Source: Saprospiraceae bacterium (GTDB taxonomy: Bacteria > Bacteroidota > Bacteroidia > Chitinophagales > Saprospiraceae). Taken from it: a DNA stretch of 64,000 nt. The translations under genes were made by a program, and so were the position numbers. Each line of letters opens with the position of its first letter. The first letter of the stretch is position 1. Shown piece after piece: positions 1 to 64,000 of the stretch. The notes under the pieces were generated by a model that was given only the letters and a program-made list of their open reading frames with translations, was not told the DNA's origin and did no database searches. The stretch spans positions 62,001-126,000 of the forward strand of contig JALHQW010000003.1 in NCBI GenBank assembly GCA_022841745.1, in the 5' to 3' direction.

Positions 1-1158
1 ACAACCTTTAACCGCAAGAATAGCGAGCCACTTAGCGGTGTCACGCTTGAGTTACTGGAAATTGGAAAAGAAGGAAAAATATCGCTATCCACCACGACTA
101 ACCCCGATGGCAATGACTTTACTTTCCCCCTTAAGAAAGGGGCAAAATATGAGGTACTGGCCACCCGTCCCGGCTTTCTGCCCATTAAGGAGAACATAGA
201 CCTTACCGTGCCCATCAATGAACGCACCATTGAGCGGAAGCTCTACCTCGTGCCAGAGAAAGTGGACCTGCACGTTGAATCGTTCAACAAGAAAAACGGC
301 AACCCGCTGAAAGGCGTGGAAGTGCGCCTCGTGGTGAACGGACAGGAGGTGGATTTTAGAAAGAACGAGCAAGGCAACAACGTGGACTTTGTGCTCGATA
401 GGGGCAAGGAGTACCAGCTGATTGGTTCTAAAGTGGCCTATTTTTCGGATACCATTTCTATTTATTTGGACTCTCTGAACCAAGTATTCAGGAAGGACGC
501 TCCAAATGTTGATTTGCGAATAGATGTTTTAACTACTGATGTTAGCCAAAAACTTTATCTAAAACCAAAGGAAATTGAGGACTTCCCACCTTTGGTCATC
601 TACTTCGACAACGACCAACCGAACCCTCGCACCCGGAAGACAACGACCGAGTTCAGCTACAAGGAGACTTGGGAGAAATACATGGAGCGCAAGGACACTT
701 TCATCAATGAATACGTGACCGCCCTTTCGGGCTTCGATAGCATCACCAATGCCCGCAGGATGGACGCCTTTTTCGAACGGGAGGTGAACAATGGCTACCT
801 GAGCTTGGAGGTCTTCAGCGAGAACATCCTCGAAATTATGGGCGATGGCGGCTTCAAGGTGGAATTGATTATACAGGGCTTCACCAGCCCTAGGGCCAGC
901 GAGGACTACAATTTCGACCTCTCACAGCGGCGCTCCGATTGCTTGAAAAACCATTTTGAGACTTGGCGAGACGGTGCGCTAAAGCCTTTTGTTGAAAAGG
1001 GCATGTTGACAATGCAGGTGGTGGGCTATGGCGAAAAATTGTCGCCCCAGTTCATCAGCGACCGCTTGGACGACGAGCGGGGCAGCATCTATTCCGTGGT
1101 GGCGTCCTTCGAGCGTAAGGTGGCCATCATTGGTGCCCGTAGGGTGGCAGAGAATTGA
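1..1158 (+). CDS. OmpA-family envelope protein (5' truncated)
   Basis: The reading frame is open from the first base, so the N-terminus lies outside the window; 385 codons are visible. The visible part starts with two related beta-sandwich modules of the carboxypeptidase-regulatory/Ig-like kind (compare FNRKNSEPLSGVTLE near the start with FNKKNGNPLKGVEVRLV about 90 residues later). After a linker comes an OmpA-like peptidoglycan-binding region near residues 285-350, recognised by GFTSPRASEDYN and the following LSQRRSDCLKNHF. Such proteins tie outer-membrane complexes to the cell wall; in Bacteroidota they are often encoded next to T9SS type B adhesins, and one lies 53 bp downstream on the same strand, suggesting an operon. 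Whether it is a T9SS component (PorE-like) or a private partner of the adhesin cannot be decided without the missing part. Confidence 0.75.
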   Translation, partial: TTFNRKNSEPLSGVTLELLEIGKEGKISLSTTTNPDGNDFTFPLKKGAKYEVLATRPGFLPIKENIDLTVPINERTIERKLYLVPEKVDLHVESFNKKNGNPLKGVEVRLVVNGQEVDFRKNEQGNNVDFVLDRGKEYQLIGSKVAYFSDTISIYLDSLNQVFRKDAPNVDLRIDVLTTDVSQKLYLKPKEIEDFPPLVIYFDNDQPNPRTRKTTTEFSYKETWEKYMERKDTFINEYVTALSGFDSITNARRMDAFFEREVNNGYLSLEVFSENILEIMGDGGFKVELIIQGFTSPRASEDYNFDLSQRRSDCLKNHFETWRDGALKPFVEKGMLTMQVVGYGEKLSPQFISDRLDDERGSIYSVVASFERKVAIIGARRVAEN

Positions 1159-1211
1159 ATTATCCCATATATAAACGCTCTTTTTTAACCTTTGAACGAA
1201 TTTTATCCGAG

Positions 1212-4200
1212 ATGAAAAATCCAAAACAAATATTTAGAACCTCAGCGTTGGCAGCATTGATGGTTATCGGGGCATCGGTTTACAGCCCTGTTTTTGCCAC
1301 GCATATAGTGGGCGGCGAGCTTGGCTACCGTTACCTTGGCAACGATACATTCTTGATTACCCTTGACCTTTACCGTGACTTTTGCGGGGAAAACGCTGCG
1401 GGCTTGGACTTCTACTCTTTCATTGACTTCTTCGATGAGAATGGGAATCAATTACCGCAGTCAATTATTCCAAACAGCCAAAAAACACTTAACCAGATTT
1501 CTGTTGACACCATACCCAATAATATTGCAGGCGACCCATGCTTGTTTGTGCCCAGCAATGTCTGCATTGAACGTTCGAGATGGGAACGGAAGTACAAAAT
1601 CACTTCCCCAGGTGGTTTCTATGTGGTTTACCAACGTTGCTGCCGCAATGACAATATATTGAACATCCTCAACTCCCTGAATTCTGGTGCCACCTATTTC
1701 TTGCATATCACACCACTGGCAAGGCAATTCCAAAATAATAGCCCCAGTTTTGGTTTCTACCCACCTGTGTTTGTTTGTGTCAATACACCATTGAACCACC
1801 CACATGCTGCCACCGATATAGATGGAGACAGCTTGGTTTACAAGCTATATACTCCCTTCCTTGGCGCAGCACCTAACTTAGAACAACCACAACCTGCACC
1901 CTCCGGCGCTGGTATCGGTATAATTTCACCACCGCCTTTTGATACGGTAACCTTAAACGCCCCATACTACAACCTACAACAAATGCTTGGGCCAAGTTCC
2001 TCCCCCTTGGCGATTGACCAAAACACGGGATTGCTCACAGCACTACCCAATATCCAGGGACGGTTTACAATCGGGGTGTTGGTGGAGGAATACAGGAATG
2101 GCGAACTACTTTCGATTGTCAGGCGGGATTTTCAGTATGTTGTGGGCGAGTGCGCCAAACTCGACGTCCAAATCGTTGCACCAGACGCCCAATGCGATAA
2201 CCTCACCGTTCATTTCCAAAACGAAACGGATGTAGCCCAGAACTTCATCTGGTACTTCGATTGGCCAAACCCTACCCCGTTTTCTACCCAAAAAGAAGTC
2301 AGTTTCACCTACCCCGATACTGGCACTTATGTGATTGCACTCGTGGCAGAACCTGTGGGTGCCTGCGTGGACACGGGCTTCCATGAAATCTTCCTGCAAC
2401 TGAACTCGCTGACCGCCGATTTCAATTGGCAAACCTACGACTGCACCAACCAGTCGGTGCTGGTCTTGGAAGACTTATCGGTGGACACCGTTTCTCCCAT
2501 CGTCTCCTGGCATTGGGAAGTGAACTACGGGGGCACTACCCTGTTCTCGTCCATCCAAAACCCGGTTTTCCAAATTCCGAACCCTTCAAGTGGAACCATC
2601 AAGCTAACGGTCATTTCGGAAAACGGCTGCGAACAGGTCAAGATTGACAGCTTCGAAGCTGGTGGGAACAACCCGCTTGACCACCTGGACACCGTGTCGG
2701 TATGCCTTGGCAACATCGCCCAACTGAACCCCAATGGGCCGACTACTGGCTTTACCTACCTGTGGGGACTACCAGTGCCTCCCGGCCAGCAAAACCTGCC
2801 CAACCCGTCCGTTTCACCGATGGTGAACACGACCTACCCCGTGACCATAACGGGCTTTAACAACCTTTGCCAGTCCACTGGAAGCGTAACGGTCGTGGTG
2901 TTCCAGCCGGTGCAATTGGCGTTTGCACCCGATACCGATTGCGATGCAACGATTGTCCACTTCGTCAACCAAAGTCAGAACGCCCCGACGGGCGTAGTCT
3001 GGGATTTTGGCGATACAACGACCGTCAACGACGTCTCCAACCAATACAGCCCGACCTACGATTACCCCGCTTTTGGCAGCTACACGGTCACGCTGATGAC
3101 GCCGCCTAATGCTGTTTGCAAGGACACCATCCAGCAAGACATCCTGTTGGAGCCAAAGACCTTGGAAGCTGCCTTCAGTTTTGAGTATTCCAGCTGCGAG
3201 GAAGAGGTTGTGACTGTTCAATTCATGGATGAAACCAACAACAGCGAGGATGACACCAACAACTGGCTATGGACGTTCAGCGGGGTGGTAACCGGCACCT
3301 CTACCCTTATGAACCCGATCGTACAGGTACAGCAAGATGGCTGGCTGTACGTGACCCTAAAGGCCATGACCAGCGAAAACTGCTCGGACACCACGGCCCT
3401 TGACTCGCTCTATATTGACGTAACGGAACTGCCCAATATCGAAAACAACGGCGAGGTATTGGGCTGCCTAACCAGTGGCGTGACCCTGAACCCCGGCGGT
3501 GATACCAGCTATGTCTATACCTGGTCGCCAAGTACAGGCCTGAGCTGCACCAACTGCCCCAGTCCTCATGCAAACCCCTCTCAAACAACGACTTACACTG
3601 TCACGGTCACCAACCTGAACGGGGCCGATACATGCGACATTACCCGTCAAATCATCGTCAGGGTACCGCCCAATATCCAGTTGAATGGCAGCGACGATGT
3701 AACGACTTGTGACCAAACCACCACGCTCAGCGCATCGGCGGGGATTCTTCCAATTGACTTTGCTTGGTTCAACCAAAGCGGGCAGCAGATAGCTGGCGAC
3801 GTGAGTTCCATAACTGTTCCCGTTTCTGGATATAGTTACTATATCGTCAGGGGTACGGATTTGGAAAGCTGCCATTATTACGATACCATCCATGTGGTAG
3901 GCGGTTCGCCCAATATAGAAGCCGTCGGCGACCAAATCATTTGCTCGGATGGGGCCTTGAACATCTTCGCCACCAACCTCGACCCCAACGACACCCTCAC
4001 TTGGCAATGGCTCCCCGATCCCATTTTCAGCGGGCCAACGAATGTGCCCAACCCATCCGTTTCCCTGCTGACAGGTGACAGGACACTATACGTCACAGCC
4101 ACCAACCAGTTTGGCTGCACTACAACGGACAGCGTCTATGTGGCTGTAGTGGACATCAACAACTCGTTGGATTTTGACTACTCGGTCTCCTGCAATGGAA

Positions 4201-7200
4201 GTACTGTCCAGTTCACCAACACCAGCACCAACGCCTTCAATTTTGCTTGGGATTTTGGCGACAATACCACCGTCAATGATACCTCTTTTGATGACAACCC
4301 GGCCTACACCTATCCCGGCCCAGGCACCTATACCGTCAAACTGACGATGGGCTTTGATTTGGCTTGCGTGGATACCTTGGAGAAACCAGTGGAAATACTG
4401 ACCACGCAGTACGTGCCCGATTTCACCTATGAGTACATTTCCTGTGAGACCGACAGCGTACTAGTGCAGTTCAATGATGCTACCACCATCTTCCAAGTTG
4501 GCACCACCGTTGAAAGCTATAGCTGGGTGACGAGCAATGGCGATACCTCCACGCTGGCCAATCCCATTTTCACGGTCTATGCTGGGCAAGAGTTCATCGT
4601 GACCATGAATATTTTTACCTCCAATGGTTGCGACGGCTCCAAAACCGAGGAACTGAAATTGGAGTTCATTGAGGAGTACCTGCCGGACACAACCGTACTC
4701 TGCCTTGGCGATTCCTTGGCCATCAACCCGCTGGGCAGTACGGAGTACACCTACCATTGGACGCCCAATATCGCCATCAGCGACCAAAATGCCGCCAACC
4801 CTACCGTCTGGCCCACGCAGACCACGGTCTATACGGTCGAAATCACAAGTCTTGTACCCGACACCTGCTCCATCACCAGGGAAATAACGGTTTTTGTGCC
4901 TACGAAAATTGACGTGACTGCACCTGTGGATACCCTCACCTGTGGTGAAACGGTCACGCTCTGTGCCACGACCAATCTGCCGCAAGCCCAATTCGAATGG
5001 GCCATTATTCCAGATGGTTTTATCGGAAGTGGAAGTTGTCTTTCTGTCCTGCCTTCTAACGATACCAATTACGAAATAATAGCTACCGACCAGTACGGCT
5101 GCCAAGACCGGGACACGGTTTTCGTGGCTGATGAGCAGGTGAGGATAAACTGGCAAGGCTTAGGTGGCGAATGCCCCGAAACCGAACAGGTATTGACCGT
5201 TAACAATTTAGTGGCCGACCATATCCTAAACTATGCTTGGACGGCAACAGGGTCAGGGCAGGTATTGCCTCCGGCAACGGGGCCTACTGCTACGATTGTC
5301 ACGCCCATTGCTGGGCAAATCAGCAACTATACCGTGGTGGCAACGAACCAGTTTGGCTGCACAGGTTCGGTTACACAGTTCGTCAATAGCTACGATTTTG
5401 TACCAACGGTGGTGGAATCGGACACCACTTGCCCGAACGTGACCCAACCCCTCAACCCAGGGGCCAACCCCAACCTGAACTATGTTTGGTCACCGAGCCT
5501 GCCGTTGTCCTGCTCCACCTGCCCAAACCCGGACGTGACCGTTTCGCAGCCGACCGATTTCACGGTGGTAGTATCCGCCATGTTCGGCGCCAATGTTTGT
5601 AGCGACACCATCGAGGTAAACCTGTTTGCGCCACCAGTGATTGAAATTGAAGCAACAGTGGACACCTTCACTTGTGGTGAACCAATTGTCATTGCTGCGC
5701 AAACAAACATCACAAACCCATCCATCCAATGGAAGGACTCAGCGGGCACTTTGGTCGGACTGAACGTGAACCAAATCACGGTTGACCCGGCGGACATGGA
5801 AACCTACACCATCTGCGTAACGGATGCATTCCAATGCACTGCCTTGGAGGCAATCGTGGTGGAAAACCGACAACTCGACCTTGAACTGACGGGCGCTGGG
5901 GTGATTGACACCTGCCCAATGCCCTCCTACAATATCTGCATCATCAACCTAGACCCCGAAGACTTGCTCGACTATGACTGGACGGCTTCCAACGGCGGCA
6001 CCATCATCAGCGGCGATGGAACAGCCTGCCCGGAAGTGACGACCGAACAGGGCGAAACCTCCGTTTTTGAGGTGGTGGTGACCAACCAATGGGGCTGCAG
6101 CAGCACCGAGCAATTTGACATAACGACTTTTGCCTTCGACCCAATGGTTCGGGCCACGGTGGACATCTGCCCCGAAGTACCTACCCCAATCAACCCAGCG
6201 GCGGAAGGCTCGACCTTGGATTATTATTGGACACCCTCCACAGGGCTTTCGTGTACCAACTGCCCAAACCCGGAGGCGACATTGAGTGCCAACCAGTTCT
6301 ACCAAGTGACGATTTTGGGTTACAATGGCTTGGATACTTGCTCATTTACGCAAACAGTGCAAGTGCGAGTGGCTCCGAAAATCAACTTGGAAGCCCTGCC
6401 GACCGACACCGTACTTTGCGACAGCAGCGATTTGTTGCTAACGGCCACCTATACTTCGCCCTTCGTAACGGACTTCGCTTGGTCGCAGACCTTGAATTTC
6501 AGCAACCCGTTTGCCACCACCCCAACCGTGACGGTTACTGCCAGCGGAACGGAACTATACTACGTGCAATTGACGGACACGCTAGGCTGCCACGATACCG
6601 CCTTGGTCACGGTCTATGCCTATCCGGTGGACATCTCTGTGGAAGATACCTTGAGCTATTGCGAAGAAATCGGGAGCCTGTTCGTCCCCGTGACCAACCA
6701 CCACCCCGACCAGACGCTGACCTTTACCTGGACGCCCACCGACTATATCGAGGTGCAAAACCCCGATGGCAGCATCCAGCTTGTGGGCCTGCCAATGGAC
6801 GAGACCTATACCGTGACTGCCGTCAACCAGTACGGCTGCGAGGAAACGGAGACCTCCGAGGTTTTCTACTACGACATTGAACCTACCCTCGACTCCATTA
6901 CGTCCACTGAGGATACCATCATCTTCGGTTCAGGGCAGTTCTCGCAATTGGGCATCAACGACTGGCCTGGCTATACCTACGAATGGTCGCCATCGGAGGG
7001 CCTGAGCGACCCCTCCATCCCGAACCCGACGGCCATGCCGGAGGAGACGACGACCTACGTGCTGACCGTCACCGACCAAGGCGGCTGCACCGCCACCCGC
7101 ACCGTGACCATCTTTGTCTGGAACCCCGACTGCGACGAGCCGAACCTCTTCCTGCCGAACGCCTTCACGCCCAACGACGACGATGGCAACAGCATGAACG

Positions 7201-7421
7201 ACGTGCTCTACTTCCGCAGCAATATCGTGGTGGAAATGGAATTGGCCATCTACAACCGTTGGGGCCAGCGAGTCTTCTTTACCGAGGACCAAAGTATCGG
7301 ATGGGATGGGAAATTCAATGGGCAGCCACTTTCCCCCGATGTATATGGCTTTTACCTGCGGGCAAAATGCTACAATGGGAATGAGTATTTCAAGAAAGGG
7401 AATATTACGCTACTGCGTTGA
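1212..7421 (+). CDS. Giant PKD/Ig-repeat surface protein with T9SS type B (CHU_C) sorting domain
   Basis: A predicted secreted adhesin of 2069 residues. I start at the ATG at 1212, because a signal peptide follows at once (MKNPKQIFRTSALAALMVIG, cleavage near VFA/THIVGG); a TTG at 1155 would only add 19 unlikely residues. The N-terminal domain beginning THIVGGELGYRYLGND is typical of gliding-associated surface proteins. At least three PKD-type modules are visible (WDFGDTTTVND near base 3000, WDFGDNTTVND near 4250, and one near 2255-2340). A second repeat recurs at least five times, around a WSPSTGLSCTNCPxP core, and is rich in paired cysteines. Residues from about 1973 to the end (LPNAFTPNDDDG, then YNRWGQRVF and WDGKFNGQPL) form the CHU_C/gliding-motility C-terminal domain used for type B T9SS export. 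It probably forms an operon with the OmpA-like gene upstream. The ligand is unknown. Confidence 0.9.
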   Translation: MKNPKQIFRTSALAALMVIGASVYSPVFATHIVGGELGYRYLGNDTFLITLDLYRDFCGENAAGLDFYSFIDFFDENGNQLPQSIIPNSQKTLNQISVDTIPNNIAGDPCLFVPSNVCIERSRWERKYKITSPGGFYVVYQRCCRNDNILNILNSLNSGATYFLHITPLARQFQNNSPSFGFYPPVFVCVNTPLNHPHAATDIDGDSLVYKLYTPFLGAAPNLEQPQPAPSGAGIGIISPPPFDTVTLNAPYYNLQQMLGPSSSPLAIDQNTGLLTALPNIQGRFTIGVLVEEYRNGELLSIVRRDFQYVVGECAKLDVQIVAPDAQCDNLTVHFQNETDVAQNFIWYFDWPNPTPFSTQKEVSFTYPDTGTYVIALVAEPVGACVDTGFHEIFLQLNSLTADFNWQTYDCTNQSVLVLEDLSVDTVSPIVSWHWEVNYGGTTLFSSIQNPVFQIPNPSSGTIKLTVISENGCEQVKIDSFEAGGNNPLDHLDTVSVCLGNIAQLNPNGPTTGFTYLWGLPVPPGQQNLPNPSVSPMVNTTYPVTITGFNNLCQSTGSVTVVVFQPVQLAFAPDTDCDATIVHFVNQSQNAPTGVVWDFGDTTTVNDVSNQYSPTYDYPAFGSYTVTLMTPPNAVCKDTIQQDILLEPKTLEAAFSFEYSSCEEEVVTVQFMDETNNSEDDTNNWLWTFSGVVTGTSTLMNPIVQVQQDGWLYVTLKAMTSENCSDTTALDSLYIDVTELPNIENNGEVLGCLTSGVTLNPGGDTSYVYTWSPSTGLSCTNCPSPHANPSQTTTYTVTVTNLNGADTCDITRQIIVRVPPNIQLNGSDDVTTCDQTTTLSASAGILPIDFAWFNQSGQQIAGDVSSITVPVSGYSYYIVRGTDLESCHYYDTIHVVGGSPNIEAVGDQIICSDGALNIFATNLDPNDTLTWQWLPDPIFSGPTNVPNPSVSLLTGDRTLYVTATNQFGCTTTDSVYVAVVDINNSLDFDYSVSCNGSTVQFTNTSTNAFNFAWDFGDNTTVNDTSFDDNPAYTYPGPGTYTVKLTMGFDLACVDTLEKPVEILTTQYVPDFTYEYISCETDSVLVQFNDATTIFQVGTTVESYSWVTSNGDTSTLANPIFTVYAGQEFIVTMNIFTSNGCDGSKTEELKLEFIEEYLPDTTVLCLGDSLAINPLGSTEYTYHWTPNIAISDQNAANPTVWPTQTTVYTVEITSLVPDTCSITREITVFVPTKIDVTAPVDTLTCGETVTLCATTNLPQAQFEWAIIPDGFIGSGSCLSVLPSNDTNYEIIATDQYGCQDRDTVFVADEQVRINWQGLGGECPETEQVLTVNNLVADHILNYAWTATGSGQVLPPATGPTATIVTPIAGQISNYTVVATNQFGCTGSVTQFVNSYDFVPTVVESDTTCPNVTQPLNPGANPNLNYVWSPSLPLSCSTCPNPDVTVSQPTDFTVVVSAMFGANVCSDTIEVNLFAPPVIEIEATVDTFTCGEPIVIAAQTNITNPSIQWKDSAGTLVGLNVNQITVDPADMETYTICVTDAFQCTALEAIVVENRQLDLELTGAGVIDTCPMPSYNICIINLDPEDLLDYDWTASNGGTIISGDGTACPEVTTEQGETSVFEVVVTNQWGCSSTEQFDITTFAFDPMVRATVDICPEVPTPINPAAEGSTLDYYWTPSTGLSCTNCPNPEATLSANQFYQVTILGYNGLDTCSFTQTVQVRVAPKINLEALPTDTVLCDSSDLLLTATYTSPFVTDFAWSQTLNFSNPFATTPTVTVTASGTELYYVQLTDTLGCHDTALVTVYAYPVDISVEDTLSYCEEIGSLFVPVTNHHPDQTLTFTWTPTDYIEVQNPDGSIQLVGLPMDETYTVTAVNQYGCEETETSEVFYYDIEPTLDSITSTEDTIIFGSGQFSQLGINDWPGYTYEWSPSEGLSDPSIPNPTAMPEETTTYVLTVTDQGGCTATRTVTIFVWNPDCDEPNLFLPNAFTPNDDDGNSMNDVLYFRSNIVVEMELAIYNRWGQRVFFTEDQSIGWDGKFNGQPLSPDVYGFYLRAKCYNGNEYFKKGNITLLR

Positions 7422-7491
7422 TTGCGGGTTATCGGATTACCAGATTGCGGATTATCGGATTGCGGATTGCGGATTGGGGGGCTGCGAAATA
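7420..7491 (+). repeat. Left heptamer array of an inverted pair (GGATTGC units)
   Basis: About ten 7-8 bp units related to GGATTGC follow each other, starting inside the TGA stop codon of the adhesin gene (7419-7421) and ending in a G6 run and GCTGCGAAAT. Bases 7441-7490 match the reverse complement of 7931-7980 with only about four mismatches in 50, so the two arrays form a long inverted repeat around the four-helix-bundle gene. Confidence 0.9.
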
Positions 7492-7522
7492 GTCAATTTT
7501 GGAGTGAGGGGGAAGGAAGGTC

Positions 7523-7879
7523 TTATTTTTTCCTTCTTTTTGAAGTGTTGATGCTAGCCACAATGATGGACAGCAATTCATTGGCTTCTTTCCATAAGGG
7601 ACTAACTGTCGCCCTATGTTCTTCTGATAAAGCAACGGTAAATTCAAGCCAGAACATAGTCTCGTCAAGTTCCTCTTCTACCGTTCCGAGTTTTGAAACA
7701 AAATCAGGCTTGGATTTTGGCCGACATGCTGCCCTGTAATTTGCAGCACACGATGGACCACTGCGAACAATTTGGTTTCTTATCGTCCTGCAACCGGGCG
7801 TATCTGGTAATGATTCACCGAATTTCACAATAGTAACAGCAAACCGCTTTAGCCTTTCTTGTAGTTCTTTTTCCGTCAT
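7523..7879 (-). CDS. Four-helix-bundle protein, 23S rRNA intervening-sequence (IVP/bAvd-like) family
   Basis: A 118-residue protein starting MTEKELQERLKRFAVTIVKF. I prefer this ATG at 7879 to the frame's upstream extension to 7948, which runs into the flanking repeat. The family hallmarks are the N-terminal helix, the segment RTIRNQIVRSGPSCAANYRAA, and an acidic second half (LGTVEEELDETMFWLEF) ending in a lysine/arginine tail. Members were first found as ORFs inside intervening sequences of 23S rRNA genes and resemble the Avd accessory protein of diversity-generating retroelements; their role as stand-alone chromosomal genes is not established. No reverse transcriptase, template repeat or rRNA gene is nearby. 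The gene sits alone between the arms of a nearly perfect 50-bp inverted repeat, which suggests a small mobile or formerly mobile cassette (inference). Confidence 0.85.
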   Translation of the reverse strand: MTEKELQERLKRFAVTIVKFGESLPDTPGCRTIRNQIVRSGPSCAANYRAACRPKSKPDFVSKLGTVEEELDETMFWLEFTVALSEEHRATVSPLWKEANELLSIIVASINTSKRRKK

Positions 7880-7930
7880 AGTATGTTTATTTTGAGTTTT
7901 TAATTTGCCAATAAAACCTCCATCAATGCC

Positions 7931-7987
7931 AATTTCGCAGCCCCCCAATCCGCAATCCGCAATCCGAAATCCGCAATCGGTTATTCC
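7931..7987 (+). repeat. Right heptamer array of the inverted pair (GCAATCC units)
   Basis: Seven or eight tandem units of the type GCAATCC form the reverse complement of the array at 7420-7491. The inner end carries the same ATTTCGCAGCCCCCC sequence in inverted orientation. The array ends five bases before the stop codon of the minus-strand DUF58 gene (7992), so the cassette fills nearly the whole convergent gap between two genes. Confidence 0.9.
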
Positions 7988-7991
7988 GCAA

Positions 7992-9314
7992 TCAAATCAT
8001 ATTCCTCGACTTCAATTCCAAATACTTATTGACCGTGTTCATGGACAAATCCTCGGGGCGGGTGAGGATGGTCTGGATGCCGTGCTGGCGCAACACATGG
8101 GCCATGGCTGACTTCTCGGCGAGATAGTTTTGCGCCATTGTTTGGGTATAGATTCCTTCCACGGTCTTTGCTTCTTCCCTCACAAAGTCCTGAATTTCCG
8201 TGTTTTCAAAAAAGATGACCACCAGCAGGTGAAAAGTGTTGATGCGGCGCAGGTGGGGCAGCACCCGCTCCAGGGCGTACATGTTCTCGAAATTAGTGTA
8301 GAGCATGATGAGGCTGCGCCCATTGATGAGCTTGCGGGCGATGTGGTAGAGCAGTTCGTAGTTGGCCTCCAGCGGGCGCTCTTTTTCGTTGTATAGGGCA
8401 TGGAGTATCTTGTTCAACTGGTTCGCCTTGCGGTCGGCCTTGATGGTGGAGCCGATTTTATCGGAGAAGGTGATGAGGCCCGCCTTGTCGTATTTTTTCA
8501 GGGCGATGTTGGAAATGGCGAGGCTGGTGTTGATGGCATAGTCGAGTAGGCTGAGGCCATTGAAGGGCATTTTCATGGAGCGGCTCTTGTCAATCAGGCA
8601 ATAGACCTGCTGGGAGCGCTCGTCCTCGTATTGGTTCACCATGAGGTTGCCCTGGCGGCTGGTGGCTTTCCAGTTGATGCTGCGGTAATCGTCGCCTAGC
8701 ACGTAGTTCTTGATCTGGTCGAACTCGTAGCTATGGCCGATTCGCCGGATTTTGCGAAGCCCATCCGTAGCCGTCACCCGGTTGAAGGCCAGCAGTTCAT
8801 AGTGCTTCATCTGCAAGACAGAGGGGAAAACGGGCACGTCCATCGGCTGGGCCGACAGGAAACGGCGCTGCACCAGCCCCAGTTTTGTTTCCGCAAAAAT
8901 ATTGGCCATACCAAAACTGTACTCCCCACGGGTGAGCGGCCTTAGCTCGTAGGCCAGCGAGCGCTGCTCCCTGGCGTTCAAGGCCAGCGCCCGCTCGAAA
9001 TCCCTGACCTGGAACTGCACGGGCAACTCGTCCACCACCGTCAGCCACAGCGGGTGCGGCGATTGGTTCTTGATGTCCAGCACCACTTTGTTCTCATCGC
9101 TCAAAGAGAGCAAGGCGGGCAGTTTGCGCTCCGCCGTCACGCTGATTTTTTTGCCAAAAAGCAAGGCTAAATCCACCAAGGTCAGGATGGCCGCCAAGCA
9201 GAAAAAACCAATGGCCACGGGGTAAATGACCGGCACGGCATAGCCCAGCACAAATAGCACGGTGGCCGAACCAAAAAGGTAAAAAAAACGGTTGGAGAGG
9301 TATAGGTTGCGCAT
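7992..9314 (-). CDS. DUF58 domain protein
   Basis: A 440-residue protein with two N-terminal membrane helices (about residues 8-50: FFYLFGSATVLFVLGYAV, then YPVAIGFFCLAAILTLVDLA). An extracytoplasmic beta domain follows, then the DUF58 signature: EFDQIKNYVLGDDYRSINWK and NLMVNQYEDERSQQVYCLID. The last part is a von Willebrand A-like domain with an altered MIDAS start, DKSRSM. DUF58 proteins usually occur in operons with MoxR AAA+ ATPases and VWA membrane proteins and are thought to act in assembly or chaperoning of envelope complexes. Here no moxR gene is adjacent, so it stands alone. The family call is secure; the biochemical role is unknown. Confidence 0.9.
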   Translation of the reverse strand: MRNLYLSNRFFYLFGSATVLFVLGYAVPVIYPVAIGFFCLAAILTLVDLALLFGKKISVTAERKLPALLSLSDENKVVLDIKNQSPHPLWLTVVDELPVQFQVRDFERALALNAREQRSLAYELRPLTRGEYSFGMANIFAETKLGLVQRRFLSAQPMDVPVFPSVLQMKHYELLAFNRVTATDGLRKIRRIGHSYEFDQIKNYVLGDDYRSINWKATSRQGNLMVNQYEDERSQQVYCLIDKSRSMKMPFNGLSLLDYAINTSLAISNIALKKYDKAGLITFSDKIGSTIKADRKANQLNKILHALYNEKERPLEANYELLYHIARKLINGRSLIMLYTNFENMYALERVLPHLRRINTFHLLVVIFFENTEIQDFVREEAKTVEGIYTQTMAQNYLAEKSAMAHVLRQHGIQTILTRPEDLSMNTVNKYLELKSRNMI

Positions 9315-9357
9315 CGGATGGTTAAAATTGAGGCAAAATAAAGGAAATTAAGGCATA

Positions 9358-9654
9358 TCAAGTGTCAAGTTCAAAATCGAATAATTCTTTGGGAGGGACG
9401 CCGAGCGCACCTGCTATCTGGAATACCTGACTGATGCTCGTGTTGATGATGCCCCGCTCGATGCGGCTGATTTGGCTAAGCTCCAAATCCGAGGAATAGG
9501 CCAACGCCTCCTGCGTGAAGCCTTTTGCAAGCCTCAGCTCCCTTAAGCGCTGCCCAAACGCCTTGATGCCCGCCTCGTGCCTCGTTTGTTTTTTCACGGG
9601 GGCAACATGAGGCGATGTTAAAATTTTTCTTATGGCAAATACGCCATAAATCAC
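9358..9654 (-). CDS. XRE-family helix-turn-helix regulator
   Basis: A 98-residue protein made almost entirely of one HTH_3/XRE DNA-binding domain, residues about 31-88: FGQRLRELRLAKGFTQEALA, then LELSQISRIERGIINTSISQ and a final helix pair ending in ELFDFELD. The first 25 or so residues (MIYGVFAIRKILTS) do not look like part of the fold, so the true start may be internal. It lies 43 bp upstream of the DUF58 gene on the same strand and could be cotranscribed with it, and it is divergent from the lipoprotein gene at 9774. Small XRE proteins of this type usually repress nearby genes; the target is not evident from the sequence. Confidence 0.85.
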   Translation of the reverse strand: MIYGVFAIRKILTSPHVAPVKKQTRHEAGIKAFGQRLRELRLAKGFTQEALAYSSDLELSQISRIERGIINTSISQVFQIAGALGVPPKELFDFELDT

Positions 9655-9773
9655 AAACCGTTCTTATGTTGGCGTTGAAATCCATGCAAACAAAAACGCT
9701 TAGGTCAGCGAATAGTACCAAAGTCGGGCAAGGCCATAGGAACCGTTCAAGCATAAGGGCGTGATGCCAGTGC

Positions 9774-12236
9774 TTGATGCTTGCAATTATTGGCCTTCAA
9801 ATAAAATGTATCAAAGCGTGCTGCATTGATAGTGTTACTTTATTGTTTAACCATCAAAACTATTTTAGTATAAAAAAGCGATTATTGCTGATTGTAAGTT
9901 TGTTCCTTTTAATCGTTGTGTCGTGTAAGAAGGATGCATTTGATGGACAGAAAGAGCAAATCCAGTCAACCGATCAATCTACTTCTGGTCAAAATTGGGT
10001 CTCATCTGGCTTCAACACAGGGGACGCCTGCTTAGAAAACATCCCAAGCGAATTTGTTGTGCCCGATCAAAGAGCCATCACAAAACAAGTTTATGACCTA
10101 CTTCATTATTGGTCACCTTCGATTGGGGCCTACGGAAAACCGATTTGGGAAGCAACCGTGTCTTCTGTTGACATAGCTTCAAATACGTCCATCAATACTG
10201 TGCCCTTGGTAGATACTGTGACAGAGGCAACCATAACGTTGTTTGTGATTGAGTTCAAGGGCAACACATTCACTTACCGGTTTTTTGAGCGTTCTAAATT
10301 GGAAGAAAATTTGGAATTGGAATTTTCAGAATATGAACACGAAGGGGTTACCGGGACACTTACCAGTATTGAAATCCTTGAAGTGTTTACTGGGTTCGAT
10401 TATGCGCTGTTCTGCGGAATTGGAACAAGGGACGACGAGTCGAATTGTTACAATTTTAACTGCGGCTGGTGGAAAAAATTCCTTAGCGGAATAGGGAATT
10501 TCTTTGGTTGGTTATGGGCTAATGGGGTTAATCCAAATGCCAGTGGAGATGATGCATGGCCTGGTAATAATGTGGTTAGTGGGGGAGATGGCACATGGAG
10601 TGGACTGCCTTATGTTGTACCTCCGGGTGGTGGAACTGAGGTAGGCAACATTTTTACTGACGAGGACATCATCCATAACTACTACAACATGATTTGCCAG
10701 TGGTATGAAGGATATGACCCAGAAAGTGAGTTCAATGATATCCCCGCATCAATACTGCCTGGCGGCAGCTACGATGAGCTTCAAGCAAAAAAATGTTGCA
10801 CCTTGTCTGTTCTACAAGATGGTGGGAATCCAATGGACAACCCTGTTTTGGCAGATTTGCTCAGTGTCCCTGGATTATTTGACAACACGATTGCTACTTG
10901 GGTATGTGAAAATGGCAGCCCATTAGATGACAGTGAACTCGAAATGGTTTCGGTTTTCGTGGTCATGAAAACAGATGAATGTGGTGACCTAGCTTGGAGG
11001 GATTTCAAGCAGCTTTACCAGTGGGTTGTTGACCAGCCTTCAACATCTTCTTTAAACCGACAGGAAATGGCCAATGTAATTTGCTTAATAGGCATGTACA
11101 GCGACACCAATATTCCAAATGAGGACTTGTTGGAACTGATACTTGACAATAATTGTGAAACAGATGACCCGTATACTGACAATGTAAAATGTTTTAATGA
11201 TGCCTTGGTTGATTATGTTATCAACCAATTCCTCGACAATGAGAACTTTAGTCCAATGGCCCAATTGGCTGCCAACACACTTGAGCAAATACAACAGAAT
11301 TCTAATGGAGAGTTGACGCTTGCTGAACTGATTGATGTTCTGAATGCGTTTGAGTTGTACTTTGACAACCCAAGTGCTAATGAAGAAGCTTTGGTAAACA
11401 CAATGCGTAAAAATGGAATTAACCCTTTGGCGGCAAACACTCATGGTGACGCACTAATTGAAGAAACTGCCCCTCCGGCCCCACCATCCTCTCCTACTAC
11501 TCCAATGACACCAGCCGTTTTCTGGCAAAAAACAAATAGTATTAGACAGAATTTGAAAAATCAGTTCCCATCTCAGCATGAAAGAATCGATGATTTATTT
11601 GCATGCTGGGTTTTGGGACCAGCCTTGGAAGAAGCTGCTTTAAATTCTTTTGGCATACCTAAAAACTCAAAAAAGGTCTATACGAGAACCCCAGATGGCT
11701 GGACAAACCTCTATCTTATTGATGGAATTCCCCCTACGTACTTCCCTGTTACAATCGACCAACCTGTTTTGATTGAAATCAAAGGCAGGTTTAATTCTTT
11801 TTCTTTTGATTACAGTGGCCAACCAGGTCAACTGGCTGATTATCTTTTATTTCTGCAAGCAAATGCGTATGCCAATAACACGATTTGCCATGGTTTATAT
11901 TTGGTTCTACCTGAGAATGTAACTTTAGGTCAAAACATCATAAATGATGCAACATTGAAAAACGTTCCAATCTTTCATTCAACAGTTGAACTAGTAGATA
12001 ACAATGTTGACAATTTCAGAGTTAAGCCACTTGATGTTGTGAATATTTCATCGCTTGACAGAAGTGGTCATTTGTTCTCTTTTCTATCTGATGGCTTTTT
12101 CAATTGGGGGATAAGCCAAATGGTAGAAGATAAACTAGCTTACGACACCACTGAAATTGACTTTCAAAAGTGGGCTGACAGGTTTAAGAACTTGGTTTTG
12201 ATTCCAAATGAACCTGCAAGCTGCCCTGAAGATTAA
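9774..12236 (+). CDS. Large lipoprotein with possible nuclease-fold C-terminal domain
   Basis: A product of 820 residues with a lipoprotein signal: KKRLLLIVSLFLLIVVSC places the lipid cysteine at residue 51, so about 23-30 residues of the first-ATG reading are probably untranslated. A TTG at 9843 is an alternative start. Residues 55-560 are not recognised; they are acidic, with a glycine-rich stretch near 240-280 and scattered cysteines. Near residues 600-750 there is a PD-(D/E)XK-like pattern: TRTPDGWTNLYL (P640-D641-G642), then VLIEIKGRF (E668, K670), then GQLADYLLFLQANAY. This resembles restriction-endonuclease-fold toxin or holin-like domains, but a full catalytic set is not proven. The gene is visibly richer in A+T than its neighbours. 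A gene of unknown function follows 285 bp downstream and could be a partner. Confidence 0.6.
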   Translation: MMLAIIGLQIKCIKACCIDSVTLLFNHQNYFSIKKRLLLIVSLFLLIVVSCKKDAFDGQKEQIQSTDQSTSGQNWVSSGFNTGDACLENIPSEFVVPDQRAITKQVYDLLHYWSPSIGAYGKPIWEATVSSVDIASNTSINTVPLVDTVTEATITLFVIEFKGNTFTYRFFERSKLEENLELEFSEYEHEGVTGTLTSIEILEVFTGFDYALFCGIGTRDDESNCYNFNCGWWKKFLSGIGNFFGWLWANGVNPNASGDDAWPGNNVVSGGDGTWSGLPYVVPPGGGTEVGNIFTDEDIIHNYYNMICQWYEGYDPESEFNDIPASILPGGSYDELQAKKCCTLSVLQDGGNPMDNPVLADLLSVPGLFDNTIATWVCENGSPLDDSELEMVSVFVVMKTDECGDLAWRDFKQLYQWVVDQPSTSSLNRQEMANVICLIGMYSDTNIPNEDLLELILDNNCETDDPYTDNVKCFNDALVDYVINQFLDNENFSPMAQLAANTLEQIQQNSNGELTLAELIDVLNAFELYFDNPSANEEALVNTMRKNGINPLAANTHGDALIEETAPPAPPSSPTTPMTPAVFWQKTNSIRQNLKNQFPSQHERIDDLFACWVLGPALEEAALNSFGIPKNSKKVYTRTPDGWTNLYLIDGIPPTYFPVTIDQPVLIEIKGRFNSFSFDYSGQPGQLADYLLFLQANAYANNTICHGLYLVLPENVTLGQNIINDATLKNVPIFHSTVELVDNNVDNFRVKPLDVVNISSLDRSGHLFSFLSDGFFNWGISQMVEDKLAYDTTEIDFQKWADRFKNLVLIPNEPASCPED

Positions 12237-12297
12237 TGATTTATCATAATTCACACGTGTTTCATCAATTGGTTTTTGCAGCTAATTTTTAGCTTTA

Positions 12298-12327
12298 TTG
12301 GAAGTTATCTGGAAAAAAGTAATTTTG
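12298..12327 (+). promoter_or_regulatory. Bacteroidota-type promoter, TTG-N19-TAATTTTG
   Basis: TTG at 12298-12300 is followed after 19 bp by TAATTTTG (12320-12327), matching the TAnnTTTG -7 element used by the Bacteroidota primary sigma factor. It would give a leader of roughly 190 bases before the gene at 12522. No secondary structure that would explain such a leader was recognised, apart from an imperfect palindrome (AGGGTTTAAAACCCT) near 12437. Confidence 0.45.
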
Positions 12328-12521
12328 CAGTCTTCCAACTAACGCCAATTTGCCCAAAAACCTTTGATATGCAAGATGAAAAATGAAATTTTGGAAGTAG
12401 GTCATTAGAGTTTAAAGGTAATACGGTGTCAACAGGGTTTAAAACCCTACCTACGCTATGTATTTGGCTGACAACTTAATATGGCCTGCTTCCGAATATT
12501 TATTGCCCATAGAGCAAGAAC

Positions 12522-13514
12522 ATGATGAAGTTGAAACCTAATGCTATGACAAATTCCTTTTCAACAAAATCTGGCAAAACGCTTTTCTCACGTCAAATAA
12601 GTTCAGAAGACGCAGCCCTCCTCGTAAAGCAGAAGCAAGGGCAGTTGTTGGACGATTACTCAAGTGATATTTGCGAGTACTATCGCTATTTGCTAAACGA
12701 TGGCGCAGTGGTAAATATTCCCGCAGGCCCAGACGCTTACATCTACGAACCTTACGACGCCTTCATTGACCACATGGAGGAGACCTATATCGCCAAGAAA
12801 CTTTCCAAGGAACGCCCGTTTTTACTAACCAAGCGACTTGCCAATGGGAATTCTATCCAAGTTGAAAAAATATACGGCGATGAGATTGACCGTTTGAAAG
12901 CCCTGTCACAATACTTTGGTAATTCAAAGCAAGCGTTCCTGTTGCCAGATGGCCGGGTAATGGAAAACCGAAGTATTGAAACATATCTTTACCGAAATGC
13001 AGAGGACTATGAAGCCTTGACAGAGCACGTAAGAAACGCCACTAGGCTGAGCCATAAAATCAATAAAGGTGAATTGGACGGCGATATTTGGCTATATCCA
13101 TGCGCCTTGAACCCCTATGACACTGAATTCCCCGACCACGCAAAGGAACTGGCAAGCCGCTTACCCCGGTTGATTAACGCCCCCGAAACCCTTTTCAATT
13201 TTTCATGGGGCAGCTTGGTGGATATTGACTTCTACCTCTACAAAAACGTAATAAGCCAAGAATTTTCGGAACAAGTCTTCCTGCCGCTAATAGCCTATAT
13301 CGGGGAATCTTATATCAAGCAGAAAGGTGGCCAATGGGAGATGCAATACAACCATGCTTGTGGCGATTGGCTGCCCGATGTGCGGCAAGCCGACGGGGAG
13401 TTGAAAATGCTCTACTACCCCATTTCCATCATCCTGAACCCAGAAGAAGGGAAGGGGACTTATTATGCGCTGAGAGCGGCGTTTTCGCATATTGCGTCCC
13501 ATCCAGTTGACTGA
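12522..13514 (+). CDS. Hypothetical protein, possible immunity-like C-terminal domain
   Basis: A 330-residue protein without signal peptide or membrane segments, so probably cytoplasmic. Starts at 12522 or 12546 are both possible. I do not recognise the N-terminal half. In the C-terminal half, FNFSWGSLVDIDFYLYKN and then LPLIAYIGESYIKQKGGQWE resemble the motif (aYiGE...GGrW) found in several small families often linked to contact-dependent immunity or DUF3806-like proteins; this is a weak, pattern-level resemblance. It is downstream of the lipoprotein with a nuclease-like C-terminus, separated by 285 bp that contain a promoter of their own. A toxin-immunity relationship is possible but unproven. 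Confidence 0.5.
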   Translation: MMKLKPNAMTNSFSTKSGKTLFSRQISSEDAALLVKQKQGQLLDDYSSDICEYYRYLLNDGAVVNIPAGPDAYIYEPYDAFIDHMEETYIAKKLSKERPFLLTKRLANGNSIQVEKIYGDEIDRLKALSQYFGNSKQAFLLPDGRVMENRSIETYLYRNAEDYEALTEHVRNATRLSHKINKGELDGDIWLYPCALNPYDTEFPDHAKELASRLPRLINAPETLFNFSWGSLVDIDFYLYKNVISQEFSEQVFLPLIAYIGESYIKQKGGQWEMQYNHACGDWLPDVRQADGELKMLYYPISIILNPEEGKGTYYALRAAFSHIASHPVD

Positions 13515-13534
13515 AAACTGTTGACCCACAAGTT

Positions 13535-13542
13535 TAATTTTG
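13535..13542 (+). promoter_or_regulatory. -7 promoter element TAATTTTG
   Basis: TAATTTTG followed by C matches the Bacteroidota TAnnTTTG box and lies 19 bp before the ATG of the small secreted protein at 13562, giving a leader of about ten bases. A TTG at 13521 is too close to be an ideal -33 element. Confidence 0.5.
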
Positions 13543-13561
13543 CACAAATAAACTTCATTGA

Positions 13562-13930
13562 ATGAAAGCGCTTGTTGCTATCTTACTCATTGTTCCACTG
13601 CCCCTCCTCGCCCAGACCGACACTACCGCCCACCACAGCATGATAAAAGGCCTCATCAGCTACCGCAACGAGTTGATTGCCCGCAACCCAGAAGCCTTCC
13701 AGCGGATGTGGCAGTTGGAGCAGCTCTGGAACGAGCCTGACCAAGAGTCCGTGAGCGATTTTGTGATGAATGTGATTTTTGCAAACCAGCTTAACAGCAG
13801 GTCGCCCGAAAGAATCCTCAAAAAGTACCTGAAATATGTGCCGTTTTATGTAAACCATTGCCGAAAGGGGCTTCATCTTTGCAGCGGAAAAGCCAAGCCG
13901 CATTACAGCTCAAGAAGGTACGTTTTTTGA
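13562..13930 (+). CDS. Small secreted hypothetical protein
   Basis: A 122-residue product with a clear signal peptide (MKALVAILLIVPLPLLAQ/TD), so the mature protein is about 104 residues and exported. The mature part is helical and charged, with two cysteines close together near the C-terminus (HCRKGLHLC) that might form a disulfide or bind metal. No family is recognised. The gene ends 52 bp before the flavoprotein gene at 13983 on the same strand. Confidence 0.7.
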   Translation: MKALVAILLIVPLPLLAQTDTTAHHSMIKGLISYRNELIARNPEAFQRMWQLEQLWNEPDQESVSDFVMNVIFANQLNSRSPERILKKYLKYVPFYVNHCRKGLHLCSGKAKPHYSSRRYVF

Positions 13931-13982
13931 AAAAATTTCAATTTTTCAAGAAGCCCCCTGCTAAACAGTTGTTAATCCACCA

Positions 13983-15293
13983 TTGAAAGACGCTACCATC
14001 CATACACCAATTTGCATCATAGGCGCTGGCCCAGCAGGCACTTACGCTGCCTTGAACCTGGCCAAGCAGGGCATCCCCTCCCTGCTGGTTGACAAGGCCG
14101 TGTTCCCAAGGGACAAAGCCTGTGGCGAATCGCTCACCTCGGGCGTGGTGCGTTGCCTCCACCGCCTTGACGCCACGCTGCTCCAACAACCCGCTTTTAC
14201 CAAGTCGAGGCAAGTGGTGAACGGGGTCAGGCTGTACGCCTTCAATGGCAGGAATTTTCTCCTGCCTTTCCGGTCGGAGGCCAATATTGCCGCAGGCATC
14301 GAATCCAGCATCGGGATACGGCGGTTGGATTTGGACAATATCCTCTTGGATTATGCCAGAAAACACCCTTTGGTACAGGTCATGGAGGGCGTTCACATCC
14401 AGTCGGTCGAGCGGGTCGGGGGTGGATTGCTGCTCACCAGCAAAGACGATGGCAAACGGATACAGACCGAGCTAATCGTGGTGGCAAACGGCTACAACTC
14501 CCGCCTCGTCAAGCAGCTCACCGAATGGGACTGGGAGGACGAAACGGACGCTTGTGGCCTCACGGCCTTCTATCGGAACGTGGAGGGAATCTCGGATTCC
14601 GACACCGCCGAGGCATTCCTGCTGGATGAACTGAAAACCGGGGCGATGTACGTCATGCCCGTGGGAAAAGGGGTGGTGAACGTGAACATCGCCATCCGCA
14701 ATGATATCCGCAAACGCTACGACATCAACCTGCGGGAGACCTTGGCCGAGGTGCTGGCCACGCATCCCGTATTGAAGCAGCGCTTCGCAAACGCCCAGCC
14801 TTTGGGCAAGCCGATGGGCAGCGGCTACCACCTCGGCACCAAGAAAAGGCCCGTCAGCGGTGACAATTTCCTGCTGGTCGGCGATGCGGGCGGCTTCAAC
14901 GACGCGCTGACCGCCAACGGTATCGCCCATGCGATGGAGAGCGCCGAGATTGCCGTGCGGCACATCCTGAAAAATTGGGAAGCAAGGCAGTTTACGGCAG
15001 CGGCATTGAGGCAATTCGACAAAGACGTTTACCGGAAATTCCGACAAAAAAGGCAGTTGGGCTTCATGGCCACCCCCATGATGACACACCCCAGGCTGTT
15101 CAGGCGGTTCGCCAACCTCAGCTTTGGGCTAAGCGGCGGGAGCGAGACCCTCGGCAAGCTGATGTACGCCAAGAACGTCTGGCGGGTGCTGGCGTCGCCG
15201 GGCTTTCATTGGAGCTTGGTGAAAATGATTTGGGAGAAGGCCATGACCGAGCTAAGATCGAAGTTTCAAAAGCTGGGGAGTGCGGGGGCATGA
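13983..15293 (+). CDS. FAD-dependent oxidoreductase, geranylgeranyl reductase family
   Basis: A 436-residue flavoprotein. The Rossmann FAD-binding motif is at the N-terminus (residues 10-37, CIIGAGPAGTYAALNLAKQG), followed by the RDKACGES segment typical of the geranylgeranyl reductase/halogenase-like branch, and the second FAD motif LLVGDAGGFNDALTANGI near residue 300. Family members reduce double bonds of prenyl chains or act on lipids and quinones; the substrate here cannot be named. The start is a TTG at 13983: an in-frame stop lies seven codons upstream at 13962, and the next candidates would cut into the Rossmann fold. Its C-terminal 80 residues are basic and aromatic and might associate with the membrane. 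Confidence 0.85.
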   Translation: MKDATIHTPICIIGAGPAGTYAALNLAKQGIPSLLVDKAVFPRDKACGESLTSGVVRCLHRLDATLLQQPAFTKSRQVVNGVRLYAFNGRNFLLPFRSEANIAAGIESSIGIRRLDLDNILLDYARKHPLVQVMEGVHIQSVERVGGGLLLTSKDDGKRIQTELIVVANGYNSRLVKQLTEWDWEDETDACGLTAFYRNVEGISDSDTAEAFLLDELKTGAMYVMPVGKGVVNVNIAIRNDIRKRYDINLRETLAEVLATHPVLKQRFANAQPLGKPMGSGYHLGTKKRPVSGDNFLLVGDAGGFNDALTANGIAHAMESAEIAVRHILKNWEARQFTAAALRQFDKDVYRKFRQKRQLGFMATPMMTHPRLFRRFANLSFGLSGGSETLGKLMYAKNVWRVLASPGFHWSLVKMIWEKAMTELRSKFQKLGSAGA

Positions 15294-15316
15294 TAGCCTG
15301 CCCTTTTCACTGATAA

Positions 15317-15344
15317 TTGCCAATCCATCATTTTCCTACCTTTG
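15317..15344 (+). promoter_or_regulatory. Bacteroidota promoter, TTG-N17-TACCTTTG
   Basis: TTG at 15317-15319 and TACCTTTG at 15337-15344, separated by 17 bp, match the -33 and -7 elements of Bacteroidota promoters. The ATG of the NlpE-like lipoprotein follows 45 bp downstream, which supports the start at 15390 rather than 15342, which lies inside the promoter. Confidence 0.65.
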
Positions 15345-15389
15345 CCGCTAAATGGAAATCCCAATCATTTTCCTATTAAATTCAATCCA

Positions 15390-15899
15390 ATGAAAAAATC
15401 ATTTTACCAGTTTCTGTGCTTGAGCTTTTCAATAATTAGCTTCATAGCTTGCGGCAATGGCCCCAAAGGAACCCCTGCCGCCGAAGCACCCGCTGCACCC
15501 GCAACCGAAGTGCCAGCTGAAAAGCAAGTCATCGCTACCGACCTTCCAGAAGGCACTGGGGCCACTGCCCCGGCCCTTACACCTGAGCAGGCCTCCTACC
15601 AGGAATTCGCTGCTTTTTATGAAGGCATATTGCCCTGCAAGGACTGCGACGGCATCAAGACCTTCTTGCTGTTGAATGCCGATAAATACCGGAGCTATAC
15701 CATGAAGGAAGAACAGCTTGGGAAAAGCAATGCCCCAGTCATGGAGATGACAGGCACTTGGAGCGTACAGGACGGCATCATTTCCTTGGCCTATGGTGGC
15801 ACCATCGTAAAGTACAAAGGCAGTGAGAAAGGCCTGCTCCGCTTGGACGATAAAGGCAAGCCGATGGATGCCAACAAGTATTTTTTGAAGAAATTGTAA
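15390..15899 (+). CDS. NlpE N-terminal domain lipoprotein
   Basis: A 169-residue lipoprotein. The signal LCLSFSIISFIACGNG gives the lipid-modified cysteine near residue 21, followed by an alanine/proline-rich linker to about residue 65. The rest is an NlpE N-terminal beta-barrel-like domain with the diagnostic YEGILPCKDCDGI (CxxC pair) and a C-terminal strand set ending YFLKKL. In E. coli, NlpE senses surface contact and copper stress through the Cpx system; Bacteroidota homologues are widespread and their role is not settled. The usual Cpx partners are not nearby. The next frame downstream, overlapping by a few bases, holds an OmpA remnant. Confidence 0.85.
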   Translation: MKKSFYQFLCLSFSIISFIACGNGPKGTPAAEAPAAPATEVPAEKQVIATDLPEGTGATAPALTPEQASYQEFAAFYEGILPCKDCDGIKTFLLLNADKYRSYTMKEEQLGKSNAPVMEMTGTWSVQDGIISLAYGGTIVKYKGSEKGLLRLDDKGKPMDANKYFLKKL

Positions 15900-16129
15900 G
15901 TGGGGTAATTGAAATTGCTGGCCATACGGATAACGTGGGCAACAACGAGGCCAACCGCTCTCTCTCCGAAAAGCGGGCCGAGGCAGTGGCAAACTATTTG
16001 ATTTACAAGGGGATAAGCGCAAAAAAAGTGAGCGTAAAAGGCAATGGGCAAAGCAAGCCCATTGCATCCAATGATAATGAAAATGGGCGATTGGCGAACA
16101 GGCGGGTGGAGTGCCGGATAAATAGGTAG
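15890..16129 (+). pseudogene. Remnant of an OmpA C-terminal domain
   Basis: Translation in the third frame gives IEIAGHTDNVGNNEANRSLS, then KRAEAVANYLIYKGI and NENGRLANRRVECRINR, which is unmistakably the second half of an OmpA peptidoglycan-binding domain. The first half (the NSA/L..l region) is missing, there is no sensible start codon (only a GTG inside the domain at 15935), and the frame is closed by a stop at 15851. The fragment begins inside the last codons of the NlpE-like gene in another frame. It is best read as the 3' scar of a deletion that fused an OmpA-family gene to the end of the lipoprotein gene. If read through by frameshifting it would add a cell-wall anchor to NlpE, but there is no slippery site to support this. 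Confidence 0.8.
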
Positions 16130-16269
16130 CGGGTCAATAAGGTTGGAATTCAGGTGGCGACTTGAAGACGGCGATTGAATTGAGGCACTGTTTTTCAGGT
16201 TTAATCTCAACCAAAAAACAGGAGTTCGTGAAGGTTTTCGATTTAGGGGCCAAGACAAAGGCGGACAGT

Positions 16270-17808
16270 TCAATGCGCCACACAAACCTTCCCATATCGT
16301 ACCCTCCCATCAGGTAGTTTTATCGAAATAAAATAAATGCCCGACGGCAAGTCATACACTGGAAGGGTCATATCACTTTCGGTATCAGCAAAGAGAACCT
16401 TTCGCTGCTGCCCCGACAAGTCGAAAACGCTTATTTCCATGTACGCTTTACCACTAATAACTGGGACTTGGATATATACGACCTCGTTGGCAGGGTTAGG
16501 ATATACACTGACTTCCAATTCTTCCCCCGCTGACGGCATTTCCTCCGTACCGCTCACCAGCCCGCAGTACAGCGTATCTATACAACCGTCGTTGGTTACC
16601 TTGATGAGCCACACGTAGTCTTCCTGCCCTTTGGTCACGTAACCACCTGCCACGATGCTGCCGGAGGAGAGCACGCCCACGCCGCCGAGTACGTGCTTGT
16701 TCAGGAAATGCACGGGCATCACATCGGACGTATCCTGTCTGCTCCAGATGCTGTCACCTTCTGGCGAGAACTTCATGAGCCAGCCTCGGCCATAGGAAGG
16801 GCCGTTGTTGGGCAATGTCATGAAGGATTTTCCCGCACTTATATAATTGCCATCTATAGTGTGCTCAAAATCGTAGAACATTACTTCACTTGATAACGAA
16901 ACTCTATTACCATAATGCCTTGACCATTCCACGTTGAAATCCTCGTCGAGCCTTGAGAGGGTTGACTTGACAAGTTTAGTATTATTGGGTGGCAATGTTT
17001 CTGCAACGTACAAGCCGTAGGTCAATAACCCATCTTCTGCTGCCCATAATATGTCACGCAGATAGCCTATTTCCGGCTCCGGCTCCGAGTTCCACGTTTG
17101 GAGCACTTCTCCATGCTGGTTAATTATTTTTACACTGGATAATGAACTTGTTGAAGTTAGGCTTTTGATCAATGCGACAGCGAACATAGAGTCGTTTATC
17201 ATCTCAATATCGTTCACGGTTTCTGAAAAGGTCAAACTACCATGGGTGCTCACCCAAACCGCGTCACCAGCCAAGTTGATTTTGAGGATATATCCATTGG
17301 GCTGATCATTCCACCTATGATAGGCACCGAAAAGCAAATAACCGTCAGGTATTGAGATGATATCATTCAATTGATAGTTATGACCAGAAGTATCAGGGTA
17401 AGATTTGATAAATTCAATATTAAAGTCGTGGTCGGTTTTTAGCAGTACGGGGTACTCGAACAGATATGGCACCACGTTCATCAAATAGCCATTATCAGGT
17501 GTAGAGAGGATTGAACCCCATCGGATATGAAGCAGCAAGGGGTTTGGCCCACCAAACAATGTGTCGGGAACATGGGCAGCTTGCAGCAGACTACCCAGTG
17601 TATCAAACTTCATGAGCATAAGACCCCGCTCCCAATTGATTGTGTCCTTATAGCCAATGCCTAAAGTCACAATTGTGTCGTTCTCGACGAGTACCTTATA
17701 GACCTGTGAGTTCGGGTATTGCGTAATAAGCCGCAGGTTGAAACCTGGAGCTTGGGAGAATGCTTGTACTTGTCCTATGAAAAGTGCAAAAAACAATATA
17801 GCCTTCAT
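16270..17808 (-). CDS. Secreted protein with T9SS type A sorting domain
   Basis: A 512-residue product with signal peptide MKAILFFALFIGQVQAFSQ. The body (residues 20-415) has repeated short blades of the kind YKDTINWERGLMLMKFD...LGSLLQ and DGYLLFGAYHRW...ILKINLAGDAVW, which suggest a beta-propeller resembling secreted PQQ/delta-60-like proteins; no enzyme motif is visible. The last 80 residues are a type A T9SS sorting domain (VSVYPNPANEVVYIQV, then DLPSGIYFISIKLPDGR). It reads in the same direction as the next gene (17871-21035) after 62 bp; that gap contains an inverted repeat, AAAGGTAG with CTACCTTT. Confidence 0.8.
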   Translation of the reverse strand: MKAILFFALFIGQVQAFSQAPGFNLRLITQYPNSQVYKVLVENDTIVTLGIGYKDTINWERGLMLMKFDTLGSLLQAAHVPDTLFGGPNPLLLHIRWGSILSTPDNGYLMNVVPYLFEYPVLLKTDHDFNIEFIKSYPDTSGHNYQLNDIISIPDGYLLFGAYHRWNDQPNGYILKINLAGDAVWVSTHGSLTFSETVNDIEMINDSMFAVALIKSLTSTSSLSSVKIINQHGEVLQTWNSEPEPEIGYLRDILWAAEDGLLTYGLYVAETLPPNNTKLVKSTLSRLDEDFNVEWSRHYGNRVSLSSEVMFYDFEHTIDGNYISAGKSFMTLPNNGPSYGRGWLMKFSPEGDSIWSRQDTSDVMPVHFLNKHVLGGVGVLSSGSIVAGGYVTKGQEDYVWLIKVTNDGCIDTLYCGLVSGTEEMPSAGEELEVSVYPNPANEVVYIQVPVISGKAYMEISVFDLSGQQRKVLFADTESDMTLPVYDLPSGIYFISIKLPDGRVRYGKVCVAH

Positions 17809-17870
17809 AACCTAATTTATAAAGGTAGAAATAGGTCGGTTTTGCCTACCTTTTCCTACTGCCAGCTTTA

Positions 17871-20800
17871 TCAATTAATAATACTTAATTTGGCCAACAA
17901 AGGACGCTGGCCCTCCAACATAATTTTGAGGAAATACAGGCCCGCTGGCAGTTCGCTAACGGACAGTATTATTTCATTTGTAGAGCGTATTTGACTCTGT
18001 TCAAAACAGTTGATTCCCTGAATATTGTACAATTTGACCGTGAAATTGCTATGAAATTGGTTGCCAAATGAAACCGTCAAGCTATTATTTGCAGGGTTAG
18101 GATAGACTATTATGCCTTCACCTGTCCGAATGCTTGGGGATTCATTTTTCGAAGCAGCATGCCGCTCCGCTACTTTTTGCGGGTCTTCACAATCTTGAAC
18201 TGATTCTATCCCGTTCCACCAGAGAATGGACTTGGCGAGGAAGCCCGGCTCGGCGCACCAAGTTTTCCAGAATTCTAAGGAGTCGAGGATGGGCTGTGCC
18301 AATTGGGATAGGTTTTCTTCCTCCTCAATGGTTGGCCTTAGTAGTTCGTACACCAGCCCCAGTTCGTTGAACTCACTGAGGTGGTCGCCGTCAAGGTCGT
18401 AGGTGGTAGGTATCTCTGCCCATAAAGTGTCGAATTCGTCCAGTTCGCCTGTGAAGAAGTAGAGGCTGGCCCGTTCTAAGTCGCCGGAATAGGTCTCGGC
18501 ATGTTCCAGCCAAGTCAGGATGGAATCCAGTTCAAGCTCGGTACCGGAGGTATCTTGCGAAAAGCTCTGCAACACGTAGCTGGCCTGACGGTCCATGACC
18601 TGTTTGATGTTTCTGATGGTGTCCTCCTCGGCGGCGATGAGCAGGGTGTCGGTCATATAGGTAATGGCCTCCTTGCGGGCATCCCACTCCTGCCGTTTTT
18701 CAAAGAAGCTTTCTTTGCGCAGTTCGTTGGCAGATGATTCTGGGGGGCAAGGGTTGCAAGGCAATGCAGAGGTACAATCTCCATTACTATCCTCTATGAC
18801 ACCATTGACCCCACTGAAATTAGCACCATCATAAGAAAAATGTTCCCGGTTCATATCATTTGCGGAACCAGCGAAGAAGTATTGTATATCGACCCCGTTA
18901 CCATTATTGAAACTGCCTTTGTCGGTACCACCCGAAAACAGATTGCCTGTAGCTTTATCAATATCATTATCATCGACATATTTCTGTTCCGTCCATATCG
19001 TAGCATTGGCATCTACGATATAATCATGGTCATCACCAGCATGGGTATTGCAGACATATGCCATGCCACTGTTGTTGTCCCCATTAAAGCCCATTGCAAG
19101 GTTTCCGATGACAAGGTCAGCATACTCATTTTCAAAGATGGTATTGTTGATGCCAGCTAAGGTATTGTCGATCTTGGTACCGATATTGTTGCCAGCACCA
19201 TTTTTAGTGAACTCGTTCTTGGTGATGGTGAAGCCAGCGGCATTGCCGCTTAGTGTGAGGCCGATAACATCTACATTGTCGGGACATTCGGGAGGGGCAC
19301 CTATTAAAAAGTTGTTGTTGGAGACGGAGAATCTGCTACACTTGACGGACTCGATGCCACGGTAACAGTTGGTAAAGCTGTTGTTGTTGGCAACATAAGC
19401 CCCAATGAGGGTTTGTGTAATGAGAATGCCCCGTCCAAGGTTCTCGAAGGAGTTGCTGATGGCATTGATACTTGATGCTTTGGCATCTATTCCAATTGCC
19501 CTTGAATCTATGCCAGTGCATTCTGTGGGGCGGTCATCCTTGAACCATGCGCTCCTTACCCTCAGTTGTGTGACATACAGCGCATCAATGAAAATGGGCC
19601 TTTCGCTGCCACCACGGTAGTCTTCGTCCAAGTAAAAACTGGCACCCTGTACCACAGCAGCATTGGGCGATGCTGAAAGATGTGCACCAAGCCTAATGGA
19701 GGTGGTGCAATTGATAAAGCCACCAAGGCAAGGGTAAAGGATGCCTCCGCCACCATAGCCACCGCTAGCGGTTTCAAGCCGTATTCCAATTTTTGCATGT
19801 TCAATTACACCACTGCCATAGAGGCTTACCCAACCCTGCTGAGCATTGGTGCTGCCACTGATATTTTGGCTTCCACCGGGGGTGCCTTCTACGATGATAC
19901 CTTCCCACATGCCGCCACAGGCGGCGGTAATAGGAGCGTAGATATTTAGCCTTGCACCTTTTTTTACGACGATTTTTGCACCGGGAAGCATGTAAAGAGT
20001 GTCGATGATTTCATGCGTGCCAGATTCAATGACAATATCACCTGAAACATCATTAATAGTATCACCAGGAAGAACAATGCCTTGAACTTGCATCGGTTGT
20101 AGAACTTCATGGTTGGCTAAATGGTATCTCATCCTTTTTATTTGCTCGACGCTAAAATGATCTCTGCATGAGCCCGGTACTACGTAGGTCATGTAATTTT
20201 TGAACAACTCAGGAGGAAAATACTGTCCAATCGAGGCAGTGCAGGTGTTGTCAACATTAATATTACCCGAATTTTCTTTGAATGGTGTGTCGCAAACCAA
20301 ATCACATTTCTGATAACAACTGTCGATATCGAGGATGGAATCGCACTGAATTGATTGAAATCCAAACGTGTGAATTAATCCAAGGCAATGACCTGTTTCA
20401 TGAAATAAAACTTCATCTGGTATTCCATTTCCTCCATTTAGCTCTAGATAGTTGCTTGGAGCACCAAAAGCAGCACCGCTACTGACACCAGAACCACCTT
20501 TGACCCAAATATTAAGTGCATCTGGCTTGTTTAAGTTAAAGTTTTGTGAGGTATCTATCTCAAAATCAAGATTATTTACAAAAATACCATCGCAAAAATT
20601 ATTTGAATTATATTGAATAAATTGAATGCCATGTTGAGCAAACTCAATGTTCAAAAAATCAATGTAGGATTTTGAGAGTAGGCTTAAATCAATATTATTC
20701 GTCCAGTTACTATTGTCAACGTAAAAAATAAAAGTTCTGATTACGAAATTTTGACTGACCTCTTCATAAGGGCCAGTATAAATTGGGTCCGCTAAGCCGG

Positions 20801-21035
20801 GTTGTGCATTTATTTTATTAAAGTCAAAATTTAAAAGTGTAAAACAAATAATCCAGAACAATATGTAGCTGTACTTGGCTCCAATAGGTTTTGTACAAAC
20901 AGGGGTTTGGGGCGCCCCGCCCCAAGAGACCCTCTCCCTCGGACGAGCAGCCGGAAGCGGCGAAGAGGGGGCAATCTCTATGTGTTCTTGATTTGCACGA
21001 AACCTAATGGTGTGAAGTTTAAATTGATTTTTCAT
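17871..21035 (-). CDS. M43-like (pappalysin-type) metalloprotease with beta-helix and T9SS sorting domain
   Basis: A reading of 1054 residues. The zinc motif is HETGHCLGLIH (H212, E213, H216, G219, H222), followed by NYMTYV as the Met-turn, matching the metzincin family M43; the substrate is unknown. Residues about 340-740 form a right-handed beta-helix of short repeats (NNSFTNCYRGIESV, SNNNFLIG and similar), and 970-1054 are a type A T9SS sorting domain (GIIVYPNPANNSLTVSF). A mid-C-terminal helical region (about 770-950) is not recognised. The N-terminus is odd. The only plausible hydrophobic signal segment, YSYILFWIICFTLLNF ending in INAQ, lies at residues 55-79, and residues 10-52 are encoded by a repeat element at 20881-21009. 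The real start may therefore be lost or use a rare codon. Confidence 0.75.
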   Translation of the reverse strand: MKNQFKLHTIRFRANQEHIEIAPSSPLPAARPRERVSWGGAPQTPVCTKPIGAKYSYILFWIICFTLLNFDFNKINAQPGLADPIYTGPYEEVSQNFVIRTFIFYVDNSNWTNNIDLSLLSKSYIDFLNIEFAQHGIQFIQYNSNNFCDGIFVNNLDFEIDTSQNFNLNKPDALNIWVKGGSGVSSGAAFGAPSNYLELNGGNGIPDEVLFHETGHCLGLIHTFGFQSIQCDSILDIDSCYQKCDLVCDTPFKENSGNINVDNTCTASIGQYFPPELFKNYMTYVVPGSCRDHFSVEQIKRMRYHLANHEVLQPMQVQGIVLPGDTINDVSGDIVIESGTHEIIDTLYMLPGAKIVVKKGARLNIYAPITAACGGMWEGIIVEGTPGGSQNISGSTNAQQGWVSLYGSGVIEHAKIGIRLETASGGYGGGGILYPCLGGFINCTTSIRLGAHLSASPNAAVVQGASFYLDEDYRGGSERPIFIDALYVTQLRVRSAWFKDDRPTECTGIDSRAIGIDAKASSINAISNSFENLGRGILITQTLIGAYVANNNSFTNCYRGIESVKCSRFSVSNNNFLIGAPPECPDNVDVIGLTLSGNAAGFTITKNEFTKNGAGNNIGTKIDNTLAGINNTIFENEYADLVIGNLAMGFNGDNNSGMAYVCNTHAGDDHDYIVDANATIWTEQKYVDDNDIDKATGNLFSGGTDKGSFNNGNGVDIQYFFAGSANDMNREHFSYDGANFSGVNGVIEDSNGDCTSALPCNPCPPESSANELRKESFFEKRQEWDARKEAITYMTDTLLIAAEEDTIRNIKQVMDRQASYVLQSFSQDTSGTELELDSILTWLEHAETYSGDLERASLYFFTGELDEFDTLWAEIPTTYDLDGDHLSEFNELGLVYELLRPTIEEEENLSQLAQPILDSLEFWKTWCAEPGFLAKSILWWNGIESVQDCEDPQKVAERHAASKNESPSIRTGEGIIVYPNPANNSLTVSFGNQFHSNFTVKLYNIQGINCFEQSQIRSTNEIILSVSELPAGLYFLKIMLEGQRPLLAKLSIIN
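20881..21009. repeat. Imperfect palindromic element inside the protease N-terminus
   Basis: The outer arms 20881-20898 and 20992-21009 are inverted copies with 15 of 18 matches, and similarity continues weakly outward. The interior is strongly G+C-rich (GGCGCCCCGCCCC near 20911), in contrast to the surrounding A+T-rich DNA, and has a second imperfect inner palindrome (GAGACCCTCTCCCTC against GAGGGGGCAATCTC). It is translated as APSSPLPAARPRERVSWGG in the protease frame, which looks like repeat-derived rather than native sequence. Confidence 0.65.
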
Positions 21036-21311
21036 GGCAAACAGTTTTTGGTGAAAGAGAAATTATCAAAATTCAAATCTACTTATTTCTTGCCAAACCC
21101 GCAAGCAAGGCAGATTTTTTAATAGTTTTGCCCGCTAATCCGTCCGCCAACTGCAAAAAGACGGCGTTTCCTTACGCTCATTCGCTGTTTTGTAGTTCCA
21201 AACCTATGTGAAGTTGCTTAGAGCATGTTTGGAATTCAAGGTTATATTTATAGCCATTTCGAGGAGTAATTGACATGCCCAAAGCTTAGCGGCGAGCGGC
21301 GAGAGTCCTAG

Positions 21312-23627
21312 TCATCGCCTCACCAAAAATTTTCGAGTTACTACCCCATCGTCAGTTGTCAACTTCATTAAATAAACGCCAGGTGGCTCTGCCGACAAGT
21401 CAAATTTGATGGCGTTATTAGTCGAGATGGCAGTGTGGCGCTGGATTTCACGGCCAGTTATGTCCAAAATGGAAAGCTGTATGGCTGCTGCCTGTTCAAA
21501 GACTATTTCAACGATGAACACCCCCTCTGTCGGGTTCGGCGAAATGACCAGCGATTGCAGCGATTTTATTTGCCCCACACTGGACAGCACATCCACCGAA
21601 TCAATGGCCCAGCAGAAATTGGCGTCGGTTGCCACGACCGTATAGAGGCCGCTCGGCAGGTCGGTGATGGTCGGCGTTGTTTGCCCCGTTGACCAGAGGT
21701 AGGTATAAGGCACTACCCCGCCCGTGGCCGTCGCCGTGGCGCTGCCATTGCCATTGTCCACCGCCGTGACAGTGGGCATATCCGTGACGAAATTCACCAG
21801 CAAGGAATCCTCCGACAGGCTGCAAATTGAACCAAATGGGTCATTTGCATTGTCAAATATGGCATGGTGGATGCTCCAAAGGCCCGCTAATTTCGGCTTC
21901 CCGCCTCCGCTAAGAATACCGTTCAAATCGCTGTTGTATTCAATGCTGGCATCCGAATCGAGCAGTAGGTAACCTCCAGGGGAGCCGCCCGTCCCGCCGG
22001 GCGCATCGCTCAACAGCCAGCCCATGCCGCCGCTATCGGGAAACCGGATATCGGCGTCATTCACCGTAGCGATGAAGGTGGCCGATGGGCCGCAAACGGG
22101 CACTGGGTTCGTGCTCGTCAGCTCGCCTGCTAAACAGTCCGGTTCTGGGCAAACCGCCCCACCAAGGCAGGTGAGCGAAGGATTGCCGTTGTTGGTGAAG
22201 GTGAAAACGCCACCACCGCAATCGCCCGATGAATTGATGACAATCAGGTAAGTACCGCTCTCCGTGGCCGTCCAAGTGATGGTGCAGCCATCGCCATCGC
22301 CGGGGCCAAAGGCGTCCACCTGCCCACTGGGGCCGATGATGGTGAACTCTGGCACCCAACTCCCCGCCCCTGAACCGTTGCAAATATTGAAGGCATAGGT
22401 GCCGCCAGCAATGAAATTGTCAATCTGATAGGCTTCCGCTGCCCATACCTCAAAGCCCGTGAAGGTAAAGGTCGGACAGCCATTGCCGTCGTCGCAGGGC
22501 GCACCGCCGTAAGCCGTATTGAAAGTTGTGTACCCGGTAGTGGGCGACGGGAACTGCCAGTCAAGGCAAGGTTCGGGTATGCCCACGGCAATGAACGAAT
22601 CCGATACCGAACATCCACCATCGCTGACCGTGACCGAGTAAGGCTCGCCGTCCACCAAGCCCGTGGCCGTTTGGGTGGTTTGGCCATTTGACCACAGAAA
22701 GGTATAAGCACCACTGCTGGGCATGGGCTGCGCCGTGGCCGAGCCGTTGGCTATATTGGTGACGTTCACTGATTGCAGAGCGGAGAAGTTAACAACCAAT
22801 GAGTCCATGGAAAAATCGCAAATGCTGCCGCCGGGGTCGTTGGGATTGTCGTAGGTGGCGATATAGACCACCCAGGTTCCTGAAAACAGGGGAAGGTTAT
22901 TGGCACTCAAGATACCGCCGAGGTTGGCGTCAATCTCCGTGGTGTCTGGGGTGTCGTAAAAAAGAAAGCTGACCCCCAAGGCCCCAGTGCCACCTTGGCT
23001 GTTGCTGAAATAAAGCCCTTGCCCGCCGGCCGCTGGGATGGTGCTTGGCGAATTGATGATGGTGAACGGCTCGCCAGGGCAAATGCCAACGGTCTGCGTG
23101 GAATCAATTTCGCCTGCTTCGCAACCGCCGCAGGGTGTGTTCCCAAGGCAGGTCAAGGCCGGGAAGCCGTTGAAATTGAATTCATTGGGCGAGCCGCCGC
23201 AAAAACCCGCCTCATTGATGACGATGAAATAGGTGCCGCTCTCGGTGGCCGTCCAGGTGATGGTGCAACTGTCGCCATCGCCGGGGCCGAAGGCGTCCAC
23301 ATGGCCGCTGGGGGCAATGATGGTGAACTCGGGCACCCACGAGCCTGCCCCAATGCCGTTGCACATGCTGAATGCATAAGTGCCGCCTTCGATGAAATTG
23401 TTGACGGCGTATGCCTCGGCAGCCGTGACGCCAAAATCGTCAATCTCGTAAAATGGGCAGCCTAAGCCGTCGTTGCAAGGAGCGCCGCCAAACTGGGTAT
23501 TGAAGTCCGACCAGCCAGTAGTGGGTGTCGGGTTTTGCCAAGCCGTGCATTGGGCCGTGGCCCGATGGGAAAGTAAAACTAAGAGCAAGGTGGCCAGTAC
23601 AGCCAGGTAGTGTAATCGATTTTTCAT
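21312..23627 (-). CDS. Secreted protein with a large internal duplication and T9SS type A sorting domain
   Basis: I start at the ATG at 23627, whose product begins with a good signal peptide (MKNRLHYLAVLATLLLVLLS, cleavage after ATAQ), giving 771 residues. The upstream extension to 23708 is encoded by a tandem repeat. Two copies of a domain of about 150 residues are easily aligned: WQNPTPTTGWSDFNTQFGGAP and GAGSWVPEFTIIAPSGHVDA in the first, WQFPSPTTGYTTFNTAYGGAP and GAGSWVPEFTIIGPSGQVDA in the second. Between and after them are SprB-repeat-like segments (YTFLWSNGQTTQTATGLVDG, YTYLWSTGQTTPTITDLPSG). The last 80 residues are a type A sorting domain (VISPNPTEGVFIVEI). No catalytic motif was seen; a structural or binding role on the cell surface is likely. 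Confidence 0.8.
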   Translation of the reverse strand: MKNRLHYLAVLATLLLVLLSHRATAQCTAWQNPTPTTGWSDFNTQFGGAPCNDGLGCPFYEIDDFGVTAAEAYAVNNFIEGGTYAFSMCNGIGAGSWVPEFTIIAPSGHVDAFGPGDGDSCTITWTATESGTYFIVINEAGFCGGSPNEFNFNGFPALTCLGNTPCGGCEAGEIDSTQTVGICPGEPFTIINSPSTIPAAGGQGLYFSNSQGGTGALGVSFLFYDTPDTTEIDANLGGILSANNLPLFSGTWVVYIATYDNPNDPGGSICDFSMDSLVVNFSALQSVNVTNIANGSATAQPMPSSGAYTFLWSNGQTTQTATGLVDGEPYSVTVSDGGCSVSDSFIAVGIPEPCLDWQFPSPTTGYTTFNTAYGGAPCDDGNGCPTFTFTGFEVWAAEAYQIDNFIAGGTYAFNICNGSGAGSWVPEFTIIGPSGQVDAFGPGDGDGCTITWTATESGTYLIVINSSGDCGGGVFTFTNNGNPSLTCLGGAVCPEPDCLAGELTSTNPVPVCGPSATFIATVNDADIRFPDSGGMGWLLSDAPGGTGGSPGGYLLLDSDASIEYNSDLNGILSGGGKPKLAGLWSIHHAIFDNANDPFGSICSLSEDSLLVNFVTDMPTVTAVDNGNGSATATATGGVVPYTYLWSTGQTTPTITDLPSGLYTVVATDANFCWAIDSVDVLSSVGQIKSLQSLVISPNPTEGVFIVEIVFEQAAAIQLSILDITGREIQRHTAISTNNAIKFDLSAEPPGVYLMKLTTDDGVVTRKFLVRR

Positions 23628-23640
23628 GGTGAAAATAACT

Positions 23641-23700
23641 GTTGATAAGGGTTGATAACGGTTGATAAGGGTTGATGGGGATTGATAGGGGTTGAGAATG
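23641..23700. repeat. Six-copy 10-bp tandem repeat (GTTGATAAGG)
   Basis: Six consecutive decamers related to GTTGATAAGG occupy exactly 60 bp, beginning 13 bp upstream of the minus-strand start codon at 23627, in the leader or promoter region. Copy-number change here could alter expression of the secreted protein (inference). Confidence 0.85.
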
Positions 23701-23732
23701 GCTCGCAAAATAGGGATATTGGGGTTGATGGG

Positions 23733-25142
23733 TCAATGTTTGAGCACTCGGCCCAAAATATTTTGTTCACCACTTTGCGCCAGCACAAGGTAGAGGCCGC
23801 TTCGCAATGGGGTCAAATCAATGGCCGCTCCTTTGGCTACCATTGCCTCACGGCCCATTGCATCGAAGACCCTTATCTGCTGCACGCCGTTTACGGCGTA
23901 AAGCCAGTCGGTGGTTGGGTTCGGATAGAAATTTGTTTCGCTAGCAATTGTTTCCTCGATTGCCGACGGCTCCCCGAACTCGAATGCGCCCAAGTCAATG
24001 GAGTTGCCAACCACCTGCCGCAGCACCTCGGCAGTTGGGTGTACGTAGGCGTGGTCGGGCGTGAGGGAGTGGCCGCTGGCCAATGGCGAGAGGCTTGTTC
24101 CAAAGTCAATGGCGAGCGAATTGGGCAGCAAGGTGTAGTCGTAGTTGGCCTCATCCGCAAAGCCAGCACTGGCTACGTCGGGCAAGAAGAGGTTAGTCAA
24201 ATCCGTTGTTGCCGTGCCGTTCAGCAGCGTTGCAGACCCGGTGTGGGCGAAGATATTGTTCGAGACGTTGACCACCTCCGTACCGTCTTTTATATCCAAA
24301 AAAAGCGTGTTCCCCGGTCGCTTGCTCACGGCTGAATTGTTCACGAAATAGAATTCATGCGGGCCTTCGTTGCTCAACCCCTCCAGTCCGTAGCCGATGA
24401 GGTTGTTGTTCTCGGACTGTGGTCCCTCCATCAGCAGGTTGCCCATCACGATGCTCAGGCCACCGTTGGGCAGGTCAATCAGGCGGCTCGATTGGCCGTC
24501 GGCCTCGTCCATGATGCGGTTGCAATAGATGAAATTCTCCCTCGCCCTCGATTTCAGGTTGTGGCCAACGATGGCATGGTGCGAGTAGTTGAAACGAAAG
24601 GTCAGCTTGTCAACATGCCCGACGTAAACATTGTGCGTATAGCCATCGCCGTAGCCTGAGTAGGCAAACTCGGTGTATTCAATCAGAATCTCGCCCGCAT
24701 TTGGGTTGGAGGTCAGGATGCCGTTTTGGTTGTGGTGGAAATAGCAGTGGCGCACCACCATGCCCGTGCCATCGAGGCGGATGCCAGCGCCGTTCTGGTC
24801 GGGCACGGCGGCCCCGCTGAACTCGATGTTCTCCACCATGATGTCGTTGCCAGCCAGCACCCAGATGCCCTTGCCCCAGATGTACTGCCCATCGGCCACG
24901 AGGTGCGGCCTGCCGCCGATGCCCCGGATGACGAGGTCGTTGCGCTGCCAAACGGCCAAACTGGCCGTGCCCGAGTAGGTCGCCACCTCGATTTCGATGG
25001 TGTCGCCGTCCTGCACCACGCCTGCATTGTAGAGCGCATTGGGGCTGTTGTAGGTATCGTTCGGCCCGATGCGGTGGGTGGTGGCATGGACAGCCGTTGC
25101 GGAGCAAAACAAGCTGAGAAAGAATAAGTAATTGGTTTTCAT
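23733..25142 (-). CDS. Right-handed beta-helix secreted protein, T9SS type A sorting domain
   Basis: A 469-residue protein with signal peptide MKTNYLFFLSLFCSATAVHA. Residues 25-380 have the repeat pattern of a parallel beta-helix (DIMVENIEFSGAAV, MVVRHCYFHHNQNGILTS, LTFRFNYSHHAIVGHNLKSR, EVVNVSNNIFAHTG), beginning with a short phrase common in pectate-lyase-like proteins, DGDTIEIEVATYSG. Family relatives bind or cleave acidic polysaccharides such as pectin or alginate, but I cannot point to a complete active site. The C-terminal 80 residues are a T9SS sorting domain (TNFYPNPTTDWLYAVNG, then LTPLRSGLYLVLAQ). It is divergent from the sialidase-like gene at 25286, with 143 bp between them. Confidence 0.8.
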   Translation of the reverse strand: MKTNYLFFLSLFCSATAVHATTHRIGPNDTYNSPNALYNAGVVQDGDTIEIEVATYSGTASLAVWQRNDLVIRGIGGRPHLVADGQYIWGKGIWVLAGNDIMVENIEFSGAAVPDQNGAGIRLDGTGMVVRHCYFHHNQNGILTSNPNAGEILIEYTEFAYSGYGDGYTHNVYVGHVDKLTFRFNYSHHAIVGHNLKSRARENFIYCNRIMDEADGQSSRLIDLPNGGLSIVMGNLLMEGPQSENNNLIGYGLEGLSNEGPHEFYFVNNSAVSKRPGNTLFLDIKDGTEVVNVSNNIFAHTGSATLLNGTATTDLTNLFLPDVASAGFADEANYDYTLLPNSLAIDFGTSLSPLASGHSLTPDHAYVHPTAEVLRQVVGNSIDLGAFEFGEPSAIEETIASETNFYPNPTTDWLYAVNGVQQIRVFDAMGREAMVAKGAAIDLTPLRSGLYLVLAQSGEQNILGRVLKH

Positions 25143-25285
25143 TGCGTTGGAATATTTAGGTAGCTACGAGTTGTCAGTTTCGAGTTTCGAGTCCTGCCGT
25201 CGCCAGCCGACAAACCAAGTTCTTTTACGCACACCATTTCGCAAGTTGCAAACAATCAATTTATCTTCACGCCAAAACAACTACC

Positions 25286-26950
25286 ATGCTAAGAACGACC
25301 CTGCTTTTCTTCCTCCTCATGCCGTTATTTGCGGTGGCGCAAAACCAGCCGTTTGAATACAAGGAATCGCTCGACCAGCCCTATATGCCCGTTAACGGGC
25401 AGCACCGCCGCACTTCCCCACCCTACCGACTGAACGGCACGGCCTTCAGCATCCGGCAGGTGAACGTGGACGCCGCCGGGCAGAACATCATCAACGACGC
25501 CGCCAACGAGCCGAGCCTCGTCATTGACCCCACCAACCCACAACGCATGGCCATTGGTTGGCGGCAATTTGACACCATTGCCAGCAACTTCCGGCAGGCC
25601 GGCGTCGCCTTTTCCTTCGATGCGGGCGAAACGTGGGAGAACCAAGCGCCCATCGAGCAGGGCATCTTCCGCTCCGACCCCGTGTTGGATGCCGACACAG
25701 AAGGTAATTTCTACTACAACAGCCTCAGTAGCAGCACGGGCGACTTCCTCTGCCATGTTTTCAAGTCCGATGCAGGCAGCAACACCTGGGGCAGTGGCGT
25801 ATTCGCCCAAGGCGGCGACAAGCAGTGGATGGCCATTGACCGCACGGGCATGGGCACCAACGGCAATGTCTATGCTTTTTGGAAAATGGGCCTTTCCAGT
25901 TGCATCGGCGGCTTCACCCGCTCGCTGGATGGGGGCGAGTCTTACGAGCCATGCGAACTGCTCGTGGACGACCCCGTGCGGGGCACCTTGGTCGTCAGCC
26001 CGACGGGCGAGCTATTTGCTTGCGGCAGCTCCGCCAACAGCTTCGTGGTACTGAAATCGAGCCAGCCAAGCGCACCCGCCTTTGAGTGGGACATGGTGCA
26101 AAGCGTGAACCTCGGCGGCAGCCTTTCCTACGCCAGCGGTCCCAACCCCAACGGCATGTTGGGGCAGGTCTGGGTGGACGTGGACAACTCTGGCGGCCCC
26201 AACCAGGGCTTCGTTTACCTGTTGGCCACCGTCAACAACGGCATTGACCCCGCCGACATCATCCTCGCCCGCAGCACCGACGGCGGTCTCACCTGGGGCG
26301 ACCCCGTCCGCATCAACGATGACGCTGGCAGCAACAATTGGCAGTGGTTCGGCAGCCTGAGCGTGGCACCCACGGGCCGCATTGACGTGACCTGGTTCGA
26401 TACCCGTGACAATCCGGGCACCTTCCTTTCCCGGCTCTATTACAGCTACTCCGACGATGGCGGCCTCACTTGGTCGCTCAACGAGGCGCTCAGCGATGCC
26501 TTCGACCCGCACCTCGGCTGGCCGCAGCAGCAGAAACTTGGCGACTACAACCACCAGCGCTCCGACAGCCTCGGTGCCCACCTCGCCTGGGCCGCCACGC
26601 TGAACGGTGAGCAGGACGTTTTTTACAGCTATATCCAGCCCAATTTCGTCTCTAGTAGTCAGTTTGTTGCTGCGCAACAAAGCAGCGTGACCGTGGTGCC
26701 AAACCCGTTTTCGGGCAGCACGAGCTTCCGTTTTTCGATGAAACGACCGGGGCATGTGCAGGTGGTGATAACGGATGCCCGTGGCGGGATGCTGGATATT
26801 TTGGATGGGGGATACTTGGGGGCGGGGAAGCAGGTGGTTGAGTGGGATGGTGACAGCGGGACAGCCGGGCTGTATTTTTATCGGGTGATGGGGGATGGGG
26901 AGGTTTTGGGGGTTGGAAGGATAGTGAAGATTGGACAGCGTAGGCTCTAA
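25286..26950 (+). CDS. Sialidase-like BNR propeller exoprotein, T9SS type A sorting domain
   Basis: A 554-residue product with signal peptide MLRTTLLFFLLMPLFAVAQ. The propeller carries Asp-box (BNR) repeats: SFDAGETWENQ near residue 113, RSLDGGESYE, RSTDGGLTWGDPV and SYSDDGGLTWSLN. This fold is used by exo-alpha-sialidases and other glycan-acting or purely structural propellers. The conserved arginine triad of true sialidases was not identified by eye, so the enzymatic call is tentative. From about residue 465 a T9SS domain follows (VTVVPNPFSGSTSFRFSM, then GTAGLYFYRVMGDGE). The gene overlaps no neighbour; the A+T-rich restriction-modification genes start 64 bp after its stop codon. Confidence 0.8.
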   Translation: MLRTTLLFFLLMPLFAVAQNQPFEYKESLDQPYMPVNGQHRRTSPPYRLNGTAFSIRQVNVDAAGQNIINDAANEPSLVIDPTNPQRMAIGWRQFDTIASNFRQAGVAFSFDAGETWENQAPIEQGIFRSDPVLDADTEGNFYYNSLSSSTGDFLCHVFKSDAGSNTWGSGVFAQGGDKQWMAIDRTGMGTNGNVYAFWKMGLSSCIGGFTRSLDGGESYEPCELLVDDPVRGTLVVSPTGELFACGSSANSFVVLKSSQPSAPAFEWDMVQSVNLGGSLSYASGPNPNGMLGQVWVDVDNSGGPNQGFVYLLATVNNGIDPADIILARSTDGGLTWGDPVRINDDAGSNNWQWFGSLSVAPTGRIDVTWFDTRDNPGTFLSRLYYSYSDDGGLTWSLNEALSDAFDPHLGWPQQQKLGDYNHQRSDSLGAHLAWAATLNGEQDVFYSYIQPNFVSSSQFVAAQQSSVTVVPNPFSGSTSFRFSMKRPGHVQVVITDARGGMLDILDGGYLGAGKQVVEWDGDSGTAGLYFYRVMGDGEVLGVGRIVKIGQRRL

Positions 26951-26989
26951 AATAAAATATTACATGTCAATGAAGATGGCAAAATCAAG

Positions 26990-26997
26990 TAACTTTG
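26990..26997 (+). promoter_or_regulatory. -7 promoter element TAACTTTG before the methyltransferase
   Basis: TAACTTTG followed by CCGC matches the Bacteroidota TAnnTTTG box. The ATG at 27015 lies 17 bp further on, so transcription would start only about ten bases upstream of it. This supports 27015 as the start and argues against the longer reading from 26931. No good -33 TTG is visible. Confidence 0.55.
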
Positions 26998-27014
26998 CCG
27001 CAAATTTCAGCTTT

Positions 27015-28310
27015 ATGAAGGGAACTTATCACAAAATAATAAACGGCGACAGCAGACAAATGAGTGAACTCAAAGATGAGAGCATTCATTTAGTGGTTAC
27101 TTCGCCTCCGTATTGGCAGTTAAAAGACTACGGGACTGAAAATCAAATTGGGTTTCATGATGACTACGAAACGTATATCAATCACCTTAATTTGACATGG
27201 AAAGAGTGTTTCCGTGTTCTTCACAATGGTTGTCGCTTGTGCATCAACATCGGCGACCAATTTGCACGGTCTGTTTACTACGGTCGCTACAAGATTATTC
27301 CTATTCATGGCGAAATTATAAAGTTTTGCGAATCGGTAGGGTTTGATTTTATGGGTTCCATCATTTGGCAGAAAACAACGACCATGAACACAACTGGTGG
27401 CGCAAGCATAATGGGCAGTTTTCCGCACCCGAGAAACGGCATTGTAAAATTGGATTTTGAGTATATACTCCTTTTTAAGAAACAAGGGAACGCCCCCAAA
27501 CCAACGGCTGAACAAAAAGAACATTCTGCAATGACAACTAAGGAATGGAACACTTATTTTAACGGCCATTGGTATATAAGTGGAGCAAGGCAAGACAGCC
27601 ATTTGGCAATGTTTCCGGAAGAATTGCCCAAAAGGCTCATAAAAATGTTCTCATTCCCAGGGGAAAATGTGCTTGACCCATTTCTTGGGAGTGGTACAAC
27701 TTCGCTGGTAGCAAAAAGTTTGGGACGTAATTCCTGCGGCTACGAAATCAATCCTGGATTTATTCCAATCATCAAACAAAAATTAGGAGCAAACGACAAT
27801 GTTCTGTTTGACGACGCCAGAATTGACTTTGTGAAACAATCACCAATAGAGTTTGACTTTGAAGAAAAAATCAAAAATCTTCCCTATATCTTCAAAGACA
27901 CTCATAAATTAGACAAAAAAATAGATGTAAAGAAACTTCAATTCGGTTCTAAACTCGACGCTAATGGGAGTGCTAAGAGGGAAGAATTTTATACAGTTAA
28001 AGAGGTTATCAGCCCTGAATTAGTAAGGCTTAACAATGATTTAACTGTTAGGCTAATTGGGATTAAGCAAGACCTTAGCAAGAATGGCAGTGCCAATGAG
28101 TTTTTGATAAAGAAAACAAAAGGAAAAAAAGTTTTTTTAAAGTTTGATGAAATTAAACATGATGAGAACAACAATTTACTGGCTTATCTTTACCTTGAAA
28201 ACAAGACATTCCTTAATGCACATTTAATTAAACAAGGTTTAGCATTAGTCGATGAGAACATCGAATTTAAATATAGGAACAAGTTTATTCAATTTTCAAT
28301 TCAGAAATAA
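27015..28310 (+). CDS. DNA methyltransferase (type II, CTAG-specific candidate) fused to an SNase-like domain
   Basis: A 431-residue protein. Residues 1-290 are a DNA methyltransferase of the beta class: catalytic motif TSPPYW (S30-P31-P32-Y33), characteristic of N4-cytosine enzymes, and AdoMet motif DPFLGSGTTSLVAKSLGRN beginning at D221. Its partner gene, overlapping the stop codon (TAATG at 28308-28312), is MjaI-like, a family that recognises CTAG, so this enzyme probably methylates the cytosine in CTAG (inference). Residues about 335-431 look like a staphylococcal-nuclease-type OB fold: LVRLNNDLTVRLIGIKQ, then LLAYLYLENKTFLNAHLIKQ and GLALV. Whether the nuclease residues are intact is uncertain, since the usual R-D-E set is not obvious. 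The gene pair is clearly A+T-rich relative to its flanks, as expected for a horizontally acquired unit. Confidence 0.85.
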   Translation: MKGTYHKIINGDSRQMSELKDESIHLVVTSPPYWQLKDYGTENQIGFHDDYETYINHLNLTWKECFRVLHNGCRLCINIGDQFARSVYYGRYKIIPIHGEIIKFCESVGFDFMGSIIWQKTTTMNTTGGASIMGSFPHPRNGIVKLDFEYILLFKKQGNAPKPTAEQKEHSAMTTKEWNTYFNGHWYISGARQDSHLAMFPEELPKRLIKMFSFPGENVLDPFLGSGTTSLVAKSLGRNSCGYEINPGFIPIIKQKLGANDNVLFDDARIDFVKQSPIEFDFEEKIKNLPYIFKDTHKLDKKIDVKKLQFGSKLDANGSAKREEFYTVKEVISPELVRLNNDLTVRLIGIKQDLSKNGSANEFLIKKTKGKKVFLKFDEIKHDENNNLLAYLYLENKTFLNAHLIKQGLALVDENIEFKYRNKFIQFSIQK

Positions 28311-28945
28311 TGGCAAAAGAATGGATATTAAATAGTGTTATGAACCGCTTCCAACTAAATTTCAAAAGGAATGTTGGAGCCACTTCGGAATCCATACGAA
28401 ATTGCTCGCCAAAGACACTGGCTGAATGGCAAGAATACTATTTTAAGAATGTTCGGACAAAAGAACATATAGAAGAACTTGGCAGGAAATTGTACACGAA
28501 AATTGCCGAAGTAATACAATCGGAAGTTGAAGCGATTACAGTGGATGACTGTATCAATTACATGAAGGAGTTAGTAATTGATAGAACCTTTGACGGTTAT
28601 TTGACGGAAATAAAAACGGTTTACGGGCAATTAGAAAAAATGCTCGGAGTGAAAATAGAGCCTGCGCCAGATGAATGGGATAGGTTATTTAATGTTGATT
28701 TTTTCATCAAAATTGACGAAAAATACATCGGACTTCAAATCAAACCTGTTAGCACAGGTATGCAATTGCCTGAAATATTCAAGGAACGGAGTATTCAGCA
28801 TGAATCTCATGTTCAATTTTCGAAGAGGTTTGGGGGTAAAGTTTTTTACATTTTCTCACAAAAAGAGGGTGAAAAGAAAGTCATAAAAAATATTGAAGTT
28901 GTAGGTGAAATCAAAAATGAAATAGCTATACTCCAAAATAAATAA
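28310..28945 (+). CDS. MjaI-like type II restriction endonuclease
   Basis: A 211-residue protein matching the MjaI family from its first residues: AKEWILNSVMNRFQLNFKRN, then RNCSPKTLAEWQEYYFKNV. MjaI-type enzymes cut at CTAG. The probable catalytic region lies near residues 140-175 (DFFIKIDEKYIGLQIKPVST), where D and the QIK triad would correspond to a PD-(D/E)XK site with Q for E; this assignment is by pattern only. The start codon overlaps the methyltransferase stop, so the two are translationally coupled, with the protective enzyme made first. A pair of long perfect hairpins follows 172 bp downstream and could terminate the operon. Confidence 0.85.
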   Translation: MAKEWILNSVMNRFQLNFKRNVGATSESIRNCSPKTLAEWQEYYFKNVRTKEHIEELGRKLYTKIAEVIQSEVEAITVDDCINYMKELVIDRTFDGYLTEIKTVYGQLEKMLGVKIEPAPDEWDRLFNVDFFIKIDEKYIGLQIKPVSTGMQLPEIFKERSIQHESHVQFSKRFGGKVFYIFSQKEGEKKVIKNIEVVGEIKNEIAILQNK

Positions 28946-29116
28946 AACAAAGAGAATAGCACTTAACGCCACCCAATACAGAACCAATAGCTCAATGCCA
29001 ACGACGGCGGCGCCAACCATTCATCTAAAATCCTGCCTTTCACCTCGCCCATTTCGCCCAAATCCCGTACCATTGTCCCATATTTTGTCAAATCCAACAG
29101 CAACTGCTGGGAGGGC

Positions 29117-29161
29117 GCTGTCTAGGAAAGAAAAAATCCCATTTTTTCTTTCCTAGACAGC
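29117..29161. terminator. Perfect 20-bp-stem hairpin containing two CTAG sites
   Basis: The arm GCTGTCTAGGAAAGAAAAAA (29117-29136) pairs perfectly with 29142-29161 across a 5-base loop. The inner stem is A/T-only, so the second arm begins with a T6 run. It could be a bidirectional terminator for the restriction operon or a palindromic insertion. Each arm holds one CTAG, the likely target of the upstream enzyme. Confidence 0.6.
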
Positions 29162-29165
29162 AAAT

Positions 29166-29210
29166 GGGGTGTTTTGGAGAAAAATTTTCAATTTTCCTCC
29201 AAAACACCCC
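29166..29210. terminator. Second long hairpin, 21-bp stem with one mismatch
   Basis: Bases 29166-29186 pair with 29190-29210 (20 of 21 matching) around a 3-base loop. The hairpin sits directly after the 29117-29161 hairpin, sharing no sequence with it, and ends 33 bp before the ATG at 29244. It may act as terminator for the upstream operon or as a leader structure of the downstream gene. Confidence 0.6.
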
Positions 29211-29243
29211 CACTCAGTAGTTACAATAAAAAACAGCGCAACC

Positions 29244-30266
29244 ATGTCAAAACTCACTCCTTTTGCAAGAATCCTCCTCGTGTTGGCCCTCGTGGCGGCC
29301 ATTTTCTTTGGCGTTAAGAAGTTCTTCCCCGGCGTCATTGGCGGCGGCGACAAAGCCGCCACCGAGGACACCACCGCCCCACCCGTCGATGATGCCACTG
29401 CCACCACTGGCACGGAAACGACCACACCCACCGACAACAGCGGCGGCTCGACGACCACTTCTACTTCCAGCTTCAGCTACACTGCCCCTGAACCCGTCAA
29501 TGGCACTAAAAAAGGCGTCGTAGAGCTGGGTGCTACGGGCTTCAACTCGTTCATCATCAGCGTGGACGCCCAAAAGAACTGGAAACTGGAAAAAGCCGAC
29601 TACGGCAGCAGCCTCCTATACGAGAGCATGACCAACGATGTCGAGGTGACCAATGGCTTGAAGAACTATATCTCCAACATGCTGGCCTTTGGCGTAGGCG
29701 GGAAGGACATCCACTTCGTCATCAGTTCTGGTGCGCAGAAGGTGGAAGTGACCAAGAAAATCATTGCTGCGCTCAAGAAAATGAACTATTTTGTGAACAC
29801 GGTGACACCGGAACAGGAAGGCCAATTGGCTCTAAAATCGGTGCTGCCCGCCAGTTACAACGACAAGGCATTCGTCGTGGACATTGGCTCTGGCAACACG
29901 AAAATCTCCTGGATACAGGGCAATTCGGTCATTGGAAAGGAGGCCTACGGCGCCAAGTATTTCCAGAAGAACGTCACCGACGATGCTGCCTACCAAAATG
30001 CCGCCGCCATGGCCAAGGGCGTGCCTTCCGGCCAGCGTGGTACCTGCTTCATCATCGGTGGCGTACCGTTCGAACTTGCCAAGCAGCACCGCAATGGCAA
30101 GGAGCGCTACACCGTGCTGAAAGCCCCAAGCGACTATAAAGCTGAAGGCGATAAGCAGAAGGCAGGCATCAATATCTACAAGGCCATTGCCGACGCAACG
30201 GGCTGCAAGACGTTTGTATTTGACTGGGATGCCAATTTCACGATTGGGTTCTTGCTGACACTGTAA
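29244..30266 (+). CDS. Membrane-anchored Ppx/GppA-like (actin-fold) protein
   Basis: A 340-residue protein beginning MSKLTPFARILLVLALVAAI, i.e. one N-terminal membrane helix (residues 8-24). A flexible threonine/serine/proline linker follows (about 40-85), then a globular domain. That domain reads like an ASKHA (sugar kinase/Hsp70/actin) fold of the exopolyphosphatase branch: phosphate-1 strand GVVELGATGFNSFIISVD, the EQEGQLALKSVLP segment (compare the Ppx EEEA helix), and phosphate-2 FVVDIGSGNTKISW. I start at the ATG at 29244, after the second hairpin. Whether the domain faces cytoplasm or periplasm is not clear from charges (K and R on both sides of the helix); if periplasmic, ATP would be lacking. 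No operon partner is adjacent. The function is unknown. Confidence 0.7.
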   Translation: MSKLTPFARILLVLALVAAIFFGVKKFFPGVIGGGDKAATEDTTAPPVDDATATTGTETTTPTDNSGGSTTTSTSSFSYTAPEPVNGTKKGVVELGATGFNSFIISVDAQKNWKLEKADYGSSLLYESMTNDVEVTNGLKNYISNMLAFGVGGKDIHFVISSGAQKVEVTKKIIAALKKMNYFVNTVTPEQEGQLALKSVLPASYNDKAFVVDIGSGNTKISWIQGNSVIGKEAYGAKYFQKNVTDDAAYQNAAAMAKGVPSGQRGTCFIIGGVPFELAKQHRNGKERYTVLKAPSDYKAEGDKQKAGINIYKAIADATGCKTFVFDWDANFTIGFLLTL

Positions 30267-30283
30267 TTAGCTTTCTGCATAGC

Positions 30284-30331
30284 ATGAAACTACAAAGGCC
30301 AACCTGCACAGGTTGGCCTTTGTAGTTTCAT
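30284..30331. terminator. Perfect 21-bp-stem bidirectional terminator hairpin
   Basis: Bases 30284-30304 and 30311-30331 are perfectly complementary around the loop TGCACA. It lies between convergent genes (stops at 30266 and 30345), and the position and strength suggest a terminator working in both directions, although the flanking T-run is short. Confidence 0.75.
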
Positions 30332-30344
30332 AAAACGATTAGCC

Positions 30345-30950
30345 TCATTTGAACACCTCCTTCGCAGCCATCACGAAATCAGGCAGCGCAGGTGCTGCGG
30401 AGCAAAGGCGGTCGCCTTGGCAAACGGTCATTGTGTCGAGGTTATCGCCAATATAAACATGCACTTTTTCAAATATCGGATAAACCTGCCAAACGACCTG
30501 CACCCCGGCTGCCCGGTAATCGTCCATTTTCTTTTCGATCAGATTTGTTTGGTCTTTCTTGGAAATGACTTCTATGATGAACTGCGGCACAGGTTTCACG
30601 CCATTCTTGGCTAATGCTATCTGTTCATCTGTGAACCATGCTATATCGGGTCGGCGGTGGTTTCCGAGGAAGAAGGTGTCAACTTCAGAAATGAGCCTGC
30701 CTTTTACCTTGCCTTCATTTTCCAATTGGTTGAAAAGCTTTACAAGGTTCTCATAAACGAAGATTTGTGAGTAGTCTATAGTCCGTTGTGTTTTAATAAC
30801 TTCTCCATTCACCCATTCATACTTGAAATTGTCCTCCCTTGAAAGGTATTTGCGTTGGAACTCCTCCCAAGTAATCTTTTTGGGCACCTTGGCCCCATTC
30901 GGTATGGCGGCTGTTTGAGTTTTGACATTTGGTGCAGCGATGGCTTCCAT
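30345..30950 (-). CDS. Uma2-family (DUF820) putative endonuclease
   Basis: A 201-residue protein starting at the ATG at 30950 (MEAIAAPNVKT); an upstream extension to 31034 is unlikely. The Uma2/DUF820 features are clear: YEWVNGEVI, then RRPDIAWFTDEQIAL and QFIIEVISKKDQTNLIEKKM, and the final YIGDNLDTMTVCQGDRL. The D and the E-x-x-x-K around IEVISKKD form the PD-(D/E)XK core, so nuclease activity is plausible, but the biological role of these very common Bacteroidota and cyanobacterial proteins is unknown. It is monocistronic and convergent with the actin-fold gene. Confidence 0.85.
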   Translation of the reverse strand: MEAIAAPNVKTQTAAIPNGAKVPKKITWEEFQRKYLSREDNFKYEWVNGEVIKTQRTIDYSQIFVYENLVKLFNQLENEGKVKGRLISEVDTFFLGNHRRPDIAWFTDEQIALAKNGVKPVPQFIIEVISKKDQTNLIEKKMDDYRAAGVQVVWQVYPIFEKVHVYIGDNLDTMTVCQGDRLCSAAPALPDFVMAAKEVFK

Positions 30951-31263
30951 AATTCTGATTTTTGGCAAATTTATCAAAAAGCATGGTTCAATCAAAACTG
31001 CAAGCACCCCCCGATGAACCAATCCGCTATGCAATATAGCCTCCCATCTATTTTTTCACACCATCCAACGACATAACACCTCACCCAACGCAACGAAATT
31101 TCATTTCGAGGCATTATAAGGCAGCCAATGGGCAAAACTGTTTGCCTATCTTTGCACCGCAAAATTCCAAATAAGATTTTTCCACAACACCTGATTGTCA
31201 GCGCAAACGGTTTTTGATGAAAACAGTTTGCACTGAAAATTGAACTACACTAACAATCCAACC
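30951..31263. other. Divergent intergenic region upstream of the inositol-phosphate synthase
   Basis: This 313-bp gap holds no gene. It contains the promoter element described separately at 31147, and a short perfect palindrome CGAAATTTCATTTCG at about 31093-31107. Nothing else is recognised. Confidence 0.6.
31147..31154 (+). promoter_or_regulatory. -7 promoter element TATCTTTG
   Basis: TATCTTTGC fits the TAnnTTTG consensus, about 110 bp before the ATG of the inositol-phosphate synthase gene. No convincing -33 TTG lies 17-21 bp upstream, so the promoter may be weak or activated. Confidence 0.5.
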
Positions 31264-32568
31264 ATGTCAAAAGTAAAACCTGCTACTGGCAAACTCGGCA
31301 TCCTGACCCCTGGAATGGGCGCCGTTGCCAGTACTTTCATGGCGGGCGTCATCGCCGTCAACAAGGGCCTCGCCAAGCCCATCGGTTCTGTCTCGCAAAT
31401 GGGCGACATCCGCCTTGGCAAGCGCACCGACAACCGCAACCCCCTCATCAAGGACTTCGTGCCCCTCGCCAAACTGACCGATATCGTGTTCGGCGGCTGG
31501 GACATCTTCGAGGACAATATGTACGAGTCGGCCATCCATGCCAAAGTGCTCGACAAGACCCTCCTCGACCAAATCCGTCCGGAACTGGAGGCCATCAAGC
31601 CGATGAAGGCAGTCTTCGATAGGGAATACGTCAAGCGCCTCGACGGCCCCAACGTGAAAACGGGTGCCAATAAAATGGAACTCGCCGAGGCCATCATGGA
31701 AGACATGCGCCGCTTCAAGGCCGAGAACGGCTGCGACCGCCTTGTAATGGTTTGGTGCGGAAGCACCGAGATTTACATCGAGCCGAGCGAGGTGCATTCC
31801 ACACTTGCGAAGCTGGAAGAAGGCATGCGCAACAACGACCCGAACATCCCGCCGAGCATGATTTATGCCTATGCTGCGGTGAAAATGGGCATCCCATACG
31901 CCAACGGTGCCCCTAACCTCTCCTGCGACGTGGAGGCCATGGTCGAACTGGCCAAGCTGACCAAAACCCCCATCGCTGGCAAGGACTTCAAGACAGGCCA
32001 AACGCTGATGAAAACCATCGTTGCCCCCGGCTTGAAGGTACGGGCGCTCGGAATCCGTGGCTGGTTCTCCACCAACATCCTCGGCAACCGTGACGGAGAG
32101 GTGCTCGACGACCCGGACAACTTCAAGTCCAAGGAAGTCTCCAAGCTCGGCGTACTCGAAGAAATCCTGAAACCAGAGGAAAACCCCGACCTCTACGGCG
32201 ACCTCTACCACAAGGTGCGCATCAACTACTACCCACCCCACGGCGACAACAAGGAGGGCTGGGACAATATTGACATCTTCGGTTGGCTTGGCTACCCGAT
32301 GCAAATCAAGATTGACTTCCTCTGCCGTGACTCCATCCTCGCAGCGCCCATCGTGCTCGACCTGGCCCTGTTCCTCGACCTGGCCAGCCGTTCCGAGCTT
32401 TATGGCATCCAGGAGTGGCTGTCGTTCTACCTGAAGTCGCCACAGGCGGCCAAGGGCCTCCACCCAATGCACGATATTTTCCTCCAAAACCAAAAGCTGC
32501 TCAACACCCTCCGCCACCTCATGGGCGAGGAGTTGATCACGCATTTGGGCATGGACTACTATTATTAG
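31264..32568 (+). CDS. ino1: myo-Inositol-1-phosphate synthase
   Basis: A 434-residue NAD-dependent enzyme converting glucose 6-phosphate to inositol 3-phosphate (1L-myo-inositol 1-phosphate). Family motifs are visible: the dinucleotide-binding start LGILTPGMGAVASTFMAGV, NGAPNLSCDVEAM, KTGQTLMKTIVAPGLKVR, GWFSTNILGNRDGEVL and the C-terminal RDSILAAPIVLDL. The length and order of motifs match the bacterial/archaeal group. It is followed, after a heptamer hairpin of 76 bp, by a PgpA-like phosphatase. In Bacteroides an ino1 gene sits with a PgpA-like phosphatase that acts on phosphatidylinositol phosphate, so this pair probably serves inositol-lipid synthesis. The start at 31264 (MSKVKPATGK) is preferred over 31240. 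Confidence 0.92.
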   Translation: MSKVKPATGKLGILTPGMGAVASTFMAGVIAVNKGLAKPIGSVSQMGDIRLGKRTDNRNPLIKDFVPLAKLTDIVFGGWDIFEDNMYESAIHAKVLDKTLLDQIRPELEAIKPMKAVFDREYVKRLDGPNVKTGANKMELAEAIMEDMRRFKAENGCDRLVMVWCGSTEIYIEPSEVHSTLAKLEEGMRNNDPNIPPSMIYAYAAVKMGIPYANGAPNLSCDVEAMVELAKLTKTPIAGKDFKTGQTLMKTIVAPGLKVRALGIRGWFSTNILGNRDGEVLDDPDNFKSKEVSKLGVLEEILKPEENPDLYGDLYHKVRINYYPPHGDNKEGWDNIDIFGWLGYPMQIKIDFLCRDSILAAPIVLDLALFLDLASRSELYGIQEWLSFYLKSPQAAKGLHPMHDIFLQNQKLLNTLRHLMGEELITHLGMDYYY

Positions 32569-32641
32569 GTATGAAGGTATGAGGTATGGAGGTATGGCAA
32601 GGTCCGTGCCCTATACCTCATACCTCATACCTCATACCTCA
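32568..32641. repeat. Inverted pair of heptamer arrays (GGTATGA / TACCTCA)
   Basis: Four units (GGTATGAA, GGTATGA, GGTATGGA, GGTATGG) run from the G of the ino1 stop codon (32568) to 32597, and exactly four TACCTCA units run from 32614 to 32641, three bases before the next start codon. The two arrays are mutually complementary and could form a hairpin between the two genes. Confidence 0.9.
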
Positions 32642-32644
32642 ACT

Positions 32645-33115
32645 ATGTTTTGGAGGATAATCGCAACCGCCTTCGGCGCAGGCTACTCGCCCGTGGCACC
32701 CGGCACGGCTGGGGCAGCGGTGGGTGTGCTGATGCAGTGGGGGTTGAGCGAGTTGTTGCCGGGACAGTTCTCTGGCGGATGGCCACAGGCATATTGGATG
32801 CTGGTGGCCATTCTTGTTTTCTTTTTTTTGGGTGTGGTTGCTTCGCAAAAATTGGAGCCGGAATGGGGGCATGACCCCTCTAAGATTGTAATTGACGAAC
32901 TGGTTGGCGTCTGGGTGGCCATGCTCGGCGTGCCCGTCAATTGGTTGAATCTATTGCTCGCCTTTGGCCTTTTCAGGCTTTTTGATATTTGGAAACCCTT
33001 GGGAATTAGAAAGTTCGAGCGGCTGCCCGGCGGCTGGGGCGTCATGCTGGACGATGTGGCAGCGGGGGTAGCGGCGGGGATATGCTTGCATGGGTATTTG
33101 TGGTTGGTTGGGTGA
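32645..33115 (+). CDS. pgpA: PgpA-like phosphatase (phosphatidylglycerophosphatase A family)
   Basis: A 156-residue integral membrane protein. It has the PgpA pattern: GYSPVAPGTAGAAVGVL, the central DPSKIVIDELVGVWVAM and the C-terminal DIWKPLGIRKFERLPGGWG followed by MLDDVAAGVAAG, with about four membrane segments. The start at 32645 (MFWRIIATAFG) directly follows the repeat. PgpA in E. coli dephosphorylates phosphatidylglycerol phosphate. Here the neighbour is inositol-phosphate synthase, and a homologue in the Bacteroides inositol-lipid cluster dephosphorylates phosphatidylinositol phosphate, so that is the more likely substrate (inference). Confidence 0.88.
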   Translation: MFWRIIATAFGAGYSPVAPGTAGAAVGVLMQWGLSELLPGQFSGGWPQAYWMLVAILVFFFLGVVASQKLEPEWGHDPSKIVIDELVGVWVAMLGVPVNWLNLLLAFGLFRLFDIWKPLGIRKFERLPGGWGVMLDDVAAGVAAGICLHGYLWLVG

Positions 33116-33134
33116 AAACGGGCGGCATGAAGCT

Positions 33135-34196
33135 TTAAAACTTCACGCACAGCGACCCTGTAAGTGCCAAATTGCCCTTTTGAGCATCACCCGATTTTCT
33201 GAAAATCTCCTCTTTTGCTTGCAACTGCCTTGCCTCGATTCTCAACATGGATTGCTCCGAAATGAAATAATCATAGCCGAGCGAAATACCCAACACATCT
33301 ACTCCTCCCTCCATCCCGCTTTTGGCCACAACCTGATTAGGGTCACTGATATACTCGTATCTGTTCGTAATCCGCCATTTATCTGAAAACTGCCATTTCA
33401 ATATAAAAACCGGGGAATACCAATCCCCTCTATCTTCTTCCTTCCCAAAATCAAATCCAGCCGTGATGCCAAGACCGAAGTTGCCATCCCAGATAGCATA
33501 GAAATTCTGATAAGTCCGCAGTTGGCTTTGGTCGTCAGGGTTTTCATATCCGAAGAAGTTGGAATAATTAAGCGTTAGCTGTTCAGAAGGTTTGTAGTTC
33601 AACTGCAGCCCAAAGGCAAGTTTATCGAAACTGTCGTCGCTTTGGATTCGCTGCCAGCCATTGAGCAGCAGTGCTGCCACGGTAAGGTTTTCCTTTTTGT
33701 TCAAAAACGAGAGTTTAATCCCTGCCTCATAATACGGCGAGTTCTCCGCCACGAGGCTGCGGGTCAATGTCCAACAATCAGCCCCGACGGCGCTCTCGAA
33801 GCCGATATGTGAGGGCATGATGCCCGCATCGAGCCAAAGGTTTTGCTTTTTGGAGAGTTTCACGCCAACGTTTGCTTCGTAAACAAACTGCGCCCAAGTC
33901 GGCTCGGCAGCGAGGTTGTATTGGGCATAGTTGCCGACCATTAGCGCAAGGTTGGCCCTTGTTTTTTGCGAAGCAAAAGCCGCTTTAAGGTAGGCTAGGT
34001 TCAGGCTCACTTGGTTGTGCCTTTTATGATTGTAGAGGAATTCGGGCCGCTTATGGTACATTGGCTTGCCCATGTCGTAGCAATAATAAACCTCGGCATA
34101 GCCGCTGAAGGTGAGGGAGGCGGTGGTGTCGTTTTGGGCTTCAGCCATTGCGATGCAAAAGCTGGACATCAATAAAACCAATGAGGAACGAAACAT
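33135..34196 (-). CDS. Outer-membrane beta-barrel protein (porin, OmpL/BBP2-like)
   Basis: A 353-residue protein with signal peptide MFRSSLVLLMSSFCIAMAEAQ. The mature part alternates short hydrophobic/aromatic strands typical of a barrel: LTFSGYAEVYYCYD, NQVSLNLAYLKAAFAS, QLTLNYSNFFGYENPD, WRITNRYEYISDPN, and ends with the terminal strand LALTGSLCVKF with aromatic C-terminus. The N-terminal DTTASLTFSGYAEVYY and the middle WLDAGIMPSHIGFES match the putative porin/BBP2 family. The transported solute is unknown. It is convergent with pgpA (19 bp apart) and divergent from the arabinofuranosidase gene. Confidence 0.8.
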   Translation of the reverse strand: MFRSSLVLLMSSFCIAMAEAQNDTTASLTFSGYAEVYYCYDMGKPMYHKRPEFLYNHKRHNQVSLNLAYLKAAFASQKTRANLALMVGNYAQYNLAAEPTWAQFVYEANVGVKLSKKQNLWLDAGIMPSHIGFESAVGADCWTLTRSLVAENSPYYEAGIKLSFLNKKENLTVAALLLNGWQRIQSDDSFDKLAFGLQLNYKPSEQLTLNYSNFFGYENPDDQSQLRTYQNFYAIWDGNFGLGITAGFDFGKEEDRGDWYSPVFILKWQFSDKWRITNRYEYISDPNQVVAKSGMEGGVDVLGISLGYDYFISEQSMLRIEARQLQAKEEIFRKSGDAQKGNLALTGSLCVKF

Positions 34197-34300
34197 AATT
34201 ACTGATTTTCAAGTGGAAATGAAGAATATACGAGGTAAAGGTCAAAAAAATAATTTCCTTTGGCTTCGGTAATCTTCAATTAAAACAAATACTTCCAGCA

Positions 34301-35836
34301 ATGAAAAATCCACTACTCGCACTACTGTTTTACTGCTTCGCAACCACCGCCCATTCCCAAGCCACCATCACCCTCAACGCCGACCTCGGCCAGCATACCA
34401 TTAGCCGGCACATCTATGGGCATTTTTCGGAGCACCTCGGCAGGTGCATCTACGAGGGTATCTATGTGGGCGACAAGAGCAGCATCCCCAACAAGGACGG
34501 CATCCGCAACGACGTGGTGGAGGCACTGCGCAAGCTCAAGACCCCCAACCTGCGCTGGCCCGGCGGCTGCTTCGCCGATACCTACCACTGGAAGGACGGC
34601 ATTGGCCCGAAGGACAAGCGCCCCTCGATGGTCAATGTCTGGTGGGGCGGCGTGACGGAGGACAACAGCTTCGGCACCCACGACTTCCTCAACCTCTGTG
34701 AATCGCTCGGCGCCGAGCCTTACCTAAGCGCCAACGTGGGCAGCGGCACGGTGCAGGAGGTGGTGGAATGGACCCGCTACACCACCCACCCCGGCGGCGA
34801 CCCGATGGCCGAATTGCGCAAGCAAAATGGCCGCAACGAGCCGTGGAAAGTGAAATACTGGGGCCTCGGCAACGAAGCCTGGGGCTGTGGTGGCAATATG
34901 ACCGCCGAGTACTACGCCAATATTTACCGACAATATGCCACCTTCATGACCGATTGGTCGAACTCCGGCAGCATGTTCCGCATTGCCTCCGGGGCCAGCA
35001 GCGACGATTATAAATGGACGGAAGTGCTCATGCGGGACATCCCCCACAATATGCTCGAAGGCGTGGCGCTGCACCACTACTCAGTCATTGACTGGAGCGC
35101 CAAAGGCCCGGCCACGGGCTTCACGGAGGAGCAGTATTTCACCACGATGAAACGTGCGCTGATGATGGAAGAACTCGTGACCCGCCACTCGACCATCATG
35201 GACAAATACGACCCGAAGAAGCGGGTGGCCCTCGTGGTGGATGAATGGGGCGGCTGGTACGATGTGGAACCCGGCACGAACAGCGCATTTTTGTTCCAAC
35301 AAAACACCATGCGTGACGCCGTGCTAGCAGGCGCTACGCTCAATGTTTTCAACAACCACGCCGACCGGGTGCGCATGGCCAATATCGCCCAAATCGTGAA
35401 CGTGCTGCAAGCCGTCATCCTCACCGACGGCCCGAAAATGCTGCTCACGCCGACCTACCACGTCATGGAAATGTACAACGTCCATCAGGACGCCACCATG
35501 CTGCCCATCACGTTGCAAACGGCTGATTATCAATTTGGTAAAGAGAAATTGCCCGCCGTTTCCGCCTCGGCTTCCAAGGATAAGAACGGCGCAATCCACG
35601 TCAGTTTGACAAATGTTGACGCCAATAAATCGCAGGAAGTGAGCATCAATCTGCGGGGCACTACGGCCAGTGCGGTGAGCGGTCGGGTACTGGCTTCGGC
35701 CAAGGTGCAAGACCACAATACGTTTGACCAGCCGGAGAAGGTGAAGCCTGTCAATTTCACCGGCGCTACTTTGAAAAACGGGGTGCTGACGGTGAAGATG
35801 CCTGCGGCGTCGGTGGTGGTGTTGGAGTTGAAGTAA
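34301..35836 (+). CDS. Alpha-L-arabinofuranosidase, GH51 family
   Basis: A 511-residue glycoside hydrolase with signal peptide [22 protein letters not shown]51 landmarks are present: [20 protein letters not shown], then [17 protein letters not shown], the acid/base glutamate E192 in [12 protein letters not shown], and the nucleophile E315 in [10 protein letters not shown]. The C-terminal 150 residues form the beta-sandwich typical of the family. It should release arabinofuranosyl residues from arabinan or arabinoxylan in the periplasm or outside. No SusC/SusD pair or other glycosidase is nearby, so this is not a polysaccharide utilisation locus. Confidence 0.93.
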
Positions 35837-35938
35837 GTTCTGGGGGGTGATTTTTCCATTTTTTCCTTCATAGATATGTTGTGATTCGCATTTTTTCCTT
35901 TGAAAAAATGTAAATTCGCATCAAATTTTGTTGGAAAA

Positions 35939-37228
35939 ATGAAAAGAGCCATTTACGAATCACTGGTCAGTTGGAAAAATGCCTCCAATCGAAAGCCCTT
36001 AATCTTGCAGGGGGCGAGACAGGTCGGCAAAACCTGGCTGATGAAAGAATTCGGCAAAAACGAGTTTGAGCAGGTCGTTTATTTGAATTTCGAGAGCAGC
36101 GAGCGGTTGAAATCGCTGTTCGCAGCGGATTTTGACATAAAGCGCATCATCTCCATCATTGAAATTGAGGCAGGGCAGAAAATACAGCCTGACAAAACGC
36201 TGCTCATTTTTGACGAAATTCAGGAAGCACACAAAGGGCTGACGGCGTTGAAATACTTCTGCGAGCAAGCCCCCGAATACTTCATCGTGGCCGCTGGTTC
36301 GCTGCTGGGGGTTTCCCTGCAAAAAAACACCTCGTTCCCGGTTGGAAAGGTTGATTTCCTGCGAATGTACCCGATGAGTTTTTTCGAGTTCTTGGAAAAC
36401 GCAGGTCAAAGCCTGTTGAAAGAACATTTAGAGGCTCAAAACTGGCAGGTCATCGAGCCTTTTCATGATAAATTGGTGGAACTGCTGCGGCTTTATTATT
36501 TCATCGGCGGGATGCCGGAAGCTGTAAACAGTTACGTGCAGCACGGCGATTTAAAGGAAGTGCGGGCTATTCAGGAGAAGATTCTAATTGGCTACGAAAA
36601 TGATTTTGCGAAATATGCACCCATCGAAGTTGTGCCTAAAATCAGGTTGGTCTGGCATACTTTGATAAGCCAGTTGGCGAAGGAAAACCGAAAGTTCATC
36701 TACGGGCAAATCAAGAAAGGCGCACGGGCAAAGGATTTTGAGACGGCCATCAATTGGCTCGCTGATGCGGGATTAGTGCTAAAAGTGAGCCTGGTGGATA
36801 AACCAACCATCCCGCTAAATGCGTACGCTGACATGGATGCCTTTAAATTGTACCTTGTGGATATTGGCTTATTGAACGCACTCGCTAAAATTGACCCGAA
36901 AATCCTCTTGGAAAAGAACAATATCCTAACAGAATTCAAGGGCGCATTGACGGAGCAATTTGTAGCGCAACAACTGAAAATCAGCCACGAACTCTTCTAT
37001 TGGACTGCCTCCAATGCCACCGCCGAAATTGACTTTTTGATTCAATCCCAAAACGAAGTCATTCCGATTGAGGTAAAGGCAGAAGAGAACCTGAAATCCA
37101 AAAGCTTGAAAGTATTTGCAGAAAAATACAAGCCTAAAACGGCAATCCGAACCTCCATGAGCCCCTACCGGGCGCAGGACTGGATGGTAAATGTGCCTTT
37201 GTATGCCGTGATGACGATTGGTCTATAA
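35939..37228 (+). CDS. AAA-14/DUF4143 ATPase
   Basis: A 429-residue ATPase. Walker A is LQGARQVGKTWLMKEFGK (residues 21-38), Walker B is LLIFDEIQEAHKG (about 89), followed by sensor-type LKYFCEQAPEYFIVAAGSLLG. The C-terminal DUF4143 half contains a PD-(D/E)XK-like fold: TAEIDFLIQSQNEVIPIEVK. These ATPases are common in Bacteroidota genomes, often as mobile, single-gene units of unknown purpose. The start ATG at 35939 is preferred to 35900. The gene stands alone after the GH51 gene (102 bp). Confidence 0.9.
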   Translation: MKRAIYESLVSWKNASNRKPLILQGARQVGKTWLMKEFGKNEFEQVVYLNFESSERLKSLFAADFDIKRIISIIEIEAGQKIQPDKTLLIFDEIQEAHKGLTALKYFCEQAPEYFIVAAGSLLGVSLQKNTSFPVGKVDFLRMYPMSFFEFLENAGQSLLKEHLEAQNWQVIEPFHDKLVELLRLYYFIGGMPEAVNSYVQHGDLKEVRAIQEKILIGYENDFAKYAPIEVVPKIRLVWHTLISQLAKENRKFIYGQIKKGARAKDFETAINWLADAGLVLKVSLVDKPTIPLNAYADMDAFKLYLVDIGLLNALAKIDPKILLEKNNILTEFKGALTEQFVAQQLKISHELFYWTASNATAEIDFLIQSQNEVIPIEVKAEENLKSKSLKVFAEKYKPKTAIRTSMSPYRAQDWMVNVPLYAVMTIGL

Positions 37229-37354
37229 TAATAAGCAGCGCTTCCGCAGCACAGGTGGGCTACACCGACCATAAGTATATGTCAAGGGTGTGTTTTTTTT
37301 GAAAAGTTTGGCTATCGGTTGTGACGGTGTTGTCTGCTTATGGGCATGTTAGGG

Positions 37355-38422
37355 CTATTGCTTCCCTTGAAAAATATTATTCTTCAACGTTTCTATATAG
37401 GATAACGACTCAGATGACAACAGGGCGTATTGGCATGGAGATTCAATTATGGCGATGATTTCCGCTTCCGATGGCTTAAAAACCTGCTTCCTATTTACAT
37501 CTGATGTTGCCTCTTTAATGTTCAGCGAACCATGGGCACCAATGGTCGGAGCGATAACTGGGAGGCCGTAACTCATGGCCTCCAAAAGTACTTGGTCGCA
37601 GCTTGCTGTCCACTCGGTGGGGGGCGATAGGTTTACTAGCAGGTGTGCTTCTTGGTAAAAGGAGGCTACTTCTTTTTGGGTTGGAAAAACGACGAGGTTG
37701 TCGGGTAGGTCGTCTGGTTTGAAGAAATGGTTAATTTCATCTATTGTGTTGTGGAGTAAAAGGACAAAACGGTACAGGGGCAATGCCCCTGCCAACCGCA
37801 TGAACTCACGAATGCCTTTGTTTTCATTTAGTGAACACCGCATAAGCAGTGTATATGGGCCATGGTTCTTGGATTTTTCCGTAAAATTGTTTGCTTCAAT
37901 AGCCGCCAAGGTGTCCGGCAACCAATCGTGTACGACACTTGAAGGCACCCCTGGTAGCAACAAGTTATGCTTCAGGAAGTAGGAATTGTATATGACTTTG
38001 CTGGCGCAAAAACCAGCCACAAGCTTTTGAATTCTGGTCATAGAAGCTGACCTTGCCGGGGGTTTGCTCAATTTGTAAATCACTCGCTTATTTATCAGCC
38101 GACCAGCCAGCGCCGCCCAACAGGATGCCAAGTCATCAATGATAAGCGTCGAGTCTTTCTTGTTTGGATAAAATTGCTGAAAAAAAATAACGACATTATC
38201 AGCAATCCAGATAAAAAGCTGCTTACCCAAGCTTTTTCTTGTCGGCTGCCACATGTAATTGTGGTCGCCTACTGTCGTTTTCGGCATGTACGCTTTGGTT
38301 TTGCAATCACTGAAGGCTTCAAAACCCAACCCTTCGCCGCTATTGGATAGGTTGCTTTTAGAAATAGCTATGGTACGATTACCGAAGTCATCGTTAAGTT
38401 GCATGCAGAGGTTGTTTTTCAT
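37355..38422 (-). CDS. GT4-type glycosyltransferase
   Basis: A 355-residue protein with the architecture of group 1/GT4 enzymes: a C-terminal nucleotide-sugar-binding half with YTLLMRCSLNENKGIREFM, LPLYRFVLLLHN, and EAMSYGLPVIAPTIGAHGS, which carries the E-x7-like acceptor-side glutamates. The N-terminal half has a weaker pattern (LIIDDLASCWAALAGRLINK, VIYNSYFLKHNLLLPGVP). It would transfer a sugar in the cytoplasm to lipid or polysaccharide intermediates. No other glycan biosynthesis gene is adjacent, and the first 25 residues have no recognisable function, so the start is uncertain. Confidence 0.75.
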   Translation of the reverse strand: MKNNLCMQLNDDFGNRTIAISKSNLSNSGEGLGFEAFSDCKTKAYMPKTTVGDHNYMWQPTRKSLGKQLFIWIADNVVIFFQQFYPNKKDSTLIIDDLASCWAALAGRLINKRVIYKLSKPPARSASMTRIQKLVAGFCASKVIYNSYFLKHNLLLPGVPSSVVHDWLPDTLAAIEANNFTEKSKNHGPYTLLMRCSLNENKGIREFMRLAGALPLYRFVLLLHNTIDEINHFFKPDDLPDNLVVFPTQKEVASFYQEAHLLVNLSPPTEWTASCDQVLLEAMSYGLPVIAPTIGAHGSLNIKEATSDVNRKQVFKPSEAEIIAIIESPCQYALLSSESLSYIETLKNNIFQGKQ

Positions 38423-38688
38423 GTTCTTTCATTTGTAATTGGAGGTTATTGTTTTTGTGGCTGCCCCAATGGGCTTGGGGTTTTGGCCCTGTTCAGCAGT
38501 TTTGTTTAAAAGAAAAAAAGGGGGGGCATCCAAATTTTCAAATCATGTAAAGTATGCCACAAAATTGATAGCATTTGCAGGGCAAAGCCTTGTCAATTGG
38601 TGACAAAATCATGTGAAATGGTGCGGGCGACCAATTTGTAAATTCATGCGGGAAGAGAGTTTACCTAATGTAAATAATTGAAAACCAA

Positions 38689-38778
38689 CTACTTGTTGGT
38701 TGCACTCGGTGAAAACCCGAAAGTGGCTTGGTAGGTTTTGGAGAAATGTGCCACATCCTTGAAGCCCATTGAGGCGCA
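38689..38778 (-). pseudogene. Terminal fragment of AraC-type DNA-binding domain
   Basis: In the frame not shared with the preceding propeller/Y_Y_Y part, the strand reads CASMGFKDVAHFSKTYQATF followed by GFSPSATNK and a TAG stop at 38689-38691. This is the last helix of an AraC-type regulator, the normal end of a hybrid sensor. Its position a few bases after the signalling helix shows that the central part of the gene was deleted. Confidence 0.85.
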
Positions 38779-41139
38779 AGGCTTCTCGGTGTTCGTTTTC
38801 GAGTTGGGTATTGAGTTCCCATCGTTTTTTCAAAAAAGAAAAAATGGCGTAAGCCACACCTGCGAGTGCCAGCGCATACAACAGGTAGGCCCACCAAGTG
38901 GCCCAAAACGGCGGGTGAACCACCAGCCGGACGGCCAGTTCATCAGGCACCCATTGCCCCTTGTGGTTAAGTGCTTTGACCCGGAAAGTATATTCGCCGC
39001 TGGGCAGGCTGCTGAAAGTGACGGTATTGTTCGGGGAAGGGTTCGACCAGGCATCGTTGTGGCCATCGAGGAGGTAGCTGTATTGCGTGGTGCCTTGGTT
39101 TTGAAAATCCAGCAACCCGAAATCAAGGGTGATGGTTTTGTTTTGGTAGAAAATATCCAGTTTTGGCTCGTCGGGAAAGAAGAAGTTGGTGAGGATGGAG
39201 TCCCGTTTATCGTCGGTCATGGAGACGGAGTGCAGCAGCAACTTGCCTGCTACCTGGCGATGCTTGTAGTTTTTCATGACCGCTTTTGGGTCAAAAACCG
39301 TGATGCCCTTCAAACCGCCAAAATAAAGCCTTCCATCCGATGCCCTGAAGCTGGAGGCACGGTTGAACTCATTATCGGGCAGGCCATCATCCTTGTAGAA
39401 ATTGATAAACTGCTCCGTGGCGATGCTGAACCGGGAGAGTCCCTTATTGGTGGAAAGCCAGAGGCAGGAATCGCCTTCGGGCTGTATGCCAACTACATAA
39501 TCATTGGAAAGGCCGTTGGCTTGGGTGTATTTTTTGAATTCTTTATTAGTGGGGTTAAAATGAACCAAACCCTGTTTGGTGCCTGCCCAAATGCCGCCCT
39601 TGGTGTCGGGATACAAGCATGTTATATTAAAATCGCCAAAATCTTTATTAGCTACATTCGTCACGATTTTTTTCGTGTTGGCGTCAATAGCATACAGGCC
39701 ATTTGCACAGCCGGCCCACATCAAGTTATGGCTTGGGGCATATCTAATAGCGGATATATCCGATAAAAATTCGGGCAAATTCAATTCAACCCATTGGCGT
39801 TTACCGTCTTTTTTTCAAGGTAATAAATCTTGGTTGACCATGCCCGCCATACATGGCCTGTACCATCCACCGCAAATGAACCTATGTCAAAAGAATAATT
39901 TTTACTGTTTAATGGATTTGATTTCTCCTTAGTTACCGGATTCATCAAATAGCCATCGTTCAAGTAAAAAGCGCCTTCGTGAAAAAGCATCTCGAAAGGG
40001 GTATGTATTCCCTTCAACAATGGCTTGGGCGGGCCTAAACCGTTTCAGATATTGTTGTAAAAACCAGCGTAAACAGCGCCGGAATTATCTTCGGTGAAAC
40101 CCCTGAAACTGCACACATCATATTTGTCGGTATAAAAAGTGTGAAAGAGCGATTGTCGGGGCACAACCTTGAGCAATCCCAATTTGGTTTCTACCCAGAT
40201 GGTGCCCGATTTATCTTGAAAAATAGACTGGAGGGTAACATTGTTTTGGAAGATTTTCTCCAGCTGCGGTTTGAAATCTTTAAGGCGGTCGGTTGCTGCA
40301 TCGTAGAAGTAAAGGTGTTGGTCTTGAGCGCTAATCCAAAGATTGCCTTCCGCCGTTTCCAGCACATCCATGAGATTCATGGATTTAAGGTGACGTGTTA
40401 CAGGATGGGGAACGATGGTGGTGGCTCCTGCACGAAGTACCGATACGTGACCATCATAAACAATAAATAAATCATTTTGCTGGCTCATCTTCAAAATCGG
40501 GGTGATACGGTCTTCGTCAAGGGTCAGGATTGCAGCTATTTTACCATCGTAGCCGCATTTCATCAGATTGGTGTCAGCAAAATAATAAATGCCTCCAGCA
40601 GCATCAATGGCGAAGTTTCTGCGCAAAGTTTTGAAGCCTGGCAACAAATCCACCTTGTAAATGCCATCGTCATTAAGCCTGGCGAGGTAGAACAACTTCA
40701 ATTCTTCGTTCATTAAAAGCGTCACGATTGTGCCATCGGGTGCTCGACTGGACGTAGTGCCACTTTTAAGCTCCGGGTGAGGCACGTGCTCCTTTATGGA
40801 TATGCTGGTCTCCTGACAGGTGGCGGTATTGAAGACATTGATTTGGTTGTCATGCCAATAATAAAGCTTATCCGCTTTCGTCGCAAAATTCCGGGCTATT
40901 TTGCTTTTAGGGAAAACAGCCGAACCAGCATTGTCGAGGTTCAAGAAGTGCTGGCCGTCAAATCGGTTGAGGCCCCTTTCACAAGATACCCAGATATAAC
41001 CTTGCTTGTCCTGGGTCGCTCTCGAAATAGCATTGTCAGAAAGACCATCCACGGTGGTGTACAGTTGGAATTCCACGTTTTGCGAAAGCAGCAAAATCGG
41101 GAACAACAAAAGCAGGGCGCTATGGAGGGTTCTGGCCAT
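38689..41139 (-). pseudogene. Broken hybrid two-component sensor (propeller, Y_Y_Y, deleted kinase)
   Basis: The remains of a hybrid two-component system: signal peptide MARTLHSALLLLFPILLLSQ (start 41139), then seven-bladed regulator-propeller repeats (YTTVDGLSDNAISRATQDKQ, GGIWAGTKQGLVHFN, SCLWLSTNKGLSRF), the Y_Y_Y domain (YSYLLDGHNDAWSNP), a membrane helix (WWAYLLYALALAGVAYAIF) and the start of the signalling helix (RWELNTQLENEHREALRL). Three lesions are visible. An in-frame TGA lies at 40045-40047 (after YAGFYNNI); a frameshift falls in a 7-T homopolymer near 39820, restored by reading KKDGKRQWVELNLPEF; and the kinase, receiver and most of the AraC regulator are deleted, leaving only its last 26-30 residues. 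An intact version would be about 1300 residues. The homopolymer lesion alone could be a sequencing error; the other two are not. Confidence 0.85.
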
Positions 41140-41288
41140 CGGGGGCTTATACGGGGGAATGCGGTTAAGGGTTTTGCGGTAAGAACTTTGTTTCAAACTT
41201 CGTCACCTAAAGCATGTTGCCGAGGTGGGCTACTCCGACCATAATTATCCATTAATAGAAATATTGTTTGCATCGCCCAGCAGAAAAA

Positions 41289-42797
41289 TCAGGCTTGCCC
41301 GGGCAACAATGCCCTCAATTTTTCCAGCAACCATTCCTTCTCAGCGACGGCATAACCAGGTGCCTGAAGTTGTTCGTAATGCCCTTTGATTTTGCCCCTT
41401 TCTTTTGGGTGGCCCCAGCTATTCACCATCGCTTTGACGATTTTAACAAATTGCTTGTCCACTTCCAGCATGTGCGAATTGAGCCGGTGGCTTTTTCGGG
41501 TAAGTGTGGCATTGAAATTCTTGAGTAAAGTGAGGAGGCTGCTATCGTCAGGCAGCGGGGGTATCTTCGGCTCTAATTCCTCGTAGGCAATTTTGATGGA
41601 TAAAATCCTGACCAATTTATCTAAACCTGGGTCTTCCAATTTAGGTGCAGTATGAAGTTTCAACCAGGCATCGTGCGTTGCTTTGATTTGCCCGGTGTGG
41701 AAGTAATAATTGGCAAGGCAACAAGTGATGACCAAATCGGCGTCCTTGCCCAGCACCTGGCCGCGATGTTTTTCTATCAAAGCCAATACCCAGTCCATCT
41801 CGTTGGCTTTGATGCCAAGATTAACCATGTTCACCAACACCACAGGTTGCAATTTCTTGTATTCGTACATCCAGCCTTTTTCCAGGTGTTCTTTGTAAAG
41901 CTCAAAAAGCAGGGTATTGAAGAATGGGGCGCTCTGTCGCCTTTTTCTGTTGACAAAGTTGCGGCAATAAGCAGCCAGCATGCGCTGAACATCGGCTGGC
42001 AATTCATGCTCACGCTGGCGAAACGCCGATAGGAATGCCTGAAATTCGGTGGCGGTTTTCTCCGCAATATTGGACATCAAGTCAATCGCCTGGTCGAGCA
42101 GGAAAATAACGGAATTGGAAAAGCACCCATTTTCGGCAAAGAATGCCCTCATTTTTTGGAGAAAGGGCTGCCAATGTTCCTCCAGGTTCGGGTCGTTGAT
42201 GTGCTGTTCGGCGAGGGTAGCAGCGAATTTCATCAGGTCACAGCCATAAAAAACCGTCAAAGCTTCAATTGCCCCCGACAGATGCAGGTCCCCCTTGCGG
42301 CGGTTGTTCTTGCTCAATGTAGCGACCTGCTCCTTTTCTACCCAAAAGTTCAGCAATGGAAGTTCTTCTAAGGGCAATTTGTCTTTGCCTGATAAGAAAG
42401 TCTTGCCCCTATTCAGGGCTTTGAAAGCCTCCTCGTCCATGTTGCGCTGCCTGAAAAAACGGGCAAGGGATATTTCCTCAAAAGCCTTGCCCCAACGTGC
42501 AGCCATCTCCTGTTGTGCAATAAAGCGGCGAAGAAGGTTCATCAACTCCGTCATCAGGTTCTCGATAGAGCGGGTTTCATGGGTCTTCGCTGGGAAAATC
42601 GCCTCGAACACGGCTTTTTTTTCAAGTTCCTCCCACTTTTTTTCAGCGATTCTATCCGCCACGTGGGTGAAAAGTTTCAGAATTTGTCGGCGATGTTTGC
42701 CGGAATTGAAGCAGGAACTTTCCAAGTGTTGCTTCAATAGCATCTTTTCATCAGGGGTTAAGAGGGATATTGATTGTACAAGCAGGCTGTTTTCCAT
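41289..42797 (-). CDS. Helical hypothetical protein
   Basis: A 502-residue protein without signal peptide. It is almost entirely helical and charged (for example MTELMNLLRRFIAQQEMAARW, LLFELYKEHLEKGWMYEYKK), with irregular TPR-like helix pairs and a conserved-looking start (SISLLTPDEKMLLKQHLES). I do not recognise a named family; such proteins may serve as cytoplasmic scaffolds. It reads toward the broken sensor gene, leaving 92 bp between its stop codon and the sensor frame. Confidence 0.65.
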   Translation of the reverse strand: MENSLLVQSISLLTPDEKMLLKQHLESSCFNSGKHRRQILKLFTHVADRIAEKKWEELEKKAVFEAIFPAKTHETRSIENLMTELMNLLRRFIAQQEMAARWGKAFEEISLARFFRQRNMDEEAFKALNRGKTFLSGKDKLPLEELPLLNFWVEKEQVATLSKNNRRKGDLHLSGAIEALTVFYGCDLMKFAATLAEQHINDPNLEEHWQPFLQKMRAFFAENGCFSNSVIFLLDQAIDLMSNIAEKTATEFQAFLSAFRQREHELPADVQRMLAAYCRNFVNRKRRQSAPFFNTLLFELYKEHLEKGWMYEYKKLQPVVLVNMVNLGIKANEMDWVLALIEKHRGQVLGKDADLVITCCLANYYFHTGQIKATHDAWLKLHTAPKLEDPGLDKLVRILSIKIAYEELEPKIPPLPDDSSLLTLLKNFNATLTRKSHRLNSHMLEVDKQFVKIVKAMVNSWGHPKERGKIKGHYEQLQAPGYAVAEKEWLLEKLRALLPGQA

Positions 42798-42998
42798 GGT
42801 ACTGTCTTATTGAAGGGTGAAATTTAGGGGTGAAAAACGGAAAATTTTGTGATTGCACAGAAAAATGGAGCCTCGTAATCTTGTCATCTATTTGGGCAGT
42901 GTGCCTCTAAAAAGTTACCTGCTTCAAATTCATTTCATAAACCATGGACCCGCACTATCCAAATCATGGAAAGTGCAGGTTCAAAAAAAAAATTCACC

Positions 42999-43334
42999 AT
43001 GGCAACAAGAGCGACAGACGCCAACGGCAACAATTTCGAAGCGGGTAAAATAACTGAGTTTAATCCAATCCGCTTGAATGTGAATGAGGTTGAAGACACC
43101 TGTGATTTGCAGATTACCTGGAACGACCCTTCCGGAACTGAAAATTTAAACTATAGTTTAATAGTGTTCGACAGCACAAAACCAGTTTCTGCGCCTATTC
43201 AGAGCGGTAAATCCGCAACCATTTCAGATGTGGAGAATGGAACGGAATTCTCGGTAAAAATAACCGCCAACAACTCATCCGGTATTTACTCGATAACCAT
43301 TATTGACGACGTGGTCAAGCATTCCGACACTTGA
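42999..43334 (+). CDS. Small hypothetical beta-rich protein
   Basis: A product of 111 residues starting MATRATDANGNNF at 42999 (42966 would add 11 residues including a lysine run). It has no signal peptide. The sequence is strand-rich and resembles a fibronectin-III-like sandwich in its second half (LNYSLIVFDSTKPVSAP, ISDVENGTEFSVKITANNSS). No family can be named. It ends 144 bp upstream of the first gene of the propeller block; the intervening DNA has no recognised feature. Confidence 0.55.
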   Translation: MATRATDANGNNFEAGKITEFNPIRLNVNEVEDTCDLQITWNDPSGTENLNYSLIVFDSTKPVSAPIQSGKSATISDVENGTEFSVKITANNSSGIYSITIIDDVVKHSDT

Positions 43335-43478
43335 TTGCTCCTCCCGAACACAGTTTTCAAGCCTGATTATTTCACCCCAAAAAACCTTCCCTTGCGACCC
43401 TATGGGTCATGTCCGGGCATGGAAGTCGTATGCCTTGCTCATGCTGGGCCGACCCTCATTCAACCTAATTTTTTGACC

Positions 43479-46049
43479 ATGAAAAAATTTCTCACCCTCC
43501 TTTTCACCCTTTCTTTATCCTTTCAAGCCCTCCAAGCCCAATGGAAAGAGCAAGGTTTCGCCTTGTTCCCCGATGTCTCTTTTGATTGGGTCGAGGTGCT
43601 GCGGGTCGTTGATGAACAAACCCTTTGGGCAAACCTGAACAGGTTCGGATTTTTGCCTACCGGACAAAGCATCATGGAACCTTTCGTCGCCCGAAGCACC
43701 GACGGCGGCGAACATTGGCAGGTCATCGCCTTGCCACCCTATGCCGATGGGCACAGACCCTCCGCTTTGACAGCCCTGGATGCAAACAGTGCCTGGGTTT
43801 CGCTGCGCCACCCGACGGAGCGGGCACTTGGCAAAATCATCCGCACTGAGGATGGTGGTGCCAACTGGGAAATCGTCCTGCAAGATTCCTCTGCTGGGTA
43901 CATGATGCACTTCTTTGACGCCGAACACGGTGTGGTTTTTCGGGGCAGGGACTACATCCAACTCACGGATGACGGCGGCGACACTTGGCATCAGCCAGCT
44001 TACGTGCCGCCTGCCGACCCCGGCGCTTATTTTTACGTGCCGGGCGAGTTTTTCGACGCCGTGGGGAACACCATCTGGTTCCCTTTGGTGGACGGGACTA
44101 TCCTCAAAAGCACGGACCGGGGGAATCATTGGACGCTTCACCAAACCCCCATGTCAGTTGACGGCAAGCCCATCAACATGCTTAGTTTCTCCGATGAAAA
44201 CCATGGCATCGCCGCATCGGTACTCACTCCAAACGGCTATTTTATTGACACGCCGAGGCTCATTCATACCTCCGACGGCGGTTTGACCTGGGAGGAAATC
44301 CCCACTAACCAGTTCCCCGTGTCGCATGACCCGGACCTTTTTATCCATGCGATTGAAGCGATACCTGGGGCGCCGGGCGGCACCTTTCTGTTGGGCATCA
44401 ACAACAAGGGGTCTATCTTCAACGAGACCCATGAACTCTACATCACGCACGACAAGGGCGCAAGCTGGGAACTGTTCTCCGACTGCCCCAAGCCCGGCTA
44501 CCCGCTGGAAACGCTTGAGTTCCTCTCGCCCACCGTGGGTTGGGGCGGCAACGGCTCTGCCTTTACCCAGGACGACCCCTTTTTTTTGAAATACACCGGA
44601 GAGCCTTACCAGTCACGGGTCATTTTTCAAGTGGATTTGGGGGACCAGCAGCCCTCGCCGCAAGGCGTCCACCTGGCAATGGACAAAGACGGATGGAACC
44701 CTGCCGCCAACCCCATGACGCACATGGGCGGCTCGGTTTGGCAAACTGCCATCCCTGTGGAGCCGGGCGAGCCGCTGAAATACAAGTTCATCAACGGTAA
44801 TGCCTGGGGGCAAAACGAGAGCGTCCCCATCGGCTGCGGCGTGGAAAACGCAGCGGGGGCAATGGACAGGGAATACACCTTGCCCGTTTGCCGCACCAAG
44901 CAGTTGCCAGCCGTCCATTTCGGCTCCTGCATGAGTGGCGATGACCTGCCGCCGCAAACGGTTACCGCCTGCGACCCCAACGACAACCTCCCCATTTGTG
45001 AAACATTTGAAACCTACGCTTTAGGCACATTGAGCAACCAGTCCGACTGGTGGAGAAGCTACGGCTGCAATTATGACGGCACAGAAGGGGACTCCTGCGA
45101 CCTGCAAGTGACCAGCTATTGGGCGGGTTTCACCAATTACAGCGGCGGCAGGGCGATGCGCACTATGGGTTCTGGCGGGTATGGTTCCGCAGATTTGCTG
45201 CTTGGCGGAATTAGCAGTGGAAAAAACGAACTGGCAATGAAGATATTCGTGCCAAGCGGCAGCGGTACAACTGTATTCATGGAAATTGATACCGCATATT
45301 GGACGGGGCTGCCGTATTATCAAGTCAGTTTTGGCAACGACGGAAGGTTTATCAGTTGGGCAAGGGATTACTCCGCTTATGAAGTAGAAGCCGACTACCC
45401 CTTCGACCAGTGGATGGATTTTCGTTTGGTCTTCGACCAGGATAATCAGCAACGGGAGATATGGCTTGACGGGCAGCAATTGCTGGCGGTGGATGACCCC
45501 TATTCGATGGCTTCGCTGAATTTTGTCGGATTCAATGGTTACGCTGAATTTCATCCACTTTGGTCTCCCCGTAACGAGAGTTTTATTGATGACATCATTT
45601 TGAGGGCGCTCGTCCCGGGCAGTTCCATTGCGATTGCCCAGCCGTTCGCCAAGCAGCGGGAAACGAAACAAGCGGCTCGCTTCCGGCAGCCGGATTTGCG
45701 CAGATCCCCAAAAGGGATGCCTGCCTGCAACGACTGCCCAGGCTCCCTTCTTGCCCAACGCTCGAAACCTGCCGCTCCATTGCTTCCGACAGAGAACAAA
45801 ACATCGCTTCATCTTTTCCCCAACCCCGTCAGCGAGGTGGTGCAGGTGCGCTACCGCTTGGAAAATTCATCCATTTCCACTTTGCAAATTATCAACGCCA
45901 CAGGGCAGGTCGTGCAGGAGCGCCGGCTCCCGGAGGGCGGTCAAGGCGTGGTTCCGCTCAACTTGCGAAGCCTGCCGGACGGGCTGTATTTCGTTCGCTT
46001 GTCGGATGGGAGGGCGAGCGTGAGCCAGCGGCTTGTGGTGAAAAAGTAG
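43479..46049 (+). CDS. Secreted multidomain propeller with CBM-like and lectin-like domains, T9SS type A
   Basis: An 856-residue product; the ATG at 43479 begins a signal peptide (MKKFLTLLFTLSLSFQALQA). Residues 25-375 are a propeller with BNR/Ycf48-like blades (RSTDGGEHWQVI, RTEDGGANWEIV, LTDDGGDTWHQP, HTSDGGLTWEEI). Residues about 380-480 resemble a starch/glycogen-binding fold (IFQVDLGDQQPSPQGVHLAM, DGWNPAANPMTHMGG, YKFINGNAWGQ). Residues 507-710 are concanavalin-like (ICETFETYALGTLSNQSDWW, WLDGQQLLAVDDPYS). The end from about 779 is a T9SS domain (LHLFPNPVSEVVQVRY). Together these suggest a carbohydrate-binding exoprotein; no enzymatic residues were identified. It starts a run of four secreted propeller genes. 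Confidence 0.8.
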   Translation: MKKFLTLLFTLSLSFQALQAQWKEQGFALFPDVSFDWVEVLRVVDEQTLWANLNRFGFLPTGQSIMEPFVARSTDGGEHWQVIALPPYADGHRPSALTALDANSAWVSLRHPTERALGKIIRTEDGGANWEIVLQDSSAGYMMHFFDAEHGVVFRGRDYIQLTDDGGDTWHQPAYVPPADPGAYFYVPGEFFDAVGNTIWFPLVDGTILKSTDRGNHWTLHQTPMSVDGKPINMLSFSDENHGIAASVLTPNGYFIDTPRLIHTSDGGLTWEEIPTNQFPVSHDPDLFIHAIEAIPGAPGGTFLLGINNKGSIFNETHELYITHDKGASWELFSDCPKPGYPLETLEFLSPTVGWGGNGSAFTQDDPFFLKYTGEPYQSRVIFQVDLGDQQPSPQGVHLAMDKDGWNPAANPMTHMGGSVWQTAIPVEPGEPLKYKFINGNAWGQNESVPIGCGVENAAGAMDREYTLPVCRTKQLPAVHFGSCMSGDDLPPQTVTACDPNDNLPICETFETYALGTLSNQSDWWRSYGCNYDGTEGDSCDLQVTSYWAGFTNYSGGRAMRTMGSGGYGSADLLLGGISSGKNELAMKIFVPSGSGTTVFMEIDTAYWTGLPYYQVSFGNDGRFISWARDYSAYEVEADYPFDQWMDFRLVFDQDNQQREIWLDGQQLLAVDDPYSMASLNFVGFNGYAEFHPLWSPRNESFIDDIILRALVPGSSIAIAQPFAKQRETKQAARFRQPDLRRSPKGMPACNDCPGSLLAQRSKPAAPLLPTENKTSLHLFPNPVSEVVQVRYRLENSSISTLQIINATGQVVQERRLPEGGQGVVPLNLRSLPDGLYFVRLSDGRASVSQRLVVKK

Positions 46050-46304
46050 TTTAATTTCATAGCACAGGTGCATGGGAGGGCACGGACTTGGGCAGGTATT
46101 ACCCAGCCTCTCGATGGACCCGTGCTTCTGCGGAAATGCCGTGCATTATGTCAATTTATTATTTACCCGTTCCAATATAGCATAAAAACTTCACCCAAAA
46201 AAACCGCCAATCTAAGACCAATCGGCATGATTGGATATGGATGGCTATTGCCTATCTGTGACCATACTGCCAGCACACTTCACCCAATTTAATTCTTAAA
46301 CTAA

Positions 46305-48590
46305 ATGAAACAGCTTATTCAACTCCTGACCTATTTACTTTTTATGGTAAACACCCTTACGGCACAGTGGACGCAAACGAGTGGCCCTCAGTTTCCAGCG
46401 GTTCCACTTAATATTTTAAACATGAAAATAGATGGGAACAACCAGTATGCTGTCGCATATAACGCACTGTATAAAAGCACGGACAACGGCGGTTCATGGA
46501 CGAGGATATATGGGGGCAAACCCGATTATACGGAGTCCATTGCATGGCCCTATTTTGTGGAGGCATCGGGCAGCACAATATGTATCCCAGTATCGAATTA
46601 TAACACAGGCATCAATAAGGTTAAATGCTCTGCCAATGGGGGCACAAGCTTTCAACAGAGCATGAACAATTTCGGCTACCCAATTTCGGCGCTGCTGGTG
46701 GATGGGAGCAAGGTTTTCGTGATGGATGACCACGGCTTTTATATGTCCAACAACAGTGGGTTGACCTTCACCGATGTGGGCTTGACCAGCCCGGGGTCGT
46801 TGTATAATTACCCAGCCGACCTCCGTCAGACACAGGAAGGGAAAATCTTGATTTTCACAGAGCTTGACCCCAATAGCTATGCTCCTCTGGGTGCTTATAT
46901 CTACCGGAGCACGGACAATGTGAACTGGGAACCCATTAACGTCAGCGGCGGGAGCAACCCATTGCCTTGCGGGCAAAACGGCCAGTACGCATACTTTTCT
47001 ACCCTTGGTTATTTCAATGGCAGCATCTTGGTAGGCCTGTACAATGGGGACGGGACAGGCGCATTGTACGAAAGCCCAGACCTTGGTGAAAACTGGTATC
47101 CTGTTGGCGGCCCATTTGATTATTACTGCGAAATTTTAGCTTATACAGACGGTAGGATATATGCCTTGGGCGATGATTTCTCAACCATCTATATCTCCAC
47201 GGATGGCGCAACTTGGGCTTCCTCCCCGGCTCCGGTCAATGAAATATTCAATGTCACGCCACTTGACGGCTCCGGCACAAAGTTCGTTGGTGGTGGCACT
47301 TATTATCAGGGCGGCAGTTGGCATTCCACCAATAACGGCGCTACTTGGACCCAGAACCCCAATTCCCCTGCTTCACCTGACCAAGGCGTCATTTACGACT
47401 ATATTTCAGAAGGTAACACCAAATTCATGGTAACGCACAACCACGGCGTGTTCCGTGGTACGGGCAACAACCCCGCAAATACCACCTGGACGCCAGTGCT
47501 GGCCAATGGCGTGAACGGCGGGGGCGATACCGGTTGGGGCAAAAAAGGGAACACCCTATTGGCTGGCATTGACTATTTTGGGGCAGGCGATGGGGGCATT
47601 TTCCGCTCCACCAACAACGGCAACTCGTGGACGAAAACCCATACGGGCGTTGGGCTTTGTTTCCTTGATGATGGCAACGAAATATTTGCGGGGGTGGACT
47701 ATGATGGCATCTTCAAATCCACTAACCACGGCCAGACTTGGACCGCAGTGAACAATGGCCTCCCATCCGAAACATATCTCCGCAGCACTTCGGACCTTAT
47801 CCGTTCCGGGAACAACTTGGTTGCCTCGTTCTTCTTCGGCGGCATTTATTACAAACCCGGCAACAGCAGCACTTGGGTACAGTCTTATGCACCTGGCTAC
47901 ATATTTGGCGAACAGTTTTATTGCATGGCAAAAGCGGGTTCTACGCTGTTTGCAGGCTCCAACCTTGGCCTAATAAAATCCATGGACGATGGCGAATCCT
48001 GGGAATACGTCCAGAATGGGCTGGACTGGACAAACCCCGTTACCTTCCTCTACGTGAAGGATGACGACGAACTATATATTGGCACAGGTACAGGAGGCAT
48101 TTTGCGCAGCACTGATGGTGGCCAAACATTCGTGACTTATAACGATGGTGCTGTGCCGAACAACTATGTGTCATTCATAGGAAAAGATGGCCCCAACCTG
48201 CTCGCTGGTTGGAATTGGGTGCCAGAAACGCTCTTTTCCTACTATTACTACCATCCCGGCCAAGGGCTTTGGTGCCGCAATGCAGCGCAATACATCCATG
48301 CACCAAATGGCGGCAATGACCCCGATGTCGTGACAACTTCCCAGCTGCGTATCTTCCCCAACCCAGTATCTGGCAGCAAGGTACAGTTCAGGCTCAATGC
48401 CGACCTCGAACAGGTTGCTGGCGCAAAAATCATGAGCATCAAAGGCGAAGTGCTGGTGGACGAACCGACGCTATATCGCCCAGAAATGGAAGTAGGCGAC
48501 CTTTCAGCTGGCATGTACTTTTTGCAGGTGACATTGCAGGGCGGGGTGGTACTAAGGCAGCCGTTTATCGTACAAAAAAACCGACAATAA
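46305..48590 (+). CDS. Sortilin-like/BNR propeller exoprotein, T9SS type A
   Basis: A 761-residue protein with signal peptide MKQLIQLLTYLLFMVNTLTA. The body has at least eight Asp-box motifs (STDNGGSWTRI, STNNGNSWTKT, STNHGQTWTAV, SMDDGESWEYV, STDGGQTF) spaced by 50-70 residues, which fits one or two ten-bladed sortilin-like propellers. It ends with a T9SS type A domain from about residue 679 (LRIFPNPVSGSKVQFRL). No catalytic site was recognised; such proteins often bind extracellular ligands. It is in series with the propeller gene upstream (255 bp gap) and the kelch gene downstream. Confidence 0.82.
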   Translation: MKQLIQLLTYLLFMVNTLTAQWTQTSGPQFPAVPLNILNMKIDGNNQYAVAYNALYKSTDNGGSWTRIYGGKPDYTESIAWPYFVEASGSTICIPVSNYNTGINKVKCSANGGTSFQQSMNNFGYPISALLVDGSKVFVMDDHGFYMSNNSGLTFTDVGLTSPGSLYNYPADLRQTQEGKILIFTELDPNSYAPLGAYIYRSTDNVNWEPINVSGGSNPLPCGQNGQYAYFSTLGYFNGSILVGLYNGDGTGALYESPDLGENWYPVGGPFDYYCEILAYTDGRIYALGDDFSTIYISTDGATWASSPAPVNEIFNVTPLDGSGTKFVGGGTYYQGGSWHSTNNGATWTQNPNSPASPDQGVIYDYISEGNTKFMVTHNHGVFRGTGNNPANTTWTPVLANGVNGGGDTGWGKKGNTLLAGIDYFGAGDGGIFRSTNNGNSWTKTHTGVGLCFLDDGNEIFAGVDYDGIFKSTNHGQTWTAVNNGLPSETYLRSTSDLIRSGNNLVASFFFGGIYYKPGNSSTWVQSYAPGYIFGEQFYCMAKAGSTLFAGSNLGLIKSMDDGESWEYVQNGLDWTNPVTFLYVKDDDELYIGTGTGGILRSTDGGQTFVTYNDGAVPNNYVSFIGKDGPNLLAGWNWVPETLFSYYYYHPGQGLWCRNAAQYIHAPNGGNDPDVVTTSQLRIFPNPVSGSKVQFRLNADLEQVAGAKIMSIKGEVLVDEPTLYRPEMEVGDLSAGMYFLQVTLQGGVVLRQPFIVQKNRQ

Positions 48591-48598
48591 CCTGATTT

Positions 48599-48640
48599 CA
48601 CAAGTGGCGACGCTGTTGCAAATGGCGTCGCCATCTTGTG
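48599..48640 (+). terminator. Hairpin between propeller genes
   Basis: CACAAG/CTTGTG and GGCGACG/CGTCGCC pair in a nested stem around the loop CTGTTGCAAATGG, starting nine bases after the stop codon of the sortilin-like gene. A strong stem without a following T-run; terminator or attenuator. Confidence 0.6.
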
Positions 48641-48677
48641 TATGAACCCTTACTGTTTTATCCTAAATCCTTTTCCA

Positions 48678-50156
48678 ATGAAAAAACTTAAACCCTCCTT
48701 CCTACTCCTCACACTTCTACTGTCGCTGGTACTGACAAAAGCCCAAAACCTAACCGTGGAGCGTGCCCCCCAAGCGGTCGCTGTCGTGGGCGACAAGGTG
48801 CTTTTCGGGGGCGGCTACAACTATGGCGGCTATTTTTCCAACCGGGTGGAAATTTACGACGATGCTAGCAGCGCCTGGTCTTTTCATGACCTAGAAAGCC
48901 ACGACCTGCAGACCATCGTGACAGGCGGCAAAGCCCTCTTTTTCCCAGCCAATACTGAAAGCGACCGCTTGGACATTTTTGATGCTGCCTCAGGCGCTTG
49001 GTCGCAGTCCGTTTTCCCGAAAGCGGTTTCCTATCCCTCGGCATTTGCCGCAGGCAACAAAGTGTTTTTTCATTCCGGGTATTACTTTGAAAACGGACAA
49101 TACACCTATGACGAGTCGGTCATGGTGTACGATGTGCAGACCGGAGCATGGTCGGTAAGGGACCTGGGCAGAACTTATCCCACTGTTTCCCAAGTGCTGA
49201 ACAAAGTGGTGTTTGTCGGCGGGCAAATCCCTCCCAATTTTCTGGCTTCTGGCGCTGTGGACAGCTACGACCTCGAAGAAGACTCATGGACGATGGCGTC
49301 GCTTTCGGTGACCCGGTACTACCCAGGGCAGCTTGTCGTTGGCGACAAACTGATTCTGGCGGGCGGGTTCACCGATACTGACAACAGCGCTGTGGTGGAT
49401 ATTTACAACGCCTCGACCAATGGCTGGACGCAACAGGCTTTGAGCAGCCCTTCCGCTTATTCCTCCACCGTCGTCGTTGGCTCCAGTGCCTTTTTTATCG
49501 GGGGCTATGGCAGCAATTTTTTGGAAACGGCAGACGTCCATATTTACAATGCCGACTTAGATGAATGGTCAAGCACCCAGATGTCACAGGCTAGAAGCTC
49601 CACGACGGTAGTGGTTGTGGACGACGAGGTGCTGATAACTGGTGGGGAAGCCTACGACCCCAATACTGGCAACTATCTCCTTTTTGACGAAGTGGATATC
49701 TATGATGTCGCCAGCAGCGCTTGGTCGTCCGCACAATTATCTGAAGCCCGCCGATACCCTGCCTCCTTCGTGAAAAACGGCAGGGTGGTTTTTGTAGGCG
49801 GAATGGATATCTATGGAGCACCTTTCCCCCAAGTGGATGTTTATGACAGCTTTACAGGCGAGTGGACGAGCCTCCTTTCCGAAAATGCCAATTTCCGAAC
49901 GGGTCTCACCGACTCGAAACTCTACCTCGCCGGTGGGAAAACCTTTTTGCCGAATGGGCTAAGCCGCCCCACCGGTACCGTGGATGTCTTCGACTTCGTC
50001 AGCGGTACCTGGTCGCAAACCGCCCTGCCAAGCCAGCGGGTCGGCTTGGGCATGGCAGCCCTGCCCGGCAAAATAATGCTTGCCGGGGGGAGGACGGAAA
50101 TAGCGCCGGGCATTTTACACAAAATGACAAACATCGTGGACATCATCGAAGATTGA
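48678..50156 (+). CDS. Secreted kelch-repeat protein
   Basis: A 492-residue product with signal peptide MKKLKPSFLLLTLLLSLVLT from the ATG at 48678. Kelch-type repeats of about 50 residues are clear (GGYNYGGYFSNRVEIYDDAS, GGFTDTDNSAVVDIYNAS, GGYGSNFLETADVHIYNADL, GGMDIYGAPFPQVDVYDSF), roughly seven to eight blades. Unlike its neighbours it lacks a recognisable T9SS sorting domain; the C-terminus (LHKMTNIVDIIED) is part of the last blade. It may therefore be periplasmic or be exported by another route. The function is unknown. Confidence 0.8.
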   Translation: MKKLKPSFLLLTLLLSLVLTKAQNLTVERAPQAVAVVGDKVLFGGGYNYGGYFSNRVEIYDDASSAWSFHDLESHDLQTIVTGGKALFFPANTESDRLDIFDAASGAWSQSVFPKAVSYPSAFAAGNKVFFHSGYYFENGQYTYDESVMVYDVQTGAWSVRDLGRTYPTVSQVLNKVVFVGGQIPPNFLASGAVDSYDLEEDSWTMASLSVTRYYPGQLVVGDKLILAGGFTDTDNSAVVDIYNASTNGWTQQALSSPSAYSSTVVVGSSAFFIGGYGSNFLETADVHIYNADLDEWSSTQMSQARSSTTVVVVDDEVLITGGEAYDPNTGNYLLFDEVDIYDVASSAWSSAQLSEARRYPASFVKNGRVVFVGGMDIYGAPFPQVDVYDSFTGEWTSLLSENANFRTGLTDSKLYLAGGKTFLPNGLSRPTGTVDVFDFVSGTWSQTALPSQRVGLGMAALPGKIMLAGGRTEIAPGILHKMTNIVDIIED

Positions 50157-50216
50157 ACAGCCTCATCTGCAATAGGGCGTTCTTTCATTTTGCAAATCAC
50201 TTAAAATCAACCTTTT

Positions 50217-51761
50217 ATGAAAAAGATTACCTCCACTATACATTTTTTGCTGGCGCTATGGGCCTTTGTCAATGCCCAGACGCCGGGCAGCGTTGACCCA
50301 TCTTTTGGTGAAAACGGTTGGCTGTCGCTCAGTTGGGAGCGGCTCAATGGAAACATCGCCGCTGCCGAGCGGCTTCCCGACGGGAAACTGCTCCTGCTCA
50401 CCCGGAACAGCCTCCTGCGCCTCAACCCTGATGGCTCTCCGGACACCTCCTTCGGGGGTGGGGTGGTGACGTTGCCGGAACTTCCACCCGAAAACACGAC
50501 TACAGATTATGGGCACATGGCCGTTCAGCCCGATGGCAAGATACTCCTCCTTGGCAACAACTATGACCCGAGCACCGGCAATTTCGTGCTGTTCATGATG
50601 AGGCGCTTAACAGATGGCTCGCCGGATTGGACATTCGGCAGTGCCTCGATGGTGAAGGATGTCAGCCCGCATTCTGGAACCGGCATCCCGCTCATCCGCC
50701 CGGATGGGAAAATAGCGGTAGTTTGCCGTCAAAATACCCAAGCCTACCTGCTTCGCCAATACCTGCCCGACGGCTCGCCCGACCTTTCTTTTGGCACAAA
50801 CGGACAGACTGTTGTGCTTGGCACACCGGGTACCTGGGTCGTCAGCGCTGGAACCCGTGCTAAGCTCCACGACGACGGCTCCATCACCCTCATCAGTTGC
50901 CCGCTGGGTCCCAGCGGGCAAGGCTATCCCGTGCAGTACGATGTCCTGAAATTCCTTCCCGACGGAACGTTGGACGGCAGTTTCGGTGATGGAGGTGTGG
51001 CGCATCCGTACGCACCCGGCTATATCAGCGGCGTGGAATTCATGGGCGATGGTAGAATATTGGTCTTCGGACAAATGGACAACAGCATTGGCAGCGCTTC
51101 GCCAAACGAGGACTTCGTCATGCGCCTGTTGCCCAACATGGAATTAGACACAACCTTTAATGAACTTGGCATTTATATCGGTGGAAATGACGCCCCTGCG
51201 TTTTCAAATTTCCCGGATGTCTGGCTCGCACTTCAGAACGATGGTAAAATGGTGCTGGGCAGGGGCTTTGCCTGGCCGCATCAACCAACGCTCTACCGCC
51301 TCAATGATGATGGAATTTTGGATGGAGCATTTGGCAACGCTGGCAAACTAACGCTTGACTACCCCGGGGGCGTTCTTCAAAAAATATTGCCCCTTTCAGA
51401 CGACCAGCTTTTTGTAGCAGGCATATTTCACCATGGCGTCGAACCTTACTATCTTGACGTTTTCGCAACCCGCCTTTTCGCCGATGAAGTTTCAGCGCTG
51501 GCTGCATTGGAACCTGAATCCGGCTTTAGCATCGAACCCAACCCCTGTCGGGACTTTGCCAGGGTTTCTTTTCCTGCCACACTTCCGAAAGGCACTACTG
51601 TACAATTATGGGATGGGCAAGGCAGGTGCTTGGCACACTTGAAATTAGGAGATGGTAGTGCATTGGAAATCCCGACTTCCGAGTTGACACCCGGCACTTA
51701 TTGGCTGGAAGTCCAGAACGAGGCAGAACATTGGTCGAAGCCTTTTTTGAAAATAGAATGA
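50217..51761 (+). CDS. Delta-60 repeat exoprotein, T9SS type A
   Basis: A 514-residue protein with signal peptide MKKITSTIHFLLALWAFVNA. The body is made of delta-60 repeats (VDPSFGENGWLSL, AVQPDGKILLLGN, LLRQYLPDGSPDLSFG, LPDGTLDGSFGDGG, LNDDGILDGAFGNAG), a propeller-like family named for its roughly 60-residue unit. From about residue 435 a T9SS domain follows (IEPNPCRDFARVSF, then LTPGTYWLEVQNE). It is the last of four secreted propeller proteins on this strand. The role is unknown. Confidence 0.85.
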   Translation: MKKITSTIHFLLALWAFVNAQTPGSVDPSFGENGWLSLSWERLNGNIAAAERLPDGKLLLLTRNSLLRLNPDGSPDTSFGGGVVTLPELPPENTTTDYGHMAVQPDGKILLLGNNYDPSTGNFVLFMMRRLTDGSPDWTFGSASMVKDVSPHSGTGIPLIRPDGKIAVVCRQNTQAYLLRQYLPDGSPDLSFGTNGQTVVLGTPGTWVVSAGTRAKLHDDGSITLISCPLGPSGQGYPVQYDVLKFLPDGTLDGSFGDGGVAHPYAPGYISGVEFMGDGRILVFGQMDNSIGSASPNEDFVMRLLPNMELDTTFNELGIYIGGNDAPAFSNFPDVWLALQNDGKMVLGRGFAWPHQPTLYRLNDDGILDGAFGNAGKLTLDYPGGVLQKILPLSDDQLFVAGIFHHGVEPYYLDVFATRLFADEVSALAALEPESGFSIEPNPCRDFARVSFPATLPKGTTVQLWDGQGRCLAHLKLGDGSALEIPTSELTPGTYWLEVQNEAEHWSKPFLKIE

Positions 51762-51831
51762 TTACAATGAGCTAAAAAGGGAAGTAAATCAGCAGGTTGC
51801 AGCGGAGAAATAAGCGAATTTTCTGCTCGAC

Positions 51832-51864
51832 AGACCTGTCAGGTTTCAAAAACTTGGCAGGTCT
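51832..51864 (+). terminator. Imperfect hairpin AGACCTGTCAGGTT / AACTTGGCAGGTCT
   Basis: Twelve of 14 bases pair around a five-base loop, 70 bp after the stop codon of the delta-60 gene. It resembles a hairpin repeat family seen in other Bacteroidota genomes (from memory) and may serve as terminator; no T-run follows. Confidence 0.55.
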
Positions 51865-51885
51865 ATTCATATCTGGTGAAATAAG

Positions 51886-52002
51886 GTTGGCAGTTGGCAG
51901 TCACTAAGCAGTCTTACAGTCAAAAGTACTTTGTCTTGTACCACTGCCTTGACTAAACAATTGTCGAACTGACTGCCAACTGCCACCTGTCGAACTGCCA
52001 AC
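51886..52002. repeat. Inverted heptamer arrays (GTTGGCA / TGCCAAC)
   Basis: Two GTTGGCA units at 51886-51899 face three TGCCAAC-type units and a diverged unit at 51974-52002, separated by about 74 bp. The last unit touches the stop codon of the minus-strand lipoprotein gene (52003). It has the same design as the arrays at 7420, 32568 and 62572 but with a different unit. Confidence 0.8.
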
Positions 52003-52473
52003 TTAACGAAGTATCTTGACCGTGCCCGTTCTAACTGAATTGCTCCAATTTCCCGCCCGGTCACGCAGCCTAAGGTTGAAGGTCGTCTGCTCCGACGCTT
52101 TGGTGGGGTCGAGGAGGATGGTATGGGCAATCGAAACGGTATGGTCACCGAAGAGTGCATTGACCGACCTCGGTTCTGGGTATAGGTTATACACCAACTT
52201 GTCTTTATCTCGATTATCGGTCAGTTCAATGGCCACATCACCCGTTGTATATGCCTCTGAATCTTGGTCGCCATCAATATAGCGAATGGAGAAAGTCAGT
52301 TTGTCTCGGTGGGCAGTCACGGCATCGGGAAAATAGTTTTCGAGGGAAATCTTTGGTACGTCTGAATACGGTTCAGCAGGGTAATTGGTAACGGGATAAA
52401 CCTCTTCAACAGATTCATCTCCGCAAGAAAGGAACAGGCACATCACCAGCCACGGGTATGGAAATAGCTTCAT
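52003..52473 (-). CDS. Small lipoprotein of unknown function
   Basis: A 156-residue lipoprotein: MKLFPYPWLVMCLFLSCGDE gives a lipid cysteine at residue 17. The mature part is a beta-rich domain (KLTFSIRYIDGDQDSEAY, DVAIELTDNRDKDKLVYN, TTFNLRLRDRAGNWSNSV), reminiscent of Bacteroidota surface lipoproteins with Ig-like fold. No named family. It is divergent from the GNAT gene. Confidence 0.7.
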   Translation of the reverse strand: MKLFPYPWLVMCLFLSCGDESVEEVYPVTNYPAEPYSDVPKISLENYFPDAVTAHRDKLTFSIRYIDGDQDSEAYTTGDVAIELTDNRDKDKLVYNLYPEPRSVNALFGDHTVSIAHTILLDPTKASEQTTFNLRLRDRAGNWSNSVRTGTVKILR

Positions 52474-52648
52474 TCTACTGCGATTTGAGCTGCAATTTAT
52501 GCAATAATAAATTGCGGAACCACTTACCCTTTGGAGTTGTGAACTTTCGGAATGTTGCGCAGCCGAAACCTACAGGTAATGGGAAAAAACGGAATTTGCA
52601 AGCGCACCGATTGCCACCGACCTTTGAGCCGGCTATACTTCAATCATC

Positions 52649-53158
52649 ATGGAACAGTTCCCCGTTTTATACACTAACCGCCTTGTGCTGCGCAAAATCC
52701 TGGTCGAGGACGTACCGGCCCTGCTCAAATACGCCAACAATCGAAACATATCCGATTGGATTGTCAACATCCCCTACCCCTACGAGGAGCCGAACGCCGT
52801 TTTCAGAATTAGCTACGCCGTGCAGGGCTTCAAGAGCAAACAACGCTATGTTTTTGCCATCATCCTGAAATCGCAGGGCGAGTTGATAGGCGAAATCAGC
52901 CTTCACCTTTGGGGGTCGAAGGTGGAAGCAGAACTTGGCTACTGGGTCGGCGAGCCATTTTGGAACCAAGGGATTGCCACGGAGGCCATTGAGGCGGTGC
53001 TGCGTTTTGGTTTTGAAAAATTGGGGCTTCAAACCATTTTCGGCACCTGCCACGAAGAGAATCCCGCCTCTCAAAAAGTCTTGTTTAAGGCTGGATTTGA
53101 AAAGGTGAGCACCAACGGGAATGTCGGTCGGTTTGAGCGAAAGCGTGGGGCTGGTTAG
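52649..53158 (+). CDS. GNAT-family N-acetyltransferase (RimJ/RimL type)
   Basis: A 169-residue cytoplasmic protein. RimJ/RimL features are visible: TNRLVLRKILVEDVPALL near the start, then VEAELGYWVGEPFWNQGIAT (the acetyl-CoA-binding Q-x-x-G/A region), EAIEAVLRFGFEKLGLQTIF and HEENPASQKVLFKAGFEKVS. The substrate may be ribosomal protein N-termini or small molecules; it cannot be specified. The gene is a single unit, followed after about 100 bp by the convergent ATPase gene. Confidence 0.9.
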   Translation: MEQFPVLYTNRLVLRKILVEDVPALLKYANNRNISDWIVNIPYPYEEPNAVFRISYAVQGFKSKQRYVFAIILKSQGELIGEISLHLWGSKVEAELGYWVGEPFWNQGIATEAIEAVLRFGFEKLGLQTIFGTCHEENPASQKVLFKAGFEKVSTNGNVGRFERKRGAG

Positions 53159-53257
53159 CTAAAACCCCGGACTCAAAGCAGGCACCATCAGTGCAACCGA
53201 AGCCTTCACGAATCCATGTTTCAGCATCATTTACAACGAACCCACGTGGGTTTCAAG

Positions 53258-54694
53258 CTATAATTTTTCAAATAGCACGTCCATTGAAAGCGAACTGTCC
53301 ACCAATCCTAGGCTATGTTCGTTGTGCTTGACACCATATGGCGTGATGACGGTGAAAAACACCTGCTTTCTCGTCTTCGTCAGCTTTTTGAAACGGGCGA
53401 TTTGTTCCCGGATTTGCTCGTTTTCCTTCTTTGACAGCACCCAAGCGTGGTGGTAAAATTTCAGTTCGCAAAGGTTGATGACCTTGTCGTTTCTATCAAT
53501 TAGCAGGTCAATCTGGATGCCCGATTCGTCCTTTTTGCCCGGCTTATAAAAACCCGATACCGTGCTGTAAACCCCCGAAATACCTAAGGCCTTTTTGACC
53601 TGGGCGACGTGCTTTAGGCAGATGGTCTCGAAAGCATAACCAGACCAGACCTTGTAGGCTTGTGTCTCGCTCAGTTTCACCCAGGCATCCTCGCCAGTAT
53701 GCTCCATGTCCTCCATGAACTTTAAGTAAAACAAGGAATACTCATCAGTGAGGCGGTAATACAATTCCTTCTTCTTCTGGTCTAAAGGATAGTATTGTGT
53801 GACAAAATCGGATACCACCAGTTCCTCGATGAAGCGGGAAGCACCGCCGCCGTCCTGCAAGCCACTGATTTTCAGGATTTCCTGACGGTTCAAGCCCTTG
53901 CCCACCGAAGACAGTGCCCGGATGATGGCGATATGGTTTTCGGGATACTCGAACAGCGCTGGGTAGAGTCGCTCGAACTCACGATAGAGCAGCCCAGATG
54001 GCTGAAGGCAAATGGACTGTATATTCTGTGCTGCCGACAAGCCCGATTTCACCTCCTTCAAGTAGTGCGGGATGCCGCCCAGCGCCATGTATAGTTGGAG
54101 AATATGGTAGCGGTCGAGGTTGAGGTTGCGGCTTTTGAGGAAAGTTTCCGCTTCCTCCAAGGTGAAGGGTTTGAGGAAAACCCGTTTGGTTATGCGGTTG
54201 TGCAGCCCGCCCCGGTCGTTCACGATTTTTTGAATCATCCACGAAGCGGCAGAACCGCAGATTACCAGCACCACATCGTTTTTGCGGGTCGCCCAACTGT
54301 TCCAAAACCAGCCGAGCGCCGAAACAAAGCCCGACTTATGCGTCGAAAACCAGGGCAACTCGTCCAAAAAGACTATTTTCTTCCCTTCCTTTTGAAAGGA
54401 ATCGAGGCATTGACTCAGCAGGTGGAAGGCCGCCAGCCAGTTCTTGGGCGACTTTTCGGGAAAGCTGAAGGTCTCAAACGCTTTTTTCAGTTCAAGCGTG
54501 AAATTCTGGATTTGCTCCTTCAGGCTGGCATATTGCACCCCGGAGATTTCCACGTCAATCTTTTCGGTGTATGTTTCACGGACAAGAAAGGTCTTCCCCA
54601 CCCGACGCCGACCAATGATGGCTACCATTTCTGACTCCCGTGAGTCAAGTGCGCTGAGCAGCACTTCCCTTTCTTTTGACCTACCTACTAGCAT
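53258..54694 (-). CDS. AAA ATPase with C-terminal DUF234/PD-(D/E)XK-like domain
   Basis: A 478-residue protein of the archaeal-type ATPase (ATPase_2) family. The N-terminus is MLVGRSKEREVLLSAL, Walker A is IIGRRRVGKTFLVRE, Walker B is KIVFLDELPWFSTHK, followed by sensor VLVICGSAASWMIQ. A winged-helix-like middle part follows (LNRQEILKISGLQDGGGASR), then a C-terminal domain with IQIDLLIDRNDKVINLCELK, the D...E-x-K set of a nuclease-like fold. The function is unknown; the family is common, often patchily distributed and probably mobile. It is not the same subfamily as the DUF4143 ATPase at 35939. Confidence 0.9.
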   Translation of the reverse strand: MLVGRSKEREVLLSALDSRESEMVAIIGRRRVGKTFLVRETYTEKIDVEISGVQYASLKEQIQNFTLELKKAFETFSFPEKSPKNWLAAFHLLSQCLDSFQKEGKKIVFLDELPWFSTHKSGFVSALGWFWNSWATRKNDVVLVICGSAASWMIQKIVNDRGGLHNRITKRVFLKPFTLEEAETFLKSRNLNLDRYHILQLYMALGGIPHYLKEVKSGLSAAQNIQSICLQPSGLLYREFERLYPALFEYPENHIAIIRALSSVGKGLNRQEILKISGLQDGGGASRFIEELVVSDFVTQYYPLDQKKKELYYRLTDEYSLFYLKFMEDMEHTGEDAWVKLSETQAYKVWSGYAFETICLKHVAQVKKALGISGVYSTVSGFYKPGKKDESGIQIDLLIDRNDKVINLCELKFYHHAWVLSKKENEQIREQIARFKKLTKTRKQVFFTVITPYGVKHNEHSLGLVDSSLSMDVLFEKL

Positions 54695-54883
54695 TTGGCT
54701 GAGTTATAAACGATAAAACACTATTAATTGCTGAAACTTCCGATTTAATGAGGTTCGGAAAGCAAAAATAGTTAGTTTCAGCAACTAATAGCAAAAAAAA
54801 GAGAGATCCCTCAGAAAAAGTGGATTGGAGGGAAAGGTTTGGAAGCTTGAGAAATGGTTTATACCTATGATCCCTAAATTAAT

Positions 54884-54962
54884 GGTTCGTGAAGATTTAA
54901 GAGCCTACCCCGATTCTTCGGGGTTTCAAGGTGTTGCCGTCGGACTTAAACCTTCATGAACC
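54884..54962. terminator. Large imperfect stem-loop downstream of porP
   Basis: Bases 54884-54901 pair with 54945-54962 (16 of 18), and the loop carries a smaller hairpin (CCCCGA, TTC, TTCGGGG). It lies immediately 3' of the minus-strand PorP/SprF gene, which stops at 54971, so a transcription end for that operon is plausible. Confidence 0.5.
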
Positions 54963-54970
54963 TTTGACCC

Positions 54971-55894
54971 TTAAAAATACCTCGGCCTCAGCACCGGCAC
55001 CACCTGCGCAGCCGAAGCCTTCACAAAAGCATATTCCAGCAACAACTCAAACGACCCCGCATTGCCATTCCTCACAGCACCAAGGCCGAGGTCGTAGGCC
55101 AGGCCAGCCCGTATCCGCTCCGAGATTTGGTATTGCCCGACGGCCACCAATGCATCGCCGCCAAGTGCGGTGGTTTTGCTCATGCGCAGCGTGCTACCCA
55201 GCCACAGCCTCGCATCCTCCGTGAAGCCAAAGCCAAGGTGAGCATCAAAGCTCGGTGGCGCATTTTCCACCACACGAACCGCCCCGGCGGCCCGCATCCG
55301 CAGCGTGGGCGAGAGTTCCAATACTGCCCCTGCATTGGCGAAGAAGTGCCGCACCTGCCCATTCGATTGGCCACGGTCGAGCACCTGTGGGATGGCTGCG
55401 CCCACGAAAAACCGCTCGTTTTCAAAATGGACGCCCATGCCCAAGTTGAACAAATAGGCAGGTGCCATCATGCTCTCCTCTGGCTTAATCGAGCCGGAAA
55501 TCGTACGAATTTCGGACAAATCAGCCTCGTAGCGGGTCATGCTGCCGTGCAGCCCGATGCCCAGCCTCCCGCTCCCAAGCTGCACCCGGTAAGCATAAGC
55601 TGCTTGCGCAAAGGTCGAGTTGTAGAACCCGATTCGGTCGTTCACCAAGGTCAGCCCCAAGCCCACCCGTTCTGCCAGGACTGGCGAGTTTACGCTGAGG
55701 GCCTGCGTCACGGGAGCACCTTCCAGCCCCGCCCATTGTTGCCGATGAAAAGCCGTGATGGTCGGCAAGCCCGTGCTACCCGCCGCCCCCGGATTGGCGA
55801 TGAGCTTATTGTAAAAAAACTGCGAAAAGAACGGCTGCTGCTGCGCAAACAGCGAGGTACAGCCAAGGAGGAAAAATAGGTGTAGATATCTCAT
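54971..55894 (-). CDS. PorP/SprF-family type IX secretion outer-membrane protein
   Basis: A 307-residue barrel-type protein starting at 55894 (MRYLHLFFLLGCTSLFAQQQ); the longer reading would run through the repeats. It has the PorP/SprF signature: PFFSQFFYNKLIANPGAAGS, HRQQWAGLEGAPVTQAL, LGLTLVNDRIGFYN, LGIGLHGSMTRYEADLSEIR and the C-terminal Phe after RPRYF. In Flavobacterium, SprF is needed for secretion of the giant adhesin SprB and is encoded next to it. Here the upstream gene on the same strand is an SprB-like type B adhesin, so this is its probable dedicated partner. The intergenic region is filled with palindromic repeats. Confidence 0.9.
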   Translation of the reverse strand: MRYLHLFFLLGCTSLFAQQQPFFSQFFYNKLIANPGAAGSTGLPTITAFHRQQWAGLEGAPVTQALSVNSPVLAERVGLGLTLVNDRIGFYNSTFAQAAYAYRVQLGSGRLGIGLHGSMTRYEADLSEIRTISGSIKPEESMMAPAYLFNLGMGVHFENERFFVGAAIPQVLDRGQSNGQVRHFFANAGAVLELSPTLRMRAAGAVRVVENAPPSFDAHLGFGFTEDARLWLGSTLRMSKTTALGGDALVAVGQYQISERIRAGLAYDLGLGAVRNGNAGSFELLLEYAFVKASAAQVVPVLRPRYF

Positions 55895-55899
55895 ATTAA

Positions 55900-56138
55900 G
55901 TAACACGGACTGCCAGTCCGTGCTTTTGTTTTGCGTAACACGGACTGCCAGTCCGTGCTTTTGTTTTGCGTAACACGGACTGCCAGTCCGTGCTTTTGTA
56001 TTTTCAATTGTCATCCAATCTAACTCAAGAGGAAGCACGGACTAGCAGTCCGTGTTACAAAGCACGGACTAGCAGTCCGTGTTACAAAGCACGGACTAGC
56101 AGTCCGTGTTACAAAGCACGGACTAGCAGTCCGTGTTA
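55900..56138. repeat. Palindrome arrays: three 35-bp and four 27-bp units in opposite orientation
   Basis: Three copies of a 35-bp unit (55900-55934, 55935-55969, 55970-56000 partial) each contain CACGGACTGCCAGTCCGTG, a perfect 19-bp palindrome. After 33 bp of unique DNA, four copies of an inverted 27-bp unit follow (56034-56060, 56061-56087, 56088-56114, 56115-56138), each with CACGGACTAGCAGTCCGTG. The last unit supplies the TAA stop codon of the adhesin gene. The two arrays also form a giant inverted repeat. Confidence 0.95.
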
Positions 56139-59100
56139 CTCCACCGCCACAAACCCCTGCAAAACCGTCCCCTTACCATCGTTCAGCCGAAGCTGGTAGA
56201 AGTAGGTGCCTGGCGGCAATGGCTGCCCGTTATAGGTTCCGACCCAGTCGTTTTGGTAGTCCTTCGATTCAAAAACCGTGGAGCCCCAGCGGTTGAAAAC
56301 CAGGAGGCTGCTGCCCGGCCAACCAGCAGCGCAAGGTATCACGAAGGCATCGTCCAAGCCGTCGCCATCGGGGGTGATGAGGTTCGGGCGGAAGCAGTCC
56401 CCGGCGGCTACGGAGCCGTCCAAACTGATTCGCACGATCGTTTCATCGCAGACATCGGGGCAGGTCATGGAGCAGAGGCGGTAGCGAAAGCCGTCCTCGC
56501 CAAACGAATTGGGGTATGGGAAATAAGAAACGGTTCCATCTGCCCCATCCACCAATCGTCCCTTGGTTGGCGTGGTCAAAACCGTGAAATCCCAAGCTGG
56601 CAGGTTTTGCGTGAAATCGTTTGCCAACAAATTGATATCCAGTAAACTATCATTAAGCGGCAGCGAATAGAAGTCCTCCACGGCTTTTATGTTTTCGAGA
56701 AAAACCACTGCCGTATCGCTGCCTACGCCGGGACAGGTGCCGTTGGTCAATGTCCAAACAAAGCGGTTCTCGCCGGGCAGCAGCCCTAGCACGGTTGAGT
56801 GAGCGGAGGAGGGCTGTACCACCGTCGCCCCGTCCAAGGCCGTCCAATGGCCAGCGCCTACGGTGGGCGGCGTGGCGTGGAGCATGGGTATTTCGTTTGC
56901 TTCGCAAATGGTCTGGTCGTCGCCAGCGAAGGAAGTGCCCGTTTGGGCGGGCATTACTTGCAGGTTGAACGGCACAGAAATCGCTGATTCACAGCCATTT
57001 AGCGTAGCGGATGCGAAATAGCTGCCCGATTGCGCAGCACCTATATTTGTCAAAACAACCACGCCGCTTCCAGAATAGAAAGGCAGCCCGTTTTGACCAA
57101 AATAATAATCATAAACCGCCCCAGCCTGGCTGTTTGCAATGGAAAGCACCATGTCCTCGCCCTCACAGGCCGTGGTCATGCCAGCCATTACGGGTGTCTG
57201 CGGTGTTGGTGCGACAAAGACCGCCGTCTCAAAGGCCAGCGTCGCCGAGCATTGCGGATAACCGATGACCACGAGGTAATCACCCGATTGCCCCGCGGAA
57301 ATGCCCTCCAAAACAGGGTTCGGTACATTGGCGAAAAAGCCCAATGGGCCATACCAATGGTAGCTCGCACCGGGCAGTAGCGTCGCCGAAAGCGGAACGT
57401 CCGTACCCTCGCAAGCAGGGCCGAGCGAACTGGTCGGGTTGCTGGCCAATGCCCCGCTCGGCAGGGCGATGATGGATACCGGGACGAGGTTGGAGGGCGG
57501 CGTCTGACAACCACCAACTGTGGTTTTTACGGAGTAATTGCCTGATTGTGAAAGTGTTGCGTTAGCAGCAAAATAGGTCGGATTGGCCGCCGTGGCCAGC
57601 CACTGGTCGTTGAAATACCAATCGTAGCTCACGCTGTTGCCAGTGGCGGGCGAGGCGTCGAGTTGCAGCGTTTCGCCTTCGCAAAGCAGCGCATCGGCCA
57701 CGGTAACGGTCGGCGTAGCGGGCATTTGACCCACTTCTACAGCCACGCTTTGCGGAGCAGAAACACAGCCCTCGGCGCTGGTGAGCATGAGCGTGTAGCT
57801 ACCCTCGTTTTGCGAAGCGATGGATGAAAAAACCAGTGGAAAAGGCCCTGTCGCCACCGCTGAACCTGTAAACGAAAAGCCATTTGGCCCTGCCCAATGG
57901 TACTGAACTGGCCCACCAACGGGAACTGAATTATTGGCGCTAAGGCTGACTGGACTGCCCTCACAAGTCGATGTGTTGGCCGTCATATCAGTGATAATCG
58001 GGGCTGGATTGACGGGTACGATGACACTTGCCGTTGCCTCGGCAGAACAGCCGTTTGTTTCCACAACCAATTGAAAAACAGTGGTATCGGACAGCGGCAT
58101 GACGGGGTTTTGCTCCAAGGAAACCACTTGTCCGCCCGTACGCCACTCGTAGCTCACGCCCGGTTGGTTAGTAGCAAAAAGTTGCGCAGCACCACCTTCG
58201 CAAACTGCCCCACCATGCCATGCCAGGGCCACGGGGTCGGGCAGCACGGCCACCTGCACAGGCTCGGAGAGCGGCGATGGGCACCCATTCACGATGGTAT
58301 TGACCAAAAACGGCGGCACGGCCAAGGGGTCGTCAAAAGCCAAGGTCAAAGTGGCTTGGCTGCTCCCGATTAGCTCGCTGTTGCCGTTCTTCCATACGAA
58401 CTCCACATCGCCGTAGGGGCTGGGGTTTTGCACGGTCAGCACCATTTCGCTGCCAGGGCAAACGGGGCTGTTGGTGGCCACCAGCGGAGTGGCAGGCACG
58501 GGCAGGATGCCATCCACCACCAACCCAGCCGAAGCGGTACAGCCATTCTGGCCGGTCACCGTGAGATGGTAGGCTCCGATATCGGTCAACCTGGCCTGGT
58601 AAATAACCGGAGTTGGCGAGTCGGAGGCAAAGCCAGCAGGGCCAGTCCAGTGCCAGTCGGTAATGCCCGTCAGGTTGGCGTAGAACTGCAAAGTGCCTCC
58701 CTCGCAAGGTTGGCTGAGGAAAAAATCGGGGTTGGCTTGCGGCTTTTCCAGCACGTCCACCCAGTAGTTGGCCGATTCCACCACGCAGGTGCCCAACGTT
58801 GCCCTCAGTTTGTAGTTACCCTCGGCATTGGGCTGTATCGAGTTGAAAGTCAGCGAATTGGAGATTTGTCCAAACATCGGCGAATTGCCCTTTATCCATT
58901 GGTAGTTCACCTGCGGGGCAGCGTAGGGCTGCACGGCAAGGGTTACATCTTCGCCGGGGCAGGCGGGTCCACTGCCCTGCACCAGCGGCTGCGCCACGGG
59001 ATCGGGGATGCCCGCCACGAGCACGGACTCCGTTGCGGAGCAGCCAAATACATTGCGCACTTGCACCGTGTAGCTGCCATTGGCGGCGCTGTTTGCTGCC

Positions 59101-61301
59101 GCAATGACGGGGTTGGCAGCCTGCGACGTGAACCCGTTTGGCCCAGCCCAAAGATAACTTAGGCCAATTCCGTTTGCATTGGCAGCGAGTGCCAGTGGTT
59201 TAGGGGCGCAGTCGGTTGCAGGGCTGTATTGGTGTTGCGGAGCAATGGTCGGCGGTTGGTTGATGGACACGGTAGCCATCGCTGGAACGCTGGACACACA
59301 GCCATCCTGCCAGACGAGCAGCGAGAAGGTTTGAGCTGCTAAAACATTGCTTATCAACGGGTTGGGTTGGGTTGAAAAAATAGCTGACTCACCTTGGCGG
59401 CGCCATTCGTAGCTGGGATTCGGAAGTGGATTTGCGAACAACTGGGCGGTTCCACCGGGGCATGTAGGGCCGCCCGTTTCGGCAAAAGCCTGTGGCCGGG
59501 GCTTGATGAGGGTGGCCACGGGGAAGCTCATGGCCGTACAGCCTTGCTCGTCGGTGATTTTGAGTTGCCAATTGCCGGAGACATAGGCGTCCATTGTTTG
59601 GTCAATATAAAGGACACTGTCCGCTGTGGTGAGCATTGGAAGTGCCGCACCGAACGGGCCGTACCAATCGAAAACCGATGCCTTGGCAGTGGTGTACAGC
59701 TTCACTTTGTCGCCAAAGCAAATGGCACCGTTCGTCAGCAGGTCGGGTACGGCAGGCAAGGGGTTCACCTGCAACGGAACGGTCGCAGTGGCGGGATCGC
59801 AGCCCGGCGCTTGGAGCAATAGCGTATAATCGCCTGATTGGTAGTTGTTTACATCGAAAACGACGGGGTCTGCGTAGTTGGCCTGGAAGCCTTGCGGCCC
59901 TGTCCAATTGAGGTTCGCATTGGCGGGCAGCGGGCTTGGTGACATGATTTTGAACTGGACATCTTCACCCTCGCAAGCTGCTGTTGGCACTTCGAGTTTC
60001 AGTTCGACCATCGTGTCCGCCACGAGGTTGAGCGGCTGTCCCGTGGTCGTTGCCAAGCAGCCAAGCCGAGTGCCCCGCACCTGTGGTTGGTAGCTGCCGA
60101 TGCCAAGCCCCGTGAAGTGCGGGCTGTTCGACCAGTTTTGGCCGCCATCCACGCTGTATTCGAGGTTGGGAGCGCCGTGCGCAAAGAGCCTTATCGTGCC
60201 GTTCTGGCCGCCTAAGCATACGACGGGGTCGGTGGCTTGAATGCTGTCCAATTTGACCAAACCGTCAGTGAACAGGCAACCGAGGCAGGGAGCAGCGTCC
60301 AATGTGCCGGGACAAATCGGCAAGTTCTCGGCGCTCCCGCCAAATCGGAGCAGGTGGCCGAGGTTGGCCGACTGCGAATTTGGCGGCAAGAAAGGGTCGT
60401 CGTTTTTTACCAAAAACATGGAATCGCCTTGGCAACTTCCCCGGTTTGCGAAGCGCAAAATCGGCGTTTTGGTGCCGGGCAACAGGTCGAAGCCGTTGCC
60501 AGTGGCATTCATTCGGAAGGTGATATAGTCATGGCCGTTGTCCTCCACAGGACTGTCCTGTCGGGAGGTGCTTCCGAAGGAAAAATGGCTGGGAAGCAGG
60601 TTGGTTAGGTTGTGGATTTGGAAAAAATTGGTTGGAACCCGAAGGGAAACCTGCGCATAATCCAATGCTCCAGTTGCCGAATAATCAGCACCCGTGGTCA
60701 GCGAGATTTGGTAGAAATTGTCGGGCAACAGTTCCAACTCGCAGTGAACCAGGCAGTTGGCTGTTTCGAAACAATTGGCCTGACCCTCCTCGTACCGACC
60801 AATCACCGCATTTGCCTGCCCCGCTCCTTCAATGATGAACTTATTGAAAACGGGCAATCCGAGCGAATTGGGCGGCAAGAAGGGGTCATTGGCGGGGTGC
60901 ATGATGTCAAACAGACCTGCGCAGCCAAGTGCATTGCGAAAGGAGAAGAGCCGCACCTCCTGCCCTATGGGGTAGTTGATGGCATCTGTCGCAGCAGCAA
61001 GCGAAAAAACGGCATAGTCCACGCTGGGGTTTTCGACGGGCCGCTGCACGAGGTTGGTCAGTTGCCACTGCCCGACAAGGCTATTGAGCGATGCAAGCTC
61101 AAAGCCGCCCGTTGGCAAGGTGACGACCACCTGCGCAGCATGGGTGATGTGGTCGAGCGGGGGCAACAGGTCGGTATAGGAGCGGGCAATGGCGGTATAG
61201 GTGCCGTCCGCAGCCAGTTCCAATTTCAACTCAATCTGGCCAAAAACTGAAGTGGCCGTTGCACAAGCGAATAGTGTCAGTAAGTGTAGGAGGTTTTTCA
61301 T
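56136..61301 (-). CDS. SprB-like giant surface protein with T9SS type B (CHU_C) sorting domain
   Basis: A 1721-residue secreted protein with signal peptide MKNLLHLLTLFACATATSVF. Residues 22-340 contain two copies of a roughly 150-residue N-terminal domain (MHPANDPFLPPNSLGLPVF and VKNDDPFLPPNSQSANLGHL mark the equivalent ends). The middle is built from about 15 repeats of an Ig-like module around a core such as CEGGTLQFYANLTG, CPGEDVTLAVQPYA and YEWRTGGQVVSLEQNP. Residues 1632-1721 (CFRPNLITPDGDGLDDAFV, then NRWGSTVF and YNGQPLPPGTYFYQLRL) are the CHU_C type B sorting domain. With porP/sprF directly downstream it looks like an SprB-SprF pair for gliding or adhesion. The stop codon is shared with the flanking repeat array. 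Confidence 0.88.
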   Translation of the reverse strand: MKNLLHLLTLFACATATSVFGQIELKLELAADGTYTAIARSYTDLLPPLDHITHAAQVVVTLPTGGFELASLNSLVGQWQLTNLVQRPVENPSVDYAVFSLAAATDAINYPIGQEVRLFSFRNALGCAGLFDIMHPANDPFLPPNSLGLPVFNKFIIEGAGQANAVIGRYEEGQANCFETANCLVHCELELLPDNFYQISLTTGADYSATGALDYAQVSLRVPTNFFQIHNLTNLLPSHFSFGSTSRQDSPVEDNGHDYITFRMNATGNGFDLLPGTKTPILRFANRGSCQGDSMFLVKNDDPFLPPNSQSANLGHLLRFGGSAENLPICPGTLDAAPCLGCLFTDGLVKLDSIQATDPVVCLGGQNGTIRLFAHGAPNLEYSVDGGQNWSNSPHFTGLGIGSYQPQVRGTRLGCLATTTGQPLNLVADTMVELKLEVPTAACEGEDVQFKIMSPSPLPANANLNWTGPQGFQANYADPVVFDVNNYQSGDYTLLLQAPGCDPATATVPLQVNPLPAVPDLLTNGAICFGDKVKLYTTAKASVFDWYGPFGAALPMLTTADSVLYIDQTMDAYVSGNWQLKITDEQGCTAMSFPVATLIKPRPQAFAETGGPTCPGGTAQLFANPLPNPSYEWRRQGESAIFSTQPNPLISNVLAAQTFSLLVWQDGCVSSVPAMATVSINQPPTIAPQHQYSPATDCAPKPLALAANANGIGLSYLWAGPNGFTSQAANPVIAAANSAANGSYTVQVRNVFGCSATESVLVAGIPDPVAQPLVQGSGPACPGEDVTLAVQPYAAPQVNYQWIKGNSPMFGQISNSLTFNSIQPNAEGNYKLRATLGTCVVESANYWVDVLEKPQANPDFFLSQPCEGGTLQFYANLTGITDWHWTGPAGFASDSPTPVIYQARLTDIGAYHLTVTGQNGCTASAGLVVDGILPVPATPLVATNSPVCPGSEMVLTVQNPSPYGDVEFVWKNGNSELIGSSQATLTLAFDDPLAVPPFLVNTIVNGCPSPLSEPVQVAVLPDPVALAWHGGAVCEGGAAQLFATNQPGVSYEWRTGGQVVSLEQNPVMPLSDTTVFQLVVETNGCSAEATASVIVPVNPAPIITDMTANTSTCEGSPVSLSANNSVPVGGPVQYHWAGPNGFSFTGSAVATGPFPLVFSSIASQNEGSYTLMLTSAEGCVSAPQSVAVEVGQMPATPTVTVADALLCEGETLQLDASPATGNSVSYDWYFNDQWLATAANPTYFAANATLSQSGNYSVKTTVGGCQTPPSNLVPVSIIALPSGALASNPTSSLGPACEGTDVPLSATLLPGASYHWYGPLGFFANVPNPVLEGISAGQSGDYLVVIGYPQCSATLAFETAVFVAPTPQTPVMAGMTTACEGEDMVLSIANSQAGAVYDYYFGQNGLPFYSGSGVVVLTNIGAAQSGSYFASATLNGCESAISVPFNLQVMPAQTGTSFAGDDQTICEANEIPMLHATPPTVGAGHWTALDGATVVQPSSAHSTVLGLLPGENRFVWTLTNGTCPGVGSDTAVVFLENIKAVEDFYSLPLNDSLLDINLLANDFTQNLPAWDFTVLTTPTKGRLVDGADGTVSYFPYPNSFGEDGFRYRLCSMTCPDVCDETIVRISLDGSVAAGDCFRPNLITPDGDGLDDAFVIPCAAGWPGSSLLVFNRWGSTVFESKDYQNDWVGTYNGQPLPPGTYFYQLRLNDGKGTVLQGFVAVE

Positions 61302-61804
61302 TCAAACGTTAAACGGCTTACGGTGGACGGCTTACGGTGGACGGTGTGTACACAGCGAGCTGTACCAACGGCAGCGCAGTTGGTGTACGGGTGTTGTTGT
61401 ACTCGTTCTTGTTGAAAACCTTTAGGAAGTTGCAAGCATCGGCGAGCTACAATTTAGCTTTTTACCGATAGGTAGTTTTTTGGTTGTCTGTTGAAAATGG
61501 TAGGATAAGGGGCATTCAGCCCATGGGATGATAACGTGCCTGAGAGATAGCAAGATTTGTGCCGGAGGGGGGTGAGTTGGGATTTTTTTTTAATTTGATA
61601 TATCCAACTCACAACCTCGGGCCCACCCCCTCTGTCTCCATCGCCAGCCCCCCGAACACACACTCGTGTACCCTGCGCAGCGGCTCCTTGTGCACGAAGC
61701 GTTCCAGTCCTTTACATCGAGGGCAAATTCTTTCAAAAGTTCCTTGCCAAGTTAGGGGGAATCACAGATGGTTCAATCTTAAAAAATTGGCCTTATTGGA
61801 TTTC
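61302..61804. other. 503-bp intergenic region with a heptamer array
   Basis: No convincing gene. Five heptads ACGGCTT, ACGGTGG, ACGGCTT, ACGGTGG, ACGGTGT occupy 61313-61347, directly upstream of the adhesin start. The rest has a T-rich run near 61585, and open frames such as 61454-61663 on the minus strand look random. Regulatory sites for the adhesin gene probably lie here, but no classical promoter box was recognised. Confidence 0.6.
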
Positions 61805-61999
61805 TCAAGAATTCAACGCTTTGCTGTCTTTGTTCATCAACAACTTGACAATAAGCAAACCAGCCGCCAGTACCTTGAGGCTAAAACCAAGCAGCAGCAG
61901 TTCGCTAGCATAGGGGTAGGATTCCAACTTAAATAAAGCACCAATAAAAACGGTGATAAACCCCAGTAATAAAATGGAGAGGATGTATTTCAGTTTCAT
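61805..61999 (-). CDS. Small two-helix membrane protein (GldL N-terminal-like)
   Basis: A 64-residue protein with two membrane helices: KYILSILLLGFITVFIGALF and SELLLLGFSLKVLAAGLLIV, joined by KLESYPYA. The phrase GALFKLESYPYASELLLLG recalls the GALFKIxHWPGAxxLLxxG region of the gliding-motor subunit GldL, and Bacteroidota contain many short stand-alone relatives. The homology is a suggestion from pattern only. It lacks the periplasmic part of GldL, so it cannot be a motor subunit by itself. It is a single gene, divergent from the OB-fold gene downstream. Confidence 0.55.
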   Translation of the reverse strand: MKLKYILSILLLGFITVFIGALFKLESYPYASELLLLGFSLKVLAAGLLIVKLLMNKDSKALNS

Positions 62000-62112
62000 G
62001 ATTTGAATTGATTTACTGTCAAAGCTATAAAATCATCGAAGAACAAACCCTATTTTCACCCCCTTTCTTCCCACTCAGCCAATAGCCGATACTTTTTAAC
62101 AGTGGCTCCCGT

Positions 62113-62120
62113 TACTTTTG
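62113..62120 (+). promoter_or_regulatory. -7 promoter element TACTTTTG
   Basis: TACTTTTG matches the TAnnTTTG consensus and lies 40 bp before the ATG at 62161. No clear -33 TTG at 17-21 bp upstream, only a T-rich run. Confidence 0.45.
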
Positions 62121-62160
62121 GGTCATAATTGGAGAATCCGCAATCATTCAACACCTTAAC

Positions 62161-62568
62161 ATGAAAAAATTACTCATCATCACGGGCTTGCTCATCGCTG
62201 GAGCTGCTATTTATGGCATTTATGAATTCAATCGGGGCGCCGTCAGCAACGCCGATGCAAAGTCCGATGTGACCATCTCGGCCAATGAACTACTGGCAGC
62301 CTTCCAGACGGACGAGGCCGCGGCCAACGCCAAGTTCAACGATAAAGTGGTAGAGGTGACGGGCGAGGTTGGCACCACCAAGCAGGAGGAAGGCAAGACC
62401 ATCGTCAGCCTGAATGCGGGCGATTCGATGGCGGGTGTCACCTGCGAACTCGACCCTACGGCCCAGCACAAGCGCACCAATTTCAACACGGGCGACCAAG
62501 TGACCTTCAAATGCACCTGTTCGGGCATTTTGATGGACGTGGTGCTCATCCGCTGCGTGGAAAAGTAA
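62161..62568 (+). CDS. Exported OB-fold (tRNA_anti-like) protein
   Basis: A 135-residue protein with one N-terminal membrane segment (MKKLLIITGLLIAGAAIYGI), uncleaved or weakly cleavable. The rest is an OB-fold domain of the tRNA_anti-like family: VTISANELLAAFQTDEAAAN, KFNDKVVEVTGEVGTTKQEE, VSLNAGDSMAGVTCELDP and FNTGDQVTFKCTCSGILMDV. In this family the fold is often found in exported Bacteroidota proteins; a nucleic-acid role is unlikely outside the cell, so the ligand is unknown. Three cysteines near the end could form a disulfide. The gene ends in a heptamer hairpin shared with the convergent next gene. Confidence 0.75.
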   Translation: MKKLLIITGLLIAGAAIYGIYEFNRGAVSNADAKSDVTISANELLAAFQTDEAAANAKFNDKVVEVTGEVGTTKQEEGKTIVSLNAGDSMAGVTCELDPTAQHKRTNFNTGDQVTFKCTCSGILMDVVLIRCVEK

Positions 62569-62571
62569 GTG

Positions 62572-62633
62572 CTGGATACTGGATACTGGATGCTGGCACG
62601 TGCCCCATCCAGTATCCAGCATCCAGTATCCAG
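62572..62633. repeat. Inverted pair of heptamer arrays (CTGGATA / TATCCAG)
   Basis: Four heptads CTGGATA, CTGGATA, CTGGATG, CTGGCAC (62572-62599) face four heptads CATCCAG, TATCCAG, CATCCAG, TATCCAG (62606-62633). The hairpin fills the convergent gap between stop codons at 62568 and 62640 and could terminate both genes. Confidence 0.9.
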
Positions 62634-62639
62634 CCAACA

Positions 62640-63560
62640 TCACGCAAACACCAGTTTCCCCATATAAGCCGCATCCACTTCGGCGCTCTTTATGGGGGTG
62701 GAGTTGTCCCAGCGTTCCTGCTCCACGATGAAGTATTGCATACCGTTGTCCTTGGCCACTTTCAGCACTTTAGGAAAATCAATGCTGCCTGTTCCGAGGT
62801 CAACTGAGGCGTTTTCCTCAGTTGCAGGCAGGGTCTTGCTGCGGTCTTTCACATGGCAGAGGGTGAAGCGGTTTGGATATTTTGTCAAATACTCAATGGG
62901 GTCTTTGCCGCCAGTCACCACCCAGTAGATGTCCATTTCAAAGTCCACCAAGCCGGCATCGGTATTGGCCAAGATATAGTCCTGTGGCACCTGGCCTTCC
63001 AGCGTGACGAAGGAATAAGCATGGTTGTGGTAGGCGTAACGGATGCCCGCCTTCTTCGCCATTTCGCCATATTTGTTGAAGTTCTCGGCAATTTTCTTCC
63101 AATCGTCCATCTTCTTCTGGGCACCGAGATAAGGGGTTATGAGATGGCTGACGCCAATGGCGGCGGCTTCCGCAGCTTTTTTCTCGAAGTCCTTCGATGC
63201 GTCGCAATGCGCAGAAACGAGCTTCATGCCCAGTTCGTCCATATAGGCTTTGAACTCGGTATTGGTCATGCCCCAATAGATGCCCTTGTCGCCCTCGAAG
63301 CTCTCGATTTGTTGGTAGCCTGCGGCGGCAAGTGCCTTGAGGGTAGCCTTGGCGTCCTTGGCCATGTCGTCACGCACGCTCCAAAGTTGGATGCCGTACT
63401 TTGGGATGCTGCCCGTGGCGGCAGGTGCGGGCGTGGCGGGAGTCTCCGTTGTTGCGGCAGCATCCGTTGTCTCTGACTTGCAGGCCCAGTTGGGCAGGAC
63501 GATGGCACCGGCGGCAGCTGCCCCGGCGTATTGGAAGAATTTTCTACGGGAATGATTCAT
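62640..63560 (-). CDS. Tat-exported sugar phosphate isomerase/epimerase-like lipoprotein
   Basis: A 306-residue protein starting at 63560 with a Tat signal (MNHSRRKFFQYAGAAAAGAI) that also ends in a lipobox, PNWAC, so it is probably a Tat-dependent lipoprotein. A short alanine/threonine/proline linker follows to about residue 50. The rest is a xylose-isomerase-like TIM barrel (AP endonuclease 2 superfamily): YGIQLWSVRDDMAKDAKATL, GMKLVSAHCDASKDF, IRYAYHNHAYSFV, LVDFEMDIYWVVTGGKDP, FTLCHVKDRSK and QYFIVEQERWDN, with metal-ligand H, E, D and E candidates. Such exported members are widespread in Bacteroidota and may act on sugars or inositols; the substrate is unknown. Confidence 0.88.
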   Translation of the reverse strand: MNHSRRKFFQYAGAAAAGAIVLPNWACKSETTDAAATTETPATPAPAATGSIPKYGIQLWSVRDDMAKDAKATLKALAAAGYQQIESFEGDKGIYWGMTNTEFKAYMDELGMKLVSAHCDASKDFEKKAAEAAAIGVSHLITPYLGAQKKMDDWKKIAENFNKYGEMAKKAGIRYAYHNHAYSFVTLEGQVPQDYILANTDAGLVDFEMDIYWVVTGGKDPIEYLTKYPNRFTLCHVKDRSKTLPATEENASVDLGTGSIDFPKVLKVAKDNGMQYFIVEQERWDNSTPIKSAEVDAAYMGKLVFA

Positions 63561-63734
63561 TGTCTGATTTTTGATTTTGATGAAATGAAGGCACGAATAA
63601 CCCCAAAAAAATTCAAAAAGCTCCAAATTATTTTTCATCCTCAAATCTTCAGGCAAACGCCATTGAATGAGGTGATAGTAAGCGCATACTGCCTTGAATG
63701 CTTGGCGTGACATGGCTTGACCGAACAATAAAAA

Positions 63735-63764
63735 AGGCGATGACAATTTTGGCTGTCATCGCCT
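63735..63764 (-). terminator. Rho-independent terminator
   Basis: An 11-bp perfect stem, AGGCGATGACA (63735-63745) with TGTCATCGCCT (63754-63764). On the minus strand it is followed by a T6 run (63729-63736 region). It lies 24 bp after the stop codon of the partial gene at 63788, which reads toward it. Confidence 0.85.
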
Positions 63765-63787
63765 ATCTTAAATTTTTATCAGCATTT

Positions 63788-64000
63788 TCAGTTAGGAATT
63801 TGCTCCGTCAAAATCCAGTTCAACAAACCACTCCCATACAAGGCGGCTTGTTGGAAGGAAAATGCCTTGTCGTTGTTTGGGCCATAAAAAGCTGCATAAC
63901 CGTCCAAGTTGAGGTCAGTGGTCAGATAGCCTTTCAGTAGGTAGTTCCCGCTTTGGGTCGTATTGGCAGGGGCAGAGAGCACCGCCGAATAGAGCCTGAA
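63788..64000 (-). CDS. 3' end of a secreted or surface protein (5' part outside window)
   Basis: The frame stays open to the last base, so only the final 70 residues are visible; no internal start is needed. They contain GNYLLKGYLTTDLNLDGYAA followed by FYGPNNDKAFSFQQ and end NWILTEQIPN. DLNLDGYAAFYGPNND resembles the dockerin-like calcium-binding loop often seen near the end of large Bacteroidota surface proteins (pattern GDVNxDGxVxYxGPxND). No T9SS sorting domain follows, so this is the tail itself. A good terminator lies directly downstream. Confidence 0.6.
   Translation of the reverse strand, partial: FRLYSAVLSAPANTTQSGNYLLKGYLTTDLNLDGYAAFYGPNNDKAFSFQQAALYGSGLLNWILTEQIPN

Follow-up and report, generated by a model that had tools for sequence, protein, structure and literature searches.

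A stretch of 64,000 nucleotides of a Saprospiraceae genome (the window) contains several short tandem arrays that share one design, heptads in one direction followed by the same heptads inverted, and differ in the sequence of the unit. What, then, keeps the period constant while the unit varies? A preliminary description of the sequence had pointed to a local copying process. The five arrays that it listed lie where it placed them, and the four inverted ones are confirmed (Table 1). Its proposal that period 7 is enriched also holds: the window contains five runs with a score of at least 12 at this period, against 0.05 per dinucleotide shuffle (20 shuffles), and the only comparable signal is period 14, a harmonic of 7 (four runs). 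RNA folding gives z-scores of -8.2 (32566-32645), -5.9 (51884-52003) and -8.0 (62568-62636) for the palindromes without a gene, and no fold for the direct-only array (61311-61348, z 0.3).

Table 1. Arrays and the enclosed gene in the 64-kb window
Feature	Position	Strand	Remark
Left arm, GGATTGC heptads	7420..7486	+	terminates in GGGGGGCTGC
IVP gene, 118 aa from ATG at 7879	7523..7879	-	flanked by GGATTGC arms
Right arm, inverted GGATTGC heptads	7932..7994	-	inner edge ATTTCGCAGCCCCCC
10-bp array GTTGATAAGG	23641..23695	+	belongs to dispersed palindrome family
GGTATGA palindrome without gene	32566..32645	+	gap-filling
GTTGGCA palindrome without IVP	51884..52003	+	arms degenerate
Direct-only ACGGnnn array	61313..61347	+	14-bp unit = two heptads
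CTGGATA/CTGGATG palindrome without gene	62570..62636	+	unit = that around IVP gene at locus L076

The gene between the GGATTGC arms encodes a member of the 23S rRNA intervening-sequence protein family (IVP; PF05635/TIGR02436), a four-helix bundle with an Avd-like fold (PF05635 E 2.3e-9, 37.8 bits against a cut-off of 33.8; TIGR02436 E 1.5e-17). The left arm shares bases with the TGA (7419-7421) that ends the upstream gene, and the right arm extends into the stop codon of the DUF58 gene facing it (7992-9314, PF01882). The gap with the GGTATGA palindrome extends from the TAG of a myo-inositol-phosphate synthase gene (PF07994/PF01658) to the start of a pgpA gene (PF04608). The three arrays of the window that lack a gene carry the units of three other IVPs of the genome, one of them matched by eye (GTTGGCA, which resembles the unit around the IVP gene at L071). 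A GACGGTG-like family akin to the ACGGnnn array recurs in the genome sample described below, and no cognate for this array was found among the IVPs of the genome. The GTTGATAAGG palindrome family has 63 genome matches with up to two mismatches.

The genome contains 13 IVP genes with a PF05635 domain, and inverted arms scoring at least 16 are found within 400 bp of 12 of them, against 3 among 595 random positions. Only L082 falls short (score 10); it sits at the edge of a contig, and tandem units are present on its readable side. A motif-free scan of the 12 other IVP loci detects tandem units near the gene in all 12, and in the far flanks of one. The linkage of gene and arms is therefore established, and the flanking unit differs at nearly every locus. 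Both GxxExxY genes of the genome are likewise enclosed by inverted arms. In a set of 31 GxxExxY loci, 7 of which were dropped at contig edges, arms scoring at least 16 occur at 8 of the 24 testable loci (the two of this genome included), against 1 of 48 in a shifted control, and arms of this kind may also carry these nuclease-like genes, as a second cargo. RAYT transposases were considered as partners and rejected: of the genome's nine Y1_Tnp (PF01797) loci, seven have other, longer palindromes and two have no clear arms.

A sample of 864 kb (40 stretches of 20 kb and the window) yields 78 arrays. Periods 8 and 10 are present besides 7: there are 48, 26 and 10 runs at periods 7, 8 and 10, two of each being runs of N, against 4, 3 and 3 in one shuffle of the sample. 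Inverted pairing, another part of the preliminary description, is real here as in the window folds, since for 40 of the 78 arrays a partner in inverted orientation lies no more than 700 bp away (reversed-unit control 4/78). In all 40 pairs the G-rich strand comes first, so that the polarity is inward.

The units had been called unrelated, which is true inside the window, but elsewhere in the genome they recur as dispersed families. Doubled GGATTGC has 198 (overlapping) genome matches with up to one mismatch, and its backwards control has none. Of the 78 sampled arrays, 44 carry a unit that also surrounds an IVP gene of this genome; with the three arrays removed that form arms of sampled IVPs, the count is 41 of 75, whereas shuffled units match in 24 of 780 cases. 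Copies without a gene, in trans to the cognate IVP, are thus an observed fact, and heptad copying without dispersal, as first suggested, does not account for them. A single mutated repeat family was rejected as well, because sequence and period vary from unit to unit and each unit has its own set of recurrences. The other 34 arrays match none of the genome's IVPs at score 13; their units include GGTTGATAAG, GGGATGA, GACGGTG, GAGTTAC and, in part, TTCATGGT, and some families therefore have another partner or have lost theirs. In the match listings, inverted matches of the GGTTGATAAG and GGTTTCATGG families are seen by eye to pair across short distances.

The preliminary description also emphasized stop codons. 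It is correct that 7421, 32568 and 52003 end open frames. However, contact is weak in the sample, where, with home-made gene calls, 29 of 70 array edges that face a stop lie within 10 bp of it, against 20.5 expected (maximum of 2000 simulations 30). A special link between arrays and stop codons is marginal on this count, and the contact is mostly incidental. By the same gene calls, 19 of 68 edges facing a start are equally close (13.2 expected, maximum of the simulations 24). Arrays tend to fill short intergenic gaps.

The motif GGGGGCTGC is suggestive as a shared inner motif of the arrays. It comes after a tandem run in 6 of its 12 occurrences, compared with 70 of 2999 random positions, and the other G5 words do so in 0/5, 0/2, 0/1, 1/6 and 1/3 cases.

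The association extends far beyond this genome. For the IVP at L076, 80 named loci of relatives were collected from six to eight phyla, and 77 are testable. Arms scoring at least 16 flank the gene at 49 loci (shifted control 1/138). Pairing also occurs between the left arm of one locus and the right arm of another (50/385), as a shared unit predicts. With a motif picked after these pairing results had been seen, chains of at least three G[AT]T at period 7 on the inward strand are found in either flank of 58 of the 77 loci and in both flanks of 42; the controls give 7 (left flank reversed or other strand) and 2 (outer flanks), and no other period between 5 and 12 exceeds 3 loci. The motif-free scan detects tandem units in the near flanks of 68 of the 77 loci, with a period of 7 or 14 in 62 cases; far flanks have them at 5 loci. 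Relatives of the window IVP carry GATTGCG, GATTTCG, CGATTGG, ATTTACG and similar units.

Unit and protein are also correlated in a graded manner. At 100 of 146 loci, those with an arm score of at least 14, arm similarity follows protein identity with a rho of 0.463 for pairs under 70% identity; the highest of 999 permutations is 0.154, and outer flanks give 0.013. The inward arm has more G than C at 95 of 100 loci. Across 298 genomes of the order, 20 encode a close L083-type IVP (E up to 1e-20, a cut set afterwards), and 7 of these contain doubled GGATTGC; among the remaining 278 it is found in 4 (Fisher p 6e-7, uncorrected for relatedness, with about three clusters). The unit thus goes with the clade of the IVP across phyla, which runs against the earlier idea of local copying in place of dispersal. 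Arms can be degenerate or absent, since among the 30 best-scoring IVP loci of the window's own phylum near-flank tandems are clear in 10 (far flanks 3) and arms score at least 16 in 11.

Sister species show that the elements turn over in place. One and the same gap may be occupied by an array with a different unit, and an IVP gene may or may not accompany it; the IVP can be present or absent within the same arms, and the copy number of the array differs. The hairpin is retained in the same gaps even where the unit changes, and some sites keep their unit. The design is thus constant with a varying unit, as first described, and the arrays at conserved places are not merely identical copies, because the unit there changes between species. 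Alignments of six gaps do not reveal a clean insertion with target duplication.

The reading that we favor, at a probability of about 0.6, is that the arrays are palindromic repeat elements, dispersed in the genome and paired with a cognate IVP that reads the unit, in a design like that of REPINs and RAYTs, and that rRNA intervening sequences are a special case. Each family would have its own 7- or 8-bp unit, tandem copies of which form a G-rich 5' arm and, in mirror image, a C-rich 3' arm. In many families a cognate PF05635 gene would lie between the arms of one copy, most of the sampled copies being empty. Since unit and period are a trait of the IVP clade, it is most likely, judging from these sequence comparisons, that the protein recognizes the unit of its array. 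We infer that its target is the array in single-stranded form (RNA or DNA) or folded into a hairpin, and each repeat unit would take up one subunit, a plausible reason for the fixed period. Binding might maintain the element or spread it into intergenic gaps, as is thought of RAYTs for REPINs. PF05635 is not known to have a catalytic motif, which leaves this scheme without an enzyme to move the element, and mobility is likewise an interpretation. The 23S rRNA intervening sequence would be such an element that has landed in an rRNA gene.

An unlikely explanation is that the arms and the IVP gene are inherited jointly as a single element, that the unit is not recognized, and that the hairpins persist for other reasons, the correlation reflecting shared ancestry only. 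Gene and arms are indeed physically linked at most loci examined, and linked descent by itself yields some correlation. However, cross-phylum alignments reach a score of 12 for 24.9% of 421 arm pairs, a figure helped by the repetitiveness of the arms, but for only 0.2% in the spacer between arm and gene; the arms are thus held, and the adjoining non-coding DNA is not. Moreover, empty arrays elsewhere in the genome carry IVP units. The palindromes could also be transcription terminators or stabilizers of mRNA 3' ends under selection, with IVP genes hitchhiking in safe gaps, and this we consider quite improbable. It agrees with the stable hairpins, their retention in sister-species gaps despite the change of unit, the slight excess of array edges at stops, and the higher density per kb of convergent (0.52) and codirectional (0.46) than of divergent gaps (0.29), orientations resting on the home-made gene calls. 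Counted per gap, though, divergent gaps (10/81) hold arrays about as often as convergent (11/68) and codirectional ones (48/343); a stricter array set gives 9/81, 13/82 and 35/386, respectively. An intrinsic terminator, a hairpin with a U tract that is absent from divergent gaps, does not fit these counts, nor the presence of a T4 run near either outer edge in only 5 of 14 palindromes picked by eye. The palindrome at 32566 directly precedes a start codon, the arms at 7420 enclose a gene, and the correlation between unit and protein is left unexplained.

Slippage on a hairpin template without a partner protein, the mechanism first proposed, now appears very improbable as a full account. Copy number and unit do vary between orthologous gaps, and the variant units at L054 (4510-4646) stand, by eye, in mirrored order between the two arms, which suggests templated copying from one to the other. 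Yet the units form genome-wide families and are common to IVP relatives in several phyla, and a local process would not give one unit at many loci. Slippage may well lengthen arrays; the choice of the unit is not made by slippage.

Among known systems, the 23S rRNA intervening sequences, e.g. of Coxiella, have the same protein family (S23p/IVP, PF05635) inside an inverted repeat. In the passages of PMC4990558 that concern it, the Coxiella sequence has tandem direct heptamers just before the S23p ORF, variable in number between strains, on one side only and not described there as a stem; a mobile-element origin is discussed, and the transcribed stem is cut by RNase III. In contrast, the elements described here lie between protein genes, and the 13 IVP and two GxxExxY loci, scanned mostly with 1.5 kb flanks, gave no Rfam match at the gathering threshold. 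They also differ in their many empty copies, the many unit families in one genome and a unit that tracks the protein clade. REPIN/RAYT systems (REPtrons) are, in the relevant parts of PMC3116915 and PMC8266576, dispersed intergenic inverted palindrome doublets with a gene beside its own repeats, protein and repeat co-evolving. Dispersed intergenic inverted palindromes and a cognate gene flanked by its own repeat are both found here, but the arms are tandem 7-8-mers, and the partner is a four-helix-bundle Avd/IVP protein (PF05635) instead of a Y1/HUH transposase.

The STRR sequences of cyanobacteria are heptamer repeats. The TAACTGA repeats of Beggiatoaceae, as far as the sections of PMC4679880 dealing with them go, have one unit, nearly always direct, and in the main host are located mostly upstream of starts. 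Both resemble the present arrays as intergenic direct heptads of variable copy number, some of them, within the same sections, in Bacteroidetes. They differ in that many units, inverted pairs and a partner gene are found here, instead of a single direct heptad.

To Avd of diversity-generating retroelements (4DWL, PF22296) the likeness is one of fold. The window IVP folded alone gives a poor model (pLDDT 49), and the IVP at L125 was modelled with 42 relatives instead. This confident model superimposes on 2gsc with a TM of 0.89-0.91 and on Avd with 0.77-0.78, where the E-values are weak (0.15 and 0.48). Of four IVPs scanned, only that at L071 passes the bAvd cut-off of 40 bits, barely (40.2, a margin of 0.2 bits), and its NCBIfam Avd score is 34.4, where the cut-off is 80. 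A bolder claim, put forward tentatively and at somewhat less than even odds, is that IVPs are a large class of sequence-specific rings, each with its own 7- or 8-nt tandem code, that with their arrays they make up a previously unrecognized class of elements in at least six phyla, and that 23S intervening sequences and Avd are offshoots. The link of IVP and unit accounts for a class of intergenic repeats otherwise taken as noise and connects ribosomal RNA intervening sequences, intergenic palindromes and retroelement Avd proteins, and an IVP clade tied to a defined short unit is a concrete substrate for testing.

TRAP is a ring that binds evenly spaced GAG/UAG repeats, and its fold is unrelated to that of IVPs. 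The likeness, a working idea only, is that of an oligomeric ring on a tandem nucleic-acid site of fixed spacing; the solved IVP relatives 2gsc and 2rld have five chains each as deposited. If one subunit indeed reads one unit, IVPs would be a second, unrelated solution for reading evenly spaced repeats.

Inverted tandem arrays of 7- or 8-bp units enclose 12 of the 13 genes for 23S rRNA intervening-sequence proteins (IVPs, also named four-helix bundle proteins) in the Saprospiraceae genome, and no rRNA was found when it was sought in the loci of the 13 genes. Only 3 of 595 random positions score as high for inverted arms. The unit differs at nearly every locus, and the IVP of the window shares 10-41% identity with the ten others aligned with it, so the genes are old, separate lineages and not fresh copies.

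Coordinates of arrays and related features
Feature	Stretch	Position	Remarks
GGATTGC arms	window	7420-7987	enclose a PF05635 / TIGR02436 (IVP) gene, 7523..7879 (-)
GGTATGA palindrome	window	32566..32645	
GTTGGCA palindrome	window	51884..52003	
CTGGATA palindrome	window	62570..62636	
Direct-only array	window	61313..61347	no strong hairpin on folding
Terminator-like palindrome, repeated tandemly in two blocks	window	55900-56139	2.9 copies of a 35-bp unit and 4.0 copies of a 27-bp unit; CACGGACT..AGTCCGTG as core, T-rich tail; orthologous gaps in two sister species ~95 bp, with a shorter palindrome version
Mirrored order of variant units between two arms (by eye)	L054	4510-4646	
Array of GGGTTTTG/C octads	L042	11948-12246	299 bp, telomere-like look; unit is that of the L074 IVP
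GGATTGC palindrome	L033	18704-18851	orthologous gap in G001 (C43): 760 bp, extra coding-like sequence, GTTGGCA-like repeats

The repeat unit appears to belong to its IVP. Relatives of the IVP at locus L076 were collected as 80 loci from named records, mostly MAGs, of which 77 were testable. By record title they fall into eight groups, three with one to three loci only (Bacteroidota, Ignavibacteria/Chlorobiota, Neomarinimicrobiota, Deltaproteobacteria, Calditrichia, Verrucomicrobia, Kiritimatiellae and Hydrogenedentota), which make up six phyla in other taxonomies. Their arms consist of GATnCTG-like heptads. In 58 of the 77 loci, chains of G[AT]T, a motif picked after the arms had been inspected, recur with a period of exactly 7 (outer flanks, 2); each other period from 5 to 12 gives at most 3. 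A motif-free scan detected tandems in 68 of 77 near flanks and 5 of 77 far flanks. Relatives of the window IVP carry GATTGCG, GATTTCG, CGATTGG, ATTTACG and similar units (27 of 29 readable). Over 100 of 146 loci, the more alike two IVPs are in sequence, the more alike are their arms (rho 0.463, against at most 0.154 in permutations and 0.013 for outer flanks), and in cross-phylum comparisons the arms align in 24.9% of 421 pairs, versus 0.2% for the adjoining spacer. In a counter-sample of the 30 best-scoring IVP loci of the window's phylum, clear tandems were present in only 10 (far flanks, 3), and arms scoring at least 16 in 11.

The arrays of the preliminary description were found in place, and the period of 7 that it stressed is indeed conspicuous in the window (5 runs, against 0.05 per shuffle; 4 runs at the harmonic period 14). 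In 864 kb of the genome, periods 7, 8 and 10 yield 48, 26 and 10 runs, each count including 2 that are stretches of N; a single shuffle gave 4, 3 and 3. RNA folding predicts strong hairpins for the three inverted arrays of the window that were tested (z -5.9 to -8.2). An inverted partner lies within 700 bp of 40 of 78 sampled arrays (reversed-unit control, 4), with the G-rich strand inward in 40 of 40 paired arrays. The mirrored variant units in L054 suggest templated copying between arms.

The units had been called unrelated, which holds within the single window but not beyond it, since they recur as families in the genome sample. The set is limited: GGATTGC, CTGGATG/A, GGTATGA, GTGATTC, GTTGGCA, AAGGATTG, TTCATGGT (62 matches in the genome), GGTTGATAAG (63 matches) and others. 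A search of the 8.4-Mb genome for doubled GGATTGC, allowing up to one mismatch, gives 198 matches (overlapping ones counted), and the backwards control gives none. Arrays with no gene inside bear IVP units too: an IVP unit is matched by 44 of 78 sampled arrays (41 of 75 once three arrays belonging to sampled IVP loci are removed), compared with 24 of 780 for shuffled units. The GGTATGA, CTGGATA and GTTGGCA units of the window are also found around the IVPs of L075, L076 and, matched by eye, L071, respectively.

Orthologous sites reveal turnover. At the 3' end of a DUF58 gene, in a comparison excluding G008 and G002, the GGATTGC/GGATTTC arms of the own genome recur in four sister species. Of these five genomes, three (G000, G001, G013) have an IVP gene inside the arms and two (G006, G011) a short loop. 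G004 has a different palindrome, G012, G007 and G010 have different repeats, and G009, G005 and G003 have no repeats at this site. At the pgpA site, 7 of 8 readable species, own genome counted, carry an array in the same gap. By reading, these arrays comprise at least five unit types, three with a common ATGGT core, and the own GGTATGA unit is absent from all six other array-bearing species; in G001, an IVP gene (PF05635, 52.8 bits) sits inside the array. Across 21 orthologous gaps (41 comparisons), an array is present in both genomes in 13, 6 of these with a unit unlike that of the own genome (by reading), in the own genome only in 9, in the relative only in 5, and in neither in 14. Thus, some gaps retain the design with changing units and cargo, and others gain or lose it.

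A model of one IVP is confident (pLDDT 97) and fits the solved relatives 2gsc (TM 0.89-0.91) and 2rld (TM 0.67-0.81), each with five chains. The retroelement protein Avd is matched with TM 0.77-0.78 and weak E-values. A ring touching one repeat unit per subunit would impose a fixed period and leave the sequence free; the number five is not evident in the arrays. On the inward strand, G exceeds C in 95 of 100 loci, a sequence bias that would be consistent with reading of one strand.

The two GxxExxY (PDDEXK_3) genes that the genome has, at L084 and L085, are each enclosed by inverted arms whose short tandem units are degenerate, and CACAAAG-like units accompany GxxExxY at some loci in other genomes of the order. 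At L086, a Y1_Tnp gene has a palindromic repeat (CCCCGTCCCGTAGGGACGCAAC...) in long arrays on its flanks and looks like a REP/RAYT-type locus within the same genome.

Published work already covers intervening sequences (IVSs), the protein they encode, and the heptamers next to one such IVS. Among the open-licence papers viewed, we found none that connects tandem-repeat palindromes with IVP genes lying outside rRNA, or a unit with an IVP clade. In the Coxiella rRNA IVS, as described in PMC4990558, tandem heptamers of strain-variable number lie just before the S23p ORF, but are described as direct repeats on one side only. The Coxiella heptamers fit the view that arms plus IVP and the IVSs of rRNA are one kind of element. 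The elements described here are IVS-like, with a REPIN/RAYT-like design.
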